Source: Dokdonia sp. PRO95 (GTDB lineage: Bacteria; Bacteroidota; Bacteroidia; Flavobacteriales; Flavobacteriaceae). From it: 64,000 nt of DNA. A model generated the notes under the pieces. That model searched no databases and had not been told where the DNA came from. It was given only the letters and a program-made list of their open reading frames with translations. Positions 1 through 64,000 of this stretch are shown one piece after another (positions within the stretch are counted from its first letter, which is position 1; each line of letters starts with the position of its first letter). A program made the translations under genes and the position numbers. Location: assembly GCF_000355805.1 (NCBI RefSeq), contig NZ_CM001837.1, positions 1,375,408 to 1,439,407 on the forward strand, in the 5' to 3' direction.

Positions 1-385
1 TAGGTATTTCTACAGCAGCAGTGACTACTACAGGTACTGCAGGTGACTTATACACCTGGCCATCTACAGTTATTTCTGCTTGGCCTATTTCTAAATTCCC
101 CTTTCGTGTAGGGGTTAAGAAATAAGAAAATGTTTTTGAAAAACTACCTTTCCCATTAATCCACTGTCTGCTTGTAGTTTGACTAGGACCACCCACTACT
201 GTAAAGCCGTCAAAATCTGGTGACTTAAAGTTGTCGCCATCTTGATTCATGGTAAAATCTACACGTAAACGTTCATTTACGCCTAGTCTGTTTTTACTCA
301 GTTTTGCGTTAAACTGTACATCTTGTGCAACGGTTGTTATTGTTGCGAGTAAGAATAGAATTAGTATGTTTAATTTCATCTTCAT
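1..385 (-). CDS. batD: BatD-like aerotolerance protein, N-terminal part (cut by window start)
   Basis: Only about the first 128 residues lie in the window. They start with a signal peptide (hydrophobic run ending TVAQD), followed by the N-terminal beta-rich region typical of BatD, with motifs such as LSKNRLGVNERL and FDGFTVVGGPSQ. BatD proteins are membrane-anchored periplasmic partners of BatA and BatB. The start at 385 overlaps the batC stop as TAATG, so translation is probably coupled. A second in-frame ATG lies at 379. The identification rests on the family look and on its place as last gene of the bat operon. Confidence is good for the family; the role is known only loosely (oxygen or stress tolerance). 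Confidence 0.85.
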   Translation of the reverse strand, partial: MKMKLNILILFLLATITTVAQDVQFNAKLSKNRLGVNERLRVDFTMNQDGDNFKSPDFDGFTVVGGPSQTTSRQWINGKGSFSKTFSYFLTPTRKGNLEIGQAEITVDGQVYKSPAVPVVVTAAVEIP

Positions 386-1335
386 TACCAGTCTTTCTCT
401 GTTTTGACTTTAGCACCTTTTACTTTCTGTGCATTCATCTTTTCTTGCGTTTTCTTCTCTTGATCCTGCATAGCTTTTAGTAAGCTTTGCACTTGTTGAG
501 GAGATAACTGTCCCTGTTTAGGCTGTGGTGGAGGTTGTTTTTTATCTTCTTCACCGTCGCCACCATCTTGTTTTTTATCCTTGTCTTCAGGCTTTCCATT
601 ATCATCTTCCTTCTTTTCGCCATCATCTTCTTTTTCCTCGCCTTTATCATCGGTTTCATCTTTGTCACCGTCTTCTCCTTCTTTCTTATCTCCATCACCT
701 TCTTCGTTTTCCTTCTTCTCGTCTTCTTTTTTGTCCTCGTCTTGATCTTCTTTGTCATCGTTATCACTACCGCCGCCACCATCATTTTCTTTCTCTTTCT
801 TGGCTAGTTGTAAATTATAACGAGTTTCTTCATCTGTAGGATCTGCACGCAACGCATTTTTATAAGCCTCTACTGCGCCATCCCATTGCTTTTGTTGGAA
901 TAAAGCATTCCCAAGATTGTGAAACGCTTTATGTTTCTCTTTCTTAGTTTGAGCAACTGCAGTGGCTTTAACCAGCGCATCTGTGCTTTCTTCCCATCTT
1001 TTGTTCTTGTAGTAATTGTTACCCGCATTATACTTTGCAGGAACACTCTCTGGTGTCAATGAAATTGCTGCTCTTAAATTTGATTCCGCTTTCGCGAAAG
1101 CGTTAAAATCAACCACTCCACCTTCTTGATTACCCATAGCTTCTGTTCCTTCTACAATGAGCTCTCGAGCTTGATCTGCATAAGGATTTTCTGGAGGTGC
1201 TGCTTTTTTATCTTGGGCTGTTGTGGTAAACGAAAGGAGCAAGGCAACTATAAAAAGTATGTCCTTAGCACCTTGTAAAGGAGCCATCGTTATGTGTGAT
1301 ATGTTAGTTATAAACTGTTTCATTGTACATTTCAC
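385..1335 (-). CDS. batC: BatC-like TPR protein with acidic/lysine low-complexity tail
   Basis: The protein has 316 residues. A hydrophobic segment at about residues 24-40 ending TTTAQ is a signal peptide. Two or three tetratricopeptide repeats follow (about residues 62-180; NLGNALFQQKQWDGAVEAY is a clear TPR). Residues about 185-270 are almost entirely Asp, Glu, Lys, Gly and Asn, then comes a Pro/Gln linker and a short C-terminal helix. TPR proteins in bat operons act as scaffolds for the VWA proteins BatA and BatB. ATGs at 1335, 1323 and 1287 are in frame; the last gives the most normal signal peptide. The gene carries the CGCTTTCGCGAAAGCG palindrome at 1087, read as AFAKA. It follows batB by 41 bases. 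Confidence 0.85.
   Translation of the reverse strand: MKCTMKQFITNISHITMAPLQGAKDILFIVALLLSFTTTAQDKKAAPPENPYADQARELIVEGTEAMGNQEGGVVDFNAFAKAESNLRAAISLTPESVPAKYNAGNNYYKNKRWEESTDALVKATAVAQTKKEKHKAFHNLGNALFQQKQWDGAVEAYKNALRADPTDEETRYNLQLAKKEKENDGGGGSDNDDKEDQDEDKKEDEKKENEEGDGDKKEGEDGDKDETDDKGEEKEDDGEKKEDDNGKPEDKDKKQDGGDGEEDKKQPPPQPKQGQLSPQQVQSLLKAMQDQEKKTQEKMNAQKVKGAKVKTEKDW
1087..1102. repeat. Palindrome CGCTTTCGCGAAAGCG in batC
   Basis: Perfect 16-mer, read as AFAKA. Confidence 0.95.
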
Positions 1336-1376
1336 TATTACTTCACTCTTGTTATGGAGTGGATTGGTGAGGATGT

Positions 1377-2411
1377 TTAATTATCGTTGAATAGGTTTAG
1401 TTTTTTAAGCCAGCTAGTCTTACGGTCTAGTAAAAAGATGTCTAAAAACAATAGTAATAATCCAGCTCCTAAAAACCATTGAAACTGATCTTCAAAGTCT
1501 GCAAATTGCTTTGCCTCAAACTCTTTCTTATCCATTCCGTTGAGCAAATTCTGTACCGTTTCTACTACCGTGGCAGTATTGCTCCCATCAATATATTCCC
1601 CATTTGCTCCCGAGGCAATCTCTTTTAATGTGGTGTCATCTAGACGAGTAATTACAGTCTCGCCATTTTGATCTTTTTTATAAGACTGTACGATACCATT
1701 TCGTTTTAATGGAATAGGGCCACCTTCTTGTTTACCCACACCTATTGTAAATATGCGTATACCTTCATCGTTTGCTTGCTCTGCTATATTAGAAGATTCA
1801 CCTACGTGATCTTCACCGTCAGAAATGATAAATAATACTCTATTGGTTTGTTCTTCGTCGTTATAGTAGGTTTTGGCAAGTTCTATGGCTTCACCTATAG
1901 CTGTTCCTTGACTAGATAGCATATCTGTGTTCATCTGGCTTAAGAAGAGCTTTGCACTACTATAATCTGTAGTAATAGGAAGCTGCGGGTAAGCACTACC
2001 AGCATATGCGATGATACCTATACGATCACTGCCTAGATTATTAATAATCTGAGTAACGAGTTGTTTTGATTTTTCTATTCGATTAGGAGCGATATCCTCT
2101 GCAAGCATAGATTTTGAGACATCTATAGCAAAAACCACATCTACACCTTCTCTTTTTACCGTTTCTAGTTTAGTTCCTATTTTAGGATTTACAAGCCCTA
2201 CGACTAGAAATAATATGGCAAAACATACTACTATGACTTTAAGACCAGTCTTAAAGTAGGACCTGTTTGGACTTAGTTTCTTAAGTAACTTAGCATTGGC
2301 AAATTTCTTCTGTGCATTGCGTTGCCAGATTATTACACCAAGGTACAAGAGTATCACCGCCGGAATAGCCAGCAGTAACCAAAACCATATTTTTTCTTCT
2401 AATAGATACAT
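1377..2411 (-). CDS. batB: BatB VWA-domain membrane protein
   Basis: The protein has 344 residues, with membrane segments at about 8-28 and 57-75 and a C-terminal one at about 312-330. Between them lies a von Willebrand A domain with an intact metal-ion-dependent adhesion motif, DVSKS (97-101), and a later SDGED. It resembles batA next door, as expected for the BatA/BatB pair in Bacteroidota aerotolerance operons, where the VWA domain faces the periplasm. It lies 28 bases after batA on the same strand, so it is clearly part of the moxR-to-batD operon. Assignment of B rather than A rests on gene order. Confidence 0.9.
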   Translation of the reverse strand: MYLLEEKIWFWLLLAIPAVILLYLGVIIWQRNAQKKFANAKLLKKLSPNRSYFKTGLKVIVVCFAILFLVVGLVNPKIGTKLETVKREGVDVVFAIDVSKSMLAEDIAPNRIEKSKQLVTQIINNLGSDRIGIIAYAGSAYPQLPITTDYSSAKLFLSQMNTDMLSSQGTAIGEAIELAKTYYNDEEQTNRVLFIISDGEDHVGESSNIAEQANDEGIRIFTIGVGKQEGGPIPLKRNGIVQSYKKDQNGETVITRLDDTTLKEIASGANGEYIDGSNTATVVETVQNLLNGMDKKEFEAKQFADFEDQFQWFLGAGLLLLFLDIFLLDRKTSWLKKLNLFNDN

Positions 2412-2439
2412 AGTTGCTTTCTTGAAGCGCTATTTATTT

Positions 2440-3444
2440 TTAAACAAAACTCTTGAAGACCGTGTATTTCAACAGTAATTCTATGAGTAGTAGTAACCCA
2501 GCAAGTAAAACCAGCGGGCGATATTTTTCTTCGTAGTTCGTGTATTTGAACTCCTCTACATCTGTACGTTCAAGCTTATCTATCTCATTATAGATTTCTT
2601 GTAGCTTCTCATTATTAGTTGCTCTAAAATATTGCCCACCTGTAGTAGCTGCAATTTCTTCTAGTAGCTCCTCATCAATAGTTACTTGGATATTCTCATA
2701 CACAAATGTTCCATTGGCATTACGAGCGTACGGTGATAATGCCATCCCGTTTGTTCCCATCCCGATGGTATAAACTTTAATTCCAAACTCTTGAGCAAGT
2801 TCTGCAGCAATACGAGGGTCTATTTGCCCTGCATTATTCTCACCGTCTGTCATTAAAATAATCACCTTACTCAGTGCCTTACTGTCTTTAAGACGGTTTA
2901 CACCAGTGGCGAGTCCCATGCCTATGGCAGTTCCTCCTTCTATAATGTTATTGTATTGAATACTTTTAAGTGCACTAAGTACAATACTCTTATCACTGGT
3001 GATAGGAGTTTTTGTAAAACTCTCCCCTGCATATTCTATAAGACCTATACGATCATTAGGGCGTCCATTTATAAAGCTGGCAGCTACTTTTTTAAGAGCT
3101 TCTAGTCTATTAGGGCGCAAATCTTTTGCTAGCATACTGGCAGATACGTCTATTGCGATTACAATATCAATACCCTTTGTAGTCTTTGTCTTAGTAGATA
3201 CCTCCACATTACGAGGTCTTGCTAGTGCGATGATTATTAAGCTTAATGCAGCAAGGCGTAATATGAATAATAACGGTCTAAGCTTAGGTAGTAAGCTGCT
3301 TCCAGTTTTAAAACCTTTGATGCTTGAAAGCTTTACGGCTGGGGTTTGCTTCTTGCGTTTCCATATATACCAAGCAATGGCAACTGGCAGTGCTAGAAAC
3401 AGCCAGAAAAACTCAGGATTAGTAAATTCAAAATTGCTTAGCAT
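2440..3444 (-). CDS. batA: BatA VWA-domain membrane protein
   Basis: The protein has 334 residues. Membrane segments lie at about 10-28 and 56-75, a VWA domain follows with the metal motif DVSAS (99-103) and a TDGEN motif, and there is a C-terminal membrane segment at about 310-329. It is the first of the two VWA proteins of the bat operon. Its ATG overlaps the stop of the upstream gene as TAATG at 3444, so translation is probably coupled. The family is thought to form a membrane complex with BatB and the TPR protein, using MoxR as a chaperone-like ATPase; that partnership is family knowledge and is not shown here. Confidence 0.9.
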   Translation of the reverse strand: MLSNFEFTNPEFFWLFLALPVAIAWYIWKRKKQTPAVKLSSIKGFKTGSSLLPKLRPLLFILRLAALSLIIIALARPRNVEVSTKTKTTKGIDIVIAIDVSASMLAKDLRPNRLEALKKVAASFINGRPNDRIGLIEYAGESFTKTPITSDKSIVLSALKSIQYNNIIEGGTAIGMGLATGVNRLKDSKALSKVIILMTDGENNAGQIDPRIAAELAQEFGIKVYTIGMGTNGMALSPYARNANGTFVYENIQVTIDEELLEEIAATTGGQYFRATNNEKLQEIYNEIDKLERTDVEEFKYTNYEEKYRPLVLLAGLLLLIELLLKYTVFKSFV

Positions 3445-5108
3445 TAGTTCTCTTCTTTTTCTTTGGCTTGGAGTTCGATACTTTGCATCACGCGCTCTGC
3501 GATTTCTTTTCCGTAGGGATCTTCATCGTGCCAACTAATAAATAGTTGCTGAATCACATTTTCTGCTTGAAATGTTATGAACGCATACTCTCCAGCATCT
3601 ACAGTTCCTTTTTCTTGATCAATTACTTGAGATCCACTACCAAAAGTTTTGATACCTTCTGCACCATTCGGTGTTGCAAACTTCTCACTCTTAAGAATAT
3701 CTGCCGAGAATCCGTTTGCTTCAAACATAGCAAGCTGGCTAGATATTAATTGTTCCACTTTCACGTCGGCTCCTTTTGGGAACTTAAATTGGTATACACC
3801 AATAGTCACATTTGCAGGAAGCGTTTGCCATCCAAATGCCGTTGCTTCAATCTTTCCTTGAGCCTCTGGTGGTAATGGAACTTCTTGACGTGTAAGAACT
3901 TTTGGAGTACTTACTACCATAGAAGGGATACCATATTCACTCGTGATCCAGTTACCTTCGGCGAGCTCTCTTGTCATGTTTCCAAAAACAAAATCCTTCA
4001 CTTCACTATACCCTTTAACAGCGATTCCTATTCCTGTAGCTAGTAGTAAAATTGCGAGGATACCGCCTATTCCAGAAAGCCAAAGTTTCCTTTTACGCTT
4101 TCGCGAAAGCGCCTCTCTATAATCTTCCTGCATCATTAATTCCTCAACAGTAGGAGGTGGTAATGCTTCTCTGGTTTGTTTTACAATATCTTCTACCGCA
4201 AGCCTATCTGCTTGTGCCTTTCCTTCTGGTGGATTCACACGCGCAAATTTTACAAGGTCTGCACGTTTAAAAATATCTTTTATACTAGCGATAGTATGCT
4301 TGCTGAAATCTATGTGACCACTAGCACGTTCCATCTCAAGACGGGCAATAAGCTCGTCTGTGGTGCTTTCCATAGAGCGGTCATACACCTTTTCTTCATA
4401 ATAGCGGCGTATAGCGTCTGTGAGTACAGAGTAGTATTCTTTGTATTTAGCTTCGGCAATGAGGTTTTTATTATCTAACTCTGTAAGCGTAGCCATTGCT
4501 TGCTCAAAAGGAGGGATATATTGTTCTGCCTCTTTTTGCTTTTTATTACGACGTAATAACCACCATAAGAATAATGAAATCGCTACCCCTACTGGTATAA
4601 TCCATAACAGATATTTCCACCAGTTGCTGTAGTCTCTTGGCAGTTCTATGATAGGTTTAATGTCATATAATCCTTGATTTACGGTGTCAAGAATCACATT
4701 GTTTACTTCAACAAGAAAGGTGTCTGTCTCAACCGTTCTTGTGCCTATAATTACTTTTTGTTTTGGGATTACATAGCGACCACTGTCAAACTGTGTCAGG
4801 CCATATTTTTTAATAAGCTTCATCCTAGCAGAGGTAGAACTTGCTGTATCAATTGCGTAACTCTCAATAACCTCCAGGGGACTAAAAGTCTGTCCTTCTG
4901 GAAAAATAACAGCTTCACCATCATTTGCTAGCGCCTCAATGGTGTAATTGATTTGCTGGCCTATGAGAATATTTGTAGAATCTATTTTTGCACGCACATC
5001 ATCTTGCGCTTGAACCTGAAGTGAAAGAATAAATAGCAATAAGAATAACGATAACGCACGAAGAATCGCATTCTTAGGAGTTGTTATGTATGTTATGTTG
5101 TTATTCAT
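3444..5108 (-). CDS. BatD-like large membrane protein of the bat operon
   Basis: The protein has 554 residues. A signal peptide ends near residue 34 (LQVQAQ). A BatD-like N-terminal domain follows (ARAKIDSTNILIGQQINY style beta region), then membrane segments at about 165-186 and 344-366 separated by a cytoplasmic helical stretch of about 150 residues. The C-terminal domain (about 380-554) has no family I recognise. Position between DUF58 and batA is where Bacteroidota operons usually carry such a protein. It holds a copy of the palindrome at 4096 read as LSRKR, directly before the second membrane segment. The last base of the stop codon is the first base of batA. Confidence 0.7.
   Translation of the reverse strand: MNNNITYITTPKNAILRALSLFLLLFILSLQVQAQDDVRAKIDSTNILIGQQINYTIEALANDGEAVIFPEGQTFSPLEVIESYAIDTASSTSARMKLIKKYGLTQFDSGRYVIPKQKVIIGTRTVETDTFLVEVNNVILDTVNQGLYDIKPIIELPRDYSNWWKYLLWIIPVGVAISLFLWWLLRRNKKQKEAEQYIPPFEQAMATLTELDNKNLIAEAKYKEYYSVLTDAIRRYYEEKVYDRSMESTTDELIARLEMERASGHIDFSKHTIASIKDIFKRADLVKFARVNPPEGKAQADRLAVEDIVKQTREALPPPTVEELMMQEDYREALSRKRKRKLWLSGIGGILAILLLATGIGIAVKGYSEVKDFVFGNMTRELAEGNWITSEYGIPSMVVSTPKVLTRQEVPLPPEAQGKIEATAFGWQTLPANVTIGVYQFKFPKGADVKVEQLISSQLAMFEANGFSADILKSEKFATPNGAEGIKTFGSGSQVIDQEKGTVDAGEYAFITFQAENVIQQLFISWHDEDPYGKEIAERVMQSIELQAKEKEEN
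4096..4111. repeat. Palindrome copy in the BatD-like gene
   Basis: Perfect 16-mer, read as LSRKR. Confidence 0.95.
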
Positions 5109-5159
5109 TAATTGTTGTCATCTAATGCGAGATCATTTTTAATCTTGCTTTTTTTAACC

Positions 5160-6026
5160 TTATCCTCTTCTCTTGAAATAGCCTAGTAACTTCTTTACAT
5201 AGCTCTCATCTGTCCTTACGTCTATCACTCCTGCACCACTACGTTTAAAGGTTTCTTTAAAATAATCTACACGTTCTCGGTAATAAGTAGTGTAATCATT
5301 ACGTACTTTTTTTGAACTTGTATTTACAAGCATGAGTTCGCCAGTTTCTTCATCTTCCATCTGTACAATACCTAAACTCGGTATGCTTTCTTCACGCTGA
5401 TCGTAAATGCGTATACCTGTGATATCATGTTTATTTGCGGCGATTTTCATAGTTTGCTCGTAACCATCTGTAATAAAGTCTGAAAGCACAAAAACAATTG
5501 CTTTCTTCTTCATTACATTGCTTAAGTACTTAATAGCTTGAGAAAGGTCTGTTTTCTTAGATTTTGGCTTAAACTCTAGTAGTTCGCGTATGATGCGGAG
5601 TACGTGGGACTTTCCTTTTTTAGGAGGTATAAATAATTCTATCTCATCTGTAAAAAGGATGAGACCTATTTTATCATTATTCTGCATGGCGCTAAAGGCT
5701 AGCGTCGCAGCAATTTCTGTCACAATCTCGCTTTTAAATTGCTTATCTGTACCAAAAAACTCTGATCCAGACACATCTGCCACGAGCATCATGGTGAGCT
5801 CGCGCTCCTCTTCAAATACTTTAATGTACGGTTCGCTATAGCGAGCAGTTACGTTCCAATCGATGTTACGCACATCATCGCCAAATTGATACTGGCGCAC
5901 CTCAGAAAAAGTCATACCACGTCCTTTAAATGTAGAGTGGTACTCACCACCAAAGATATGATCAGACAGTCTACGTGTCTTTATCTCAATCTTGCGTACT
6001 TTCTTTAAGAGTTCCTTAGTATCCAA
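5160..6026 (-). CDS. DUF58 domain protein of the MoxR/Bat operon
   Basis: The protein has 288 residues and no signal peptide or membrane segment. It has the standard DUF58 core: GDDVRNIDWNVTAR (about 49-62) and a VWA-like fold with DVSGS instead of the full metal motif. DUF58 proteins sit next to moxR in most bacteria and are thought to be cytosolic partners of the ATPase. The gene starts 61 bases after moxR and is followed after 51 bases by the BatD-like gene. A second, separate DUF58 gene lies at 30604. Exact biochemical role is unknown for the family. Confidence 0.9.
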   Translation of the reverse strand: MDTKELLKKVRKIEIKTRRLSDHIFGGEYHSTFKGRGMTFSEVRQYQFGDDVRNIDWNVTARYSEPYIKVFEEERELTMMLVADVSGSEFFGTDKQFKSEIVTEIAATLAFSAMQNNDKIGLILFTDEIELFIPPKKGKSHVLRIIRELLEFKPKSKKTDLSQAIKYLSNVMKKKAIVFVLSDFITDGYEQTMKIAANKHDITGIRIYDQREESIPSLGIVQMEDEETGELMLVNTSSKKVRNDYTTYYRERVDYFKETFKRSGAGVIDVRTDESYVKKLLGYFKRRG

Positions 6027-6087
6027 TGGTTCTTATTGCCTTTTATGTAATAATATGAGGGTTACAAATGGTCTTTTAATCTAAAGA

Positions 6088-7092
6088 CTATGGTACTTCA
6101 ATCTGATTTACAATCTTGTTGATAATGTCTACAGAGGTGATATTTTCTGCTTCTGCCTCGTAGGTGATTCCTATACGGTGGCGTAAGATATCATGTACTA
6201 CGGCTCTTACATCTTCTGGAATTACATATCCTCTACGCTTTATAAAGGCATAACACTTTGCAGCAGTGGCTAGGTTAATACTACCACGAGGAGATGCTCC
6301 AAAATTAATAAGAGGTTTAAGATCTGCTAGTCCGTAATTTTCTGGGTAGCGAGTTGCAAAGATGATATCAAGAATGTACTTCTCAATTTTTTCATCCATG
6401 TATACTTCTTTTACAGCTTCTTGTGCACGTAAAATTTGTGCTACTGTAACTACAGGTTTTACTTTCTCGTAAGACCCTTTTAAGTTTTGACGCACTATAA
6501 GTTGCTCGTCTGCTATTGTAGGGTAATCAATTACCGTTTTAAGCATAAAACGGTCTATTTGTGCTTCTGGAAGTGGGTAAGTACCTTCTTGCTCTACAGG
6601 GTTTTGAGTTGCCATTACTAAAAATGGCTTGTCAAGAACAAAGGTTTCATCACCTATGGTTACTTGCTTTTCTTGCATCGCCTCTAGGAGAGCAGATTGC
6701 ACTTTGGCAGGGGCACGGTTAATCTCATCTGCAAGCACAAAGTTTGCAAAAATAGGACCTTTCTTGATGCTAAAGTCTGCAAGCTTCATATTATAGATAA
6801 GTGTTCCCACTACATCTGCTGGAAGTAAATCTGGAGTAAACTGTATACGAGAGAAAGATCCGTCTACCGCTTGTGCAAGCGTATTAATCGCGAGCGTTTT
6901 TGCAAGTCCTGGAACTCCTTCTAAGAGAATATGACCACGACCTAAAAGACCTATAAGTAAACGCTCGATCATGTGTTTTTGACCTACGATTACCTTGTTC
7001 ATTTCCATTGCGAGAATGTCTACAAAGGCACTCTCTCTTTCTATCTTCTCATTGATAGCCTGTATATCAATAGCAGTAGTATTTTCTTCCAT
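6088..7092 (-). CDS. moxR: MoxR-family AAA+ ATPase
   Basis: The protein has 334 residues. It shows a Walker A motif, GVPGLAKT (59-66), a Walker B motif LADEIN (120-125), and a sensor region MATQNPVEQEGTYPLPEAQ typical of MoxR. MoxR ATPases are proposed chaperones for maturation of metal- or VWA-containing complexes. This is the first gene of the bat operon, so its promoter should lie in 7093-7260, shared divergently with the aldo/keto reductase gene. No clear TAnnTTTG box was found for it there (the best match, TGATTTTG on the minus strand, is one base off). Confidence 0.95.
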   Translation of the reverse strand: MEENTTAIDIQAINEKIERESAFVDILAMEMNKVIVGQKHMIERLLIGLLGRGHILLEGVPGLAKTLAINTLAQAVDGSFSRIQFTPDLLPADVVGTLIYNMKLADFSIKKGPIFANFVLADEINRAPAKVQSALLEAMQEKQVTIGDETFVLDKPFLVMATQNPVEQEGTYPLPEAQIDRFMLKTVIDYPTIADEQLIVRQNLKGSYEKVKPVVTVAQILRAQEAVKEVYMDEKIEKYILDIIFATRYPENYGLADLKPLINFGASPRGSINLATAAKCYAFIKRRGYVIPEDVRAVVHDILRHRIGITYEAEAENITSVDIINKIVNQIEVP

Positions 7093-7260
7093 AATTTCAA
7101 ATTCTATTAAGCAGATACTTCTAACGTCGCAAAATCACATTTTATTCCAATAAAGCTTGTTAACATTTGGTTAAAAATAAAGGAAAATAAAGGGCTTCGC
7201 ACACATTTAGCTAGTTTTAGAAGCAGTAATTTTATTCTGAACGCAAATTAAAAAACGATA

Positions 7261-8127
7261 ATGAAATTTTCAAGAATTATTCAAGGTTGCATGACGTGGG
7301 GCGTGTGGGGTAAGCAATTCAATCAGCAGCAAATGATTGAGACTATGAACCATTGTTTAGAGAAAGGCATTACCACTTTTGATCATGCAGATATTTATGG
7401 TGATTACACGACAGAGGGAGAATGGGGTAACGCTTTCGCGAAAGCGAATATCTCCAGAGACACCATACAGATCATCAGCAAATGCGGTATCCAGATGAAA
7501 GGCGATGCACGTGCAGAGAATACCATAAAACATTATCAATACGACAAAGAATACATTATCTCAAGCGCCGAAAGATCGCTGAAAGAGCTGCGTACTGAAT
7601 ATCTAGATTTATTCTTATTGCACAGGCCAAGCCCACTTCTAGATCCAGACGAAGTGCAAGAGGCCGTGAGCCTATTGCAGCAGCAAGGGAAGATTAAAGA
7701 TTTTGGGGTATCTAATTTTACACCGCGTACTATTGATTTATTGGCTACAAAATGTGAGGTAACCGCAAATCAAGTTGAGATTTCTATTACCGAGCGTTCT
7801 TCACTTACAGATGGAACGCTTGACTATATGATGACTCACAATATAACTCCTATGAGTTGGAGTCCGCTGGGGTCTGTTTTTAGAGAAGACACACCCCAAA
7901 ATGTACGTATCACGAATAAATTGAAAGAACTGGGTGATAAGTATAACGCAACCGAAGACCAACTACTACTAGCGTGGTTACTTAAACATCCAGCAAATAT
8001 TCATCCAGTTATAGGAACTACAAGTAAAGATCGTATCACAAATGCTGTCGAAGCAGTAGCGATTAATCTTGAAAGAAAAGATTGGTTTGAACTGCTGGAG
8101 GCCAGCACAGGAGAAGAGGTGGCGTAG
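7261..8127 (+). CDS. Aldo/keto reductase (YdhF-like)
   Basis: The protein has 288 residues. It carries the aldo/keto reductase tetrad: Asp and Tyr in TTFDHADIYGDY, Lys in IISKCGI and His in LFLLHRPSP. The C-terminal WSPLGS and GTTSKDRI segments bind NADPH in the family. Overall it resembles the E. coli YdhF group of NADPH-dependent reductases; the substrate is unknown. The palindrome at 7431 is read as AFAKA shortly after the YG of the active site. The next gene, an SDR reductase, starts 28 bases later, so the two oxidoreductases are probably co-transcribed. Confidence 0.9.
   Translation: MKFSRIIQGCMTWGVWGKQFNQQQMIETMNHCLEKGITTFDHADIYGDYTTEGEWGNAFAKANISRDTIQIISKCGIQMKGDARAENTIKHYQYDKEYIISSAERSLKELRTEYLDLFLLHRPSPLLDPDEVQEAVSLLQQQGKIKDFGVSNFTPRTIDLLATKCEVTANQVEISITERSSLTDGTLDYMMTHNITPMSWSPLGSVFREDTPQNVRITNKLKELGDKYNATEDQLLLAWLLKHPANIHPVIGTTSKDRITNAVEAVAINLERKDWFELLEASTGEEVA
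7431..7446. repeat. Palindrome copy in the aldo/keto reductase gene
   Basis: Perfect 16-mer, read as AFAKA. Confidence 0.95.
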
Positions 8128-8155
8128 ATTATAAATAAAAAAATTCTCAAAAGAA

Positions 8156-8905
8156 ATGAAAACAGCACTTATAACAGGCGCAACCAGCGGGATAGGTAGA
8201 GCCACAGCAATACGCTTTGCAAATGAATCTATAAATCTTATTCTATGTGGGCGACGTCAAGAAGAACTAGATACGCTCAAAAATGAACTAGGTAAACTTG
8301 TTCAAGTACAGACACTCAATTTTGATGTGAGAAATAATGAGGACGTACAAAAAGCAATTTCAAACCTGCCTGAAAATTTTAAGCAAATAGACATACTAAT
8401 TAATAATGCAGGTAATGCTCACGGACTCGATCCTATTCAAACAGGTTCTGTAGAGGATTGGGACGCCATGCTTGACATTAACGTAAAAGGATTGCTTTAT
8501 GTGAGTAAAGCTGTCATCCCACAAATGACCGAACGTAAAAGCGGACATATAATCAACATAGGATCTACCGCGGCAAAAGAAGTGTACCCTAACGGAAATG
8601 TATACTGTGCAAGTAAACATGCTGTAGATGCTATTAATCAAGGGATGCGCATTGATTTAAACAAACACAACATTAGAGTAGGAGCAGTCCATCCTGGAAT
8701 GGTCGAAACGGACTTTAGTAAAGTTCGCTTTAAAAATGATGACGAGCGAGCAGATAAGGTGTATCAAGGTTTTGATTGCCTACAGCCAGAAGATATTGCA
8801 GATATTATTCACTTTGTAGTATCAAGACCTTATCATGTAAATATTGCCGATCTCGTGGTGCTTAGTACAGCACAAGCATCTAGTACAATTGTAAATAAAA
8901 GCTAA
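8156..8905 (+). CDS. Short-chain dehydrogenase/reductase
   Basis: The protein has 249 residues, a classical SDR. The nucleotide-binding motif is TGATSGIG (residues 6-13), the structural motif NNAG is present, and the catalytic Ser (IGSTAA), Tyr and Lys (YCASK) are in place. The sequence is close to the YdfG group (NADP-dependent 3-hydroxy acid or serine dehydrogenases). An acidic residue is absent at the end of the second strand and GRRQEE follows, which favours NADP(H). It is the second gene of a pair with the aldo/keto reductase. The substrate cannot be told from sequence. Confidence 0.9.
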   Translation: MKTALITGATSGIGRATAIRFANESINLILCGRRQEELDTLKNELGKLVQVQTLNFDVRNNEDVQKAISNLPENFKQIDILINNAGNAHGLDPIQTGSVEDWDAMLDINVKGLLYVSKAVIPQMTERKSGHIINIGSTAAKEVYPNGNVYCASKHAVDAINQGMRIDLNKHNIRVGAVHPGMVETDFSKVRFKNDDERADKVYQGFDCLQPEDIADIIHFVVSRPYHVNIADLVVLSTAQASSTIVNKS

Positions 8906-8932
8906 TGGCAAAGCGGTTAATTAACTAAAGCG

Positions 8933-10069
8933 ATGATCAATAAACGCCTTCTCGTAAAGAACTTACTCGCTCATCATGACGAGAACAGTTTTTATGACAA
9001 AAAGCGTAAGATTGACATTAGTAACAAAGAAGGGAAAGCAAAATTTTTAAAGCACATTTGTGCGCTTTCCAATAGTAATCCAAAGAACAATTCTTTCATA
9101 GTAATAGGAGTAGACGATGGTGAAAACACTATTGTAGGTGTACCTTTTTTTGATGACAGCAAACTGCAGAATCTCATAAATGCATACCTAGATAATCCTC
9201 CTATAATATCTTATGAGAATATACCTTTTCCTACGTTGCCGCAGGATAAAGTAGTGGGACTTGTTACCATACGAGCACAAGATAAGCTTACCGCATTACG
9301 GCGTAATATCTGGAAATACTGGGGCGGCACGGTCTTTTTTAGAGATGGGAGTATATCTATGCCTAAAACATTTAAGTCGGATATTGTAGATGTAAATAGT
9401 GAGATTGTTGCAGCAATAGAAAATCACGCAAAAAATAGCATAGGTCTTACGCTAGATGGTGTAATGGATTTTGTAAATCACCGTCACAAAGACATGGAGA
9501 GCACTTATAAAGTGTTTAAAGAGCAGTTTGTGTTGTGCTGGGCTGGAAATAAAAAAGTGGTTAAAGGTCAGGCATATTACTCTCGGGTGGATATAGAACT
9601 CATTAATGAGCAGGTAAAGCTATTTTACTCAGCACTAGATGAGGTAACGATTACTTATGATGAGGATTGCTTCAAAATTCAAGAGTTTGTACACTTGGGA
9701 GTACAAGAGCAATTTAAATATTATCCACTTGAGGAGGTTGAGATACGCTTTCGCGAAAGCGGTACTTATACCATTGACACTAAGCTAGTTTTTGAACCAC
9801 CAGTATTTGATAAAAAGACGTTGTATCATATTTTTAATAACAACAATGTTATTTTTTATAAGCTGAAAAGGGGAATACACCTTAATCAAGAGGAGTGGAA
9901 TGATTTATATAATCTAGCTAATACCTATTTAATTTGTTATTTAAATGGTTTTGAAACCGCCATACAGAAGTTGGTAGATTTAAAACCTTATTTGAAAGCG
10001 TTAGACGGCGCTGTCTACGGCAGATATAAGGAGGCAATGCGTATTTTAAGAAAAGTACGTTATGAATAA
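8933..10069 (+). CDS. AlbA_2 (Schlafen-like) domain protein
   Basis: The protein has 378 residues. The N-terminal 150 residues match the AlbA_2 / Schlafen-AlbA type domain: ALSNSNPKNNSFIVIGVDDG and IVGVPFFDDSKLQ are characteristic. The rest is unassigned; it holds a palindrome copy at 9746 read as RFRES. Proteins of this group are often labelled ATP-binding or transcriptional regulators, sometimes in defence loci, but nothing here shows which. It starts 27 bases after the SDR gene and overlaps the start of the phosphoesterase gene by 8 bases. Confidence 0.75.
   Translation: MINKRLLVKNLLAHHDENSFYDKKRKIDISNKEGKAKFLKHICALSNSNPKNNSFIVIGVDDGENTIVGVPFFDDSKLQNLINAYLDNPPIISYENIPFPTLPQDKVVGLVTIRAQDKLTALRRNIWKYWGGTVFFRDGSISMPKTFKSDIVDVNSEIVAAIENHAKNSIGLTLDGVMDFVNHRHKDMESTYKVFKEQFVLCWAGNKKVVKGQAYYSRVDIELINEQVKLFYSALDEVTITYDEDCFKIQEFVHLGVQEQFKYYPLEEVEIRFRESGTYTIDTKLVFEPPVFDKKTLYHIFNNNNVIFYKLKRGIHLNQEEWNDLYNLANTYLICYLNGFETAIQKLVDLKPYLKALDGAVYGRYKEAMRILRKVRYE
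9746..9761. repeat. Palindrome copy in the AlbA_2 gene
   Basis: Perfect 16-mer, read as RFRES. Confidence 0.95.
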
Positions 10070-10817
10070 AAAAAGAAAGAAAAGAAGTATGAGAACATTA
10101 GTTTTCGGAGATATACATGGAGGTTACAGAGCATTAGTGCAGGTTTTGGAGAGAGCAAATGTCACACAAGATGACCATCTCATTTTTTTAGGAGATTATG
10201 TAGACGGCTGGAGTGAGAGTGATGCAGTGATTGATGAGTTAATGCGCCTTAAAAAAGAACACAAAAAAGTCACTTTGATACGTGGCAACCATGACGACCT
10301 TGTACAGCAATGGCTAGAAGGAAAAACGATGTCTCCTAAGTGGTTACAGCATGGCGGGCAAAGTACAATAAATTGCTATGAGAAGAGATCTGCTCAAGAA
10401 ATTAAAGAGCATATAAAATTTTATAAAACTTTTGAAGATTACTATTTAGATGATAAAAATCGCTTTTTCTGTCATGCGGGTTTTCAAAATTTAAACGGTC
10501 CAGACTACGAGTGGCACAGTACCGCATTTTATTGGGATCGTACACTCTGGGAGATGGCTTGTGCCATGAGAGAGGATCTCAAAAAGGAAGACCCATTATA
10601 TCCTAAACGGTTACAATTATTTGAAGAGATTTATATAGGTCACACACCCACTACGCGTATTAATTCCTTGGTTCCTGTAAATAAAGCAAACATTTGGAAT
10701 CTTGACACTGGAGCAGCTTTTAAGGGTTCACTTACAGTAATGGATGTGGACACGAAGGAGTTTTGGCAAAGTGATGCACTTCCATCATTATATCCAGATG
10801 AAACAGGTCGAAATTAA
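10062..10817 (+). CDS. PPP-family metallophosphoesterase
   Basis: The protein has 251 residues. It shows every motif of a serine/threonine-phosphatase-type metallophosphoesterase: GDIHG, GDYVDGW, RGNHDD, FCHAGF and GHTPT, which bind two metal ions. Such bacterial enzymes act on phosphoproteins or diadenosine tetraphosphate. The first ATG overlaps the AlbA_2 gene by 8 bases and adds a very basic leader (MNKKRKKRS); an ATG at 10089 gives a more usual start, MRTLVFGDIHG. The overlap suggests translational coupling with the AlbA_2 gene. Substrate unknown. Confidence 0.9.
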   Translation: MNKKRKKRSMRTLVFGDIHGGYRALVQVLERANVTQDDHLIFLGDYVDGWSESDAVIDELMRLKKEHKKVTLIRGNHDDLVQQWLEGKTMSPKWLQHGGQSTINCYEKRSAQEIKEHIKFYKTFEDYYLDDKNRFFCHAGFQNLNGPDYEWHSTAFYWDRTLWEMACAMREDLKKEDPLYPKRLQLFEEIYIGHTPTTRINSLVPVNKANIWNLDTGAAFKGSLTVMDVDTKEFWQSDALPSLYPDETGRN

Positions 10818-10898
10818 GAGTTGTTATTGCAAGAAGCAATTAATAAGGAGGTCCGGCGTTTTTAATTTCTCCCGTATCTTTAACACAAAGAATACTTT

Positions 10899-12092
10899 AT
10901 GAATTTTAGCGCCCAGCCGCACATTGCGAGATGGTTTATTATCATCGCTTCGCTTATCATTACCACACTCATCTTGTGGAATGTGTCGCTGTTTTTTGAT
11001 CAGCTCAAGGATGCAGAGCGTTCTAAGGTAGAGATCTATGCCGCTGCCTATAGGGCATTTGCAAATACGAGTGATGTAAATCTAGAAACTAGAAATAGGG
11101 ACACCCGCATTCTTTCTGACGAGCTTATATCCTTACAGCAATTTATAATAGGAGATAATAGAACAATCCCTATACTTTTATACAGCATAGAAGAAAATCA
11201 CTATACACCCAGAAATATTAAGAGAGAAGATAAGCTCACTCAAGAAGACTTTAAACGACTTGCAGAGGAGTATGCACTCATAAACGAGCCTATTGTGATA
11301 GGTTATGACGGAGTAGATAGCCAGATTTTGTACTACGGGAACTCATCTGTTATTAATCAGCTTAAGTATTTTCCTATTGCGCTTATTGTGATTGTCATTC
11401 TCTTTGTGGCATTGATTTACTTCTATTATTTAACCTCAAAAGCAGGAGCTCAAAATCTGCTTTGGGCAGGTATGGCAAAGGAAACTGCGCACCAGATAGG
11501 TACACCACTTTCATCCCTTGTAGGCTGGACAGAAATTCTCAAAACAGAAAATGTAGATCCAGATTATATTGCAGAGATGACAAAGGATATCAATAGGCTA
11601 GAGACGATTACAAATCGTTTTAGTAAGATAGGCTCTGTCCCAGATCTAGAAGAAGTAGATATTATAGCAGAGACACAAGAGGCTTATGATTATCTAAGTA
11701 AGAGAAGTTCAAAACTCATAAACTTTACACTAGACGTTCCTCAAGGGGAGTTGCCTGTAATGCTCAATAAAGAGCTTTATGGATGGACTTTTGAGAACCT
11801 CATTAAAAATGCGATTGATGCCATGAAAGGTAAGGGAGCATTGACAATTGCTATATCACGTGACACGAGATTTGCCAAAATACTCATTACAGACACAGGT
11901 AAAGGAATCCCAAAATCTAAGTTTAATAGTGTCTTTGAACCAGGCTTTACTACAAAAAAGCGTGGTTGGGGTCTTGGTCTTTCCCTCGCGAGGCGCATTG
12001 TAGAGGAGTATCACGATGGGCGCATTAAAGTATTAGAATCTGAAGTAAATAAAGGAACCACTATGCAAATTTCCCTACGACTAGCCGAATGA
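10899..12092 (+). CDS. Membrane sensor histidine kinase
   Basis: The protein has 397 residues. Membrane segments at about 12-32 and 155-177 enclose an extracytoplasmic sensor domain of about 120 residues. The H-box is AKETAHQIGTPLSSL (His in AHQIG) and the ATPase domain has N (ENLIKNAIDA), G1 (DTGKGIP) and G2 (GWGLGLSLARR) boxes. There is no HAMP domain visible and no response regulator gene beside it. It overlaps the Nudix gene by 4 bases (ATGA), so the two are expressed together. The signal sensed is unknown. Confidence 0.92.
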   Translation: MNFSAQPHIARWFIIIASLIITTLILWNVSLFFDQLKDAERSKVEIYAAAYRAFANTSDVNLETRNRDTRILSDELISLQQFIIGDNRTIPILLYSIEENHYTPRNIKREDKLTQEDFKRLAEEYALINEPIVIGYDGVDSQILYYGNSSVINQLKYFPIALIVIVILFVALIYFYYLTSKAGAQNLLWAGMAKETAHQIGTPLSSLVGWTEILKTENVDPDYIAEMTKDINRLETITNRFSKIGSVPDLEEVDIIAETQEAYDYLSKRSSKLINFTLDVPQGELPVMLNKELYGWTFENLIKNAIDAMKGKGALTIAISRDTRFAKILITDTGKGIPKSKFNSVFEPGFTTKKRGWGLGLSLARRIVEEYHDGRIKVLESEVNKGTTMQISLRLAE

Positions 12093-12676
12093 ATACACGT
12101 ATAAAAAATATAAAGGAAGAGCTCATAAGTGACCAGTGGGCAACGCTTAAAAAAGTCCATTTTGATTATCAGAATGAAGATGGCTCTTGGGATCAGGTGC
12201 GCCGCGAAGTTTATGATCGTGGTGATGGAGCTTGCGCGCTGCTTTATAATGTAAATAGGCAAACGGTATTACTCATAAAACAATTTAGACTGCCAGCTTA
12301 TCTTAATGAGCACGATGGTTTCCTCGTTGAGGCATGTGCAGGCATGATAGAAGATGAGACCCCAGAGCAAACGATTATTAGGGAGATAGAAGAGGAGATG
12401 GGTTACCGCATTGATAGCCTTACGAAGGCGGGTGACTTTTTTATGACTCCTGGCGCAAGTACGGAGCGTATTCATATGTTTCTTGCGTCATATGAGGAAA
12501 AACAAAAAGTAAGTGATGGTGGTGGTTTGGCAACAGAACATGAAGATATTACTGTGGTTGAGTACGCTTTCGCGAAAGCGTTAAAAGCATTAAAAAATGG
12601 TGAGATAAGAGATGCAAAAACCGTAATCTTGCTGCAAAATTTGGCGCTTTCTGGAATCATGGAAAGATCTAACTAG
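12089..12676 (+). CDS. Nudix hydrolase (NudK-like)
   Basis: The protein has 195 residues. A complete Nudix box is present: G-MIEDE-TPEQTII-REIEEE-MGY. Length and the context around EACAGMIEDE and FFMTPGASTERIHMF resemble GDP-mannose or ADP-ribose pyrophosphatases of the NudK/NudF type. It probably cleaves a nucleoside diphosphate sugar and is cytosolic. It starts inside the stop of the histidine kinase gene (4-base overlap). A palindrome copy at 12565 is read as AFAKA in the C-terminal helix. Substrate choice between GDP-mannose and ADP-ribose is open. Confidence 0.88.
   Translation: MNTRIKNIKEELISDQWATLKKVHFDYQNEDGSWDQVRREVYDRGDGACALLYNVNRQTVLLIKQFRLPAYLNEHDGFLVEACAGMIEDETPEQTIIREIEEEMGYRIDSLTKAGDFFMTPGASTERIHMFLASYEEKQKVSDGGGLATEHEDITVVEYAFAKALKALKNGEIRDAKTVILLQNLALSGIMERSN
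12565..12580. repeat. Palindrome copy in the Nudix gene
   Basis: Perfect 16-mer, read as AFAKA. Confidence 0.95.
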
Positions 12677-12698
12677 CCAAATACATCGTACTTCTTTT

Positions 12699-13043
12699 AT
12701 GACAACCGAATTAAAGACCATACAGACGACTATTTTACAATGTAACTGCCCAGAATGCTACAGTAATAGTGGCCTTGAATTAAGTTTCAAACAAGAGTGG
12801 AAAGACACTTTCTGGGTAAAAAAAGCGACAGATGTTGTACGTGAAGAGATATACTGCAAGCACTGTGAGTTCCCTATTTATCCCGTAAAATGGACCGAAG
12901 ATATTGAGCGTCTCTATGAGTACAATCTAAAACGCGCCGAAAAAGAAACCTTCTTTAAAGTAAAGTCACAAACCTATGTGATAGGGGCAATAGCTGTAGC
13001 AGTTATCGCTATTGTGGTTTTTGCGTTGGTTAGTAGTTTGTAA
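12699..13043 (+). CDS. Small zinc-ribbon membrane protein, function unknown
   Basis: The protein has 114 residues. Cysteines at 15, 17 and 20 and a CKHC pair at 53-56 could form a zinc-binding ribbon. A single C-terminal membrane helix spans about residues 90-111 (VIGAIAVAVIAIVVFALV), giving a tail-anchored layout. I do not recognise a named family. The gene follows the Nudix gene by 22 bases on the same strand and ends 2 bases before the convergent receptor gene's stop. Confidence 0.65.
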   Translation: MTTELKTIQTTILQCNCPECYSNSGLELSFKQEWKDTFWVKKATDVVREEIYCKHCEFPIYPVKWTEDIERLYEYNLKRAEKETFFKVKSQTYVIGAIAVAVIAIVVFALVSSL

Positions 13044-13045
13044 AT

Positions 13046-15739
13046 TTAAAATCCATAAGCTATTTTAAACAGTACCGTACGTTCTTGTATAAATGTACGT
13101 GTGTCACTTATGAGAAATTGATTAAAGCTATTTTCGTTTTTAAAACGAGTATCAAATATATTATCTACATCGATAGTAAACGTCCAGGGGCTGTCTTCTT
13201 GAGCATATAGCAGAGAGGTATTCCCTAATGAGAACCTATTAATCTGACTAAGTGATTTATTTTCGTAGTATGTAAAGTTATAATCTGCATCAATCACAAA
13301 GTCCTTAAAAAATCGATACTCTAGATGTACAGATGGGTTGATCTGAGTAAAGTTTGAGCTGGTAGTTGCAGACTCAAATATATTAAAACGCTGGTTCCAA
13401 TTGAATTCAACGTTTGGTGCATTTTTAAAGCGGGTTTCTAAACCTAAAGAATACGAATAGCTTTGCGATTCAAAATCTTGAAGTACCGTGTTTATCACAC
13501 GCGAATAATCTGATAAGGATGCGGTACTTCCTACCTTTATCTTATAGTCTCCTAGTAGTTTTGTGTATTGAATATTGCCACTATAGCTGTTTTCTGGTAG
13601 CGATGTATAGACAAGTGTATTAATTTGATCGATACCTTCTATTACAGTATTATTTCTAATGGATTGTAGCCTGTTTGTATAATTAAAACCAGCATTTAAG
13701 AAGGTTCCCTTAAATAGGCTAAATTTACTATAGGTAATCCTGGCACTATGATATAACTCATTTTCTAGCCGCTCATTACCTGTAAATACTTGATTAAAGG
13801 AGCTAAGCCTCAATCTATTTGCAAACTGGCTTGCTTCTCCAAAACGTGAGTTGAGATTGTAGCGCAGCTTCACTTTATGTGAGCTGTTAAGTTCCCAGTC
13901 TACGCTGAACTCTGGAAGTACTACAGTTTTTCCAGTTTGACGAAGCTCGGTGTCCAGCTGCTTTATTTTCCAATCATAATAGTGATAGAAGATACCAGGT
14001 TTAAATATAAATTTACCTGCTTTTGCTTTGTACTGCATCCCTGCATAGGTGTCAGAAAGGCGATAGTCTAGGTCATTATCAAATCCAGCAGATGTAAAGT
14101 TATTAGTACTATTTTCTAGCTCTTGAGAATCGCTAGTATCATATTGCTGATCAATGTAGCGTATGCCAGCTTCTGGGTAGATGTGGTGAAAACGGTGTAA
14201 CACCCAGTAGTGCTTTACATTAAAGTTGAGGTCATGCCCCTTGTTTTTGCGCACTTGGTCAAGCAGGATAGCATCCCCAGTGTTTTCTATAGGAATGACA
14301 CCTGTAAAAATAGGTCTATTAAAATTCCAATCTCCTCGAGTATCAGTATCTACATATTTATGACTTAGATTTATAGATGTAGTATGCTTGCGAGTAAATT
14401 GTTTATTGACACTTAATTTTTGCGTAATATCTGAAGAGCTTGGAATGTTTTTTTGATTTAAAAAGGTGCTCTCTGTAGCTGTAAATGAATCCAAAGAAGA
14501 GTTTCCCTCACCACTATTAGTTTTTAAGAATACTTCATAGTTCATATCAAGGTTTTCTTCTCCCATGTAGCGTAAAGAAGCTTTAGTAAGACTAAAAAAC
14601 AAGCTGTTCTCTTGAGTTGTCGTGCGCTGTTCATCAATGTTTTGACCAGATAAATAGGTAATACTATTTTCTTGACGCGTTTTTAAGTCGCCACCAGATA
14701 GGATGGTATAACCACTAAGGTCAAGTTGAGGAGTTAAGGTCTGGTTTATAGATAATGCCCCAAAGTTATTGCGATTAAAGGTAAAGTCACGTTGTGATAA
14801 GAATCGTGCAAACTCATCATTATATAATTTAAAATAGGCACTAGGATCTTCTGCTAAGCGAGAAAAGCCTCCCTCAAAGTCTATATAATCTTTAGTGGTG
14901 AATGACTTCTTACCTATATTATTAAAGTCACCTATAACATTTACGCTCGTTTTTGGACTATAATAAAATAAGGTAGGGTGCAAGAGGTAGCGGTCTTCTA
15001 TACCTCCACCCGCTTCTAGTTCTCCAAAGGCAAATTTCTTCTTACCTTCTTTGAGTTTAATGTTAAGAGCCAGTTGCTCGCTATCACTTAGCCCCTTTAA
15101 GAAGGAAACTTCGTTATAATTATCTAGTGCTTCTATCTCATCTATTACATCTGCCGGGATATTATTAACACCAAGTTTTTCATCACCCGTAAAGAATTCT
15201 TTGCCGTCTACAAGAAGCTTGGTTACTTCTTTCCCATTTACCGTAACATTACCGGCGCGGTCTACATCTAGTCCAGGTAATTTTTTAAGCACGTCACGTA
15301 GTTTACGCTCTTCACCCGTTAAGAATTTTTCTGGGCGGTACGTGATGGTGTCTTCTCGTATTTTAATGGGTGTGCGCTCTGTGAGAATAATCTCTTCAAG
15401 GCTTTGGGTAGATGGTTTGAGGGTAATGATTTTTACCGTGTCTTGAGTAAGTTGTATGGTGTCTGTATAAGTTGCAAATCCCAGATAGCTAATCTCCATT
15501 AAATACGATATGTTTTCCTTAAGAGTAACTTGATAAAAACCCTCTTGATCTGTAATGGAGAAACGTACTTTATCTTCGTTTTGAATAGTAGGGAAGAAGA
15601 GGATGTTTGTATTAGGTAAAGGACTTTGCAGGGTGTCCAGTATTTTACCATTTATTACAATAGTTTGAGCAAAAGAAGAAAGTCCCACTAATAAAAGTAG
15701 GACTGTAGCTGAGGAGTTCTTTAAAACTTGATTGAGCAA
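13046..15739 (-). CDS. Outer-membrane beta-barrel receptor with CarboxypepD_reg and plug domains
   Basis: The protein has 897 residues. A signal peptide ends near VGLSSFAQ, then a CarboxypepD_reg-like domain (about 25-115), a plug-like domain (about 130-220; KLPGLDVDRAGNVTVNG) and a long beta-barrel with many alternating strands ending in an aromatic-rich C-terminus (LFKIAYGF). It looks like a TonB-dependent-receptor relative of the kind found beside GLPGLI genes in Bacteroidota. No ATG precedes the frame; the first possible start is TTG at 15739, after an upstream in-frame stop. It lies downstream of two peptide-GLPGLI cassettes. Ligand unknown. Confidence 0.8.
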   Translation of the reverse strand: MLNQVLKNSSATVLLLLVGLSSFAQTIVINGKILDTLQSPLPNTNILFFPTIQNEDKVRFSITDQEGFYQVTLKENISYLMEISYLGFATYTDTIQLTQDTVKIITLKPSTQSLEEIILTERTPIKIREDTITYRPEKFLTGEERKLRDVLKKLPGLDVDRAGNVTVNGKEVTKLLVDGKEFFTGDEKLGVNNIPADVIDEIEALDNYNEVSFLKGLSDSEQLALNIKLKEGKKKFAFGELEAGGGIEDRYLLHPTLFYYSPKTSVNVIGDFNNIGKKSFTTKDYIDFEGGFSRLAEDPSAYFKLYNDEFARFLSQRDFTFNRNNFGALSINQTLTPQLDLSGYTILSGGDLKTRQENSITYLSGQNIDEQRTTTQENSLFFSLTKASLRYMGEENLDMNYEVFLKTNSGEGNSSLDSFTATESTFLNQKNIPSSSDITQKLSVNKQFTRKHTTSINLSHKYVDTDTRGDWNFNRPIFTGVIPIENTGDAILLDQVRKNKGHDLNFNVKHYWVLHRFHHIYPEAGIRYIDQQYDTSDSQELENSTNNFTSAGFDNDLDYRLSDTYAGMQYKAKAGKFIFKPGIFYHYYDWKIKQLDTELRQTGKTVVLPEFSVDWELNSSHKVKLRYNLNSRFGEASQFANRLRLSSFNQVFTGNERLENELYHSARITYSKFSLFKGTFLNAGFNYTNRLQSIRNNTVIEGIDQINTLVYTSLPENSYSGNIQYTKLLGDYKIKVGSTASLSDYSRVINTVLQDFESQSYSYSLGLETRFKNAPNVEFNWNQRFNIFESATTSSNFTQINPSVHLEYRFFKDFVIDADYNFTYYENKSLSQINRFSLGNTSLLYAQEDSPWTFTIDVDNIFDTRFKNENSFNQFLISDTRTFIQERTVLFKIAYGF

Positions 15740-15852
15740 ATTAGATTTTAATTTTATTGATTGTTAATATATCATAATTAGCTGATTCATTGAAAGCTCA
15801 TCTTTTATTGAGCAATATGCTGCTTATTATCTTCTGACCTATGACTTATTGG

Positions 15853-15881
15853 ATCTTCCTTCTAAATATAGAAAGGAAGAT
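15853..15881. terminator. Hairpin between GLPGLI gene and receptor gene
   Basis: The 9-base arms ATCTTCCTT and AAGGAAGAT pair around an 11-base loop. TTTTG follows on the plus strand; on the minus strand there is no good T run. It may partly separate the GLPGLI/peptide unit from the receptor gene, or stabilise the message. Confidence 0.4.
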
Positions 15882-15924
15882 TTTGCTTATAGTACTATAA
15901 GATGAGAAGCAGCAAAGTAAAATC

Positions 15925-16656
15925 TTAATTACCGTCTATAAACTTACCAGTTAAATCCTTGATTAAATTGTGATACTCATTTGACGTCATAGCCTTAGAA
16001 TCATCTATCTTATTTATCTCAAGGTTTTTTATATCTTCTAATTTTTCAACAGTTACTATAGCTCCTTTTAATTCAACCTCGGCAATGAGACCAGGTAAAC
16101 CCATAAATATGTCTGGCCCTCCAGCAATTGGAATTGAAGGTACATACCATGCTATTACAACGGCTTCCTTGTTTTTAATGGGATCAAAATAGGTTCCAAC
16201 TGCTTTGTAGGCATTAAGGTTTGCTATAGTTTTCTCTTCATTAATTAATTTCCATTTAAAATCAATAAGATCTGTTTTGACAATAAAGTCTTTATCAACC
16301 AAGTCTTTAACAAAAGTCATTTTCTTATTTGAATAGTTACTATAGATCTCCTTGTTAAATGAGGTAGTTTTTTTAGCTAAATCAAAATAGATTTGGTCAA
16401 GACTTGTACTCTCTCCTATGCTAAAGAAATCATCTGCGCTAAAATAGGAGCTTTTTTCATTTATTGTAAGGGTATAACGTACGCTTTTTGCAGCATCTAA
16501 AAGTTTTTGTGACATTTGTTTTGCTTGCGTGCTTAAGTTGTCAATAGAGCCATGAGGTGTCGTCCTAGAGATAAAGTAAGAAACACTATACCCATCTTGA
16601 GAAAAGATGGGCATTGTAAACATAACTAAGATAAAAAATATTACATTTTTTTTCAT
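15925..16656 (-). CDS. GLPGLI family exported protein (copy 1)
   Basis: The protein has 243 residues with a signal peptide ending near PIFSQ. It contains the family-defining motif FMGLPGLIAEVE at about residue 185, preceded by VIAWYVPSIPIAGGPD. GLPGLI (Porph_ging) proteins are found almost only in Bacteroidota; their function is unknown. It lies 12 bases after a small exported two-cysteine peptide gene, and 185 bases before the receptor gene. A paralogue lies at 17031 in the same arrangement. The cell location should be periplasm or outer membrane. Confidence 0.9.
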   Translation of the reverse strand: MKKNVIFFILVMFTMPIFSQDGYSVSYFISRTTPHGSIDNLSTQAKQMSQKLLDAAKSVRYTLTINEKSSYFSADDFFSIGESTSLDQIYFDLAKKTTSFNKEIYSNYSNKKMTFVKDLVDKDFIVKTDLIDFKWKLINEEKTIANLNAYKAVGTYFDPIKNKEAVVIAWYVPSIPIAGGPDIFMGLPGLIAEVELKGAIVTVEKLEDIKNLEINKIDDSKAMTSNEYHNLIKDLTGKFIDGN

Positions 16657-16668
16657 ATCTGATGTTGG

Positions 16669-16890
16669 TTACTGTTGTTGAGCTTCACAGTAGGCAACTA
16701 AGCGATTAAAAGCACCTACATTACTTATGTTAACACCTCCATAATAATATGTGAAAAGACTATGAGCTCCTTCAAAGCAGCTTAGATCTTCTATTGGGAA
16801 CTGTTCATTTGATACACTCTCATTCAGATTCGTTGTTGTGAAACTACTTAGTGCTAGACAAATTGTTAAGGCAAATAATACTTTCTTCAT
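16669..16890 (-). CDS. Small exported two-cysteine peptide (copy 1)
   Basis: The protein has 73 residues. A signal peptide covers about residues 1-19 (FALTICLALSSFTTT). The mature part is about 50 residues with two cysteines 29 residues apart (LSCFEG and AYCEAQQQ) and several aromatic and glycine residues between them. No family recognised. The upstream 120 bases are almost identical to those of the second peptide gene at 17836. Both peptides have the layout signal peptide, acidic stretch, CF, a mid-region, then C and a Gln-rich end. A secreted peptide that is handled by the neighbouring GLPGLI protein is an inference only. Confidence 0.7.
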   Translation of the reverse strand: MKKVLFALTICLALSSFTTTNLNESVSNEQFPIEDLSCFEGAHSLFTYYYGGVNISNVGAFNRLVAYCEAQQQ

Positions 16891-17007
16891 AATATATTGG
16901 TTTTTAGATTAATGAGTTTCAAACCTAAAAAAAAAAACGAACCAACAAAGAAAAATCTTACAAATAGTTTACGAAGTTAGAAATATTATCGATTGAAGTA
17001 CAGGTGT
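16888..17007 (-). repeat. Leader direct repeat, copy 1
   Basis: From the start codon of the first peptide gene upstream, about 120 bases match the segment 18067-18188 with only about five substitutions and a different length of a T run on the transcribed strand (11 here, 13 in the other copy). The match runs to near the previous gene's stop codon. It is a duplicated promoter/leader that is better conserved than the genes it drives. Confidence 0.9.
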
Positions 17008-17030
17008 GTACGTGTTTTATTTGTCAAGTG

Positions 17031-17759
17031 TTACTTGTTTTTTATGTTATTATAAGCTAAAGAAGTTATTTTGTTAAATTCATCCTCAGTAACCACTTTT
17101 CCATTAGATGGTTTAATTATTGCTTCGGTATTTTTTTTAGAAAACAGGATTTCTTTTAGTGTGGTTGTAGTGCCATTTTTTTCTAATTTCATAATGATTC
17201 CAGGCAATCCTCCATAACCGTCGGGTCCAAATGACAATGATATTTCAGGAGAATACCATGCAATAATCTTTATTTGTTGCTCCTTTCCTGAATAAGATAT
17301 GTTTTCAATAGTTGTGGCCTTATAACAAAGGTAATTGTCAATTTGAAGAGTATCTTTTGACAGTGTCCAATTGATTTTATTTTTTTTTATAATATATTTT
17401 TCTCCATCAAATTCTTTAATGTTTAATACAATATCTTGTGCGGTGTCGAAATAAATACTACCTGAAAAATTAGCAAAACCCAAGGTCATAGCATTTATTA
17501 CCGGATTAGTTTTTATATGGAGGGATTCTTGTTTTGCGTAGCTAGCTTTTTTATTATTAAAATCTAATTGATAATTCCAATTTTGAAGATTCTTCAAAAT
17601 CTGTTTTCTATATGATTTTTGTTTAAGGCTAAGATTTGATATATCGTTGTTGAGCGATGTTAATTCTTTACTATAGATAGCTTTGCCAGATTGGGCAGTT
17701 AAGGATGTTACACAAAAGAATAGAAGTCCTATAAAGCACTTTGATTTCATAGTTGTCAA
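17031..17759 (-). CDS. GLPGLI family exported protein (copy 2)
   Basis: The protein has 242 residues with a signal peptide ending near TSLTAQ. It carries the GLPGLI motif in the form GPDGYGGLPGIIMKLE near residue 185, preceded by IIAWYSPEISLSF. It aligns with the copy at 15925 through the shared IAWY-P and GPD--GLPG-I blocks but is otherwise divergent. It lies 76 bases after a second small exported peptide gene. Function is unknown for the family. Confidence 0.9.
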   Translation of the reverse strand: MTTMKSKCFIGLLFFCVTSLTAQSGKAIYSKELTSLNNDISNLSLKQKSYRKQILKNLQNWNYQLDFNNKKASYAKQESLHIKTNPVINAMTLGFANFSGSIYFDTAQDIVLNIKEFDGEKYIIKKNKINWTLSKDTLQIDNYLCYKATTIENISYSGKEQQIKIIAWYSPEISLSFGPDGYGGLPGIIMKLEKNGTTTTLKEILFSKKNTEAIIKPSNGKVVTEDEFNKITSLAYNNIKNK

Positions 17760-17835
17760 TGTTTAATAAACCAGATACTGTCAGAATTAATAGTAATGTT
17801 AGTATCTGGTTTTGAAAAATGTAAAGACTCAAGTA

Positions 17836-18069
17836 TTAGTTTTGAGTTTCATAACAGGCGTCAAATGCAGCTGCGAAAACACGAAAAGAAATTTCAGCAG
17901 AGGGTATTGCATGTTGATTTGCCATATTATCAAGGAAATCTTGTTCTGTTTGAGATGCAACAGTAAAACAATCTGCATCAAAAAACTCCTCACTAACAAT
18001 ATTAGCGTTTAGATTAGTAGAAGCTACTATAAGTAGTGCAACAAATGATGAGCTGATAATTTTCTTCAT
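17836..18069 (-). CDS. Small exported two-cysteine peptide (copy 2)
   Basis: The protein has 77 residues. The signal peptide covers about residues 1-22 (SSFVALLIVASTNLNA). The mature part of about 55 residues has an acidic start, two cysteines 37 residues apart (DADCFTV and FDACYETQN) and an alanine/phenylalanine-rich helix before the second one. No family recognised. It shares its leader with the peptide gene at 16669 and has the same place in front of a GLPGLI gene. The CF start and C plus Q-rich end recall the first peptide, yet the sequences are far apart. Confidence 0.7.
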   Translation of the reverse strand: MKKIISSSFVALLIVASTNLNANIVSEEFFDADCFTVASQTEQDFLDNMANQHAIPSAEISFRVFAAAFDACYETQN

Positions 18070-18188
18070 AATATATTGATTTTTAGATTAATGAGTTTCG
18101 AACCTAAAAAAAAAAAAACGAACCAACAAAGAAAAATCTTACAAATAGTTTAGAAAGTTAGAAATATTATTGATTGAAGTACAGGTGT
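18067..18188 (-). repeat. Leader direct repeat, copy 2
   Basis: Second copy of the 120-base leader found at 16888-17007, upstream of the second peptide gene. It has 13 instead of 11 bases in the T run of the transcribed strand and ends close to the stop codon of the HIT gene. Confidence 0.9.
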
Positions 18189-18196
18189 TTATGTTT

Positions 18197-18586
18197 CTAA
18201 AACTCCCCTTTTATAACCTCTACAAGCTCTTTAAACTCGCCATCGGTAAGTGTTACTTTTTTCTTAAACTGGATATCTTCCATAGTTTGTAGCGGTACAA
18301 GATGTACATGTACGTGAGGAACTTCAAGACCTATTACAGAAACGCCTACGCGTTTACAAGGCACTGCTTTTTCTAGAGCAATTGCAACCTTGCGAGAGAA
18401 TAGCATGAGATCGAGGTATTCTTGTTCTTCAAGATCAAATATTTTATTTACCTCTTTTTTAGGAATACAAAGTGTGTGTCCTTTTGCATTAGGATTTACA
18501 TCTAGAATGGCGATGTGCTTATCATCTTCGGCAACGATGTGTCCTGGGATTTCTCGGTTTATGATTTTTGTGAAAATGCTTGGCAT
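18197..18586 (-). CDS. HIT family protein
   Basis: The protein has 129 residues. The histidine triad HVHVHLVPL is present near residue 93, together with the N-terminal FTKIINREIPGHIVAED region typical of Hint-type HIT hydrolases. These cytosolic enzymes act on nucleoside phosphoramidates or adenylates. In many Flavobacteriaceae this gene lies directly next to greA on the same strand; here a four-helix-bundle gene with flanking repeats sits between them. The start at 18586 is fixed by the ATG after the repeat. Confidence 0.93.
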   Translation of the reverse strand: MPSIFTKIINREIPGHIVAEDDKHIAILDVNPNAKGHTLCIPKKEVNKIFDLEEQEYLDLMLFSRKVAIALEKAVPCKRVGVSVIGLEVPHVHVHLVPLQTMEDIQFKKKVTLTDGEFKELVEVIKGEF

Positions 18587-18633
18587 AATTTGAAATTGAA
18601 ATTGAAATTGAAATTGAACTCGAACTCGAACAA
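18587..18633. repeat. Simple repeat (TTGAAA-type), left flank of the four-helix-bundle gene
   Basis: The hexamer TGAAAT is repeated four times, then the phrase GAACTC about twice. It abuts the HIT start codon. Its complement (TTCAATTTC, GAGTTC) forms the right flank at 19019-19057, so the two flanks are inverted relative to each other. Confidence 0.8.
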
Positions 18634-18638
18634 GCTCC

Positions 18639-18989
18639 TTATTTACTATTTTTAATTCTGGTGACGATTATTCTTATGAGTTGATCGTTTTCATTCCTGA
18701 GCGATGCGAGATTGTTTTCTGATAATATATTTGCTTTAACTTGAATGTTGAGATTGCGCATGCTTTCCCTTAGTTCTTTTAAACAAATTCTGAGTTTATG
18801 AACTTTATCGTTAGTAGTTCCCGCCCCTAAGGCTTCTCCATAGTTTAAAGCAGATGAGCAAGATGATCTTATCAATTGTTTTGCGAGATATTCTGCAGCA
18901 AATGAAGATGGTTTTTTACTGTAAAGTATAATAACCGCAGCAGCAAAATCTTCCAGTCGCTCACTCAAATCGAAACGTTTGTCGCTCAT
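18639..18989 (-). CDS. Four-helix-bundle protein (S23/IVS family)
   Basis: The protein has 116 residues and is all helical. The pattern is that of the four-helix-bundle family first seen as ORFs in 23S rRNA intervening sequences: FDLSERLEDFAAAVIILY, AAEYLAKQLIRSSCSSALNYGEA and LKICLKELRESMRNL-like heptads. Avd of diversity-generating retroelements has the same fold. Function is unknown. Here the gene stands alone between HIT and greA with inverted simple repeats at both ends. No reverse transcriptase or rRNA is nearby. Confidence 0.85.
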   Translation of the reverse strand: MSDKRFDLSERLEDFAAAVIILYSKKPSSFAAEYLAKQLIRSSCSSALNYGEALGAGTTNDKVHKLRICLKELRESMRNLNIQVKANILSENNLASLRNENDQLIRIIVTRIKNSK

Positions 18990-19018
18990 ATTATAATTAT
19001 TTAGCCAACTTCATTTTT

Positions 19019-19057
19019 CAAATTCTAGTTCAATTTCAACTTCAATTTCGAGTTCTA
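19019..19057. repeat. Simple repeat, right flank of the four-helix-bundle gene
   Basis: The phrases TTCAATTTC, TTCAATTTCG and GAGTTC lie just before the greA stop codon. They are the reverse complement of units in the left flank at 18587-18633, though less regular. Confidence 0.75.
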
Positions 19058-19058
19058 C

Positions 19059-19535
19059 TTAGTCCCTTGAGATAGAAACAACGTCAAATTTCATCACGCC
19101 ACTTGGCACTTGAATCTCAGCTACTTCACCTACTTCCTTGCCTAGTAGCCCTTTACCTATAGGTGAGTCTACAGAGATGAGTCCCTTTTTAATATCGGCT
19201 TCATTTTGAGCTACAAGTTTGTAGGTCATGGTTGCGCCATTAATTTGATTTTTAATCTTTACCGTAGAGTGCACAAGTACTTTAGAAGTGTCTAGTTGTG
19301 ACTCGTCAATGATACGTGCATTTGAGGCTAGGTTTTCTAGTTTTGCAATGCGCATCTCAAGCATACCTTGCGCTTCCTTTGCGGCATCATATTCGGCGTT
19401 CTCACTTAAATCTCCTTTGTCACGAGCATCTGCAATATCTTGTGACGCCTTAGGGCGCTCCACATCACGTAGGTGATTGAGTTCGTCCTTGAGCTTCTTT
19501 AAGCCCTCTGCTGTATAATAATTTACCTTACTCAT
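19059..19535 (-). CDS. greA: Transcription elongation factor GreA
   Basis: The protein has 158 residues, normal for GreA. It has the N-terminal coiled coil (YYTAEGLKKLKDELNHLRDVERP, then DARDKGDLSENAEYDAAKEAQ with the acidic tip) and the C-terminal FKBP-like domain (ISVDSPIGKGLLGKEVGE). GreA rescues backtracked RNA polymerase by stimulating transcript cleavage. An apparent intrinsic terminator lies in its leader (19594-19615), which suggests attenuation. Confidence 0.97.
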   Translation of the reverse strand: MSKVNYYTAEGLKKLKDELNHLRDVERPKASQDIADARDKGDLSENAEYDAAKEAQGMLEMRIAKLENLASNARIIDESQLDTSKVLVHSTVKIKNQINGATMTYKLVAQNEADIKKGLISVDSPIGKGLLGKEVGEVAEIQVPSGVMKFDVVSISRD

Positions 19536-19593
19536 AATAGATCCGGTTTAAGTATAATTAGTTTAAAAATGTTGTCATTTTATGCATACACAT

Positions 19594-19615
19594 AAAAAAA
19601 GTCCCTCTTCGGGAC
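19594..19615 (-). terminator. Intrinsic terminator in the greA leader
   Basis: Read on the greA strand: GTCCC, loop GAAGA, GGGAC, then seven T. It is about 60 bases upstream of the greA start and no minus-strand gene lies between it and 20284. It therefore looks like a leader terminator rather than the end of another gene. Confidence 0.7.
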
Positions 19616-19692
19616 GTGTCTCACGAATATACAAAATATTTTAAATCCTTTACCGTTTTATGGTACCTTGCAAGCCTAAATTGTTGAAATCA

Positions 19693-19708
19693 CGCTTTCG
19701 CGAAAGCG
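19693..19708. repeat. Intergenic palindrome between greA and the lipoprotein gene
   Basis: Perfect 16-mer, 15 bases before the lipoprotein start codon. Confidence 0.95.
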
Positions 19709-19723
19709 TAAAAAAATCCTTCT

Positions 19724-20146
19724 ATGCGTCAGATATTGACCTTTGTTATTCTTACTACTCTTTGTCTTTCATGTACAAATAGTGATGATGGAAACCAGCG
19801 TAATCCTTTCTTACTAGATGTGAACTTTTCTACACAATTGAGTGCTATACAGGTACTAGATTTAGAAATTCCAAGTAATCCTATCTATGTTCAAAACGGA
19901 GGTATACGTGGTCTTTTTGTTATTAATACAGGTAGCAGCATTGTTGCGTGGGAAGCATCAGATCCTAACCATGCACCTAACGATTGCTCACTTATGGTTA
20001 TAGATGGTATCAATGTAAAATGCCAGTGTGATGATGATAATAGTTACAATCTCTTTACTGGGCAGTCTAATAATGAAGTGCTAGAATATACAATGCTTAA
20101 TTACCGAGTAAATGCTTCTGGTAATAGCATCACCGTATTTAACTAA
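19724..20146 (+). CDS. Lipoprotein with degenerate Rieske-like domain
   Basis: The protein has 140 residues. A lipoprotein signal is clear (LTTLCLSCTNSDDG, Cys about 17). The C-terminal half has DPNHAPNDCS and VKCQCDDDNSYNLFTGQ, which have the spacing and the SxxxLxTG ending of a Rieske iron-sulphur domain, but the usual ligands (CxH and CxxH) are not both present. It may be a Rieske fold that no longer binds a cluster, or uses other ligands. It is the only plus-strand gene here, between greA and the TonB receptor. Confidence 0.6.
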   Translation: MRQILTFVILTTLCLSCTNSDDGNQRNPFLLDVNFSTQLSAIQVLDLEIPSNPIYVQNGGIRGLFVINTGSSIVAWEASDPNHAPNDCSLMVIDGINVKCQCDDDNSYNLFTGQSNNEVLEYTMLNYRVNASGNSITVFN

Positions 20147-20158
20147 AAGTAAAAAAAA

Positions 20159-20184
20159 GAAGCCGACTCAAAAGAGGCGGCTTC
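20159..20184 (-). terminator. Terminator of the thiamine-type TonB receptor
   Basis: GAAGCCGACTC and GAGGCGGCTTC pair (one mismatch) around AAAA. On the minus strand eight T follow, as expected for ending transcription from the receptor gene. It also lies 13 bases after the lipoprotein gene on the other strand. Confidence 0.8.
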
Positions 20185-20283
20185 TCACTTACAATTTGTA
20201 GTTCAGTCCCCCAACTGATTACATATTGTTTATTTTTAGCGACTTAAATATAGCGAAAATTAAATAATAAGACCTTTTATCCC

Positions 20284-22458
20284 TTAAAATTTAAGAGTAG
20301 CTCCTACTAAGAAGTTAATTCCCGCCTGCGGATAATAGCCCGCTCCTTCAATGGTAGTAATCTCATTAGGCACTGAGAAATCATCATTATAGGTGAAGAA
20401 GTATCCATTTGAAATATATTTCTTATTAAAGATATTATTCACAAGTCCATTGAGGAGAATAGACTTAAATACCGGAACCTCCTTAATCTCGTATTGAATA
20501 CTCAAATCATTTAAGAAATAAGAATCAAGTTTAGAAAGTTCGCTATCTATATTACCCATATATTGCTCTCCTACAAATTTCGATAAGAAACCTATGCTAA
20601 AATCTGCATTAGGCTTATAGGTAAGCATATTACTAGCTACGAGATTAGGCGAGTATGAAATATTTGTATTACCTAGGTTTGTAATCGCACCATCTAGATT
20701 AAAAAGAAAATCTCTATTCTTATTTGTGCTTAATGCAATATTAGGTTGTAAAGTAAACTTAGAACTTAGCTTTATAGCAGCATCTATTTCTATACCTGCT
20801 CTATAGCTATTACTATTAATTCGGATAGGCGCTCCTACATTATCAAGTTCACCAGTAGGGACTAACTGCCCGTCATAATCCATAAAATAACCATTCACAT
20901 TTAAGGTGACGGTCTCTGTATTTAATCTCCATCCTAGCTCAAAGTCGTCTAGTTTTTCTGCGCGTGGATTGCCGTCTTCAAAATCTCCACGGTTGGGCTC
21001 ACGGTTTGCACGGGCATAAGAGGCATATAACTGATTTTCTGCATTAATCTTATAGCTCAAACCTAATTTTGGATTAAAGAACTCATAGTTTTCATCTACC
21101 AAAAATTCATCAAGGTCAGAATTGATTCCGTCAGTTTTATAAGTGATAAATCGACCTTGAATGTCTGCATAAAATTGCCATTGATCATTTAATTTAAAGT
21201 TCGCTTTCGCGAAAGCAGAAAACTCATTCTTACTTCCCGTTCCAAAATAGTAATTATCTCCTAGCTCAGAATCACCAGCAAATCGTGCCCATATCACTTC
21301 GCCAAAATGGTCTCCTCTATAAATGCTACCCAAAGCACCACCTACAAAGTCAACCATGTTGTCCTTGTAATTTGCCGTTGCACTTGCCACATAGAAGTCG
21401 TTATCTAGCCAGCGACGTCTTATAATATCTGATGTTTCTATGGTTTCACTACCTATAACTACAGGGGAAATACTGTAAAAAGCAAGATCTTCATCCTCTT
21501 TATATTCTTCAAAAAAGCCTCTACCATAGGTGTAGTTTAAACTGAGCTGTGTGCTCCAGTTATTGTCATAACGCTGGTTCCAGTGCAATTGGTAATGATC
21601 TTGCTTGTAATCATCTACTTGATTCTCGTGAAAGCGTGTCTCACCATTCTCATCTGTAAACTGTCCTGCAGGGTTAAAGGTTCTATCCTCGGCTAGCGTC
21701 TCTGCATCTATCCCAAACCAAGATTGGTATGTAACCTCAGATCCTGCAAAATTGATAAGCTTGATAAGCGTATTATCATCCTTATAGGCTGCTTGTAGAA
21801 AGTAAGATTTAAGATCAGACGATGCACGGTCGATATAACCGTCAGATTTAATTTGTGATAAACGACCAGATATCTCAATATGGTCATTGAGTAATCCAGT
21901 ACTAAATTTCACATTATGACGTCGCGTCCCAAAAGATCCGAAAGAGTTGGAAATCTCACCATATGCCTCATTAGAAATTGCATCTGTAAGAATATTAAGA
22001 CTGGCTCCAAAAGCTCCAGGTCCATTCGTAGAAGAACCTACTCCACGCTGTAGTTGTAAACTTTCTACGGATGATGTAAAATCTTGAAGATTTACAAAAA
22101 AGGTAGTAAGACTTTCTGAGTCATTATAGGGAATTCCATTTATAGTAACGTTAATCCCTTGGTTACCTGTACCACGTACTCGGAAACCAGTGTAACCTAT
22201 GCCAGCACCAGCGTCTGAGGTAGTCACTACGCCTGGTAAAAAGTTAAGCTGCGTAGCAATGTCTTGTCCTAAGTTGCGCTCTGCAATTTGTTTTTTTGTA
22301 AGGTTGGAATGCGTAATAGGTGAGTCGGCTTTTACTCGTACAGAACGTACTAAAACTTCATCAAGTGACTCTACTTTTGTAGTGTCTACCACTGTTTTCT
22401 CTTGTGCACTAGCTGTAATTCCTGCAAGCGCAATCATACTCAATAGGATCTTTTTCAT
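20284..22458 (-). CDS. TonB-dependent receptor, TPP-riboswitch controlled
   Basis: The protein has 724 residues. Signal peptide to about residue 18 (ITASAQ), plug domain about 45-150 (LPGVVTTSDAGAGIGYTGFRVRG), then a 22-strand-type barrel ending in GATLKF. A clear TPP riboswitch precedes it at about 22617-22702, so the likely substrate is thiamine or a precursor. In Bacteroidota TPP-controlled TonB receptors are known and have been shown in some species to import thiamine. A palindrome copy at 21202 is read as AFAKA. No thiamine biosynthesis gene follows it. Confidence 0.88.
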   Translation of the reverse strand: MKKILLSMIALAGITASAQEKTVVDTTKVESLDEVLVRSVRVKADSPITHSNLTKKQIAERNLGQDIATQLNFLPGVVTTSDAGAGIGYTGFRVRGTGNQGINVTINGIPYNDSESLTTFFVNLQDFTSSVESLQLQRGVGSSTNGPGAFGASLNILTDAISNEAYGEISNSFGSFGTRRHNVKFSTGLLNDHIEISGRLSQIKSDGYIDRASSDLKSYFLQAAYKDDNTLIKLINFAGSEVTYQSWFGIDAETLAEDRTFNPAGQFTDENGETRFHENQVDDYKQDHYQLHWNQRYDNNWSTQLSLNYTYGRGFFEEYKEDEDLAFYSISPVVIGSETIETSDIIRRRWLDNDFYVASATANYKDNMVDFVGGALGSIYRGDHFGEVIWARFAGDSELGDNYYFGTGSKNEFSAFAKANFKLNDQWQFYADIQGRFITYKTDGINSDLDEFLVDENYEFFNPKLGLSYKINAENQLYASYARANREPNRGDFEDGNPRAEKLDDFELGWRLNTETVTLNVNGYFMDYDGQLVPTGELDNVGAPIRINSNSYRAGIEIDAAIKLSSKFTLQPNIALSTNKNRDFLFNLDGAITNLGNTNISYSPNLVASNMLTYKPNADFSIGFLSKFVGEQYMGNIDSELSKLDSYFLNDLSIQYEIKEVPVFKSILLNGLVNNIFNKKYISNGYFFTYNDDFSVPNEITTIEGAGYYPQAGINFLVGATLKF
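21202..21217. repeat. Palindrome copy in the TonB receptor gene
   Basis: Perfect 14-base core, last base A; read as AFAKA. Confidence 0.95.
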
Positions 22459-22819
22459 CCGTATATGGTTTAGTTACGAATACAAAGGGCAAATATTCTA
22501 ATAAGTTAGCATTTACATACCTGTGCCGTGAGCACATATTGAAGAGGGTGCACCGTAGTGCTTCTCAAGAGAAATATGGTAACACTAGAAAAGCTAATTT
22601 GTATAGCGTTATCTGGAAAAACAAGTTCCTCATTCCTAAACAGCATTACCTGTTCTAGGTTCAATGGGTATAATCTCAGCTTCGTATAAAAGCACCCCTT
22701 TGAGATTTTGCAAAGATATACTAGAGTTTTTAATTAAGATATTATAAAGAAAAAATAAATCCGCTTACTGTACTTTTAAACTGACTAGCATTCTCTAGTT
22801 CTTATAAAATTATAAAACA
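22459..22819. other. Intergenic region holding the riboswitch and two divergent starts
   Basis: This 361-base gap contains the TPP riboswitch and its promoter on the minus strand. On the plus side (22720-22819) it holds the region upstream of the panE-like gene, where I see no clear -7 box. No small ORF is supported. Confidence 0.7.
22617..22702 (-). promoter_or_regulatory. TPP riboswitch (THI element)
   Basis: On the minus strand the order is GGGGTGC, GCTGAGA, a TATACCC segment, TTGAACCT, GAACAGGTAATGCTG and AGGAATGAGGAAC. That is the conserved THI-box skeleton. A matching -7 box, TATCTTTG, lies just upstream at 22711-22718. About 160 bases of leader follow before the receptor ATG; they contain a possible hairpin (GTGCTCACGGCAC) that may be part of the expression platform. 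Confidence 0.9.
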
Positions 22820-23743
22820 ATGCATATTTTAATTTACGGATCCGGTGGCGTGGGAGGATTCTTTGGAGGGAAACTCGCGCTTGCTGGAAATAAAGTAACC
22901 ATGATTGCTAGAGGAGAACACCTTAAGGCCATACAAGAAAACGGTATTGAGGTAAACAGCATAACAGGAGATTTTAAAGCGACTCCGTATCTAGCAACAG
23001 ATGATCTTAGTAAGATTGAAACACCAGATTTAGTCATCTTTGGAGTGAAGTCGTATCAGATAGAGAGTGCTGTAAAAGATATATTGCAATATTGTGATGA
23101 AAATACATTGTACTTGCCTTTACAAAATGGAGCAAGTAATGTAGAGGTCCTTAATTCGGTAGTGCCTAAATCACAGGTGCTGGCAGGACTTTGCCGTATG
23201 ATTAGTTTTATTGAAGCGCCAGGAGTGATTTCTAATCCAGATATAGCGCCTGCAATACTCTTTGGAGAGCAGGATAATAGTAAGACAGAGCGCCTAGAAA
23301 AAATAGTGTCTGTATTTACAGATGCAGGAATTAATGCTGCTGTGCCAGATAATATTCAAGTAGCCATCTGGCAAAAATTTCTTTTTATAACAACCATAAG
23401 CGCCATAGGCGGACTAACAAGAGTGCCTATAGGCGTGATGAGAGAGCAGCCGTATATAAAAGAACTGATGCGCAAGACCGCGCAAGAAGTATTTGAGGTG
23501 GCAAAAGCAAAAGGAATCATACTCTCAGAGAAAACCTTTGAAAATATGTTTGGAGCCATTAGCAAGCAAGCGCATGAGACAACTGCTTCCACTCAGCGCG
23601 ATATCATGGCTGGAAAACCGAGCGAATTAGAAAACTTCAATGGTTATATCGTGAAAGAAGGTAAAAGACTAGGTGTGGCTACACCCGTAAATGAGATGAT
23701 TTATGAGTTGTTATTGCCGCAAGAGAAAGAGGCAAGGAAATAG
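22820..23743 (+). CDS. 2-dehydropantoate 2-reductase (ketopantoate reductase) family
   Basis: The protein has 307 residues. The N-terminal Rossmann motif GSGGVGGFFGG is followed by FGVKSYQ and LPLQNGASNVE, and the C-terminal domain has WQKFLFI and KPSELENFNGYIVKEG as in PanE. The enzyme makes pantoate for coenzyme A with NADPH. Many bacteria carry PanE paralogues acting on other 2-oxo acids, so the assignment to pantoate is probable rather than certain. No pan genes adjoin it. Confidence 0.85.
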   Translation: MHILIYGSGGVGGFFGGKLALAGNKVTMIARGEHLKAIQENGIEVNSITGDFKATPYLATDDLSKIETPDLVIFGVKSYQIESAVKDILQYCDENTLYLPLQNGASNVEVLNSVVPKSQVLAGLCRMISFIEAPGVISNPDIAPAILFGEQDNSKTERLEKIVSVFTDAGINAAVPDNIQVAIWQKFLFITTISAIGGLTRVPIGVMREQPYIKELMRKTAQEVFEVAKAKGIILSEKTFENMFGAISKQAHETTASTQRDIMAGKPSELENFNGYIVKEGKRLGVATPVNEMIYELLLPQEKEARK

Positions 23744-23744
23744 T

Positions 23745-23785
23745 CATTTCGACAGCGCGCAGCGACAAGAAATCTCATTACAGTT
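23745..23785. repeat. Dispersed flavobacterial repeat fragment
   Basis: The phrases TCATTTCGACAGCGCG and AAGAAATCTCATT have the shape of a repeat common between genes in Flavobacteriaceae (TCATTTCGAC... GAAATCTC). A related version lies inside leuS at 25591. Confidence 0.5.
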
Positions 23786-23890
23786 AATATACAAAAGTGA
23801 GTATTATAATGATAACCAAAGCATGTTATTACCTACTATATAATTCCCCATAATTAATTGTAAATTTGCCCCCTTAAATGAGGAAGAGCA

Positions 23891-23906
23891 CGCTTTCGCG
23901 AAAGCG
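23891..23906. repeat. Palindrome copy in the leuS leader
   Basis: A perfect CGCTTTCGCGAAAGCG lies 19 bases before the leuS start codon and about 22 bases after a -7 box (TAAATTTG, 23861-23868). In RNA it would form an 8-base-pair hairpin near the ribosome entry site. Confidence 0.9.
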
Positions 23907-23925
23907 TATAAATAATACATATACC

Positions 23926-26802
23926 ATGAAATACCACTTTAACGAGATAGAAGCCAGATGGCAACAATACTGGGCAGATAAAGGCACTTTTCACGCGTCA
24001 AATAACAGTGATAAACCTAAATATTATGTGCTTGATATGTTTCCTTATCCTTCTGGGGCAGGGCTTCACGTGGGTCACCCGCTTGGGTATATTGCAAGTG
24101 ATGTGTACTCGCGTTACAAGCGTTTAAAGGGGTTTAATGTATTGCATCCACAGGGATACGATTCTTTTGGATTACCTGCAGAGCAGTATGCAATCCAGAC
24201 CGGGCAGCATCCTGCAGTGACTACAAAGGTGAATATTGAGGGCGGTGTAGATAATCAAGGAAATGTGATTGCTGGGTATAGAAAACAGCTGGATAAAATT
24301 GGCTTTTCTTTTGATTGGAGTCGTGAGGTGCGTACCTCAAATCCTGAGTACTACAAATGGACGCAGTGGATTTTTACAGAGCTTTTTAACTCTTGGTATA
24401 ATAAGGATACAGATAAAGCAGAAGCGATAGAAACGTTGGTTTCCGCTTTCGCGAAAACTGGAAATGCAGAGGTAAACGCTGCTTGTGATGATAATATCAC
24501 ACCATTCACTGCAAAGCAGTGGAATGGGTTTACAGAAAAAGAACAACAAGATATATTATTACAATATCGCCTGACCTATCTCGCCGAAACGGAAGTAAAC
24601 TGGTGTCCAGCACTTGGAACCGTACTTGCAAATGATGAGATTGTAAACGGGGTTTCTGAGCGTGGTGGTCACACAGTAATACGCAAGAAAATGACACAGT
24701 GGTCTATGCGTATTTCTGCTTATGCAGAGCGTTTAATCCAAGGACTTGAAGGAATAGACTGGAGCGAATCAATAAAAGAAACACAGCGCAACTGGATAGG
24801 AAAATCTGTAGGAGCGATGGTTACATTCCCTCTTAAAGATCATGCCGAAAGTGTAGAGGTGTTTACAACTCGCCCTGATACTATTTTTGGAGTGTCATTC
24901 ATGACACTAGCGCCAGAACATGAGTTAGTAGCTCAAATCACTACTCCAGAGCAAAAAGAAGCTGTAGAAGCATACATTGAAAAAACAGCAAAGCGTTCTG
25001 AACGTGAGCGTATGGCAGATGTAAAAACCATCTCTGGTGTATTTACTGGAGCTTATGCAGAGCATCCTTTTACAAAGGAGCCTATTCCAGTATGGATAGG
25101 TGATTATGTACTTGCTGGTTATGGGACAGGAGCCGTGATGGCAGTTCCTTGTGGTGATCAACGTGATTATGACTTTGCAAAGAAATTTGATATTGCAATT
25201 CCTAATGTTTTTGAAGGTGTAGATATCTCAGAAGAAGCTTTTTCAGACAAGGCAACTACGGTTATCACAAACTCAGATTTCTTAAACGGATTAAAATATA
25301 AGAAAGCCGTAAAACTTGCGATTTATGAGTTAGAAAAAATAGGCGCAGGAGCAGGTAAAACAAACTATAGATTGCGTGATGCGGTGTTTAGCCGCCAGCG
25401 ATACTGGGGAGAGCCATTTCCAGTGTATTATGAGAACGGAATCCCAAAGATGATTGACGTTGCTCATTTACCTATTAAACTTCCAGAAGTAGAAAAATAC
25501 CTGCCTACAGAAGAAGGCGAGCCACCATTAGGCCGTGCAGATGTATGGGCATGGGATACTAAGAATAACAAAGTAGTATCTAACGATCTGGTCACTTCGA
25601 GCGCAGTCGAGAAGTCTCAAGACGGGATTTACCCGCTAGAACTCAATACCATGCCAGGCTGGGCAGGAAGTAGTTGGTATTTCTTTAGATATATGGAGAA
25701 AGCACAGCGCGATGAAGTCTTTGCTTCAAAGGAAGCAATGGATTACTGGGGTAATGTAGATTTATACATAGGAGGATCAGAGCACGGAACGGGGCACTTG
25801 TTGTACTCACGTTTCTGGGTGAAATTCTTAAAAGATAGAGGGCACGTAGGTGTAGATGAACCTTTCCAAAAGATGATCAATCAAGGAATGATTTTGGGGA
25901 CTAGTGCTTTTGTGTATAGAGAGGAAGGAACGAGTAAATTTCTTTCTGCTGGGTTGTTAGAAGGAAAATCTTATCAAGCAATCCACGTAGACGTTACTTT
26001 AGTTAACGCATCAGATGAACTAGATGTAGAAGCTTTTAAGAACTGGCGTGAAGAATTTAAAAATGCTGAATTTATCTTAGAAGATGGTGTTTACAAAGTA
26101 GGCCGCGAGGTTGAAAAAATGTCTAAGTCTAAGTACAACGTGGTAAATCCAGATCAAATCTGTGAGCAATACGGAGCAGATACGCTACGTATGTATGAGA
26201 TGTTCTTAGGGCCACTTGAGCAAGCAAAACCTTGGAACACGGCAGGAATTACAGGAGTACATAACTTCTTAAAGAAATTCTGGAAGCTCTATCACAATGG
26301 AGCAGACGAAGCTTTTAATGTGACAGAGGAGGCGCCAAGTAAAGACAGCCTCAAAACTCTACATAAAACAATAAAAAAGGTAGAAGAGGATATTGAGAAC
26401 TTTAGTTTCAATACTTCAGTATCTACATTTATGATTGCTGTAAATGAGTTAGGAGCACAAAAGTGTACCTCTCGTGAAGTGCTGGAGTCTCTGGTTATCC
26501 TTATTGCACCTTATGCTCCGCACATCGCAGAGGAGCTTTGGAGCAAGCTTGGACACTCAGAAAGTATCTCTGAGGCTGCTTTCCCAATATTTGATGCGAG
26601 TCATTTAGTAGAAAGTGCAAAGAACTATCCTATCTCTTTTAATGGGAAAATGAAGTTTACGCTAGAATTACCACTAGATCTATCTAAAGATGAGATAGAA
26701 AAAGTAGTTATGGCAAATGAGAAAACACAAATGTATCTAGATGGTCGTACGCCTAAAAAGGTAATTATCGTGCCTGGTAAGATTGTAAATATAGTAGGGT
26801 AA
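23926..26802 (+). CDS. leuS: Leucyl-tRNA synthetase
   Basis: The protein has 958 residues from the ATG at 23926 (MKYHFNEIEARWQQYW). It shows the HIGH-type motif HVGHPLGY, the editing domain (TTRPDTIFG) and the KMSKS motif (EKMSKSKYN). An upstream in-frame ATG at 23878 would add 16 residues, but it lies right at the expected transcription start after TAAATTTG and spans the leader palindrome, so it was not used. Two repeat-derived stretches lie in the frame: a degenerate palindrome at 24444 (SAFAKTG) and another repeat at 25591-25620 (VTSSAVEKSQ), both in variable regions. Confidence 0.97.
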   Translation: MKYHFNEIEARWQQYWADKGTFHASNNSDKPKYYVLDMFPYPSGAGLHVGHPLGYIASDVYSRYKRLKGFNVLHPQGYDSFGLPAEQYAIQTGQHPAVTTKVNIEGGVDNQGNVIAGYRKQLDKIGFSFDWSREVRTSNPEYYKWTQWIFTELFNSWYNKDTDKAEAIETLVSAFAKTGNAEVNAACDDNITPFTAKQWNGFTEKEQQDILLQYRLTYLAETEVNWCPALGTVLANDEIVNGVSERGGHTVIRKKMTQWSMRISAYAERLIQGLEGIDWSESIKETQRNWIGKSVGAMVTFPLKDHAESVEVFTTRPDTIFGVSFMTLAPEHELVAQITTPEQKEAVEAYIEKTAKRSERERMADVKTISGVFTGAYAEHPFTKEPIPVWIGDYVLAGYGTGAVMAVPCGDQRDYDFAKKFDIAIPNVFEGVDISEEAFSDKATTVITNSDFLNGLKYKKAVKLAIYELEKIGAGAGKTNYRLRDAVFSRQRYWGEPFPVYYENGIPKMIDVAHLPIKLPEVEKYLPTEEGEPPLGRADVWAWDTKNNKVVSNDLVTSSAVEKSQDGIYPLELNTMPGWAGSSWYFFRYMEKAQRDEVFASKEAMDYWGNVDLYIGGSEHGTGHLLYSRFWVKFLKDRGHVGVDEPFQKMINQGMILGTSAFVYREEGTSKFLSAGLLEGKSYQAIHVDVTLVNASDELDVEAFKNWREEFKNAEFILEDGVYKVGREVEKMSKSKYNVVNPDQICEQYGADTLRMYEMFLGPLEQAKPWNTAGITGVHNFLKKFWKLYHNGADEAFNVTEEAPSKDSLKTLHKTIKKVEEDIENFSFNTSVSTFMIAVNELGAQKCTSREVLESLVILIAPYAPHIAEELWSKLGHSESISEAAFPIFDASHLVESAKNYPISFNGKMKFTLELPLDLSKDEIEKVVMANEKTQMYLDGRTPKKVIIVPGKIVNIVG
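25591..25620. repeat. Repeat read in frame inside leuS
   Basis: GTCACTTCGAGCGCAGTCGA followed by GAAGTCTCAA has the form of the dispersed intergenic repeat of Flavobacteriaceae, here translated as VTSSAVEKSQ. Confidence 0.6.
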
Positions 26803-26818
26803 CACCTAGCTGTAATAT

Positions 26819-26858
26819 AAAGCTTGCTTGTGTTCAAATAGCTCACGAGCAGGCTTTT
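26819..26858 (+). terminator. leuS terminator
   Basis: AAAGCTTGCTTGTG and CACGAGCAGGCTTT pair with GT wobbles around a loop of about 12 bases, followed by a T-rich stretch. It lies 17 bases after the leuS stop. Confidence 0.75.
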
Positions 26859-26891
26859 GTTTTGTAATTACATTAATAATACGTTGTTGCT

Positions 26892-27161
26892 ATGGCAGGA
26901 ATTGATAACATAGAAATTATAGGTCTGGTTGCGGCCACACTTACTACGGCGGCTTTCTTGCCTCAGGTGTATCAAACCTGGAAAACTAAGGATGTCTCAG
27001 GCTTGAGTCTTCCTATGTTTACTATGTTTTTTGTAGGGGTTGTATTCTGGCTCGTTTATGGAGTTCTTAAAGAAAGTCTCGCCATTATATTAGCAAATGC
27101 AATTACTGTAGTCTCTTCTTTCTTATTACTCTATTTTAAAATCAAATACGGTAAAAAATAA
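26892..27161 (+). CDS. SemiSWEET sugar transporter
   Basis: The protein has 89 residues with three membrane helices and the PQ-loop motif FLPQVYQTWKTKDVSG at about 23-38. This is the size and pattern of bacterial SemiSWEETs, which work as dimers in the inner membrane and move small sugars along their gradient. The substrate is not known. It lies between leuS and ald with its own start; no operon link is obvious. Confidence 0.93.
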   Translation: MAGIDNIEIIGLVAATLTTAAFLPQVYQTWKTKDVSGLSLPMFTMFFVGVVFWLVYGVLKESLAIILANAITVVSSFLLLYFKIKYGKK

Positions 27162-27286
27162 CATTTTCAGATTGCTAGAAATCCATAGGTATTTTTAATA
27201 ATATCATTGTGATAGCCCTTGATTTTTAGGATTTTATAATCTGCATTTTTTCGTGTTTCTGTTACCTTGACGCCAAAATTCAAGCA

Positions 27287-28393
27287 ATGGTAATAGGTGT
27301 TCCTACAGAAATTAAAAACAATGAAAACAGGGTGGGCATCACCCCCGGCGGAGTCTATGAACTCGTAAAGAGAGGTCATAGTGTACATATTCAAAAGGCA
27401 GCAGGCTTTAATAGTGGTTTTACAGATCAACATTATATAGATGCGGGTGCAACAATCCTTGACACGATTGAGGAGGTCTACGCCAGCGCAGAGATGATTG
27501 TGAAAGTAAAAGAACCGATCGAGCCAGAATATAAGCTCATTAAGAAAGATCAAATCGTATTCACTTATTTTCACTTTGCCTCTAGTGAGCCGCTCACCAG
27601 AGCGATGATTGCCAGCGAGTCTATATGTATAGCCTATGAAACGGTTGAAGAGGAAGACCGTTCGCTCCCGTTACTTACGCCTATGAGCGAAGTGGCAGGT
27701 CGTATGTCTATACAGCAAGGAGCGCGATATCTAGAGAAGCCCGTAAAAGGGCGAGGCGTACTTCTAGGTGGAGTTCCTGGAGTGAGTCCTGGTAAGGTGT
27801 TAGTCTTAGGAGCAGGAGTAGTAGGCATTCAAGCGGCAAAAATGGCTGCGGGATTAGGTGCCCATGTAACCATCCTAGATATTAGCATGAAGCGACTACG
27901 TCATGTAAATGACATCATGCCGCCACACGTGGTGACAGAATTTTCAAATGAATTTAATATCCGTAAACATATAAAAACGCACGACCTAATTATAGGTGGT
28001 GTTCTTATTCCTGGTGCAAAAGCGCCAAAACTTATTACTCGAGACATGCTCAAGGAGATGCGTCCAGGTACCGTAATTGTAGATGTTGCAGTAGATCAAG
28101 GTGGTTGCGTGGAAACCTCAAAACCTACTACGCACGAAGATCCAGTCTTTATTATAGACGATGTAGTGCATTATTGCGTGGCAAATATGCCTGGTGCAGT
28201 GCCTTATACTTCCACCGTAGCGCTTACTAATGTGACCTTGCCTTATGTATTGAAAATTGCAGACCAAGGTTGGAAATCTGCGTGTCTTAAAGATGCTACT
28301 CTTAAAAAAGGAGTGAATATCGTCGGAGGTGATGTTGTGTATCAAGAGATTTCGGAGGTTTTTGATGTGCCATATGTTCCGCTAGCAATATAG
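27287..28393 (+). CDS. ald: Alanine dehydrogenase
   Basis: The protein has 368 residues, normal for the family. N-terminal MVIGVPTEIKNNENRVG, catalytic region HFASSEPL, nucleotide-binding GAGVVGIQAAKMAAGLGA and VDVAVDQGGCVETSKPTTH all match alanine dehydrogenase. It interconverts alanine and pyruvate with NAD. A palindrome copy at 28405 lies 12 bases after its stop. Confidence 0.95.
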   Translation: MVIGVPTEIKNNENRVGITPGGVYELVKRGHSVHIQKAAGFNSGFTDQHYIDAGATILDTIEEVYASAEMIVKVKEPIEPEYKLIKKDQIVFTYFHFASSEPLTRAMIASESICIAYETVEEEDRSLPLLTPMSEVAGRMSIQQGARYLEKPVKGRGVLLGGVPGVSPGKVLVLGAGVVGIQAAKMAAGLGAHVTILDISMKRLRHVNDIMPPHVVTEFSNEFNIRKHIKTHDLIIGGVLIPGAKAPKLITRDMLKEMRPGTVIVDVAVDQGGCVETSKPTTHEDPVFIIDDVVHYCVANMPGAVPYTSTVALTNVTLPYVLKIADQGWKSACLKDATLKKGVNIVGGDVVYQEISEVFDVPYVPLAI

Positions 28394-28404
28394 GTTGTGG
28401 GTTA

Positions 28405-28420
28405 CGCTTTCGCGAAAGCG
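28405..28420. repeat. Intergenic palindrome after ald
   Basis: Perfect 16-mer, 11 bases after the ald stop. Confidence 0.95.
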
Positions 28421-28517
28421 TACTTTTAAAAAACAACATATGTATTCCATAATCTTATGTAGTTGTTATTACACCGAGTATTTGAGGCTTTTGATGATAA
28501 AAAGATGAATTGTAATC

Positions 28518-28545
28518 TTGGCTTAATTTGTGCATAATACTTTTG
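28518..28545 (+). promoter_or_regulatory. Promoter of the YugP-like protease gene
   Basis: TTG (28518-28520), 17 bases, TACTTTTG (28538-28545): the Bacteroidota TTG/TAnnTTTG promoter, about 40 bases before the start codon. Confidence 0.75.
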
Positions 28546-28585
28546 TAACTTTAGAAACCTAAAAACAACTTTAAAATAAACGACT

Positions 28586-29287
28586 ATGTTAGGAGGATAT
28601 ATGGGCTACTATATTATTGTAGGAGCTATCGGGCTTGTGAGTATGCTAGTAAGCAACAAGCTCAAAAGTAAATTTAAATTTTATTCAGAAGTGCAGCTGC
28701 GCAACGGGATGTCTGGAGCAGAGATTGCCGAAAAAATGCTAGCCGATAATGGAATTACAGATGTAAAAGTAATTTCTGTAGCTGGACAGCTTACAGATCA
28801 TTACAACCCTAGAGATAAGACGGTAAATCTTAGTGATGTGGTTTACGGGCAGCGCAATGCTTCGGCAGCAGCGGTTGCTGCGCATGAGGTAGGTCATGCT
28901 ATACAGCACGCTACGGCTTACAGTTGGTTGCAAATGCGATCTAAGCTTGTACCCGTGGTAAACATTGCTTCAAAAATGAGTATGTGGGTTATTATGGGTG
29001 GTGTCGCGCTCATGGCGTCTACTTCAATAGGAGGTACTGTGGCTATTATTGGTCTTGCACTATATGCAATGGGGACTATATTTAGTCTTATCACGCTGCC
29101 AGTAGAGTATGATGCAAGTAACCGAGCATTAGCTTGGCTCAAAGCAGAAAACATGGTAACACCACAAGAGTATGATGGAGCAGAGGATGCTTTGAAGTGG
29201 GCTGCAAGAACATACCTTGTTGCTGCAATAGGTTCGCTCGCTACATTAGCATACTTTGCGTTACAAGTTTTTGGAAATAGACGATAA
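28586..29287 (+). CDS. Zinc metallopeptidase, YugP family
   Basis: The protein has 233 residues. It has membrane helices at the N-terminus and centre (about 8-24, 128-150, 155-172) and one at the C-terminus. The zinc motif is HEVGH at residues 100-104, and a further region PVEYDASNRAL follows, as usual for the neutral zinc metallopeptidase family (YugP). It should sit in the inner membrane. Its substrates are unknown. Promoter TTG-N17-TACTTTTG lies directly upstream. Confidence 0.93.
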   Translation: MLGGYMGYYIIVGAIGLVSMLVSNKLKSKFKFYSEVQLRNGMSGAEIAEKMLADNGITDVKVISVAGQLTDHYNPRDKTVNLSDVVYGQRNASAAAVAAHEVGHAIQHATAYSWLQMRSKLVPVVNIASKMSMWVIMGGVALMASTSIGGTVAIIGLALYAMGTIFSLITLPVEYDASNRALAWLKAENMVTPQEYDGAEDALKWAARTYLVAAIGSLATLAYFALQVFGNRR

Positions 29288-29358
29288 TAAGTGTTATCCT
29301 GTCAATGAACGTATGATAAACTGTCACAATGACGCTATAATCAAAGCTGATATAAGCG

Positions 29359-29392
29359 TTGTAAGGTTTGGATTAATTATTGACTAAGTTTG
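29359..29392 (+). promoter_or_regulatory. Promoter of trxA
   Basis: TTG (29359-29361), 23 bases, TAAGTTTG (29385-29392), about 42 bases before the trxA start. Confidence 0.65.
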
Positions 29393-29433
29393 CATAACAG
29401 AAATTAATAAGAATACATTAAACACATATAGTT

Positions 29434-29751
29434 ATGGCATTAGAAATCACAGATGCGACATTTGAAGAGCAAGTATTAAACAGCGATAAGCCTGTATTAG
29501 TAGACTTTTGGGCTGCTTGGTGTGGACCTTGCCGTATGGTAGGGCCAGTTATCGAGGAGATCGCAGGAGAATACGAAGGTAAAGCCATAGTAGGTAAAGT
29601 AGACGTAGATGCAAACCAAGAATTTGCAGCAAAATACGGAGTGCGTAACATTCCTACAGTTCTTATGTTTAAGAACGGTGAGGTAGTAGGACGTCAAGTA
29701 GGCGTTGCTCCTAAGGCAACTTACACAGAAGCTATCGACGGACTTTTATAA
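29434..29751 (+). CDS. trxA: Thioredoxin
   Basis: The protein has 105 residues with the active site WCGPC (Cys 30 and 33) and the cis-proline loop RNIPTVLMF. It is the standard cytosolic thioredoxin of protein disulfide reduction. It has its own promoter upstream and a strong terminator downstream (29778-29805), so it is a one-gene unit. Confidence 0.97.
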
Positions 29752-29777
29752 GCCCAAGCTTTTTATAAGATTATCAG

Positions 29778-29805
29778 AAAGGTTTGGCACTGTGCCAAGC
29801 CTTTT
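29778..29805 (+). terminator. trxA terminator
   Basis: AAAGGTTTGGCA and TGCCAAGCCTTT pair around a three-base loop, then a run of T. It lies 27 bases after the trxA stop. Confidence 0.9.
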
Positions 29806-29945
29806 TGTATTTTTAGTGCGCTGTTATTGGAGTACGGTTTCGCGAAAGCAAAACAATACAACACTTAGCAGTTTTGATTACTAAAAGAAAATAATGATGA
29901 GGTTTCTGTCTAGGCAGGAACGATAAATAGCCGTAATCGCGGCAT

Positions 29946-30500
29946 ATGTTTATGGAAAAGAAAATGAAAGTACAAGACGCAATTGACAGTCAGTTGCTTG
30001 ATGATAGAAAGATATTCCTCTGGGGAATGGTAGATGATAAAAGTGCAAAGCACGTGATAGATCGTCTTTTATACCTAGATGCACAAGGTCATGGTGAGAT
30101 TCAACTGTTTATTAATAGCCCGGGTGGTTATGTGACATCTGGTTTTGCAATGTATGACACTATTAAAATGATTAAAAGTCCAGTTTCTACAATTTGTACA
30201 GGTCTTGCGGCAAGTATGGGTTCACTGCTTTTATCTGTAGGAGAGAAAGGGCGTCGTTTTATACAGCCACATGCACGTGTAATGATACACCAGCCATCTG
30301 GTGGAGCACGTGGTCAAGCTTCTGATATTGAGATTACAGCACAAGAAATTGTAAAAACAAAAGAATTGAGCGCACAAATCCTTGCTGATAACTGTGGTCA
30401 AACTTTTGAAAAAATAATGAAAGATTTCCAGCGTGATCACTGGATGGGTGCAGAGGAGTCTGTAGCCTACGGGATTGCAGATGGGGTTTATGAAGGATAG
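29946..30500 (+). CDS. clpP: ClpP-type serine protease
   Basis: The protein has 184 residues. The catalytic residues fit ClpP: Ser in GLAASMG (residue 90), His in MIHQPSGG (115) and Asp in QRDHWMG (164). It is shorter than the usual housekeeping ClpP, and no clpX follows, so it is perhaps a second ClpP paralogue. Three in-frame ATGs (29946, 29952, 29964) make the start uncertain. A terminator follows at 30523-30558. A degenerate palindrome lies at 29837. Confidence 0.9.
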   Translation: MFMEKKMKVQDAIDSQLLDDRKIFLWGMVDDKSAKHVIDRLLYLDAQGHGEIQLFINSPGGYVTSGFAMYDTIKMIKSPVSTICTGLAASMGSLLLSVGEKGRRFIQPHARVMIHQPSGGARGQASDIEITAQEIVKTKELSAQILADNCGQTFEKIMKDFQRDHWMGAEESVAYGIADGVYEG

Positions 30501-30522
30501 TCTCCTTTATAATTTTATGAGT

Positions 30523-30558
30523 AACACAAAGTGCGGAATTTATTCCGCACTTTGTGTT
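30523..30558. terminator. Strong bidirectional terminator after clpP
   Basis: AACACAAAGTGCGGAA and TTCCGCACTTTGTGTT are perfect 16-base inverted arms with a four-base loop. Confidence 0.92.
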
Positions 30559-30603
30559 TAATGTATCAAAACATATATCTTACCTACTTAAATTGTACCC
30601 ATA

Positions 30604-31539
30604 ATGGATATCAAATCAGAACTTAACAAAACTTCGGGCTTCGGTAACTTAGAGTTGCTGGCGCGTCAAGTGGTGGAAGGTTTTATTTCTGGGATGCATA
30701 AAAGTCCGTTTCATGGATTTTCGGCAGAGTTTGCAGAGCATAAAATCTATAACCCTGGAGAGAGTACAAAACATATAGACTGGAAACTCTACGCAAAAAC
30801 AGATAGACTGTATACAAAGCGCTATGAGGAAGAAACTAACCTACGCTGCCACCTTATACTAGATAATAGTAGTTCTATGCATTATCCCGCTGTAAAGGAG
30901 CACAGCGTGACAGATCTTAATAAGATAAGCTTCTCTGCACTTGCAAGTGCCGCTATTATGAATCTCATGAAAAAGCAGCGTGATGCTGTAGGAATGAGTA
31001 TTTATAGTGACGATTATGAATTTTATACAGGAGAGAAGGGAAGTGATAGACATCACCATATGTTATTAGATCAATTAAATGGTGTGCTAGATCCCGCTCT
31101 TTCAAAGGCAGAAAAGAAAACAGCGACCTACAAGCATCTACATCTCATTGCAGAAAAGCTAAAACGTAGATCTCTGGTTTTTTTATTTTCAGACATGTTA
31201 CAAGATGATGTAGAGCAAGAACAATTATTTGAAGCGTTGCAGCATCTTAAATACAATAAACACGAGGTGATTCTTTTTCATACGTATAGTCAAGAGAAGG
31301 AATATGACTTTAAATTTGATAATAGTCCGCGTAAATTTGTAGATGTAGAGAGTGGAACATCAATTAATTTATATGCAGATAATATTAGAGATATTTATAC
31401 AAGCGCGGTAGAAACGTACTTTAAAAACTTGCAACTACGTTGTGCTCAGTATCGTATCAAGTATATTCCAGCAGTAATTGAAAAAGGTTTTGCACCTATA
31501 CTCACCACGTTTTTAGTAGAGCGTCAAAAATTTATTTAA
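30604..31539 (+). CDS. DUF58 domain protein (second copy)
   Basis: The protein has 311 residues. DUF58 core motifs are NPGESTKHIDWKLYAKTD and LILDNSSSMHYPA, the latter resembling a VWA metal motif (DNSSS). It is only distantly like the copy at 5160 and stands alone, away from moxR, between clpP and the tRNA-Asp promoter. Paralogues of this kind may pair with another MoxR ATPase elsewhere. No membrane segment is seen. Confidence 0.85.
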   Translation: MDIKSELNKTSGFGNLELLARQVVEGFISGMHKSPFHGFSAEFAEHKIYNPGESTKHIDWKLYAKTDRLYTKRYEEETNLRCHLILDNSSSMHYPAVKEHSVTDLNKISFSALASAAIMNLMKKQRDAVGMSIYSDDYEFYTGEKGSDRHHHMLLDQLNGVLDPALSKAEKKTATYKHLHLIAEKLKRRSLVFLFSDMLQDDVEQEQLFEALQHLKYNKHEVILFHTYSQEKEYDFKFDNSPRKFVDVESGTSINLYADNIRDIYTSAVETYFKNLQLRCAQYRIKYIPAVIEKGFAPILTTFLVERQKFI

Positions 31540-31556
31540 AAATTTTAATTTTTTGT

Positions 31557-31586
31557 TTGTGTAATCAAAAAACGAGTGTATATTTG
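31557..31586 (+). promoter_or_regulatory. Promoter of tRNA-Asp
   Basis: TTG (31557-31559), 19 bases, TATATTTG (31579-31586). It lies about 100 bases before the tRNA; the leader holds a hairpin GAAGCAA...TTGCTTC. Same spacing and -7 box as for tRNA-Asn. Confidence 0.85.
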
Positions 31587-31691
31587 CACCCGCAACGAAG
31601 CAAAAGCAATGTTGCTTCTCTAATTAAAAAGTTAGAGATTGAAAAACTGAAAAATTTAAGACATACTCAAAGTCTCAAAAAGTGGAGTAAC

Positions 31692-31765
31692 GGTCTGGTA
31701 GTTCAGCTGGTTAGAATATCTGCCTGTCACGCAGGGGGTCGCGGGTTCGAGTCCCGTCCAGACCG
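31692..31765 (+). tRNA. tRNA-Asp (GTC)
   Basis: 74 bases fold as a full cloverleaf: acceptor arm GGTCTGG/CCAGACC, D arm GTTCAGCTGGTTAGAAT, anticodon loop CTGTCAC with anticodon GTC, T arm GCGGGTTCGAGTCCCGT, discriminator G. No CCA encoded. The sequence is nearly that of E. coli tRNA-Asp in the D, anticodon and T arms. Confidence 0.97.
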
Positions 31766-31771
31766 CAACAA

Positions 31772-31795
31772 AAAGCTCACAGTCCGTGGGCTTTT
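31772..31795 (+). terminator. tRNA-Asp terminator
   Basis: AAAGCTCAC and GTGGGCTTT pair (one G-T) around AGTCC-like loop, then a T run; 7 bases after the tRNA. Confidence 0.85.
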
Positions 31796-31883
31796 TTTGG
31801 TTTATAGAAGTAATTGATTACTTTTAACGATGTTGTGTTGGCCACATCACATGTGGTAGGATTTGTAGTTGAATCCGATGAAG

Positions 31884-31905
31884 AGCTTTTCCTGTAGGAA
31901 AGGCT
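31884..31905 (+). terminator. Second terminator-like hairpin after tRNA-Asp
   Basis: AGCTTTTCCT and AGGAAAGGCT pair tightly and are followed by a run of T. Being about 120 bases past the tRNA terminator, it could end a small transcript of the region 31800-31905. Confidence 0.6.
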
Positions 31906-32009
31906 TTTTTTGTTTCAGAGCAATCTTAGATGCTTAGACTAGAAGTGAAACTTCCTTTATAGTTTCGCGATTTTCACGACAACTCTTGATACAATCTTTA
32001 ATTATTTAG

Positions 32010-32183
32010 ATGAGTAGTGTGCTAGCAAATACAAGAGCTCTTGATCATCTTTTTAATATTTCTAGTGATGATGCTTTCGGCAGGGCTGATGATGTCGTAA
32101 AACGCTTTAATTGGCTCAGGAGGTTGCAAGCGCTAGGTTTTATGGTGGTGGTGAAAGCATTAATATTAGTGAGCTTTAATTAA
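32010..32183 (+). CDS. Possible 57-residue ORF between tRNA genes
   Basis: The ORF runs from ATG at 32010 to TAA at 32181 and reads like normal protein: ALDHLFNISSDDAFGRADD and VKRFNWLRRLQALGF, then a hydrophobic end. No family was recognised. It may be a real small gene or the degenerate end of a larger gene that once stood by the tRNA. No clear promoter lies in front of it. Confidence 0.3.
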   Translation: MSSVLANTRALDHLFNISSDDAFGRADDVVKRFNWLRRLQALGFMVVVKALILVSFN

Positions 32184-32221
32184 TACTTGTAATTGAAAAC
32201 ATTTAAAATAAGGCACAAAAA

Positions 32222-32246
32222 AAAGCCACACGGACTGTGTGGCTTT
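32222..32246 (-). terminator. tRNA-Asn terminator
   Basis: AAAGCCACAC and GTGTGGCTTT form a perfect 10-base stem with a five-base loop. On the minus strand a T run follows, 12 bases past the tRNA end. Confidence 0.92.
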
Positions 32247-32257
32247 GTACTTACTAG

Positions 32258-32331
32258 CTCCTCAACTAAGACTCGAACTTAGGACCCTCTGATTAACAGT
32301 CAGATGCTCTAACCAACTGAGCTATTGAGGA
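32258..32331 (-). tRNA. tRNA-Asn (GTT)
   Basis: 74 bases fold as a cloverleaf: acceptor TCCTCAA/TTGAGGA, D arm GCTCAGTTGGTTAGAGC, anticodon stem and loop CTGACTGTTAATCAG with anticodon GTT, T arm CTAAGTTCGAGTCTTAG, discriminator G, no CCA encoded. Confidence 0.97.
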
Positions 32332-32354
32332 GTGTTACTTTTTGTAAGCGGATG

Positions 32355-32384
32355 CAAATATAAAACTTTTTTACACTCGTCCAA
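32355..32384 (-). promoter_or_regulatory. Promoter of tRNA-Asn
   Basis: On the minus strand TTG, 19 bases, TATATTTG, with the -7 box ending 24 bases before the tRNA. The spacer begins GACGAGTGTA, close to the ACGAGTG at the end of the tRNA-Asp spacer. Confidence 0.85.
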
Positions 32385-32531
32385 AAAAATCAAGCATTTT
32401 TTTGACTTTTTTTTGACTTTTTTTTCATCATGCCTACCTGTAAGTAATGCGTTTCTTGAGCTTAAATAATCATCGCGATTCTTATGTGTTCAGAATCAGG
32501 TATTTTCAAAAAGAAGAGTAATTAAAAAGAG

Positions 32532-32563
32532 AAAACCCCAAGAAAAATATTTCTTAGGGTTTT
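32532..32563. terminator. Orphan terminator-like hairpin
   Basis: AAAACCC-c-AAGAA and TTCTT-a-GGGTTTT pair around a six-base loop and are followed by T on the plus strand. No gene on the plus strand precedes it directly. Confidence 0.6.
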
Positions 32564-32720
32564 TTCAGCTTTTTTTTGAAATTGTACTCAAAAGTAGTTT
32601 TCACTAATCCAAAAAAGCGGGGGAACATTGTTTTTAGTAGGATTAATTCTTTGTTATATAACCACCCAATTATAAAAACTCCTACCCTCCATTTGAAAAA
32701 AATGAAAAATAACGCAAGAA

Positions 32721-32748
32721 TTGAATTATTGAGCATTGATTATCTTTG
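32721..32748 (+). promoter_or_regulatory. Promoter of the M20 peptidase gene
   Basis: TTG (32721-32723), 17 bases, TATCTTTG (32741-32748), 28 bases before the start codon. Confidence 0.8.
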
Positions 32749-32776
32749 AGATAATCGCCTCTTAAATATAAAACCT

Positions 32777-34108
32777 ATGAAGAACCATCAGATATTATTT
32801 CTAATTGTAATTAGTTTAATGATTGCTTGCGCGAAAACAGGAGCACTCAATGCGCAATCTTCTATACAACAATTATCAAAAGAGGAACTACAAATTATAA
32901 ACCTCGTAGAAACACATACAGAGGAAAGTATTGAGTTTCTTAAAAACGTGGTAAACATTAATAGTGGTACACTCAATACAAAAGGGGTGAAAGAAGTGGG
33001 CGATGTATTCTCTGCGTCTTTTACAGATATAGGTTTTACTACAAATTGGATTGATATGCCTTCCGAGATGAATAGAGCAGGACATCTATTTGCTAGTACA
33101 GAAGGAAAAAGAGGCAAGCGATTGCTGCTTATAGGACATCTAGATACCGTTTTTGAGGACGATAGCGAGTTTCAGCAATTTGAAATGGTGAATGATTCTA
33201 TTGCAAAAGGTCCTGGCGCAAATGATATGAAAGGTGGTAACGTAGTAGTGCTATATGCACTTAAGGCTCTTAGAGAAGCAGGATTACTTGACGATGCGCA
33301 AATCACCGTAGCCTTCACAGGAGATGAGGAAAGTACCGGGAAACCACTCACAATAAGCAGAAAAGATTTGATAGATGCTGCAAAGAATTCGGATATCGCT
33401 TTAGGTTTTGAAACTTCGACAGGATTTGATAATGCTACCGTAGCAAGACGAGGATCTTCTAACTGGAAAGTTACAGTTACTGGAAAGAGAGCACACTCTA
33501 GCGGAATTTTTCGCGAAAGCGTAGGAGCAGGAGCAAATTTTGAACTTGCACGTATTCTCAACGGGTTCTATAATGAAGTAAGAGGCCCAGAATTACTGTC
33601 TTTTAATCCAGGCATGATGTTGGGAGGTACCACAATGGAGCTCAACCCAGAAGAAAGCAAAGGAAGTATTTTTGGAAAAGGAAATGTAGTTGCACAAACA
33701 GCATATGTGCAAGGAGGTCTTCGCTTTATCTCTGAAGAGCAGAAGGAAGAAGCACGAGCAAAAATGCGTGAGATTGTAGCAAATAATTTACCGCATACAA
33801 GCGCCGTTGTCGAGTTTGAAGATAGTTATCCAGCAATGCAACCTACTCCTCAAAATTATGAAGTGCTTGAAATTTTGAGCCAAGTGAGTCAAGATATGGG
33901 AGGTCCTGCTGTTGCGGCCTATGATCCTGGAAAGCGCGGTGCAGCAGATACTTCGTTTGTGGCAGCGTATGTGGCTTGCCTAGATGGTTTGGGAACTATG
34001 GGAACGGGAGCGCATACTCCTAGCGAGACTGTAAATATTAAAACTATAGAAATGCTCACAAAGCGTACGGCAATTCTGATTTACAGATTGATTAATATGG
34101 AAAGATAA
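32777..34108 (+). CDS. M20 family metallopeptidase (glutamate carboxypeptidase type)
   Basis: The protein has 443 residues. An N-terminal signal with LMIAC suggests a lipoprotein or exported enzyme. Metal-binding motifs are GHLDTVF, PGANDMKGG and TGDEESTG (the catalytic Glu pair), as in carboxypeptidase G2-like M20 enzymes. It likely removes C-terminal residues from peptides or folate-type conjugates in the periplasm. A half palindrome at 33508 is read as FRES. A full palindrome (34116) and a terminator follow the gene. Confidence 0.9.
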   Translation: MKNHQILFLIVISLMIACAKTGALNAQSSIQQLSKEELQIINLVETHTEESIEFLKNVVNINSGTLNTKGVKEVGDVFSASFTDIGFTTNWIDMPSEMNRAGHLFASTEGKRGKRLLLIGHLDTVFEDDSEFQQFEMVNDSIAKGPGANDMKGGNVVVLYALKALREAGLLDDAQITVAFTGDEESTGKPLTISRKDLIDAAKNSDIALGFETSTGFDNATVARRGSSNWKVTVTGKRAHSSGIFRESVGAGANFELARILNGFYNEVRGPELLSFNPGMMLGGTTMELNPEESKGSIFGKGNVVAQTAYVQGGLRFISEEQKEEARAKMREIVANNLPHTSAVVEFEDSYPAMQPTPQNYEVLEILSQVSQDMGGPAVAAYDPGKRGAADTSFVAAYVACLDGLGTMGTGAHTPSETVNIKTIEMLTKRTAILIYRLINMER

Positions 34109-34115
34109 TGAGTTA

Positions 34116-34131
34116 CGCTTTCGCGAAAGCG
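34116..34131. repeat. Intergenic palindrome after the M20 peptidase gene
   Basis: Perfect 16-mer, flanked as AGTTA...TACT, like the copy after ald (GGTTA...TACT). Confidence 0.95.
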
Positions 34132-34153
34132 TACTAGTCCCACCACAACTTAA

Positions 34154-34192
34154 AAAGCCACATTGCTCTATGTTTATGAGTAATGTGGCTTT
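34154..34192. terminator. Terminator between M20 peptidase and msrA
   Basis: AAAGCCACATTGCTC and GAGTAATGTGGCTTT pair around a nine-base loop; serves the two convergent genes. Confidence 0.85.
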
Positions 34193-34214
34193 CTTACGAT
34201 TTGTTATTCCAGTA

Positions 34215-34754
34215 TTAAGAAGCGAGCAAATGCTCATAAAATTTTTTGAGCTTGGCTACCTTAGGATCTATGACTACGCGACAATATCCTTGCTGTCTAT
34301 TTTCATTATAGTAATCTTGGTGTTCTTGTGTAGCCTCATAAAATGGAGGTAATTCTGAAACCTCAGTAACTATAGGATCCTCATAATACTCTTGTACCAC
34401 CTTAATCACTTGTTCTGCTTGTGCTTTTTGCTCATCATTGTGATAAAAAATTACAGATCTATATTGTGTCCCACGATCTGCTCCTTGTCTATTTAGGGTT
34501 GTAGGGTCGTGTGTGGTAAGAAATACAGTAAGTATCTCTGCATAGGTAATTACGGCAGGGTCAAAATCAAATTGTATCACCTCTGCATGTCCCGTAAGTC
34601 CGGAACAAATCTCTCTATAGGTAGGATGTCCAGGGACTTGTCCTCCAGCATATCCAGAAACTACATTAGAAACACCTTTTAAGCGTTGTATAACAGCTTC
34701 TACACACCAGAAACATCCTCCACCTATCGTGGCTTGTTGTAAATTATTTTTCAT
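34215..34754 (-). CDS. msrA: Peptide methionine sulfoxide reductase A
   Basis: The protein has 179 residues. The catalytic motif GGGCFWCVEA is at the start (Cys 14 and 17), followed by VVSGYAGG and CSGLTGHAEV. It reduces methionine-S-sulfoxide, probably in the cytosol since no signal peptide is present. It overlaps the DUF2452 gene by 11 bases and is the last gene of a group with three photolyase genes, which suggests a shared light- or oxidation-damage response. Confidence 0.97.
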   Translation of the reverse strand: MKNNLQQATIGGGCFWCVEAVIQRLKGVSNVVSGYAGGQVPGHPTYREICSGLTGHAEVIQFDFDPAVITYAEILTVFLTTHDPTTLNRQGADRGTQYRSVIFYHNDEQKAQAEQVIKVVQEYYEDPIVTEVSELPPFYEATQEHQDYYNENRQQGYCRVVIDPKVAKLKKFYEHLLAS

Positions 34755-35178
34755 TTTCTTCTTCTTCCTCTTTTGGAGTATCTAGTCGGTTCCAGATTTT
34801 ATCGGCCTTTAATTCAAAGGTTCCGGCAAAATCCCAATTACATTCTTCTGGCGAAATTAAAGACAAAAATGGCTCTCCATTTTTAGAGCGATATAAGTGA
34901 TAAATCGCACCTACAATTGGCTCAAAAGAGAACTTTGCAGCATAGATGAGATTGTTATATTCAAATTTTTTCATCATCACCTCATACTGTGCCTTTAACT
35001 CCTCATATTCAGTCTTAAATTGGTGATTAACCTTACTGATATTTGAGTTTTTCCATGTAGTTACATCGTCAGTTACGATAGCTGGCGCTCCTAAGTTTGT
35101 TGCATAAGGAGTAAGTGCAGCATCATACTTGCCTTTCTCTTCATTATAAACAACCTGGTCTGGTTTTTTCTTTGTCAT
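34744..35178 (-). CDS. DUF2452 protein
   Basis: The protein has 144 residues and no signal peptide. The sequence (PDQVVYNEEKGKYDAALTPY, FEPIVGAIYHLY and NWDFAGTFELKADKIWNRL) matches DUF2452, a family known from Bacteroidota and some others with no known function. It sits between TIGR03643 and msrA in the same direction. The C-terminus is very acidic. Confidence 0.85.
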   Translation of the reverse strand: MTKKKPDQVVYNEEKGKYDAALTPYATNLGAPAIVTDDVTTWKNSNISKVNHQFKTEYEELKAQYEVMMKKFEYNNLIYAAKFSFEPIVGAIYHLYRSKNGEPFLSLISPEECNWDFAGTFELKADKIWNRLDTPKEEEEENEK

Positions 35179-35215
35179 AGTGGTGATCTCTTACTTGAAA
35201 GTAAATAGTATAGTA

Positions 35216-35515
35216 TTACCTTCTTTTTGAAATTTTATTATGTGTAATCTGTTTTTGACGACTGCATTTAAAACGTGCATCATCCATGCCATAAGCACGT
35301 TTTGCTTCATGCTTTGTCTTACGTCCTTGCACTCGCTTACGCCACATACGGAAACTACTTTCCTTCATCTCACGACGCATTAATTCAATAACAAGTTGCT
35401 CCTTGATTCCGAACTGCATTTCTATAGCGTCAAAGGTAGTTCTATCCTCCCAAGCCATTTCTATAATACGGTCTAGTTCGCGTTCTGTAAATTCTGGTAT
35501 TTCTTGCTTTTTCAT
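35216..35515 (-). CDS. TIGR03643 family protein
   Basis: The protein has 99 residues. ERELDRIIEMAWEDRTTFDAI and MRREMKESSFRMWRKRVQGR are typical of the TIGR03643 family, a small, basic, probably DNA- or RNA-binding protein with a helix-turn-helix look. In marine bacteria it often stands next to photolyase/cryptochrome genes, as here, six bases after one. Function is unknown. Confidence 0.88.
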   Translation of the reverse strand: MKKQEIPEFTERELDRIIEMAWEDRTTFDAIEMQFGIKEQLVIELMRREMKESSFRMWRKRVQGRKTKHEAKRAYGMDDARFKCSRQKQITHNKISKRR

Positions 35516-35521
35516 AGTCTT

Positions 35522-37021
35522 TTAATCAAAATTATTTCTGTTTGCGAGCGTGTGTCGTCTTAAGATACGATACGCATCTCGCTTTACCATATTATCGTCC
35601 TTAAGCTTCCACAACACGTCTCCTGCATATTTTGCCGTTTTCTTAATGTCAATAATAGGCGCAGGATAATCTTCACCTATAACTGTATTGCAAAATTGTT
35701 GTTCAAGAACACTCATCGTCCACGGTTCATGGATGTATGCGATAGGCACACTTGTCAATTCTGGAATCCATTTCTTTATAAACTCACCATCTTCATCATG
35801 CTCATAACCATTTTTAACCGGATTGTATATACGTAGCATATTTATTCCTGTTTCACCCGCTTGCATTTGTATTTGAGGATAGTGAATACCTGGTTCAAAA
35901 TCTAGAAACTGCTGGGCTAGGTGGTGCGTGGCATCTTGCCAAGGTTGCCATAAGTTATGTGTAAAAAAAGATAGCGTCATAGCACGCATTCTAAAATTTA
36001 GGTAGCCAGTCTCACACAGACATCGCATACAAGCATCAACAAGTGGATAACCTGTTTTTCCTTCTTTCCAAGCCTTTTGATAGGTGAGATTTGCTCTTTT
36101 GGAAAGCTTGTGATATCCTTTATTCACACTCAAAAATTCCATTGAATCCTCCATTTCAAACTTCTGAATGAAATGTGCTTGCCATCGCAATCGTGAAGTA
36201 AACCCATCGATGGCACGTTTATTTTTAGAGCTTTCGCGAAAATGTTTTGCTTCCTGATACACTTGGCGTATACTCACATTTCCCCAAGCGATGTATGGTG
36301 ACAATCTAGAGCAGCTCTTTCTAGCTAGGCTAGGTTTTGATATATGTTTTGAATAATTGAGGTATCGATTATCATGCAAAAAGGAAGCTAGGTATCGCAT
36401 CGCCATCGTCGTCCCTCCCTTTTGAAAAGGACTAGATGCAGGTGTTTGTAAAGAGATTTTTTTAAAATTATCTTCTAGAGCATTAATATATTGTATTGAT
36501 AGTAATTGATTCTTTTTGGGCTGAAAAGGAATCTGCGGTTGTTTCATAAACCACTCCCAGTCTTCGCTCCATCCTACACGATTTTTAAGTTTGCGTTGTA
36601 CTCCGTTATTTGCAAATTCTACCCAGCCAAATTTATTTTCTGGTGAGGCTATTTTTAGATTATTTGCATATGCCTCTAGTGCAAGATCTCTATCATAGGT
36701 AACACGCAGTCCAGTTTCTTGATGTGAGAAAACGGTGTGAATTTTATAATGTTTTATAAGCTCTTTAAAAGCAGAGACCACTTCATCATGGACAATCAAA
36801 ATCTTAGTATCAAAGGCCAGTAATTCACGCTGTAAATCTTGCAATGACTCTTTAATAAAGTTAAAGTGACGGTCGCTGTAATGAGGATCTGCTTCTAATG
36901 AAGGTTCTAAAATGTAAAGTAAAAGCAGCGGTTTACCCTCTTGCACAGCATTGTACAAGGGCAAGTGGTCATGCAAACGCAAGTCCCTTTTTAACCATAC
37001 TATGTTTACCTCTTTCTTAAT
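35522..37021 (-). CDS. Deoxyribodipyrimidine photolyase / cryptochrome
   Basis: About 499 residues. The N-terminal motif VNIVWLKRDLRLHDH and the C-terminal FAD-binding motifs (TRLRWQAHFIQKFE, GYPLVDACMRCL, GINMLRIYNP) identify a photolyase-family flavoprotein that repairs UV dimers with blue light. The first ATG-, GTG- or TTG-type start is the TTG at 36982, but that lies inside the conserved RDLR region; the frame is open further up to an ATT at 37021 that overlaps the previous stop. I chose that ATT. The gene follows the 6-4 photolyase gene by overlap. Confidence 0.85.
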   Translation of the reverse strand: MKKEVNIVWLKRDLRLHDHLPLYNAVQEGKPLLLLYILEPSLEADPHYSDRHFNFIKESLQDLQRELLAFDTKILIVHDEVVSAFKELIKHYKIHTVFSHQETGLRVTYDRDLALEAYANNLKIASPENKFGWVEFANNGVQRKLKNRVGWSEDWEWFMKQPQIPFQPKKNQLLSIQYINALEDNFKKISLQTPASSPFQKGGTTMAMRYLASFLHDNRYLNYSKHISKPSLARKSCSRLSPYIAWGNVSIRQVYQEAKHFRESSKNKRAIDGFTSRLRWQAHFIQKFEMEDSMEFLSVNKGYHKLSKRANLTYQKAWKEGKTGYPLVDACMRCLCETGYLNFRMRAMTLSFFTHNLWQPWQDATHHLAQQFLDFEPGIHYPQIQMQAGETGINMLRIYNPVKNGYEHDEDGEFIKKWIPELTSVPIAYIHEPWTMSVLEQQFCNTVIGEDYPAPIIDIKKTAKYAGDVLWKLKDDNMVKRDAYRILRRHTLANRNNFD

Positions 37022-38552
37022 AATTTGCTGGATTTTTAATGATGTCTTCTGCGCGCTCTTGATGCGCCTGTAATGTCTTCTTATCCATTTTATTCAAAAG
37101 GCTTAGCATCATACTCATGCGATTGTTTCCTTTAAAATATTCTTGTTTTTCATTTAAGAAATTCCAATACAAGGAGTTGAAAGGACATGCATCTTCTCCT
37201 GTTTTTTTACTCGCTTTATAATGACACCCCTTGCAGTAATTAGACATTTTGTTGATGTAACTTCCGCTTGAAACATAGGGCTTTGTCGCAATTTTACCAC
37301 CATCTGCCCATTGCGACATTCCGCGAGTGTTTGTGATTTCAACCCATTCTATAGCATCTATATAAATCCCGAGATACCATTCATCTACTTGTGCTGGATC
37401 ACACATAGTAAGAAGCGCGTAGTTGCCAGTAATCATTAATCGCTGTATGTGGTGTGCATAAGCGTTATCTAGACTATTGTTGATACTGCACTTAAGGCAG
37501 TTCATCTTAGTCTTTCCAGTCCAGTAAAAATCTGGCAGCGCATTATGATTTTCAAGATGGTTAGTCGTTGCAAATGCTGGCATCTCTTTCCAATACATGC
37601 CTCGCATGTACTCTCTCCATCCTAAAATCTGCCGTACAAAACCTTCTACCTGACTTATATTTATTTCTTCTTGATGCGCTCTCCAGAAGTTAATAACCGT
37701 TTCAATTACTTCTTGAGGATCTAGAATCTTACTATTCATAGCAAAGCTTAATCTGCTATGATATAAATAGGCTTGATCTGGATCCATGGCATCTTGATAA
37801 TCGCCAAAATGAACTAACAAGTGTTCACAGAAATAGTCAAGCACTTCAAGTGATTCAGTGCGTGTAGTAGGCCAAGCAAAATTCTTTTCATCTATGCGTC
37901 CTATTGTTTTAACTCCAGCACTTTCAATGAGCTTTACAAGAGACGAGACGTTGGTGTCAAATGTCTTTTCAATCGGGATTAAAGTGTCTCCTTTCCACTT
38001 GTTGCGGTTACTGTGGTCAAAGTTCCATTTACCACCCTCTGGGTCTTTATCGTTTATCATCATGACGTCATATTTCTTGCGCATCATGCGGTAAAAATAT
38101 TCCATCGTAAAGAGCTTTTTACCTTCAAAAAACGAACTAAGATCGGTACGAGAAGTCATAAAATGCTCTGTATCGTATGACTTTACTTCGATGTTTACGC
38201 TTTCGCGAAAGCGTGATAACATTTCGTCCAGGCGGTATTCATCTGGAAGTTGATATTCAAATAGTGATATATTTTTTTCCTTGATAAGTTGCTCAAGGTT
38301 GTCAATGAGACTTTGGGTATTTTCAGGCGCATCTAAGGTGTAATAAATCACTTTGTGTCCTTGAGATGTAAGCCAATCAGAAAACTCGCGCATTGCTTTA
38401 AAAAAGGCGACAACTTTTTGAATATGATGGGTTGCATAATCTGTTTCTTGGCGCATTTCTGCCATGAAATAAATTACATTATCAGATTGCTCCTGATACC
38501 AAGAGTGCTTGTGGTTGAGCTGGTCGCCCAGAATAAGTCGTAAAGTGCTCAT
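37017..38552 (-). CDS. Iron-sulphur bacterial (6-4) photolyase-like protein
   Basis: The protein has 511 residues. It starts LRLILGDQLNHKHSW and has cysteine groups LKCSINNSL and NYCKGCHYKASKKTG with EDACPFN, the pattern of the [4Fe-4S]-containing FeS-BCP class (PhrB type). Such enzymes repair (6-4) photoproducts. It begins directly after the stop of the broken cry-DASH gene (TAA then ATG) and ends overlapping the start of the next photolyase. A palindrome copy at 38198 is read as RFRES. Confidence 0.9.
   Translation of the reverse strand: MSTLRLILGDQLNHKHSWYQEQSDNVIYFMAEMRQETDYATHHIQKVVAFFKAMREFSDWLTSQGHKVIYYTLDAPENTQSLIDNLEQLIKEKNISLFEYQLPDEYRLDEMLSRFRESVNIEVKSYDTEHFMTSRTDLSSFFEGKKLFTMEYFYRMMRKKYDVMMINDKDPEGGKWNFDHSNRNKWKGDTLIPIEKTFDTNVSSLVKLIESAGVKTIGRIDEKNFAWPTTRTESLEVLDYFCEHLLVHFGDYQDAMDPDQAYLYHSRLSFAMNSKILDPQEVIETVINFWRAHQEEINISQVEGFVRQILGWREYMRGMYWKEMPAFATTNHLENHNALPDFYWTGKTKMNCLKCSINNSLDNAYAHHIQRLMITGNYALLTMCDPAQVDEWYLGIYIDAIEWVEITNTRGMSQWADGGKIATKPYVSSGSYINKMSNYCKGCHYKASKKTGEDACPFNSLYWNFLNEKQEYFKGNNRMSMMLSLLNKMDKKTLQAHQERAEDIIKNPANY
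38198..38213. repeat. Palindrome copy in the FeS photolyase gene
   Basis: Perfect 16-mer, read as RFRES. Confidence 0.95.
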
Positions 38553-39850
38553 TTAGAATAATTCATTTTGCGTCCATAGTCTTACAAACTTGCCATTACC
38601 ATCATACATTTCCTGCTGCCTTTTTATGTTGAATTTTCTATCTCTAGGATCATTTCCTACTCCTGCGTTGTACATCCAGTTTGCCCAGTTGCTATGCACG
38701 TCATAATCTATGAGGATACTTTCAAAGTAAGCAGCGCCTACCCGCCAGTCTTGTTGTTGCTCTTTTGCCCAGAAGCTCGCAACATTCTGACGACCGCGAT
38801 TAGACATCCAGCCTGTTTCTTTGAGCTCTATCATATTGGCGTTTACAAAGTCGTATCTTGTATTGCCATGAATCCATTCTCGCTGAGCTTTGTCATTACG
38901 CTTCCAGTCGTAGTTTTTATGTAAAATTCCGCCTATTTTAAACAGGTCGTTACCATGTTTGAGAGAGACATACTTGAAATAATCTCTCCATATCAACTCA
39001 AAAATGAGCCAGTATGTATCTTGATTTGAAATAATTTCCTTTTCAAACTTTTTTACCTCCCAATAAATTTGACGTGCAGATATAGATCCATTTGCCAGCC
39101 ATGCAGATAACTTTGAACTGTAATCTTCGCCTACGAGTCCGTTGCGTGTTTTCTTATAGTACTGGAGTTTTTTTGTATTCCAGAAGTAATTATTGAGTCG
39201 GCTCCAAGCTTCATCTTCTCCGCCGTTCCATGGGAATGCAGAGCGATGGTCTTTAGTAAAGGTGTCTAACCTAGCTCTTGCAAGTCAGGTATGTCGCTTT
39301 CTTCATCGAGTAGATTTTTTGAAGAAAGCGCTTCGATTTTTTCTTGTAAAGGCTGGATATTGCTTTCTTTCTCGCACTTTTTACGGAATTGAGTGAATAC
39401 TTGAGGAATGTCTCCGAAAGTATCGAAAGGAATATCTTGGGGATGAAAGAGAAACTGATCATAATAGGTGTGATGCTTTACGTTACTTAACTTTTTTTCA
39501 ACAGCAAGGGTAACTTCATTTTCTTCACGCGTCCACTCTTTTTGAGAGTAGATTTCTGAGATGTTGTGTTGGTCTATGAGTGCTGGAATAGTCTTTTCTG
39601 GATGCTCGTGAGTTACAATCAAAGCGATGTTAAGATTGTTGAGATTACTTTTAAGATTCTCGACAGTCTCAGTTAAGAATTGAGCGCGATATTTCTCCGT
39701 CTTTTTAAACCCAAAATCACCTAATTGAAATTGTCTAGGATCAAAACAGTATAATCCTATAACTCGCTTACCTGAGGCAATTGCATGAGTCAGGGAGGTA
39801 TTATCTTGTGTTCGTAAATTATTTCTAAACCATACCAGTGCGGTATCCAT
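38553..39850 (-). pseudogene. Cryptochrome DASH, interrupted by a frameshift
   Basis: Residues from 39850 read MDTALVWFRNNLRTQDN, a cry-DASH start, and run to DLQELG followed by TAG at 39266. In another frame the protein goes straight on: DTFTKDHRSAFPWNGGEDEAW, then ARQIYWEVKKFEKE and ELIWRDYFKYVSLKHG up to the TAA at 38553. Adding one T at about 39267 (GGTTAG to GGTTTAG) restores ELGLDTFTKDH without other change. The whole would be about 432 residues, normal for cry-DASH. It is either a recent frameshift or a sequencing error. Cry-DASH repairs dimers in single-stranded DNA or acts as a light sensor. Confidence 0.85.
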
Positions 39851-39928
39851 ATTTCTATTTTGAAATAAAGATACTTATTGTTTATCTTTTAATAAATAAG
39901 ATTAAACAAAATTTAACCTATGATTGTG

Positions 39929-41482
39929 TTATTTAACTTGGTGAGCTGGTTTGAGAAGGTCGTTTACTGTTTTTACTGGATTAAAAGTAAGTAGTGGAAC
40001 TTCTATAAATATGGTGTTCCAGTGTGCCATTGCACCATTCCAAAGTCCTGGATGTTCAAGTGCTTTTATTTTCTTTCCTTGGTAGCTTTTTGAAGCGATA
40101 AATCCTGCTTTGTAATCCACATAATTGAGAAGATTGTACTTCTCTCCTTTGTAATTTTTTACACCGCAAATAATGTCAACTGGATTAAAATGAGTGGCGT
40201 TTTTAAGAATTTCTTGCTGCTCCTTGTCATCAGGGTTGATTTGTACACTTTCTATAATTTGTAAGCTCTCAGTACCATCTTCATCAAGCACCCAGAAAGG
40301 TCCACCTCCTGGTTCGCCTTCATTTTTTACCATACCACAGACACGTATGGGGCGGTCTAATAGATTTCTGTAATGAGCAATTTGTGTACTCTGGTCAAGA
40401 CTGTCATGATTTGCAGGAAGTCTCAAGCATAGATTGTTTTTTAAGAAGGTAGCTATCTCTTGACGCTCGTTGTCCAAAAGGTCTCTTTGTTTGTCGATTT
40501 TCTTTAGATATTCAAAAGATGTTGCTTGAAGTGAAAGCAACTTTCCAGCAAGCATTTTTTTATAATAAGCAACTTGAGTCTTGTACTTATTTACAACTAC
40601 ATTATCAATATTCTTAATGAATATGATATCTGCATCTTGCTCATTTAAATTTTTAATTAAAGCTCCATGCCCTCCTGGTCTAAATACGAGTTTTCCATTC
40701 TCATCTCTTAAAAGAGTATTTGACTCTGTAATGGCAACCGTATCTGTAGCCGAATCTTGGTAAGAATAAGATATGTCAAAGGTCACACCGGTCTTACGTT
40801 CAATATAATCTTTACGTTTATGAAAACGTTTTGCAAATCTCTTCTGATGTTCTTTTGAAACCGTAAAGTGAAGGCGAGCGACAGTTCCTTTGGTAGCATA
40901 CAACGCGCCTTCAAAAAGGTGCTCTTCAAAAGCTGCTGCTACATATTTTTTATAACTATGAAAAGGAAATAGGCCTTTGGGTTTTTTTCCAAAATTAAGT
41001 TCTTTCTCCTCAAGCATTATTTTTACAAAGCGCAATCTGTTTTCATTAATGTCTGCACCATCTTTGCCATACTTTTCTTTAATGCGTGCTCTTATTTTCT
41101 TGTAGAAAGGGAAGCTCTCTAAGCCAACAAAGAATAATCTTAACTCTGGAACTCCTTTTTTATTAATGTACGCATTAATGCTTCCATCATTAGGGTTATA
41201 ATCTTCTACAAATTCAAATAGAAATTTAAACATTCTAGTAGCAGCACCAGAGGCTGGGGTAAATTTTAATGGATTTATACCATCTTTTCGATCCTCATAA
41301 TGTTGTACAAGTTGTTCTTGTTCTTCGGGCTTAAGTACTATGAGTCCATTTCCTTTTGTAGCCGCACTGCGTAATTTTGTAAAGGGAATACCTTGCTTAA
41401 GAATCTCGAACTGTTGTTCTACTTGATCTCTGGTTACACCTAAGTCTGTGATGTGCTCTATGTCTTGTTCTGTGATTTTCAA
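39929..41482 (-). CDS. DUF4301 protein
   Basis: The protein has 517 residues and appears cytosolic. The N-terminus (ITEQDIEHITDLGVTRDQVE) and motifs such as KFTPASGAATRMFKFL and FRPGGHGALIKNLNEQDADI match DUF4301 from Bacteroidota. The glycine-rich GHGALI and the nucleotidyltransferase-like SGAATRMFK hint at a sugar-phosphate nucleotidyltransferase relation; this is inference. It overlaps the NadR-like kinase gene by 4 bases, so they are co-translated. Confidence 0.85.
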   Translation of the reverse strand: MKITEQDIEHITDLGVTRDQVEQQFEILKQGIPFTKLRSAATKGNGLIVLKPEEQEQLVQHYEDRKDGINPLKFTPASGAATRMFKFLFEFVEDYNPNDGSINAYINKKGVPELRLFFVGLESFPFYKKIRARIKEKYGKDGADINENRLRFVKIMLEEKELNFGKKPKGLFPFHSYKKYVAAAFEEHLFEGALYATKGTVARLHFTVSKEHQKRFAKRFHKRKDYIERKTGVTFDISYSYQDSATDTVAITESNTLLRDENGKLVFRPGGHGALIKNLNEQDADIIFIKNIDNVVVNKYKTQVAYYKKMLAGKLLSLQATSFEYLKKIDKQRDLLDNERQEIATFLKNNLCLRLPANHDSLDQSTQIAHYRNLLDRPIRVCGMVKNEGEPGGGPFWVLDEDGTESLQIIESVQINPDDKEQQEILKNATHFNPVDIICGVKNYKGEKYNLLNYVDYKAGFIASKSYQGKKIKALEHPGLWNGAMAHWNTIFIEVPLLTFNPVKTVNDLLKPAHQVK

Positions 41483-42039
41483 ACTAAAAGTGTATTTATA
41501 GATTCGGTAGCAGTTACCATTCTTTCTGGAACGGTCCCTTTTACAAGAATAAATGGTTTTTTATATTTCTCTAAGTTATGTTTAAAATAATTAAACATTT
41601 CCTCTCTTCTTTCTGGGCGATCTCTTAAGTCATCTTGCTCCCAAGGAGTATCTATGTACGTTAAAAGATACAAATCATATGTGTTTTCCAATGCCATTTT
41701 CTCTAATAATTCTGGACACCAGCCATTATAATAAGCCTCGCTATATGTTTTTGTAGTGAGTAAATCAGTATCGCAAATAACAAGATTTGTGGCATTTTTT
41801 ATAGCAGTATTCTCTAGTTTAATTTGGCCTTTGGCTATCGGTAACAAATCCATTGGTCTACATATCTTTTGCTCTGTGTCCCATAAATCTTGAAGATATT
41901 GTCTTGCATATTCGGGAACTAGGGGTGCGCTGTAATGCTGAGCTAGCTTTCGCGAAAGCGTACTTTTACCACTACTTTCTGGTCCAATAAGGCAAACTCT
42001 TATGCAATTACTGCTGACTTGTCTAAGTTCTTCTTCCAT
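41479..42039 (-). CDS. NadR-like nucleotide kinase (ribosylnicotinamide kinase type)
   Basis: The protein has 186 residues with a P-loop GPESSGKST (19-27). LVPEYARQYL, ICDTDLLTTK and the lid DDLRDRPERRE match the kinase domain of NadR, which phosphorylates nicotinamide riboside. It overlaps the pnuC gene by 40 bases, which fits uptake plus phosphorylation of nicotinamide riboside. Its palindrome variant at 41945 lies in the P-loop region (STLSRKLAQ), so the repeat is read right next to an essential motif. Confidence 0.85.
   Translation of the reverse strand: MEEELRQVSSNCIRVCLIGPESSGKSTLSRKLAQHYSAPLVPEYARQYLQDLWDTEQKICRPMDLLPIAKGQIKLENTAIKNATNLVICDTDLLTTKTYSEAYYNGWCPELLEKMALENTYDLYLLTYIDTPWEQDDLRDRPERREEMFNYFKHNLEKYKKPFILVKGTVPERMVTATESINTLLV
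41945..41960. repeat. Palindrome copy in the NadR-like kinase gene
   Basis: Perfect 14-base core with first base A; read as LSRKL next to the P-loop. Confidence 0.95.
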
Positions 42040-42632
42040 GCTAAATATCCAAAAATGGCAATAATAGTGAGTGCAAAATATAAAATACTGCTGAAAGTGA
42101 GTCCCTTATAAAAATAAAGGGGTACGGTTATAATGTCACCTATGATCCAGTATATCCAGTTTTCAATCTTCCGTCTAGCCATAAGCCACATGCCTACAAA
42201 AAAGATTCCTGTAGTTATCATATCTACGTAAGATGTCCAATGTTCAATTTTATCAAAAATGATATATACGACATACACAAAAATCGCAGATGTAATAAAA
42301 ATCACTACAGAGAGGAGGTGTTCCTTTCTAGTAGCACTCGTAATAGGAGTAACCGCGACACCGTCTACTTTTTGTGTCCAGATGTACCATCCATAAACAC
42401 TCATAATGAAGTAGTATCCATTAATCATCATGTCTCCCAGTAGTCCCCATTTGAGAAGTAGATACACAAAGATTGCTGTACAAATCATTCCTGTAGGAAA
42501 AACGAGAACGTTATTTCGTTTTGAATAGACTACAGATGCGATTGTAAATACGGCAGCTATAAGTTCTAATACAATATCTAAGGTGTCGTATGTGGCGTAC
42601 TGGCCAAAAAGGAAATCAAAAATCTGCGACAT
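42000..42632 (-). CDS. pnuC: PnuC family vitamin transporter
   Basis: The protein has 210 residues with about seven membrane helices. WGLLGDMMINGYYFIMSVYGWYIW and GIFFVGMWLMARRKIENWIYW match the PnuC family of inner-membrane carriers. PnuC moves nicotinamide riboside; the near-identical PnuT group moves thiamine. The kinase downstream favours nicotinamide riboside, whereas the thiamine-binding protein upstream favours thiamine. Seventeen bases overlap with that upstream gene. Confidence 0.9.
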   Translation of the reverse strand: MSQIFDFLFGQYATYDTLDIVLELIAAVFTIASVVYSKRNNVLVFPTGMICTAIFVYLLLKWGLLGDMMINGYYFIMSVYGWYIWTQKVDGVAVTPITSATRKEHLLSVVIFITSAIFVYVVYIIFDKIEHWTSYVDMITTGIFFVGMWLMARRKIENWIYWIIGDIITVPLYFYKGLTFSSILYFALTIIAIFGYLAWKKNLDKSAVIA

Positions 42633-42876
42633 AATCAGAGCGATCTGTTTTTACAATTTTAATATAAAATAGACCGATGCCTATTTCCTCAAAGCTACGC
42701 TTCATTTCTTTAGTAAGTGTAGTCATCACCTTGTCATAGTCCCCATATACTTGAGTAGCAAGAGGATTTTCTATAATGGTAAGGCCAGAGTCGCGTAGTC
42801 GCTTTATAAATGCAATGATATACATTTCATAATCATTTTGTAGCGGACTAAAAGTAAGATCTACAGAGATTTGCAT
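42616..42876 (-). CDS. YkoF/MTH1187-type thiamine-binding protein
   Basis: The protein has 86 residues. ISVDLTFSPLQNDYEM, ENPLATQVYGDYDKVM and LTKEMKRSFEE match the small thiamine-binding family (former DUF77), which folds like half of YkoF. It has no signal peptide and should be cytosolic. It overlaps pnuC by 17 bases. Family assignment is by eye. Confidence 0.7.
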   Translation of the reverse strand: MQISVDLTFSPLQNDYEMYIIAFIKRLRDSGLTIIENPLATQVYGDYDKVMTTLTKEMKRSFEEIGIGLFYIKIVKTDRSDYVADF

Positions 42877-42881
42877 AGTTA

Positions 42882-43841
42882 TTATTCTTGATAAACGTGC
42901 AGTAATGCACCCATTCCATAATTTACATTTCCAGTTTTTACTAGAGCCGAATGCTCATTGTACGTACGGTCAAATACTTGCCATTTTTTATCATTAAAGA
43001 ATACCCTTCTTACATATGTTTTTTGTGATGGCAATTCATTTGTAAATGGTAATAAAGGTCTAAAAGTAACAGATACCTTTTGAATTCCTCTAGGAGTTTC
43101 AATTTCATTATATTTTTTAGTCTGTATGAGCTTTCCTTGTTTATCTGCATATCCTAGCACTTGTAAGGAGGCAAAAATCCCGTCTTTAGGAATAAAGATT
43201 TGATATTTATCTATATCGAGTTCGTACATCTCATCATCTTGCTCGCTTACGCGAAAAACAATATCCCTATGGATTACAGGTGTTCCAGGCAGTCCATTTT
43301 CGTTCTTATAAAACTGAATGCGAAACAAGGTAGAGAATTTCATATTGCCCTTCTTGCGAAATTCCTTTTCTGAGTTTATAGGAATCCATAGTTGTGCAAT
43401 TTTTGACGATTTACCATCTTCACGTTCAAAAAATACAGCCACCTCACTTTCTACAGTAGGAAGCCAGCAGTTGTAATAATTAGTGTGTGTAGTCTCCTTG
43501 TATTTTTTCTTCTTGTATTTACCTTTCTTTTCTGCAGTAACGATAACTTCAGAAAGTAAGCTAGCCTCTGGGGTTAGATATATTTTGTTTGGTAAACTGG
43601 CGGCAGCAAAAGCTTGTTCCTTAAAACCTATGGCCGAGATGTATAAACTGTCAATGTCCTTATATTTTGAGCTAATAAAAGTAAACTCACCAACATCGCC
43701 TGCAAATGTCCCCCTTCCATCACCAAAGGAAATAGTAGCAAAGGATACGGGTGTTTTTGATACCGCATCTATTACGTAGGTCGTTTGACCTAGTAGTTGT
43801 GTTGTGATGAGAATCGTTATTAGATAAATGATATGTTTCAT
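42882..43841 (-). CDS. CarboxypepD_reg-like exported protein
   Basis: The protein has 319 residues with a signal peptide ending near TTQLLGQ. A carboxypeptidase-regulatory-like beta domain (VIDAVSKTPVSFATISFGDGRGTFAGD, about 24-105) is followed by SEVIVTAEKKGKYKKK, then a domain of about 200 residues I do not recognise. It has no barrel, so it is a periplasmic or surface protein. It lies 5 bases before the thiamine-binding gene and may share its transcript. Function unknown. Confidence 0.75.
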   Translation of the reverse strand: MKHIIYLITILITTQLLGQTTYVIDAVSKTPVSFATISFGDGRGTFAGDVGEFTFISSKYKDIDSLYISAIGFKEQAFAAASLPNKIYLTPEASLLSEVIVTAEKKGKYKKKKYKETTHTNYYNCWLPTVESEVAVFFEREDGKSSKIAQLWIPINSEKEFRKKGNMKFSTLFRIQFYKNENGLPGTPVIHRDIVFRVSEQDDEMYELDIDKYQIFIPKDGIFASLQVLGYADKQGKLIQTKKYNEIETPRGIQKVSVTFRPLLPFTNELPSQKTYVRRVFFNDKKWQVFDRTYNEHSALVKTGNVNYGMGALLHVYQE

Positions 43842-43861
43842 AAGGATGATTTAATATTCAA

Positions 43862-44575
43862 TTAGCAGTCATTCCATGAGTTCTCTTCAAAAGCTGTGCC
43901 TATAACGACCATTGTTGCCCCAGCCTCATATGCCAGCTCCATTTGCATAGAATTTCTAATACCTCCGCCCACGATTACTGGAATGTTGAGTGTATCACAA
44001 ACAGCTTTGATAATTGAAGGTTTTACTGCGGTTTTTGCACCACTCCCTGCTTCTAGATAGATACATTTTTTACCCAAATATTGTCCAGCAAGTGCCGTGT
44101 CTACTATGCGTTCTGTGTCATCTTGTGACATTGGGCTCGTCTTGCTCACTCGTTGCACCGCGGTTACAGATCCGCCGTCTATGAGTAAATATCCAGTAGG
44201 GATCACCTCAAGCTTGCTTTGTTGTACTGCTCTTGCAGCTTTGGTTTGCTGGCCTATTAAAAATTCGGCATTATCACCAGAAAGTAGTGATAAGAATAAT
44301 ATTGCGTCTGCATCTGGAGTAACCTGATTGTAATTTCCAGGAAACAGAATAATGGGTAATGCTGTTTCGGCCTTTAGAAGTTGGACCACAGTTGCTGTTT
44401 TAAGTGCTGGATCTGTACTTCCGCCTATAAAAATGTGAGTTGTAGTGGTGGGTATTTTTTTCAAGTACGCTTTCGCGAAAGCGGGATCCAGTTCAAACTT
44501 ATCTGGATCTATAAGAATTGCGAGTAGCTTAACGCCTTTGTCTCTGTTGTGTATTATCTGGGAGTATATAGTCAC
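43862..44575 (-). CDS. Phosphoglycerol geranylgeranyltransferase (GGGP synthase)
   Basis: About 238 residues. KLLAILIDPDKF, FIGGSTDP, LFPGNYNQVTPDADAILFLSLLSG, YLEAGSGAKTAV and VIVGGGIRN are the phosphate- and prenyl-binding motifs of GGGP synthase, a TIM-barrel enzyme that makes ether-type lipid precursors and is usual in Flavobacteriaceae. The longer frame would begin at 44602 with a TTG; I chose a GTG at 44575 because other family members start about there (VTIYSQII). A palindrome at 44468 is read as AFAKA. Confidence 0.9.
   Translation of the reverse strand: MTIYSQIIHNRDKGVKLLAILIDPDKFELDPAFAKAYLKKIPTTTTHIFIGGSTDPALKTATVVQLLKAETALPIILFPGNYNQVTPDADAILFLSLLSGDNAEFLIGQQTKAARAVQQSKLEVIPTGYLLIDGGSVTAVQRVSKTSPMSQDDTERIVDTALAGQYLGKKCIYLEAGSGAKTAVKPSIIKAVCDTLNIPVIVGGGIRNSMQMELAYEAGATMVVIGTAFEENSWNDC
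44468..44483. repeat. Palindrome copy in the GGGP synthase gene
   Basis: Perfect 16-mer, read as AFAKA. Confidence 0.95.
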
Positions 44576-44618
44576 CACACGAAGGTAGGAATTGAAGTAC
44601 AAAGAATGCTATTCATTA

Positions 44619-45242
44619 TTAATAACCGTAGACACAGGTAAATCCCTCGAACTCCATAAAGGTGAGATCATAGGTGGAGATTGCGCCTTTATAATTTACC
44701 GTGGCTGTAGTCTTGGCATCATCAAAATTAAAATCTGCTACATCTATATGCTTTAAAAAGCTCAGTCCTTCTTGAGCATAGAGTTTATAAAGTGATTCCT
44801 TTGCTCCCCATACAATGGTGAGTTTGCGCATGCGAGCATCTGCATTAGTAAGTGTGTAGTATTCTTCTATAGGTGTAAATTTATGAGCAATGCGCAAGAT
44901 TTTGTCGCGTTGTTTTTCTATATCAATACCCACAGGTTGATCACTCACAATAATGGCAGTAAAGGTGTAGCTGTGTGTTATAGAAATATGCTTTCCATCG
45001 TGTAGATGTGGTTTTCCATTCTTATCGTAATATAAATCAAAGTCTGTGTATCCAGCTTCGGCTAGGAGGTGGCGTATACTCATGAAGCCCCTTTGGTGAA
45101 GCTCAGACTTCATTCCTTGTAGTCTATTCTGGCAATGATCTGTAAGTTTTATATTTCGCGAAAGCGTAGTAATATCTTCCTCAATCTTCCAAATATAGAC
45201 TGTTGTACTCGAGCTAACTGTTATCGTTTTGTAAAGAGGCAT
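44619..45242 (-). CDS. 4'-phosphopantetheinyl transferase
   Basis: The protein has 207 residues. Motifs of the Sfp/AcpS superfamily are present: [22 protein letters not shown] and [11 protein letters not shown]. It moves phosphopantetheine from coenzyme A to carrier proteins; in this group it may serve fatty acid or flexirubin-type synthesis. It lies 16 bases before the GGGP synthase frame and diverges from ahcY. A half palindrome at 45154 is read as LSRN. Confidence 0.93.
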
Positions 45243-45313
45243 CGATTAAAAGGTTTTCTGTAAGGTATTGCGTAAATTTGCCACTGCTAAGAAATAAGCT
45301 AAATATACAAATT

Positions 45314-46630
45314 ATGAGCACAAAGACAGTACCGTACGTACCGTACAAAGTAAAAGATATTTCCCTAGCGGGTTGGGGACGCAAAGAGATCGAACTTGCA
45401 GAGGCAGAGATGCCTGGGCTTATGTCTCTACGTGAGGAGTATGGAGATGAGCAGCCGCTTAAAGGTGCTCGTATCGCAGGATGTCTGCATATGACAATAC
45501 AAACAGCTGTATTGATTGAAACATTAAAAGCACTAGGAGCAGAGGTGACTTGGTCTTCTTGTAATATATTTTCTACGCAAGATCAGGCTGCTGCAGCAAT
45601 TGCAGATGCTGGTATCCCAGTATATGCTTGGAAAGGAATGAATGAAGAAGAATTTGACTGGTGTATCGAGCAAACACTTTTCTTTGGAGAAGATCGTAAG
45701 CCATTAAATATGATTCTTGATGATGGAGGAGATCTTACTAATATGGTATTAGATCGTTACCCAGAACTTGCAAAAGATATCAAAGGACTTTCTGAAGAAA
45801 CTACAACGGGTGTACACCGTCTTTACGAGCGTGTAAAGAATGGAACGTTACCTATGCCAGCTATAAACGTAAATGACTCTGTAACTAAGTCTAAGTTTGA
45901 TAACAAATACGGATGTCGTGAGAGTGCGGTAGATGCTATACGTCGTGCTACAGATACTATGCTTGCTGGAAAGCGTGTGGTAGTATGTGGATACGGTGAC
46001 GTAGGTAAAGGAACAGCAGCATCTTTTAAAGGAGCTGGATCTATCGTTACAGTAACAGAAATCGATCCTATCTGTGCGCTTCAAGCTGCAATGGATGGTT
46101 TTGAAGTTAAGAAACTAGAAAACGTAGTAGGTAATGCAGATATCGTTATCACAACTACAGGAAACAAAGACATCATACGTGGTGAGCACTTTGAGGCAAT
46201 GCGTGATAAAGTAATCGTTTGTAACATAGGTCACTTTGATAATGAGATCGATATGGCTTGGTTAAACGGTAACCACGGCGCTACAAAAGATGAGATCAAA
46301 CCTCAAGTAGATAAGTATACTATAGATGGTAAAGATATTATCGTTCTTGCAGAAGGTCGTCTTGTAAACTTAGGTTGTGCAACTGGTCACCCTAGTTTTG
46401 TAATGAGTAACTCATTTACAAACCAGACACTAGCGCAAATCGAGCTTTGGAACAATAGCGAGAAGTACAATAACGAAGTTTATATGCTTCCTAAGCACCT
46501 AGATGAAAAAGTAGCAGCATTGCACTTATCAAGACTAGGAGCAGAGCTAGAAACACTTTCTAAAGATCAAGCAGATTACATCGGTGTGACAGTAGAAGGA
46601 CCATTTAAGCCTGAATACTACAGATACTAA
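45314..46630 (+). CDS. ahcY: Adenosylhomocysteinase
   Basis: The protein has 438 residues from the ATG at 45314 ([13 protein letters not shown]). The NAD site GYGDVGKG and segments [14 protein letters not shown] and GHFDNEIDM identify SAH hydrolase, which splits S-adenosylhomocysteine. A -7 box TAAATTTG lies at 45273-45280, so an upstream ATG at 45278 would lie inside the promoter and was rejected. A palindrome-like element (46661) and a terminator follow. Confidence 0.98.
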
Positions 46631-46687
46631 GAGAGAGTCGCATAGACGGAACAATTTTTTCGCTTTCGCGAAAATGTTAAATATAAG

Positions 46688-46710
46688 AACCCACGCCTAT
46701 AGCGTGGGTT
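46688..46710 (+). terminator. ahcY terminator
   Basis: AACCCACGC and GCGTGGGTT are perfect arms with a five-base loop, followed by eight T. Confidence 0.95.
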
Positions 46711-46746
46711 TTTTTTGTTGTTAATTCTGAAGAAATCTAGTTTCTT

Positions 46747-47625
46747 TTACTGCTTCACTAATGTAAGCTCTGCCTTTTCGCCTGTTTTAAGACTAGTTCT
46801 TGTAGTGATTAGACTCATACCATCTTGTATTTCTACCTTAACCGTGTTAGGGGCAGAGGTCCCTTCTGTAAGAGCTTCCACGCGCACGACGGTTGTTTCT
46901 TTTGTAATGGTGATTGGTATTTGCTTTTTAGCTCTTTCTATTGAGTAATCTTCTAGTACAAGTACATCATCTACATAAAGGTTTATGCGATCATCATCTA
47001 CTTTACCGGAGTCATAAATAGAAATCACAACATTCTTAGTTTTAGCAAAAACGTTGAGGTTTTCGTTTTTTCTCACGATACTCATGGTAAGCGTGTCTAC
47101 AGAACGTTTTGCCGAAATTCGATCTTTTAATTCTTGACTTACCTTTTTAGATTTTTGAATCTTTCTGTCTAGCTTGGCAATTCTAGCTTGTGCTTCTTCT
47201 GTAGCAGACATGATAAGCATCCCGTCTAGGCAAGAGCTCTTGTCTGGATATAGTCCTTTAAAATCACCGCTAAAAGCTTTGTTATTTTCAAGTTTTCTCA
47301 TTTTACCTTCAAAGTTTATGAGACACATGTCTACTTCACCTAGTGGAGATTTTGTGTACACAATATCATATTCGGCAAAGGAGAATAGTTTGTTTTCACT
47401 ATCATAAATTCCTTTAATGTTAGACTTTGTTTCATGCTTGCCGCCTAGATCTGCCATAGAGTATCCTTGCACCCTACCATCTATTTCTTCAAAGGCTAGT
47501 TTGTAAGATATAAAAGCTGTGTCATTAAGTTTTATTACGCCCATATATTCATAAGCAGTAAGTTGGCCGTAAGCAGTTGCTGCGAGCAGGAAATATGTAA
47601 AAAAGAGAATTCTTCGAAAGTACAT
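46747..47625 (-). CDS. Exported protein of unknown function
   Basis: The protein has 292 residues with a signal peptide ending near ATAYGQL. The N-terminal half is beta-rich with YSMADLGG and FEGKMRK; the middle (about 140-175) is a charged helix (EEAQARIAKLDRKIQKSKKV); the C-terminal half again looks like a beta-sandwich, with VVISIYDSGKVDDDRINLYVD. No family recognised. It likely acts in the periplasm. It diverges from the TM2 gene. Confidence 0.6.
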   Translation of the reverse strand: MYFRRILFFTYFLLAATAYGQLTAYEYMGVIKLNDTAFISYKLAFEEIDGRVQGYSMADLGGKHETKSNIKGIYDSENKLFSFAEYDIVYTKSPLGEVDMCLINFEGKMRKLENNKAFSGDFKGLYPDKSSCLDGMLIMSATEEAQARIAKLDRKIQKSKKVSQELKDRISAKRSVDTLTMSIVRKNENLNVFAKTKNVVISIYDSGKVDDDRINLYVDDVLVLEDYSIERAKKQIPITITKETTVVRVEALTEGTSAPNTVKVEIQDGMSLITTRTSLKTGEKAELTLVKQ

Positions 47626-47675
47626 AGCTGTTTTTTAGGTAATTTAGTTAGGTCTAATAAAAACAAAACCAAACT

Positions 47676-48020
47676 ATGAGACTCAAAATTACACTATTAT
47701 TTGCGTTTGTAATCCTTGCCGTTACAAATACCTATGCTGGATTTCCAGTACAGAGAACAGCAGTTGCTGCCGTAAACGGAGTAACACTTACTGAGGATGA
47801 TCAAGCAGAGGTGCTTACTTCTCCTGCAGCAGTAGAGGCAGACCGCCAGCTAGTAGCTATCTTATTATGGTTATTCTTAGGAGGTTTTGCAGCACACAGA
47901 TGGTACTTAGGAAGCCCAATAGGCTGGAACATCTTATTTATTCTTACAGCAGGTTTCTTTGTTGTAGGTTGGATAATTGATGGTATTGAGATCCTTACGG
48001 GTAGCTATCCTGGGCTGTAA
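47676..48020 (+). CDS. TM2 domain protein
   Basis: The protein has 114 residues. A signal peptide or first helix (about 1-21) is followed by a short linker, then a TM2 domain: two helices joined by a tight turn with the motif GGFAAHRWYLG (about 68-78). TM2 proteins are small membrane proteins of unknown role in bacteria. A terminator follows. Confidence 0.88.
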   Translation: MRLKITLLFAFVILAVTNTYAGFPVQRTAVAAVNGVTLTEDDQAEVLTSPAAVEADRQLVAILLWLFLGGFAAHRWYLGSPIGWNILFILTAGFFVVGWIIDGIEILTGSYPGL

Positions 48021-48038
48021 CAAAAGCTTAGTATATAG

Positions 48039-48065
48039 AAAAACCTCTCCAAGTGAGAGGTTTTT
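48039..48065 (+). terminator. TM2 gene terminator
   Basis: AAAAACCTCTC and GAGAGGTTTTT pair around a five-base loop, followed by more T. Confidence 0.92.
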
Positions 48066-48100
48066 TTATGCGTAAATAATGGGTTTTAATGGTGATGGTA

Positions 48101-48116
48101 CGCTTTCGCGAAAGCG
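48101..48116. repeat. Intergenic palindrome between the TM2 and Lrp genes
   Basis: Perfect 16-mer, between two convergent genes, 36 bases after a terminator. Confidence 0.95.
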
Positions 48117-48123
48117 TAAAAAA

Positions 48124-48594
48124 TTAGATTTTAATCTGTCTGTCTATTTGTTGATCAAGCGAGATAAAGGTTTCAGTACGTGATACACCGTCTATCGCTT
48201 GAATTTTTTTATTGAGTAGATTCATTAAATCCTCGTTATTCTTGCAGAGAATTTTGATAAGAACAGACCAGTTTCCAGTAGTGTAATGACATTCTATCAC
48301 CTCAGGAATGTCTTTAAGTTGTCGTACTGCTCTTGCATTATTTGCAGCTCTATCAAGATATACTCCTATAAAAGCTTGTGTGCGATAGCCTAGCACTTTT
48401 GGGTCTATAATAAATTTAGAGCCAGCTATAAGTCCAGACTTCTCTAGCTTGCGTAAACGCTGGTGTATGGCAGCTCCAGAAATCCCCACCTTACGAGCAA
48501 TCTCAAGAATGGGCTTGCGTGCATCTTCCATGAGTTGGCGCAAGATTATCTTGTCAATACCATCTATAATAAGTTCGTCTTTTACTATTTTCAT
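48124..48594 (-). CDS. Lrp/AsnC family transcription regulator
   Basis: The protein has 156 residues. N-terminal helix-turn-helix (ILEIARKVGISGAAIHQRLRKLEKSGLI, shown only in part here: GISGAAIHQRLRKL) and C-terminal RAM-type ligand domain (VIECHYTTGNWSVLIKI). It lies beside a saccharopine dehydrogenase gene in the same direction, downstream of it, so it may control lysine or another amino acid pathway. Ligand unknown. Confidence 0.92.
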   Translation of the reverse strand: MKIVKDELIIDGIDKIILRQLMEDARKPILEIARKVGISGAAIHQRLRKLEKSGLIAGSKFIIDPKVLGYRTQAFIGVYLDRAANNARAVRQLKDIPEVIECHYTTGNWSVLIKILCKNNEDLMNLLNKKIQAIDGVSRTETFISLDQQIDRQIKI

Positions 48595-48666
48595 CTCAAG
48601 AAGGTTCTATATTGAAACTACAAGATATATAAATAGTTATAAACTGTAATTCAATTTTTAAAAAGG

Positions 48667-50037
48667 TTATCCGCCTACGATATCTGGATTATAACCTAGA
48701 TAGTCAACCTCGTACTCCTTAAAAGTAATGCCGTAGTCTTCCAGTTCTTTTAGAATAGGCTCGTAGACTTCCTTTTTGATAGGGAGTTGTACTCCAGGTG
48801 TAGTGATCTCTCCGTTGAGAATGCGTAAGGTGGCCATTGCTACTGGCAAGCCTACTGTTCTTGCCATTGCGGTTTCTACTTGATCTTCTCCTATGTTTAC
48901 CATAGTTGCATCAATCTGCTTGCGCTTACCATCAAGCTCATAGCCAAATTTATGATACATCACAATCATGTCCTTATCTTCTGGAGCTAGTGTCCACTTG
49001 TCTTCTAGGATGCGTTGTAATGCTTGAGCAGGAGTTGCGTTTGTAAGCCCTATTTTTTTATTGGCATTAAAAAGATCAAGCTCTAATAGTTTGTCCCAGA
49101 GTAAATCGTCTTGATCGATCTTGAGGTAGTGACGCAGTTTTAACTCTACCGAATCTGTAGGGGAGTAGGGTAAAAATAAATTTACATAATCACGGTAACT
49201 CATTTGCTCTGTGTTTTCTAGTTGATAACTATCATCTGTCATACCTAGGAGTACAAACATTTGCCAAGCTCTAGAAAAGCCAACTCTACGTATGGTGCCA
49301 CGATACAGTGTAGGGATGTCATCGAGACCATATACAGAGCGATACTTAAGAGAATTACGATTTGCATATCCTTCAAAACGACCGTGACCTTCTATCTGTA
49401 AAAATTCTGTACGTCTAAAAAGGCGTTGATATGGGATATACTTGTAAGTGCCTTCCTGTATGAATTCGGCAGCGCCACCTTGCCCTGCGAGAACTACATT
49501 ACGAGGGTTCCAAGTAAATTTATAGTTCCATAGATTAGTGTCGCTTTCTGGAGCCACAAGACCACCTGTAAAAGACTCAAAAAGAATCATCTTTCCTCCC
49601 TTATCGCGTATGCGATCTATAACCTGCATCGCACTCATATGATCAATGCCTGGGTCTAGACCTATTTCATTCATAAATACAAGCCCTTTCTCTTTTACAG
49701 AGGCATCAAGAGCTTGCATCTCGTCAGAAATATAAGATGCAGTTACCATAGACTTTTCAAAAGTGACGCAGTCTCTAGCAACCTCAATATGGAAACGCGC
49801 AGGAAGCATAGAGATTACTATAGTTGCTGCCTTGATAGCCTGCTCACGTTCTTCCTTGTTAAATACATCAAGGCGTATTGCAGTAGCATTTTTATGATTA
49901 TTGATGAGTTTTTGAGCATTCTCTATAGAGATGTCGCCCACGGTAATTTGTAAATCTTCTGTGTCAGATTTAGAAAGTAGGTAGTTAACGAGTTGGCTCG
50001 TGGATTTTCCAGCGCCTATAACGAGAATCTTTCGCAT
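48667..50037 (-). CDS. Saccharopine dehydrogenase family protein
   Basis: The protein has 456 residues. The N-terminal Rossmann motif GAGKSTSQLVNYLL, MNEIGLDPGIDHMSA and the C-terminal domain match the glutamate-forming saccharopine dehydrogenase group (Lys9 type). It acts in lysine breakdown or synthesis, using NAD(P). It diverges from the DUF423 gene. The adjacent Lrp/AsnC regulator supports an amino acid role. Confidence 0.9.
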   Translation of the reverse strand: MRKILVIGAGKSTSQLVNYLLSKSDTEDLQITVGDISIENAQKLINNHKNATAIRLDVFNKEEREQAIKAATIVISMLPARFHIEVARDCVTFEKSMVTASYISDEMQALDASVKEKGLVFMNEIGLDPGIDHMSAMQVIDRIRDKGGKMILFESFTGGLVAPESDTNLWNYKFTWNPRNVVLAGQGGAAEFIQEGTYKYIPYQRLFRRTEFLQIEGHGRFEGYANRNSLKYRSVYGLDDIPTLYRGTIRRVGFSRAWQMFVLLGMTDDSYQLENTEQMSYRDYVNLFLPYSPTDSVELKLRHYLKIDQDDLLWDKLLELDLFNANKKIGLTNATPAQALQRILEDKWTLAPEDKDMIVMYHKFGYELDGKRKQIDATMVNIGEDQVETAMARTVGLPVAMATLRILNGEITTPGVQLPIKKEVYEPILKELEDYGITFKEYEVDYLGYNPDIVGG

Positions 50038-50127
50038 GGGTAGTTAGTTTTGTAATTTTGTATGAGAGTTCAAATTGAATTCTGCTGGTCTAAAGTACGG
50101 TTTTGGACCACATCTTAAACAAATAGC

Positions 50128-50508
50128 ATGGATAAAAAATTAAGACTCACAGGTGGGATTTTTGGACTGACAGCAGTTATTATAGGAGCATTTGGTGCTC
50201 ATGGTCTTGAGAAAGTACTCGATGCATCTGCGATTGCGACTTTTGAGACGGGTGTAAAGTATCAAATGTACCATGCCTTATTGCTGTTGCTTATTCCAGT
50301 TTTCGCTTTAAGCGAAAAAACGAAAAAAACAGTATGGGTGCTGCTATTGCTAGGTGTTTTGTTCTTTTCGGGTTCTATATACGGGCTGGCAACCAATGAA
50401 TTAACATCTTTTGATTTTACTAAAATCGCTCTCATCACCCCTATAGGTGGTACTTTGCTCATTGTTAGTTGGCTTTTGATAGTTATACATTTCATAAAAT
50501 CCAAATAA
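50128..50508 (+). CDS. DUF423 membrane protein
   Basis: The protein has 126 residues with four membrane helices and the family motif AFGAHGLEKVLD, followed by FETGVKYQMYHALLL. It belongs to DUF423 (YgdD-like), conserved inner-membrane proteins of unknown function. The alternative palindrome TTTTCGCTTTAAGCG lies inside at about 50300, read as FALS. Confidence 0.9.
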   Translation: MDKKLRLTGGIFGLTAVIIGAFGAHGLEKVLDASAIATFETGVKYQMYHALLLLLIPVFALSEKTKKTVWVLLLLGVLFFSGSIYGLATNELTSFDFTKIALITPIGGTLLIVSWLLIVIHFIKSK

Positions 50509-50582
50509 AACAGCGAAAACGTTATAGTGCTGAGCAAAGTCTTACTACTTTTGTGATCTAAAACAACACAAAACTCATTGTT

Positions 50583-52196
50583 ATGGTCGCAGATAGCTTA
50601 GCTTCGAAGACACTTTCATTAGAAAAATTAGGCATCAAAAATGCCAAAATCAACTACCAACTCTCCCCTGAGAAACTACACGAAATAAGCGTAGAAAACG
50701 ATATGGGAACTACTGCGTCTTCTGGCGCACTAGCAGTAAACACAGGTAAATTTACAGGAAGATCACCTTTAGATCGCTTTATTGTAAAGGATGCCAAAAC
50801 AGAAGATAAAGTCTGGTGGGGCGACATTAACCTACCATTTGGCGAAGAAGCTTTTACAAAATTAAAAGCTAAAGTAGCCAACTATCTTTCTGAGAAAGAA
50901 ATTTATGTACGAGACAGTTATGCTTGTGCAGATGACAATTACAGACTAAATATACGAGTGATAAACGAGTATCCTTGGTCTAACATGTTTGCTTATAACA
51001 TGTTTCTTCGTCCTACGGTTGAAGAACTTAAAACATTTGATCCAGAGTGGACCATTCTTAATGCTCCAGGATTTCTTGCAGATCCAGAAGTAGATGGTAC
51101 TCGCCAGAGCAACTTTGCAATTCTTTCATTTACAGAAAAAACAATCATTATAGGTGGAACTGGTTATACAGGTGAGATCAAGAAGGGAATCTTCTCTGCA
51201 TTAAACTTTATCCTTCCTGTAGAAAAGGAAACATTGCCTATGCACTGTAGTGCAAACGTAGGTGATAATGGAGAAACTGCAATTTTCTTTGGACTTTCTG
51301 GTACTGGAAAAACAACACTTTCGGCAGATCCTGAGCGTAAGCTTATAGGAGATGATGAGCATGGATGGACTAAGGAAAATACCATCTTCAACTTTGAAGG
51401 AGGTTGCTATGCAAAGGTGATTAACCTATCTAAGGAAAATGAGCCAGATATCTTTAATGCAATCAAGCCAGGAGCAATACTAGAGAATGTAATTCTAGAT
51501 GACAATGGTAATGTAGCTTTTGAAGATACTTCTATTACACAGAATACGCGTGTGAGTTACCCTATTCACCACATTGATAATATACAAGAGCCTTCTGTAG
51601 GTAAGAATCCTAAAAACATTTTCTTCTTAACAGCAGATGCTTTTGGAGTACTGCCTCCTATCTCAAAATTAACGCCAGGTCAAGCGGCATATCACTTTAT
51701 AAGTGGTTACACGGCAAAAGTTGCTGGTACTGAGGCTGGAGTTACAGAGCCACAACCATCTTTCTCGGCTTGTTTTGGAGCGCCTTTTATGCCATTACAT
51801 CCTACTAAATATGCAGAGATGCTTAGTGCAAAAATGAAGGATGCAGGTGTAAATGTATGGCTTATCAACACTGGGTGGACTGGTGGACCTTACGGAGTAG
51901 GATCACGTATGAAGCTTAAGTATACGCGTGCTATGATTAAGGCAGCGATGAATGGAGAGTTACCACAAGAGACAACTCATGATAACTATCACATACACTC
52001 TGTTTTTGGACTAGCACAGCCACGTACATGTCCAGGAGTACCTACAGAGGTGTTATCTCCTAGAGCAACTTGGAATAACGATGAAGGATACTATGCAACA
52101 GCAAATAAGCTTGCGAGATCTTTTAAAGATAACTTCAAGAAGTTTGAAGAGTATGCTAGTGAAGAAATAATGAATGGACAACCACCACTAGGGTAG
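50583..52196 (+). CDS. pckA: Phosphoenolpyruvate carboxykinase (ATP)
   Basis: The protein has 537 residues, as usual. It has the P-loop GLSGTGKTTLSAD, FEGGCYAKVINLSKENEP and metal-binding HCSANVG. It converts oxaloacetate plus ATP to phosphoenolpyruvate for gluconeogenesis. A -7 box TACTTTTG lies at 50546-50553. A hairpin (52221-52250) and a truncated palindrome (52257) follow. Confidence 0.98.
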   Translation: MVADSLASKTLSLEKLGIKNAKINYQLSPEKLHEISVENDMGTTASSGALAVNTGKFTGRSPLDRFIVKDAKTEDKVWWGDINLPFGEEAFTKLKAKVANYLSEKEIYVRDSYACADDNYRLNIRVINEYPWSNMFAYNMFLRPTVEELKTFDPEWTILNAPGFLADPEVDGTRQSNFAILSFTEKTIIIGGTGYTGEIKKGIFSALNFILPVEKETLPMHCSANVGDNGETAIFFGLSGTGKTTLSADPERKLIGDDEHGWTKENTIFNFEGGCYAKVINLSKENEPDIFNAIKPGAILENVILDDNGNVAFEDTSITQNTRVSYPIHHIDNIQEPSVGKNPKNIFFLTADAFGVLPPISKLTPGQAAYHFISGYTAKVAGTEAGVTEPQPSFSACFGAPFMPLHPTKYAEMLSAKMKDAGVNVWLINTGWTGGPYGVGSRMKLKYTRAMIKAAMNGELPQETTHDNYHIHSVFGLAQPRTCPGVPTEVLSPRATWNNDEGYYATANKLARSFKDNFKKFEEYASEEIMNGQPPLG

Positions 52197-52220
52197 TTGA
52201 AAAAATAGTTTAGTTGATAA

Positions 52221-52250
52221 AAGCGATTTGCAGTAATGTAAGTCGCTTTT
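52221..52250 (+). terminator. pckA terminator
   Basis: AAAGCGA and TCGCTTT pair around a 16-base loop that can pair further inside, then T run; 24 bases after the stop. Confidence 0.6.
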
Positions 52251-52335
52251 TTTGTGCGCTTTCGCGAAAGTTAACATGTGAACTTGACGAGCTCCTTAAA
52301 TCTAGAGGCCTTTATTTCAATAGAATCAGACTTAA

Positions 52336-53223
52336 TTAGACCTTTTTTCTTTTTCCAGTATTCCCAATATAAACACCGGTAAGAATAATAAGCGTAGCAA
52401 TAACTTGAAGACTTGTAAACGCTTCTCCGTCTAGTAATCCCCAAGTGACAGAAATAATAGGCATTAAGTAGGTTACAGAGGAGGCAAACACTGGATTGCT
52501 TATTTGTACTAGCTTATTAAACATCACCTTTGCGATAGCTGTACCAAAAATGGAAAGAACGACAATGTATCCCATAGATTGCTGTAAGGTAGTATCTGTA
52601 CTTAATGGAAGCTCAAAGAAATCTGAGTAAAAAAGTATGATAAGGGCGGGGATAATTAAGAAAACAAAATTCCCTGCGGCAATGGCTATGGCGCTCACTT
52701 CTTGAAGATGGCGTTTTATGATATTCACATTGAGTGCATATAGCGATGCTGCAATAATCACTAGCGATGCGTACCAGTAGTTCTGCTCTTCATTTATCTG
52801 CGCACCTATATAAATGAGTGCTCCAGCGCCTATAAGTCCTAAAAGAACACCTATAAACTGCTGCTTTATGAATTTAGCACCAAATATTAGTATTCCAAAA
52901 ATAAAAGCAAGTAGCGGAACGCTAGAATTTAAAATTCCTACTACGGCGCTATCAATCTCAGTTTCGGCAAAGGCAAATAGAAATACAGGTATGCCAGTTC
53001 CTAGCAAGGCAGAGACTCCTATCCATTTCCATTCTAGTTTCTTTATAGTTTTTAAGCTTTTCCAGCCAAATAGTAATAAAACAAATGCGGAGAATAAGAT
53101 GCGCAAAGCTCCTAATTGTAGTGGTTCTAGACCTACTAGCCCTTTTTTAATAAGGATAAATGAACTTCCCCAAATAATGGATAGTGCCACGAGGTATATC
53201 CACTTAAGCGATTTATTTGGCAT
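52336..53223 (-). CDS. EamA/DMT family transporter
   Basis: The protein has 295 residues with about ten membrane helices in two EamA repeats (IIWGSSFILIKKGLVGL at the start of the first, TYLMPIISVTWGLLDGEAF in the second). It is a drug/metabolite-type exporter of the inner membrane with unknown substrate. It lies after gldD in the same direction but is separated by 90 bases including a half palindrome. Confidence 0.9.
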   Translation of the reverse strand: MPNKSLKWIYLVALSIIWGSSFILIKKGLVGLEPLQLGALRILFSAFVLLLFGWKSLKTIKKLEWKWIGVSALLGTGIPVFLFAFAETEIDSAVVGILNSSVPLLAFIFGILIFGAKFIKQQFIGVLLGLIGAGALIYIGAQINEEQNYWYASLVIIAASLYALNVNIIKRHLQEVSAIAIAAGNFVFLIIPALIILFYSDFFELPLSTDTTLQQSMGYIVVLSIFGTAIAKVMFNKLVQISNPVFASSVTYLMPIISVTWGLLDGEAFTSLQVIATLIILTGVYIGNTGKRKKV

Positions 53224-53312
53224 TACTTGATTTTAGAAATGCAAAGTTCGGTAATAAGTTACTAGGAATAGGAGAACTTTTTCGCGAAAGCGAACTCTAA
53301 AGAAGAGTGCGA

Positions 53313-53873
53313 TTATTCTTTCCATTTGATACTTTCCATCAAATGCCTAATATCGTTTTTAAGATACATAGCTGCGGGATAAATACTATCGTAATTAGGT
53401 TTTGTGTTAAAGTAAATAGATCCGGTTAGAAAGTGCGTTGTGCTGTCTGTGATGTAAAATTGGGACTGGGAAGCAGCATCTCCCTTAATGTCATAAAACA
53501 TCCCGTATGCGCCTTGCTCTTGGTTTACATACTTCTCTTCAATAATATCATCTGCTTTGCGCACATGCTCATAAGTGAGTTTTTGTGCGTCATTGAGTAA
53601 GGCATTGATATTATTATTTACCGCTCTATAGGTTAAAAATACACTGCCGTTGAGCGATGGATAATCAATAACTGCAGAGCAATTATCTTTGTAGCGCACC
53701 TTGCCTAGTGAGTTGAGGTCAAAGTTGTAATCACAATCTGATGCGGTAAATGAATATGAGGGTTTAGGGTATGATAAACTGAGCTGCCCTTTAGGTTTAG
53801 GTAGTGTGTCACCACCACAAGACGCTAGTAATAGTGCGGCAAATGTTGCTATTATGAATGCTGTAAATTTCAA
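53313..53873 (-). CDS. gldD: Gliding motility lipoprotein GldD
   Basis: The protein has 186 residues. The lipobox is LLASCGG (Cys 19), followed by GQLSLSYPKPSY, typical of GldD. It is needed for gliding and type IX secretion in F. johnsoniae and lies downstream of gldE with a four-base overlap, as is usual in the family. Confidence 0.95.
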   Translation of the reverse strand: MKFTAFIIATFAALLLASCGGDTLPKPKGQLSLSYPKPSYSFTASDCDYNFDLNSLGKVRYKDNCSAVIDYPSLNGSVFLTYRAVNNNINALLNDAQKLTYEHVRKADDIIEEKYVNQEQGAYGMFYDIKGDAASQSQFYITDSTTHFLTGSIYFNTKPNYDSIYPAAMYLKNDIRHLMESIKWKE

Positions 53874-55192
53874 GACTTTATGGTGAATTTAATCTGTTTG
53901 ATTCGTTTTTTATCAAGAGCTTCTATGGTGAACGTGTAGTTTTGATAATTTATTACCTCATTCTTACGTGGGAAACTACCAGAGACTTCGAGTACAAAAC
54001 CAGCAATAGTTTCTGCCTCTCCTTTTTTGTTTTCAAAGATTGCAGTTTCTTCTAGCTTTATAATACGATAAAAATCCTTTAGGGATGTTTTCCCGTCAAA
54101 AACCCAATTGTGCTCATCGAGTTTGGAATAGATGATATTTTCGTCATCAAACTCATCTGCGATGTCTCCTACAATTTCCTCAATAATATCTTCTAGAGAA
54201 ATTAGGCCACTCGTACCGCCATACTCATCTACTACGATAGCGAGGTGGTTTTTCTTTTCTTTAAACTCTGCAAGAAGGTCATCTAACTTTTTGTTTTCTG
54301 GGACAAAATACGGTTCGCGTATCAGCTTTGCCCAGTCAAATTCTTTCTCGTTAAGATGAGGAAGCAGGTCTTTTACATATAGAATTCCCTCTATGGTATC
54401 TATACTTTCAGAAAAGACAGGAATGCGCGAGAAGCCGTTTTCTGTAATTTGTTTTAGAATAGATGTATAATCATCCTCTTTATTGAGAGCAAATACATCC
54501 ATGCGAGGACGCATCACTTGCTTGGTATCTGTGTTTCCAAAGGAGACAATACCCTTTAAAATCTTCTGTTCCTCTTTTGTGGTATCTTCTTCACTTGTAA
54601 GTTCTAGGGCTTGCGATAGCTGGTCTATATTAAAGCTAGTTTTTTGTTCTCCTAGTTTTCTTTGTATCCATAGCGTTGCAGCGCGCATAGGGCTACTAAG
54701 TGGTGTAAAAACTACATCAAGTACGCGTAATGGATAGGCTACCAGTGCTGCAAATTTTTTGTTATTACGGTTTGCATAAATTTTAGGTAGAATCTCGCCA
54801 AAGAGTAAGATTAAGAACGTAATAAGCACTACTTCCAGTAAAAAACGCCAAGGAATGCCTAGGATCTCTGCTGTGATATTAGAAAAAATCACTTCGCCTA
54901 GACTTGCAAAGAGCAGTACAATTGCAATATTTATGGCATTATTTGCAACAAGAATTGTTGCTAGAAGCTTTTTAGGTTTTGTGAGAAGCTTTTTTACAAT
55001 GAGCATCTTTCTATCTGCAACTTGCTCTTCTGTTTCTAGAAGATCACTAGGTGATAGTGAGAAAAAAGCAACCTCGGCACCACTTATAAGTGCAGAGCAC
55101 ATGAGTAGTACTAAAAGCACTACGATGCTTACTATAGTAGTAGGGTCTACACTAATTAATAATATCAATAAGAGTTCGGGATCGGGGTCCAA
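53870..55192 (-). CDS. gldE: Gliding motility-associated protein GldE
   Basis: The protein has 440 residues. A DUF21 membrane domain (about 15-160) is followed by a pair of CBS domains (about 215-335) and a CorC_HlyC domain at the end. GldE is paired with gldD in Flavobacteriaceae. Related CorC/CNNM proteins take part in magnesium handling. It overlaps gldD by 4 bases and follows ssb by 22 bases. Confidence 0.93.
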   Translation of the reverse strand: MDPDPELLLILLISVDPTTIVSIVVLLVLLMCSALISGAEVAFFSLSPSDLLETEEQVADRKMLIVKKLLTKPKKLLATILVANNAINIAIVLLFASLGEVIFSNITAEILGIPWRFLLEVVLITFLILLFGEILPKIYANRNNKKFAALVAYPLRVLDVVFTPLSSPMRAATLWIQRKLGEQKTSFNIDQLSQALELTSEEDTTKEEQKILKGIVSFGNTDTKQVMRPRMDVFALNKEDDYTSILKQITENGFSRIPVFSESIDTIEGILYVKDLLPHLNEKEFDWAKLIREPYFVPENKKLDDLLAEFKEKKNHLAIVVDEYGGTSGLISLEDIIEEIVGDIADEFDDENIIYSKLDEHNWVFDGKTSLKDFYRIIKLEETAIFENKKGEAETIAGFVLEVSGSFPRKNEVINYQNYTFTIEALDKKRIKQIKFTIKS

Positions 55193-55214
55193 AAGTTTTA
55201 TCGTTTAGTTAAAA

Positions 55215-55706
55215 TTAAAATGGCAAATCATCTACATCGCTAGTGTCTGTAGAGGGTTGTGCTGGTTGTGCTGGCTGGTTAGGGTTGTAAGGTTGTGCTT
55301 GAGGACGAGCTGCTTGTACTGGTCGCTGCGCCTGTTGCACGCCTCCTTGTGATTGCCCTTGGCTTTCGCCTTTAGGTGTAAGGAAGGTAAATTCTTGGCA
55401 CTGGATTTCTGTAGAGTATCTATCCATTCCTTTATCATCTGTCCACTTGCGTGTTTTAAGACGTCCTTCTACATATACTTTGTCACCTTTTTTGAGATAC
55501 TTCTCACAAATTTCGGCAGCCTTGTTGCGCACTACAATGTTGTGCCACTCTGTATTACTTACTCGCTCGCCTGTGGTACGATTTACGTATTCTTCATTAG
55601 TCGCTAGCGGAAAACGTCCTATACAATTCCCACCTTCAAAGTAGTTCATCTTTACATCATCTCCCGTGTGACCTATTAAGATCACTTTATTGATTGTTCC
55701 TGCCAT
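55215..55706 (-). CDS. ssb: Single-stranded DNA-binding protein
   Basis: The protein has 163 residues. An OB-fold (about 1-110, with KVYVEGRLKTRKW) is followed by a Gln/Pro/Ala-rich linker and the acidic tip DVDDLPF, which recruits partner proteins. It is essential for replication. It sits with gldE and gldD, a gene order common in the family where mutY would come next upstream. Confidence 0.97.
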   Translation of the reverse strand: MAGTINKVILIGHTGDDVKMNYFEGGNCIGRFPLATNEEYVNRTTGERVSNTEWHNIVVRNKAAEICEKYLKKGDKVYVEGRLKTRKWTDDKGMDRYSTEIQCQEFTFLTPKGESQGQSQGGVQQAQRPVQAARPQAQPYNPNQPAQPAQPSTDTSDVDDLPF

Positions 55707-55915
55707 AATTTCAAATGTAGTAAATATTGCAATGCAAGTGTGTTATGCTTTCGCGAAAATATGCTCTCCCTTACTATTATATCCTTTATTAGAGAGCTTC
55801 TATTTTTAATAAATAAGAAGTGTGACAGGAACTTAATGAACACAAAAAATCCCTAGACGAACTACCATCTAGGGATAACTAAGCATACTAATTGTTTACT
55901 ACAAGCAAACAGATA

Positions 55916-56317
55916 TTATAGTATTTCAAACTCTTTACTATAGCTCTCTTTTTCATTCTCAACATGGATTGTGTAGTATCCTTTATAAGCACCTTTGAAG
56001 TTAAAGGTCTTGTTTAAAGAAGCTTCTCCGTCAATCTCATTTGAATAAACGATACGATTAAGACCATCTCTCACTTCGAGCTTGATAGTTTGTAATTCTG
56101 GATTAGAAAAACTTACATATACGATGTCTGTTCCTTCTGTAAATACATCTTTGTCTATTGCTTTAGACGTTTTTTTGATTTTATCTCCTGGATTTGAAGC
56201 CCTTGTTAAAAGCTCTGGTTGTCCTTCATAATGTGTCATCTCACTAGTAGCTGCAAATGTTGTAATAGCAGTAAATAATAAAAATGCAATTGCTGAAAAT
56301 TTTAGTGTCTGTTTCAT
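55916..56317 (-). CDS. Small exported protein of unknown function
   Basis: The protein has 133 residues from the ATG at 56317 (MKQTLKFSAIAFLL), which gives a good signal peptide. The mature part ends in a beta-sandwich-like module (LKLEVRDGLNRIVYS, GYYTIHVENE), similar in shape to C-terminal DUF3244 or sorting-type domains. No family is certain. It lies between ssb and an AraC-type regulator that diverges from it. Confidence 0.65.
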   Translation of the reverse strand: MKQTLKFSAIAFLLFTAITTFAATSEMTHYEGQPELLTRASNPGDKIKKTSKAIDKDVFTEGTDIVYVSFSNPELQTIKLEVRDGLNRIVYSNEIDGEASLNKTFNFKGAYKGYYTIHVENEKESYSKEFEIL

Positions 56318-56527
56318 AACTGTTGATTTAAGTAATTGATTATTTATTTTGATACAAACATACGGTGGTATATAGGCGATCACCACTAGTAATTGTGCAC
56401 CAATGTGTTCATTTTTAACCTATGCATTGTTCTTTAATGTTGTTTGTGTTAATTTAGAACATGTTTAAGGTAAATTAATGTAGATTTCACTTTACAGTCA
56501 TTTATAAATTTGTAAAAAAATAAGGCC

Positions 56528-57400
56528 ATGCTTCTGCATAAACCCACTTTTGAATCTATTACTCCAGATTTTGGAAATTCATTTACGTATCAAAGATTTG
56601 ATGAGCATCATATTAATGATAACAGCTTGTGGCATTATCATCCAGAGATTGAGCTGGTTTATGTAAATGGAGGTACGGGAAGAAGACAAGTGGGAAGTAA
56701 CTTGTCTTATTATACATGGGGTACTCTTATCCTCGTAGGGAGTAATTTACCTCATTGCGGTTTTACAGATGAACTAACTGGAAATAAAAGTGAGACTGTA
56801 ATACACATGAAGAAAGATTTTCTAGGAGATACTTTTTTTAATCTTCCAGAAATGGCGGCAATTAAAAGATTATTGCAGGTAGCGCAACGTGGGATTGTAT
56901 TTTCTGGTGAGACCAAAAATAGAGTAGGAGCAATGATGGAATCTATGGAGCATCAGTCGGATTTTAATCGTCTCATGACTCAAATAACTGTTTTAAATGA
57001 GCTGGCAACTACAAAAGAGTTTAGAATACTTAATGCAGACGGATTCTCACTTCTTTCTGATGTGAAAGATAATAACCGTATCAATGAGGTTTTTAATTAT
57101 GTAAAAACACATTTTAAAGAAGAGATACCTTTGGAGAAAATGGCTGATATAACAAACTTGACCATTCCATCGTTTTGTCGCTATTTTAAAAAAATTACTC
57201 ATAAAACATTTACGCAGTTTGTAAATGAGTATCGACTTGTGCATGCCTCTAGACTACTTGCTGAGCAACCCATGAGCATTACTCAGGTATGTTTTGAGAG
57301 TGGCTTCAATAACTTTTCTCACTTTAATAAAAAATTTAAAGCCTTTACGGGTCAAAATCCTTCAGATTATAGAAAAGAACTCAGGACGGTCTTGGAGTAG
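56528..57400 (+). CDS. AraC family transcription regulator
   Basis: The protein has 290 residues. An N-terminal cupin-like sensor domain (LWHYHPEIELVYVNGGTG) is followed by two helix-turn-helix motifs of AraC type (IPLEKMADITNLTIPSFCR and ITQVCFESGFNNFSHFNK). A -7 box TAAATTTG at 56505-56512 leaves a very short leader. It might control the divergent exported protein gene. Inducer unknown. Confidence 0.92.
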   Translation: MLLHKPTFESITPDFGNSFTYQRFDEHHINDNSLWHYHPEIELVYVNGGTGRRQVGSNLSYYTWGTLILVGSNLPHCGFTDELTGNKSETVIHMKKDFLGDTFFNLPEMAAIKRLLQVAQRGIVFSGETKNRVGAMMESMEHQSDFNRLMTQITVLNELATTKEFRILNADGFSLLSDVKDNNRINEVFNYVKTHFKEEIPLEKMADITNLTIPSFCRYFKKITHKTFTQFVNEYRLVHASRLLAEQPMSITQVCFESGFNNFSHFNKKFKAFTGQNPSDYRKELRTVLE

Positions 57401-57404
57401 TGTG

Positions 57405-58460
57405 CTACTTAGATAGAAACTCTTCTAAGAATCTACCTATTAATATGGGTACAGGATAATCTTTTATAGTTGAGATAGGAATCCCTTTTCTTTCAGTGGT
57501 TGCTACATCAACTACCCAGAAGGTTGTGTGTAGGTGCTGGTGAGATAATTTATGGATAATCGGTTTCTCATTAAATCTTGTAATTGCTGCAATGTCCATA
57601 TCATTAGCTTGCTTTGAGGTTGTAACGCTTTCGCGAAAGCGGGATTCTTCACCATCAGTAAGCGCGGCGTCAAGTTCAATTACTGGAAATTCATAGAGTC
57701 CTTGCCAGATTCCTTTACCAGTGCGTTGTTGTAATACGGTTTTCTCATCCTTATCTCTAAAGACAAGATAGTTGAGGTAGCGATTACGCACCTTAGTCTT
57801 TTTGAGCTTTACAGGGAGTTCAGAAACTTTGTTCTTTTGTAATGCTACGCACTTGTCATTATATATACAATGCAGGCAGTATGGATTTTGAGGTTTGCAT
57901 TGTATAGCGCCAAACTCCATAATAGCTTGGTTAAAATCTGCTGGGCGTTTTACATCTATGAGCTCTTGAGCAAGTGCTTTAAACTCTTTAATGCCAGGAG
58001 TGCTATTTATAGGAGTGTCTATGCCGTATACTCTAGATAGTACTCTATATACATTACCATCTACTACGGCTGTAGGCTCATTAAAACTTATGCTTGCGAT
58101 GGCACTAGCGGTATAATCACCTACTCCTTTTAATTTTTTAATTTCTTCATAGGTGTCTGGAAAGACGCCGTCATATTCATTTACAATAATTTGGGCAGAT
58201 GCGTGAAGGTTTCTGCCGCGGGAATAATAGCCTAATCCTTGCCAAAGTTTAAGTACTTCCTCTTCTGTCGCATTTGCAAGATCTTGTACTGTAGGAAATG
58301 ACTTTGTAAAAGCCAAATAATAGGGCAATCCTTGCGCTACTCGCGTCTGTTGAAGAATAATTTCTGAGAGCCAAATCTTATAAGGATCCTTAGTGTTGCG
58401 CCATGGCATATCACGTTTGTGTTCTAAGTACCAAGCAATGAGTTTGTTAGAAAATGACAA
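57405..58460 (-). CDS. mutY: A/G-specific adenine glycosylase
   Basis: The protein has 351 residues. It shows the helix-hairpin-helix KLKGVGDYTASAI, the catalytic region WLSEIILQQT and AVVDGNVYR, and an iron-sulphur motif C-x6-C-x2-C-x5-C (CKPQNPYCLHCIYNDKC). The C-terminal Nudix-like domain binds 8-oxoguanine. It removes adenine opposite 8-oxoguanine. A palindrome copy at 57626, read as RFRES, lies in the variable part of that C-terminal domain. Confidence 0.96.
   Translation of the reverse strand: MSFSNKLIAWYLEHKRDMPWRNTKDPYKIWLSEIILQQTRVAQGLPYYLAFTKSFPTVQDLANATEEEVLKLWQGLGYYSRGRNLHASAQIIVNEYDGVFPDTYEEIKKLKGVGDYTASAIASISFNEPTAVVDGNVYRVLSRVYGIDTPINSTPGIKEFKALAQELIDVKRPADFNQAIMEFGAIQCKPQNPYCLHCIYNDKCVALQKNKVSELPVKLKKTKVRNRYLNYLVFRDKDEKTVLQQRTGKGIWQGLYEFPVIELDAALTDGEESRFRESVTTSKQANDMDIAAITRFNEKPIIHKLSHQHLHTTFWVVDVATTERKGIPISTIKDYPVPILIGRFLEEFLSK
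57626..57641. repeat. Palindrome copy in mutY
   Basis: Perfect 16-mer, read as RFRES. Confidence 0.95.
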
Positions 58461-58520
58461 TTTAAAATAGGGTTTTACACAAAGCTAGATGTTATGTATC
58501 TATTTTTTAAAAGATTATGT

Positions 58521-58552
58521 TTGATTCTTTGTTATTTTAATCCCTATATTTG
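58521..58552 (+). promoter_or_regulatory. Promoter of the HU gene
   Basis: TTG (58521-58523), 21 bases, TATATTTG (58545-58552), 36 bases before the start. Confidence 0.85.
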
Positions 58553-58588
58553 CAGTCTTGAATTTTTAACCCCTAAATATTTGACATT

Positions 58589-58879
58589 ATGACTAAAGCT
58601 GATATCGTAGCTAAAGTTTCTGAGAAACTAGGTATCGAAAAAAATGACGTGCAAGCAACTATCGAATCTTTCATGGAAGAAGTAAAAACTTCTTTAGAAG
58701 GTGGAGATAACGTGTACTTAAGAGGATTCGGTAGCTTTATTATCAAAACCAGAGCGGAAAAAACAGGTAGAAATATTTCAAAGAATACGACTATCAAAAT
58801 ACCAGCACATAATATTCCAGCGTTCAAGCCTGCTAAAGTTTTTGTAGAAGGTGTAAAAACGAACGTTAGTGTAGACTAA
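58589..58879 (+). CDS. hup: HU family DNA-binding protein
   Basis: The protein has 96 residues. TKADIVAKVSEKLGIEKNDV and VYLRGFGSFIIKTRAEKTGRN are the standard HU motifs, including the DNA-binding arm. It organises the chromosome. A 30-residue basic protein gene follows after 25 bases and shares its terminator, so the two likely form one transcript. Confidence 0.95.
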   Translation: MTKADIVAKVSEKLGIEKNDVQATIESFMEEVKTSLEGGDNVYLRGFGSFIIKTRAEKTGRNISKNTTIKIPAHNIPAFKPAKVFVEGVKTNVSVD

Positions 58880-58904
58880 TAAGTAATTAAAAACTATCAT
58901 TTTT

Positions 58905-58997
58905 ATGCCAAGCGGTAAAAAAAGAAAAAGACACAAGGTAGCGACTCACAAACGTAAGAAAAGACGTAGAGCAAATCGCCACAAGAAGAAAAAGTAG
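58905..58997 (+). CDS. 30-residue extremely basic protein
   Basis: The ORF runs from ATG to TAG and gives 30 residues of which more than half are Lys or Arg (MPSGKKRKRHKVATHKRK and on to NRHKKKK). Similar tiny proteins after HU are, as I recall, conserved in Bacteroidota. The composition suggests an RNA-binding or ribosome-associated protein. Its stop codon lies inside the left arm of the terminator hairpin. Confidence 0.75.
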   Translation: MPSGKKRKRHKVATHKRKKRRRANRHKKKK

Positions 58998-59015
58998 TCT
59001 TAAGACTACTTTTTC
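58988..59015 (+). terminator. Terminator of the HU transcript
   Basis: GAAAAAGTAGTC and GACTACTTTTTC are perfect 12-base arms with a four-base loop, followed by TTTTA. Confidence 0.93.
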
Positions 59016-59122
59016 TTTTATTACACCCATCGGGTGAAATACTGCGTTCATTGACATGGCAATAACAGCACTACCTACACCTTAGGTACGTCATTATTGC
59101 ACCGGCATTTATTACACAACGT

Positions 59123-59141
59123 ATGCGTATGGCATACGCAT
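59123..59141. repeat. Inverted repeat in the rng leader
   Basis: ATGCGTATG and CATACGCAT are complementary with one base between. A second imperfect inverted repeat (ATCCCGATA/TATTGGGAT) lies at about 59170-59190. Confidence 0.6.
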
Positions 59142-59204
59142 TAATCTGTAATGAATTAGAATTATCAACCATCCCGATAGTTATTGGGATAAAATTACTA
59201 CACA

Positions 59205-60755
59205 GTGAATAAAGAATTGATCATAAGATCTAGTTCCGCCGTAGTTGATTTTGCCTTATTAAAAGATGGAAAACTTATTGAGCTTCACAAAGAAGAAGAT
59301 AAAAATAAGTTTAACGTAGGTGATATTTATATCGCAAACGTAAGAAAGACCGTTTCTGGTCTCAACGCCGCATTTGTAAATGTAGGCTATGAGAAAGATG
59401 CATTTTTGCATTACCACGACCTTGGTCCTAAACTTCCTACGCTTCAGAAATACATAAAAAGTGTAACTACAGGTAAATTAAAAGACTATTCCTTACAAAA
59501 TTTCACCTTTGAGAAAGACATAGACAAAAACGGTAAGATTGCCGAAGTTCTTAAGTCTAAACAAAGTGTACTTGTACAGATTGCAAAAGAGCCTATCTCG
59601 ACCAAAGGACCTCGCATAAGTAGCGAGCTGTCTATAGCTGGTCGTTATATTGTTCTCGTTCCTTTTTCTGACCGTATCTCTATCTCACAAAAGATTGAGA
59701 GCAAAGAAGAAAAAGCACGTCTTAAAAGACTTGTTACAAGTATCAGGCCTAAAGGGTTTGGCGTTATCGTACGTACAGTAGCTCAAGGCGTAAAAGTTGC
59801 AGAACTAGACAAAGACCTGCAAAATCTAGTGGACAAATGGACCACTATGAGCAAAAAAATTCCAAGCGCTCACCATCCTAGCAAAGTTCTAGGAGAGATG
59901 AATCGTGCATCGTCTATCCTGCGGGATATTTTTAACGATAGCTTTACGAGCATCACTGTAGATGATGAGACGTTGTATTATCAAATTAAAGATTACCTAA
60001 GCGAGATTGCTCCACACAAGGAGAATATTGTAAAATTATATAATAGCCAAGTGCCTATTTTTGAGAAATTTGGTATCGAGAGACAGATTAAAACGTCTTT
60101 TGGTCAGACAGTATCAATGAGCCGTGGTGCTTATCTTGTAATTGAGCATACAGAAGCCTTGCACGTTGTAGACGTAAACAGTGGTAATAGATCAAATAAA
60201 GCCAAAAGTCAAGAAGACACAGCACTTGAGGTAAACATGATCGCCGCTTCAGAAATTGCACGTCAGCTTAGCCTCCGTGATATGGGAGGAATTATCGTAG
60301 TCGATTTTATCGACATGGGTAAAGCTGAACACCGCCGTCAGTTATTTAATCACCTCAAAGATGAGATGAAAGATGACCGCGCAAAACACAAAATCTTACC
60401 TCCTAGTAAATTTGGACTTATCCAGATCACTAGGCAGCGAGTACGTCCAGAAATGAACATTAAGACCCGTGAAGAAAATCCTAACGGTGGTACTAATGAG
60501 ATAGAAGCTCCTATTGTAATTGTAGAGAAACTTCAAGGACAGCTCAACCGCATATTAAAATCTGGAACAAAGAAGGTGACGCTACATGCACACCCATTTG
60601 TAGCAGCCTACTTAACAAAAGGCTTCCCGTCCATACGATCTAAATGGTTTTTAGATCACAAGAAGTGGGTAAAAGTAATGCCACGAGATGCATATACGTA
60701 TCTTGAGTATAACTTTACAGACGCTTCTGGTAAGGATATTAAGATTGAAAATTAG
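59205..60755 (+). CDS. rng: Ribonuclease G/E family protein
   Basis: The protein has 516 residues with a GTG start. An S1 domain (about 35-120, GDIYIANVRKTVSGLNAAFV) is followed by the RNase G catalytic core: DVNSGNRSNK and IIVVDFIDMG carry the metal-binding aspartates. It processes rRNA and mRNA. Its leader of about 190 bases contains an inverted repeat (59123-59141), which may serve in regulation, as RNase E controls its own message in other bacteria. Confidence 0.95.
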   Translation: MNKELIIRSSSAVVDFALLKDGKLIELHKEEDKNKFNVGDIYIANVRKTVSGLNAAFVNVGYEKDAFLHYHDLGPKLPTLQKYIKSVTTGKLKDYSLQNFTFEKDIDKNGKIAEVLKSKQSVLVQIAKEPISTKGPRISSELSIAGRYIVLVPFSDRISISQKIESKEEKARLKRLVTSIRPKGFGVIVRTVAQGVKVAELDKDLQNLVDKWTTMSKKIPSAHHPSKVLGEMNRASSILRDIFNDSFTSITVDDETLYYQIKDYLSEIAPHKENIVKLYNSQVPIFEKFGIERQIKTSFGQTVSMSRGAYLVIEHTEALHVVDVNSGNRSNKAKSQEDTALEVNMIAASEIARQLSLRDMGGIIVVDFIDMGKAEHRRQLFNHLKDEMKDDRAKHKILPPSKFGLIQITRQRVRPEMNIKTREENPNGGTNEIEAPIVIVEKLQGQLNRILKSGTKKVTLHAHPFVAAYLTKGFPSIRSKWFLDHKKWVKVMPRDAYTYLEYNFTDASGKDIKIEN

Positions 60756-60756
60756 C

Positions 60757-60790
60757 AAAAACCCCATTCTCTTTTGAGAATGGGGTTTTT
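60757..60790 (+). terminator. rng terminator
   Basis: AAAAACCCCATTCTC and GAGAATGGGGTTTTT pair perfectly around TTTT; a T run follows. Confidence 0.95.
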
Positions 60791-60841
60791 TTTGTGCCCT
60801 ATTCTAAAAAAGGTATCCTTGCAAACAAGTACTTTTGCTTA

Positions 60842-61321
60842 GTGCAACAACCTGTAAAAACATATACTGTTGAAGAAGCAAAGCGTAAGCTAGAAGCCTA
60901 CTGCGCTTACCAAGATCGTTGCCATAAAGAAGTGGCTCAAAAATTACGAGACATGCGTATGATACCAGATGCAATTGATGTGGTGATAGGTCATTTGCTA
61001 GAGCATAATTTTTTAAACGAAGAGCGTTTTGCAAAAGCCTTTGCGAGGGGTAAATTTCGACACAAAAGTTGGGGAAGGGTAAGAATCACCCGCGAACTCA
61101 AACAACGCGGCATAGGGGCTTATAATCTTAAAACAGCCCTTATTGAGATAGAAGACGAGGAGTATGATAGGGTTTTTAATACGCTTTCGCGCAAGCGTTA
61201 TGAGCAACTCTCCTCAGAAACCGATAAATACCGCAAGCGTAAAAAACTAGCAGACTACCTCACCTACAGAGGTTGGGAAGGTGATCTTGTGTATGAAAAG
61301 GTAAAGGAGCTGGTGCCTTAG
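60842..61321 (+). CDS. recX: RecX regulatory protein
   Basis: About 159 residues. EEAKRKLEAYCAYQDRCHKEV and HNFLNEERFAKAFARGKFRHKSWG are hallmark RecX repeats. RecX limits RecA filaments. The frame is open up to a GTG at 60794, but that lies in the rng terminator; GTG at 60842 (MQQPVKTYTVEEA) is the better start. A one-base variant of the palindrome (61182) is read as LSRKR. Confidence 0.9.
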   Translation: MQQPVKTYTVEEAKRKLEAYCAYQDRCHKEVAQKLRDMRMIPDAIDVVIGHLLEHNFLNEERFAKAFARGKFRHKSWGRVRITRELKQRGIGAYNLKTALIEIEDEEYDRVFNTLSRKRYEQLSSETDKYRKRKKLADYLTYRGWEGDLVYEKVKELVP

Positions 61322-61454
61322 AACCGATAGCTTAGTTTGCGTAGTTTGTAACAAAAACTAAAACCCCACAAGTAAAACATGTGGGTCAAGTTTAAATAAA
61401 TGTCTTAGATATCCTCTTATTATCTACTAGTGCAAAGAGGGAGATAAGTAAATG

Positions 61455-61973
61455 TTAAGCCACACGTGCCTTTTTTTCAAGAGCCATAAAGTGTGTGAGT
61501 TCTTGATCCTTATTAAATAGAGGTATGATTTTTATATCACAGAGATATGGCGTGCCGTCTTTTTTATAATTAAGTAGCTGCTTGACTACAGGTTTCTCAA
61601 GACGTAGTGTGTTACTTATAACTTTCTTGGTTTCTTTTGAGGTTTCTGGTCCTTGTAAGAAACGAGGGTGTTTACCTACAGCATGATTTCTTGGGTAGCC
61701 AGTCATTTCCGTAAAACCACCATTCACCCATTGGATAACTTGATCACGATCTGTTACTACAATTGTGGTAAAATCTTCTGTTGCTAGTAATGAAGTGTCA
61801 AAATCCCAATTGTACTTTGAGATGAAATCTGCCACCTTAGAATAATCAAGTTCTCTAGCAGCTTTAGTAGCCCTGGCGACTAAGTATTCTGAAAAAATAT
61901 CCCACGATTGTAGGGGAGCGGTGACTTTTACTCGTTGCATCTTATAAAATTTTGATAAATATAGGAAAGTCAT
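61455..61973 (-). CDS. LOV-like PAS domain protein without the photoactive cysteine
   Basis: The protein has 172 residues (or 161 from the ATG at 61940). The PAS core at about 63-165 has LOV-type motifs: WVNGGFTEMTGY, GKHPRFLQGPET and LLNYKKDGTPY. In LOV photoreceptors the third segment reads GxNCRFLQG; here Asn-Cys is His-Pro, so the flavin adduct cannot form by the usual route. The N-terminal 60 residues are helical (SEYLVARATKAARELD). No output domain is present. It stands alone. Confidence 0.8.
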   Translation of the reverse strand: MTFLYLSKFYKMQRVKVTAPLQSWDIFSEYLVARATKAARELDYSKVADFISKYNWDFDTSLLATEDFTTIVVTDRDQVIQWVNGGFTEMTGYPRNHAVGKHPRFLQGPETSKETKKVISNTLRLEKPVVKQLLNYKKDGTPYLCDIKIIPLFNKDQELTHFMALEKKARVA

Positions 61974-62087
61974 GTTCAGTACAATTATTTGATATATTAA
62001 TTAACACAAACGTTTAAGAGACATTAATTTAGTGTTTAATTTTAGATTAGACTAAATATATTTTTTTACTACTCTACTTCTGTTTAT

Positions 62088-62095
62088 TACCTTTG
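62088..62095 (+). promoter_or_regulatory. -7 box before the DtxR/MntR-type gene
   Basis: TACCTTTG lies only 8 bases before the ATG at 62104, so the transcript would have almost no leader. No clear TTG at the -33 position. Confidence 0.5.
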
Positions 62096-62103
62096 ATTAA
62101 TAT

Positions 62104-62757
62104 ATGTACACACTCGCAGAAGAAAATTATCTTAAAACAATCTTCCACCTTGAACAAGAATTTAACAAGGAGGTAAGCACAAACGCACTTGCAGAAACGA
62201 TGCAAACTAAGGCGTCTAGTGCAACAGATATGGTGCAAAAACTCGCAGATAAAGGCTTGGTTTCTTACCGAAAATATAGAGGTGCCCGCTTATCCAAAGA
62301 GGGCGAAAAAGCAGCGATTTATATTGTGCGTAAACACAGGCTTTGGGAAGTTTTTCTGGTGGAAAAACTCAATTTCCAGTGGGACGAGGTGCACCATATT
62401 GCAGAGCAATTAGAACATGTAAACTCTACGGAGCTTATTAATCGCTTAGACAAATTTCTTGACTATCCAGACTACGATCCGCATGGAGATCCTATTCCAG
62501 ATAAAAACGGAAATATAAAGAGTGCTATAAAAAAGTTGCTGTCAGAATTAAATAAGGGCAACACTGGGCAGCTCGTGGGAGTACGAGAAACATCAGCAGA
62601 GTTTCTTCAATTTTTGGATAAAAGAAACATCGCAATAGGGGCAACTATAAAAGTACTAGGGCGAGAGTTTTTTGACGGCTCGATGGTGATACAAGTAAAA
62701 AAAGAACAGTTTTTTATCTCTAAAAAGATAGCAGATAACCTATATATCCAGATTTAA
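62104..62757 (+). CDS. DtxR/MntR family metal-dependent regulator
   Basis: The protein has 217 residues. The N-terminal winged helix (SSATDMVQKLADKGLVSYRKY), the metal-binding dimer domain (HRLWEVFLVEKLNFQWDEVHHIAEQLEHV, shown as HRLWEVFLVEKL) and a C-terminal FeoA/SH3-like domain are in the right order. It should repress metal uptake when Mn or Fe is plentiful. The genes that follow (outer-membrane protein and metal-binding lipoprotein) look like its targets. Confidence 0.94.
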   Translation: MYTLAEENYLKTIFHLEQEFNKEVSTNALAETMQTKASSATDMVQKLADKGLVSYRKYRGARLSKEGEKAAIYIVRKHRLWEVFLVEKLNFQWDEVHHIAEQLEHVNSTELINRLDKFLDYPDYDPHGDPIPDKNGNIKSAIKKLLSELNKGNTGQLVGVRETSAEFLQFLDKRNIAIGATIKVLGREFFDGSMVIQVKKEQFFISKKIADNLYIQI

Positions 62758-62778
62758 TAATTACCAAAATCAATAACC

Positions 62779-63570
62779 TTGAAACAAATTTTTACGCTTA
62801 CAACAGTATTACTTTTTTCGCTAGGCAATCAACTAGTTGCACAAGAAACTGAAGCTCAAGTAGGTCTTGTGACCGATCGCCCCGACGCAACAGAGGCTCC
62901 TACGGTCGTTCCCAAAGGAAGCCTGCAGGTAGAGACGGGAGCTTACACAACCACGTATGAACAGAACAATGTAGAAGAACGCGTATGGGGTTACAATACT
63001 ACGCTGCTGCGTTATGGGATACTAGATAATCTCGAGCTTAGAGTGGGATGGGCATATCAAGAGGTGGAGACAATAATCAATGATCAAGAAGTAAGTAGCC
63101 TTAACGGGATGTCTCCGTTACTTTTTGGTGCAAAAGTGGCGATTGCAAAAGAAGATGGATGGAAACCAGAAATAGGTTTAATAGGTCATTTATTTCTTCC
63201 ATTTACCGCAAGTACAGACTTTAAGCCAGAATTTACTAGTGCAGATTTTCGCTTTGCGTTTAATCATACACTTGGTGAACGATCAGGTATTGCCTACAAT
63301 TTAGGGGGTCAGTATGGAGGTGACTCCCCAGAGCTAGCATACATTTATACGTTTGCATATGGCTATGCGATAACAGATAAGTTAGGCGTTTATGCTGAAG
63401 TCTATGGAGATTTTCCAGAAGATAATAGCGCAAACCATTTTTGGGATGCTGGTCTTACATATGCCATTGCACCATTGGTGCAACTCGATGCAACAATCGG
63501 TCAGAGTATTACAGATGGACAAGATTTATTGATCAGTGCGGGAGTTAGTTTTAGAATAGATAAAAAATAA
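62779..63570 (+). CDS. Outer-membrane transporter-like protein
   Basis: The protein has 263 residues with a TTG start. Signal peptide to about residue 21 (LGNQLVAQE), then beta-strands throughout, with LVTDRPDATEAPTVVPKGSLQVETG typical of the 'transporter' / MetA-pathway phenol degradation-like family of barrels. It follows the metal regulator by 21 bases and precedes a metal-binding lipoprotein by 6, so it probably is part of a metal uptake operon. Confidence 0.75.
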   Translation: MKQIFTLTTVLLFSLGNQLVAQETEAQVGLVTDRPDATEAPTVVPKGSLQVETGAYTTTYEQNNVEERVWGYNTTLLRYGILDNLELRVGWAYQEVETIINDQEVSSLNGMSPLLFGAKVAIAKEDGWKPEIGLIGHLFLPFTASTDFKPEFTSADFRFAFNHTLGERSGIAYNLGGQYGGDSPELAYIYTFAYGYAITDKLGVYAEVYGDFPEDNSANHFWDAGLTYAIAPLVQLDATIGQSITDGQDLLISAGVSFRIDKK

Positions 63571-63576
63571 GAAATA

Positions 63577-64000
63577 ATGAAACAGAGTCTATATATAGTA
63601 ATTGTAATTTTCGCTTTAAGCGTTATAAGTTGCAAGGGTGAGAAAGAAAGTAATGGCAAATTAAATTTAGTTGCTACCACCTCAATGATTACAGATCTTG
63701 TAAAAAATATAGGAGGTGATCTCGTTAATCTAGAAGGGTTGATGGGCGCCGGTGTAGACCCTCACTTGTATAAAGCAAGTGCTGGTGACGTTACAAAGCT
63801 CGCTGGAGCAGATGTGATTTTCTATAATGGGCTACATCTAGAGGGTAAGCTTGTAGAAGTCTTTGAAAAGATGAATGCCACTCAAGTGACGCAAATTCCT
63901 CTAGGAGAGTCGCTTGATAAAAATACCCTCATAGGTTCAGATTATTTTGCATCTAACTATGATCCGCATGTGTGGTTTAATATTCAGTATTTTAAGCAAT
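63577..64000 (+). CDS. Metal ABC transporter substrate-binding lipoprotein (cut by window end)
   Basis: The first 141 residues are present. A lipobox SVISCKG (Cys about 19) is followed by the cluster A-I fold start (KLNLVATTSMITDLVKNIGG) and metal-binding histidines in GVDPHLYKAS and NYDPHVWFN, as in ZnuA/MntC/PsaA. It would bring Mn or Zn to an ABC transporter beyond the window. The operon position after a DtxR-type regulator favours manganese or iron over zinc. The TTTTCGCTTTAAGCG repeat occurs in the signal peptide (IFALSV). Confidence 0.93.
   Translation, partial: MKQSLYIVIVIFALSVISCKGEKESNGKLNLVATTSMITDLVKNIGGDLVNLEGLMGAGVDPHLYKASAGDVTKLAGADVIFYNGLHLEGKLVEVFEKMNATQVTQIPLGESLDKNTLIGSDYFASNYDPHVWFNIQYFKQ

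Follow-up and report, generated by a model that had tools for sequence, protein, structure and literature searches.

A highly iterated 16-bp palindrome of Dokdonia sp. PRO95 lies within a ~60-bp element with compositionally constrained flanks and non-random spacing

The analysed window, a stretch of 64,000 nucleotides from the marine bacterium Dokdonia sp. PRO95, contains 13 copies of the 16-bp palindrome CGCTTTCGCGAAAGCG, located both in genes and in intergenic regions. Across the whole genome of 3.305 Mb the same 16-mer was counted 577 times, against 0 for the control, and its 14-base core 794 times, corresponding to one site per ~4 kb. All 15 of the 14-base cores listed by an earlier sequence-only reading were found in place, and thirteen were full 16-mers, as claimed; those at 21202 and 41945 lack one outer base. 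The 10-base core TTTCGCGAAA is present exactly 24 times in the window, which bears out the nine further core sites of that reading in number, but their positions had to be corrected by up to 3 nt. The nine additional cores are given below as one-armed sites. Coordinates in the list refer to the window, no strand is assigned to the sites, ORF strands stand in brackets, and G003, G006, G008 and G016 are genomes of relatives.

1087..1102: full 16-mer within ORF 385-1335(-), reading AFAKA; unchanged in G006, G008, G016 and G003
4096..4111: full 16-mer within ORF 3444-5108(-), reading LSRK
7431..7446: full 16-mer within ORF 7261-8127(+), reading AFAKA
9746..9761: full 16-mer within ORF 8933-10069(+), reading RFRES
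12565..12580: full 16-mer within ORF 12089-12676(+), reading AFAKA; G016 differs at one core base
19693..19708: full 16-mer between genes; G016 differs at one core base
21202..21217: 14-mer only, the 16-mer being altered at its last base, within ORF 20284-22458(-)
23891..23906: full 16-mer at the 5' end of ORF 23878-26802(+); the true start of the gene probably lies downstream of it
24447..24456: one-armed core keeping its left arm
28405..28420: full 16-mer between genes; retained in relatives, flanks with indels
29838..29847: one-armed core keeping its right arm; near-palindrome CGGTTTCGCGAAAGCA
33509..33518: one-armed core keeping its right arm
34116..34131: full 16-mer between genes
36232..36241: one-armed core keeping its left arm; not present in G016 and G003, through gapless point changes
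38198..38213: full 16-mer within ORF 37017-38552(-), reading RFRES
41945..41960: 14-mer only, the 16-mer being altered at its first base, within ORF 41479-42039(-)
44468..44483: full 16-mer within ORF 43862-44602(-), reading AFAKA
45154..45163: one-armed core keeping its right arm
46664..46673: one-armed core keeping its left arm
48101..48116: full 16-mer between genes; G016 and G003 lack it and have indels there
52260..52269: one-armed core keeping its left arm; G003 and G016 have a full palindrome here
53280..53289: one-armed core keeping its right arm; not present in G016 or G003
55749..55758: one-armed core keeping its left arm
57626..57641: full 16-mer within ORF 57405-58460(-), reading RFRES

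The copies far exceed chance expectation, which had been put well below one per 64 kb. With up to two mismatches allowed, 21 matches were identified in the window and none in 100 dinucleotide shuffles (mean 0, max 0), and Markov models of order 4 and 5 put the expected number of 16-mers at 7e-5 and 0.014, respectively. The genome-wide counts rule out both a normal count and an absence outside the window. The core is nearly all-or-none: 150 perfect 16-mers were counted in 864 kb versus 51 one-mismatch copies, 47 of which deviate at the outermost base (position 1 or 16), and none of 375 cores in a 1.264 Mb sample lacked both arms. Using crude ORF calls, 170 of 295 sites were coding and 125 intergenic, with intergenic DNA making up ~10%. 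According to our own ORF calls, 11 of the 15 14-mers in the window are inside ORFs, in all three frames (5, 3 and 3; AFAKA, RFRES and LSRK), as had been noted. Nine of the 13 perfect copies lie in ORFs, rather than the ten reported earlier; this figure includes 23891, whose position relative to the start codon was judged by eye. The copies are both genic and intergenic, and protein coding does not explain them. The site at 41945 adjoins a P-loop-like motif, SSGKSTLSRK.

Beyond the earlier observations, we found characteristic flanks, regular spacing and pairs of half-sites. The palindrome belongs to an element of ~60 bp, described here for the first time, in which ~20 nt 5' of the core on each strand are C-poor and G/T-rich. 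The C content 10-25 nt from the centre is 3.5-8.4%, compared with 18.6-18.9% beyond 800 nt; the bias was absent from six control motifs. The words GGG, GTT, GGT, TGT and GTG are enriched in the flanks, which share a composition and no common sequence. Their letters vary between species yet avoid C, indicating a compositional constraint: from the PRO95 genome to G016, T>G changes amounted to 31/272 (0.114, control 0.040), T>C changes to 5/272 (0.018, control 0.091) and gains of C to 20/168 versus 28% in controls (Fisher p 5.6e-7). The avoidance of C was not significant in two comparisons with G006 (p 0.11 and 0.08), and in genome G230 the bias was weaker (19-20% C at -18 to -9, background 22-24%). 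A flank periodicity of ~3 or 6 nt, visible over all sites, is not claimed because it fell short of significance once the analysis was restricted to 105 strictly intergenic sites.

Between relatives the 14-bp core hardly varies. It was intact at 12/15 and 13/15 sites, where 0.5 would be expected at a local identity of 78%. The site at 41945 differs by one core base in G008 and by no core base in G006, G016 and G003. Several between-species differences are gapless substitutions, e.g., at 36232 and at one G016 site that carries a single changed base in the PRO95 genome. Absences accompanied by indels were seen at 48101 and at two of the four G016 sites missing in PRO95.

The sites are spaced more regularly than expected by chance, with a gap coefficient of variation of 0.61 for the 14-mer versus 0.99 for random placement. 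Neighbouring sites repel each other and gaps of 3.1-3.5 kb are preferred, with 55 such core gaps observed and 27.4 expected in the PRO95 genome. The corresponding numbers in G230 were 13 and 5.5, an excess that holds only for this pre-chosen bin, as the scan maximum was at 7.4 kb; for the 14-mer alone it reached P 0.06. Pair correlation revealed no peak at twice 3.3 kb, and therefore any ruler would be limited to neighbours. The 8.5-9 and 13-13.5 kb bins were also high, so the spacing structure may partly be noise. The density of the 14-mer is flat, at 19-27 copies per block in eight 100-kb blocks, which leaves the previously suggested role in segregation, in the sense of origin and terminus, unsupported.

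One-armed sites tend to occur in pairs that retain their outer arms (16 versus 8.1, p 0.0002). The sites at 52260 and 53280 form such a pair, spanning one gene, and a further pair at genome positions 1639270 and 1639406, 136 bp apart, corresponds to two full palindromes in G016. No outer-arm pairing was found in G230 (7 LR, 7 RL), where 2/98 cores lacked both arms. The lost arm pointed towards the nearer neighbour in 47/79 cases; this was not significant overall (p 0.15), and a general rule of this kind was rejected. In the changed arm, AT replaces GC in 29/60 cases.

Very high counts were confined, among the genomes searched, to three genera of Flavobacteriaceae, of which one is Dokdonia and another probably Nonlabens. 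For the flank-word, periodicity and control-motif analyses, the 80 loci listed were grouped into 36 Dokdonia and 31 Nonlabens loci, excluding 13 other records; four of the 31 are titled Flavobacteria bacterium BBFL7, which we take to be a Nonlabens. No comparable palindrome was seen in 40 kb of G184 or in 20 kb of each of four further genomes. A 30-base consensus had no match below E = 2 among named plasmid and phage records, and a search of the open-licence literature found no report of the 14-mer or of such a palindrome in Dokdonia, Nonlabens or Flavobacteria. Mobile islands and phage-like contigs also carry palindrome sites.

The search for a reader protein returned no candidate. A link to a cognate methyltransferase was rejected for PF00145, PF01555 and PF02086, none of which is common to the 11 carriers tested: PF00145 is missing in six, PF01555 exceeds the cut-off in only two, PF02086 is missing in five, and all three fall below the cut-off in G281 and G006. 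An additional ParB (PF02195) was rejected since 10 of the 11 carriers have a single ParB_N match each, with two matches in G010. The MksE condensin, suggested by a mobile island carrying the palindrome, is present in 2/22 carriers and was likewise discarded as the reader. A separate parS-like site lies at 1228752.

Hundreds of near-regular, mutation-protected copies suggest that a protein reads them chromosome-wide. Our preferred reading, put forward tentatively, is that the site anchors a putative symmetric DNA-binding protein, most likely for chromosome organisation. The recognition element would consist of the 14-16 bp dyad and the C-poor, G/T-rich flank of ~20 nt 5' of it on each strand, read as double-stranded DNA by a symmetric, presumably dimeric, sequence-specific factor, each half of which would bind one arm with its outer flank. 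Separated halves apparently may still act as a pair, as if the intervening DNA were looped out. Selection would retain the sites one by one at a neighbour distance of ~3.3 kb, uniform around the chromosome, and regularly placed anchors or loop bases would be the most likely use. It speaks against such a role that an architectural protein has no evident need for a G/T bias specific to one strand. A chromosome-wide ruler, in which back-to-back directional half-signals mark loops or domains of ~3.3 kb and a putative novel protein senses the exact core and the keto/amino composition of the flanks, appears unlikely; if true, it would give bacteria an equivalent of oriented boundary elements.

The G/T-rich flanks would also fit a bidirectional analogue of Chi that acts in recombination or end processing, the 5' flank of each strand favouring RecA loading and the palindrome letting the signal act from both sides; we consider this unlikely. 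Known Chi sites have a similar density and G/T-rich strand context, but they are short and not palindromic, whereas the Dokdonia element is palindromic, longer and two-sided. The E. coli enzyme reads Chi from the 3' side, and Chi shows an orientation bias with replication; here, close pairs retain outer arms, where a 3'-side-reading enzyme would favour inner ones, and one-armed sites appear balanced on both replichores (18 L/18 R on one and 21 L/23 R on the other, counted by eye, with the origin taken from skew). More compatible with a Chi-like signal are the enriched flank words on both strands, the sites in mobile islands and phage-like contigs, and the preference of RecA for TGG repeats, which are described as resembling Chi (PMC3763553). 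A DNA uptake or self-recognition signal spread through biased transformation would account for the overrepresentation, the bias to perfect copies, the retention at orthologous places and the intergenic enrichment, and a member of the same family, Riemerella columbina, is described as preferentially taking up its own DNA (PMC7965970). The uptake sequences of Neisseriaceae and Pasteurellaceae are likewise overrepresented in genes and spacers; however, unlike the perfect dyad of Dokdonia, they are non-palindromic and less evenly spaced in the account drawn on here (PMC1939737). As the two-sided flank bias and half-site pairs would also be left unexplained, this possibility too seems an unlikely one.

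A HIP1-type palindrome made or kept by an orphan DNA methyltransferase with linked repair could explain the high frequency across the genome, the AT-for-GC changes, and single deviations lying mainly at the outermost bases, as they do in HIP1. The lack of a common methyltransferase in the three families covered leaves the suggested methylation site unsupported, and flanks and spacing would remain unaccounted for; we regard this explanation as very unlikely. A REP/MITE-like origin, either as a small mobile repeat or through target-duplicating insertions that split a palindrome, is highly improbable. Some absences do involve indels and one-armed pairs could resemble a split site, but copies and empty sites do not regularly differ by an inserted unit, several differences being gapless, and the flanks are alike in composition and not in sequence. 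Splitting by insertion was dropped, as in G003 the site at 52260 is a full palindrome with the gene between it and 53280 still present (one alignment), and both members of the 1639270/1639406 pair are full in G016.

Binding sites of Noc and SlmA, matS and parS are also scattered, of similar length and read by sequence-specific proteins, but they number tens per genome and are unevenly placed, as is typical of nucleoid occlusion and segregation sites with respect to origin and terminus, compared with ~800 uniformly distributed Dokdonia sites. Highly iterated palindromes have, to our knowledge, no settled function. The likeness to HIP1 (GCGATCGC) noted in the sequence-only reading holds: HIP1 and the alternate HIPs of cyanobacteria are likewise very frequent, clade-limited palindromes found in genes and spacers (PMC4390886). 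By this comparison the Dokdonia palindrome appears HIP1-like, yet longer (14-16 bp versus 8), sharper and flanked, with composition-coded flanks, repulsion and a preferred 3.1-3.5 kb gap, in carriers without a common methyltransferase in the families tested; the main text of PMC4390886 does not contain the words spacing or evenly. Its exact 14-bp core, composition-only flanks, near-regular spacing and separable halves make it sharper than other HIPs, and these features yield testable predictions that separate chromosome organisation, recombination and uptake, in carrier genera that include cultured marine members. Clusters of the palindrome also serve as a flag for DNA transferred into other genera.

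The sequence-only reading had reported a 16-base palindrome, CGCTTTCGCGAAAGCG, scattered through the window. Its 13 copies and the 15 copies of the 14-mer (the palindrome without its outermost pair) were recovered at the places it gave, and there were 24 copies of the central 10-base core, TTTCGCGAAA, in all. The shuffled window sequence returned no palindrome matches. The whole PRO95 genome (one contig, 3,305,093 bases, with the window at 1375408-1439407) contained 577 copies of the 16-mer, none of its reversed control, and 794 copies of the 14-mer. In 864 kb of this genome, 150 16-mers were perfect, and 47 of the 51 one-mismatch copies were changed only at position 1 or 16. One of the two GC arms bounding the core was lost and the other kept at 60 of 262 cores, with AT replacing GC in 29 of these one-armed sites. 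The 375 cores in 1.264 Mb comprised 295 full 14-mers, 80 one-armed sites and no armless ones. Compensating changes were scarce (3/262 sites, every one at the outermost pair). Inside the lost arm, one-armed sites often run on as ATGTGA or ATTTGA, and full sites have GCGTAA. A near copy, CGCTTTCGCGCAAGCG, at window 61182-61197 has a single change within the core, a rare decayed kind.

The element reaches well past the palindrome itself. Upstream (5') of the centre, either strand is rich in G and T but short of C, which makes up 3.5% of bases at a distance of 10-13 nt, 6.7% at 13-18 nt and 8.4% at 18-25 nt, compared with about 19% far from the element. This bias is mirror-symmetric, has faded by 30-40 nt and is present at coding and, slightly more strongly, intergenic sites. 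It was also found at named Dokdonia and Nonlabens loci and, in a weaker and shorter form, in G230, a carrier (palindrome-rich) genome outside the genus; none of six control motifs in the PRO95 genome, five of them palindromes, showed it.

The window was aligned with four genomes of the same genus (G003, G006, G008 and G016). At 78% identity where aligned, 12 (G016) and 13 (G003) of the 15 14-mers were intact, with 0.5 expected; at 92% identity, 15 (G006) and 14 (G008) were intact, with 4.8 and 4.5 expected. A second G006 region retained 16 of 19 (6.2 expected). The core remained unchanged while its surroundings changed, also at intergenic sites (e.g., 28405). The flanks changed faster than controls in G016 (0.27 versus 0.21), with T>G at 0.114 versus 0.040 and T>C at 0.018 versus 0.091. 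C was gained in 20 of 168 substitutions of non-C flank bases in G016, compared with 28% in controls (Fisher, 5.6e-7). The corresponding p values were 4.3e-6 for G003, which closely resembles G016 so that the two tests are not independent, 0.001 for G008, and 0.11 and 0.08 for the two G006 comparisons. The flank letters change yet avoid C; therefore, it is the composition of the flank that is constrained, not its sequence. Three features point to a protein acting on double-stranded DNA, not to a hairpin or a coding need: the core is exact, compensating changes are scarce, and the site depends on the base composition of its flanks.

Among 170 coding copies, 25 encode AFAKAQ, often near the end of apparent signal peptides (e.g., 535989, 536721 and 537373 in PRO95). 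The first 40 residues hold 37 of the 170; 12 copies match a loose signal-peptide pattern, a few of them doubtfully. The copy at window 41945-41960 overlaps codons for the residues directly following a P-loop-like motif, ESSGKSTLSRK, and its core is intact in three of four relatives.

Neighbouring sites repel one another: only 5 of 193 14-mer gaps in 864 kb were below 1 kb, against about 41 expected, and the gap CV was 0.61, whereas sites placed at random gave 0.99 and never less than 0.78 in 2000 simulations. In 1.264 Mb, gaps between cores were in excess at 3.1-3.5 kb (55 versus 27.4 expected from a fitted gamma), which none of 500 simulated scans reached. The same range held 13 gaps in G230 versus 5.5 expected (P 0.004 as a pre-chosen bin); the scan maximum there was at 7.4 kb, and the 14-mer-only test gave P 0.06. 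In the Nonlabens set (31 loci), no pairs lay within 1 kb, against 5.5 expected. Pair distances showed no peak at double the preferred gap; the 8.5-9 and 13-13.5 kb bins were also high, without explanation. Density was flat, each of eight 100-kb blocks holding 19-27 14-mers. The sign of the GC skew switches between 0.9 and 1.2 Mb; the origin was placed there, with a parS-like site nearby at 1228752.

One-armed sites within 5 kb of each other were paired with their outer arms kept (left then right) 16 times versus 8.1 in label shuffles (p 0.0002), and right then left 10 times versus 8.1; the median distance of adjacent pairs was 1.0 kb. No outer-arm pairing was observed in G230, and a wider tendency for the missing arm to be on the side of the closer neighbour was not significant. 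A PRO95 pair 136 bp apart corresponds to two full palindromes in G016. For the 52260/53280 pair, the left member is a full palindrome in G003 and G016, and the intervening gene is still present in G003. Given the outer-arm pairing and these full counterparts, arms facing one another over a short gap seem dispensable.

The 16-mer was present in 20 of 59 genomes, PRO95 included: all 18 searched from its genus (taken as Dokdonia; 138-711 copies per genome), a member of another genus with 495 and one genome with 4, all on one contig. Among 397 family genomes, 80 had the 14-mer at any count; more than 400 copies occurred only in Dokdonia (794 and 857; two genomes drawn), an inferred Nonlabens (578-664; three) and a third Flavobacteriaceae genus (408; one), the next counts being 19, 17 and 16. 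Matches occurred in 16 of 296 phylum genomes, with at most 4 copies apart from PRO95. The 80 stretches listed, of at least 111 in a scan of named records, comprised 36 from Dokdonia, 31 from Nonlabens (four of them, titled BBFL7, presumably so) and 13 others. In an RpoB tree built from the 30 best matches, which did not include the Nonlabens genomes, Dokdonia and the third genus clustered (support 94/80) next to G184, a genome with only 9 copies. Of the PRO95 coding sites, 11 had a G230 match and 7 had one in the Nonlabens set; the palindrome occupied the same codons at 3 and 1 of these, respectively, at a mean protein identity of ~58%. Although few, these shared positions favour a common origin followed by losses over independent invention. 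A second palindrome, GCCTGCCGGCAGGC, occurred six times in 500 kb of G230 (L234-L238, L261-L280), some surroundings being near-identical, and was not found in the PRO95 sample. A 20-kb stretch of G140 (L348) holds 10-mers up to 16 times, both strands counted, probably a repeat array.

Many scattered copies in other genera lie within shared islands that also carry genes for metal efflux (RND pump, P-type ATPases and multicopper oxidase, from translations judged by eye). Palindrome clusters mark this island in several Flavobacteriaceae genera (L221, L222, L225, L226, L229, L230, L231 and L239), and a 933-bp site spacing recurs in four of the genomes examined. Others lie in a larger island (15 14-mers in 80 kb examined of G116). 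Island pairs at 70-80% identity were compared site by site; 92 of 167 comparisons, which share sites and are not independent, were intact versus 2.9 expected. The islands therefore probably passed much of their history in carrier hosts. The larger island has a four-gene module including an MksE protein (PF21980; L327:10736-16795 in G116, L330 in G091), which by its gene order resembles a Wadjet/MksBEFG defence condensin; two Dokdonia genomes, G004 and G015, have MksE matches as well. The 16-mer was found in 41 viral stretches. Of five loci scanned for proteins, four encode a Mu-type portal, tape-measure, baseplate or integrase protein, so integrating phages seem to carry the palindrome as well; the fifth encodes a type III restriction pair.

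An extra ParB was rejected as the reader of the palindrome, 10 of 11 carriers having a single ParB_N match like most non-carriers, as was MksE, present in 2 of 22 carriers. A methyltransferase model like that of HIP1, the highly iterated palindrome of cyanobacteria, is weak here and improbable: C5 methyltransferase PF00145 was lacking in 6 of 11 carriers, PF02086 in 5, PF01555 exceeded the cut-off in only 2, and G281 and G006 had no match over the cut-off to any of the three. Least likely of all is a mobile repeat. The strand-specific G/T bias could indicate a RecA-type recombination signal, an unlikely reading; the kept outer arms misfit the geometry of E. coli Chi. A DNA uptake signal is doubtful to the same degree: a family relative preferentially takes up its own DNA (PMC7965970), whereas known uptake sequences are described as neither palindromic nor so evenly spaced (PMC1939737). 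Tentatively, the best fit is an anchor that would organise the chromosome, in keeping with the regular spacing and flat distribution of the sites, their maintenance one by one and their separable halves.
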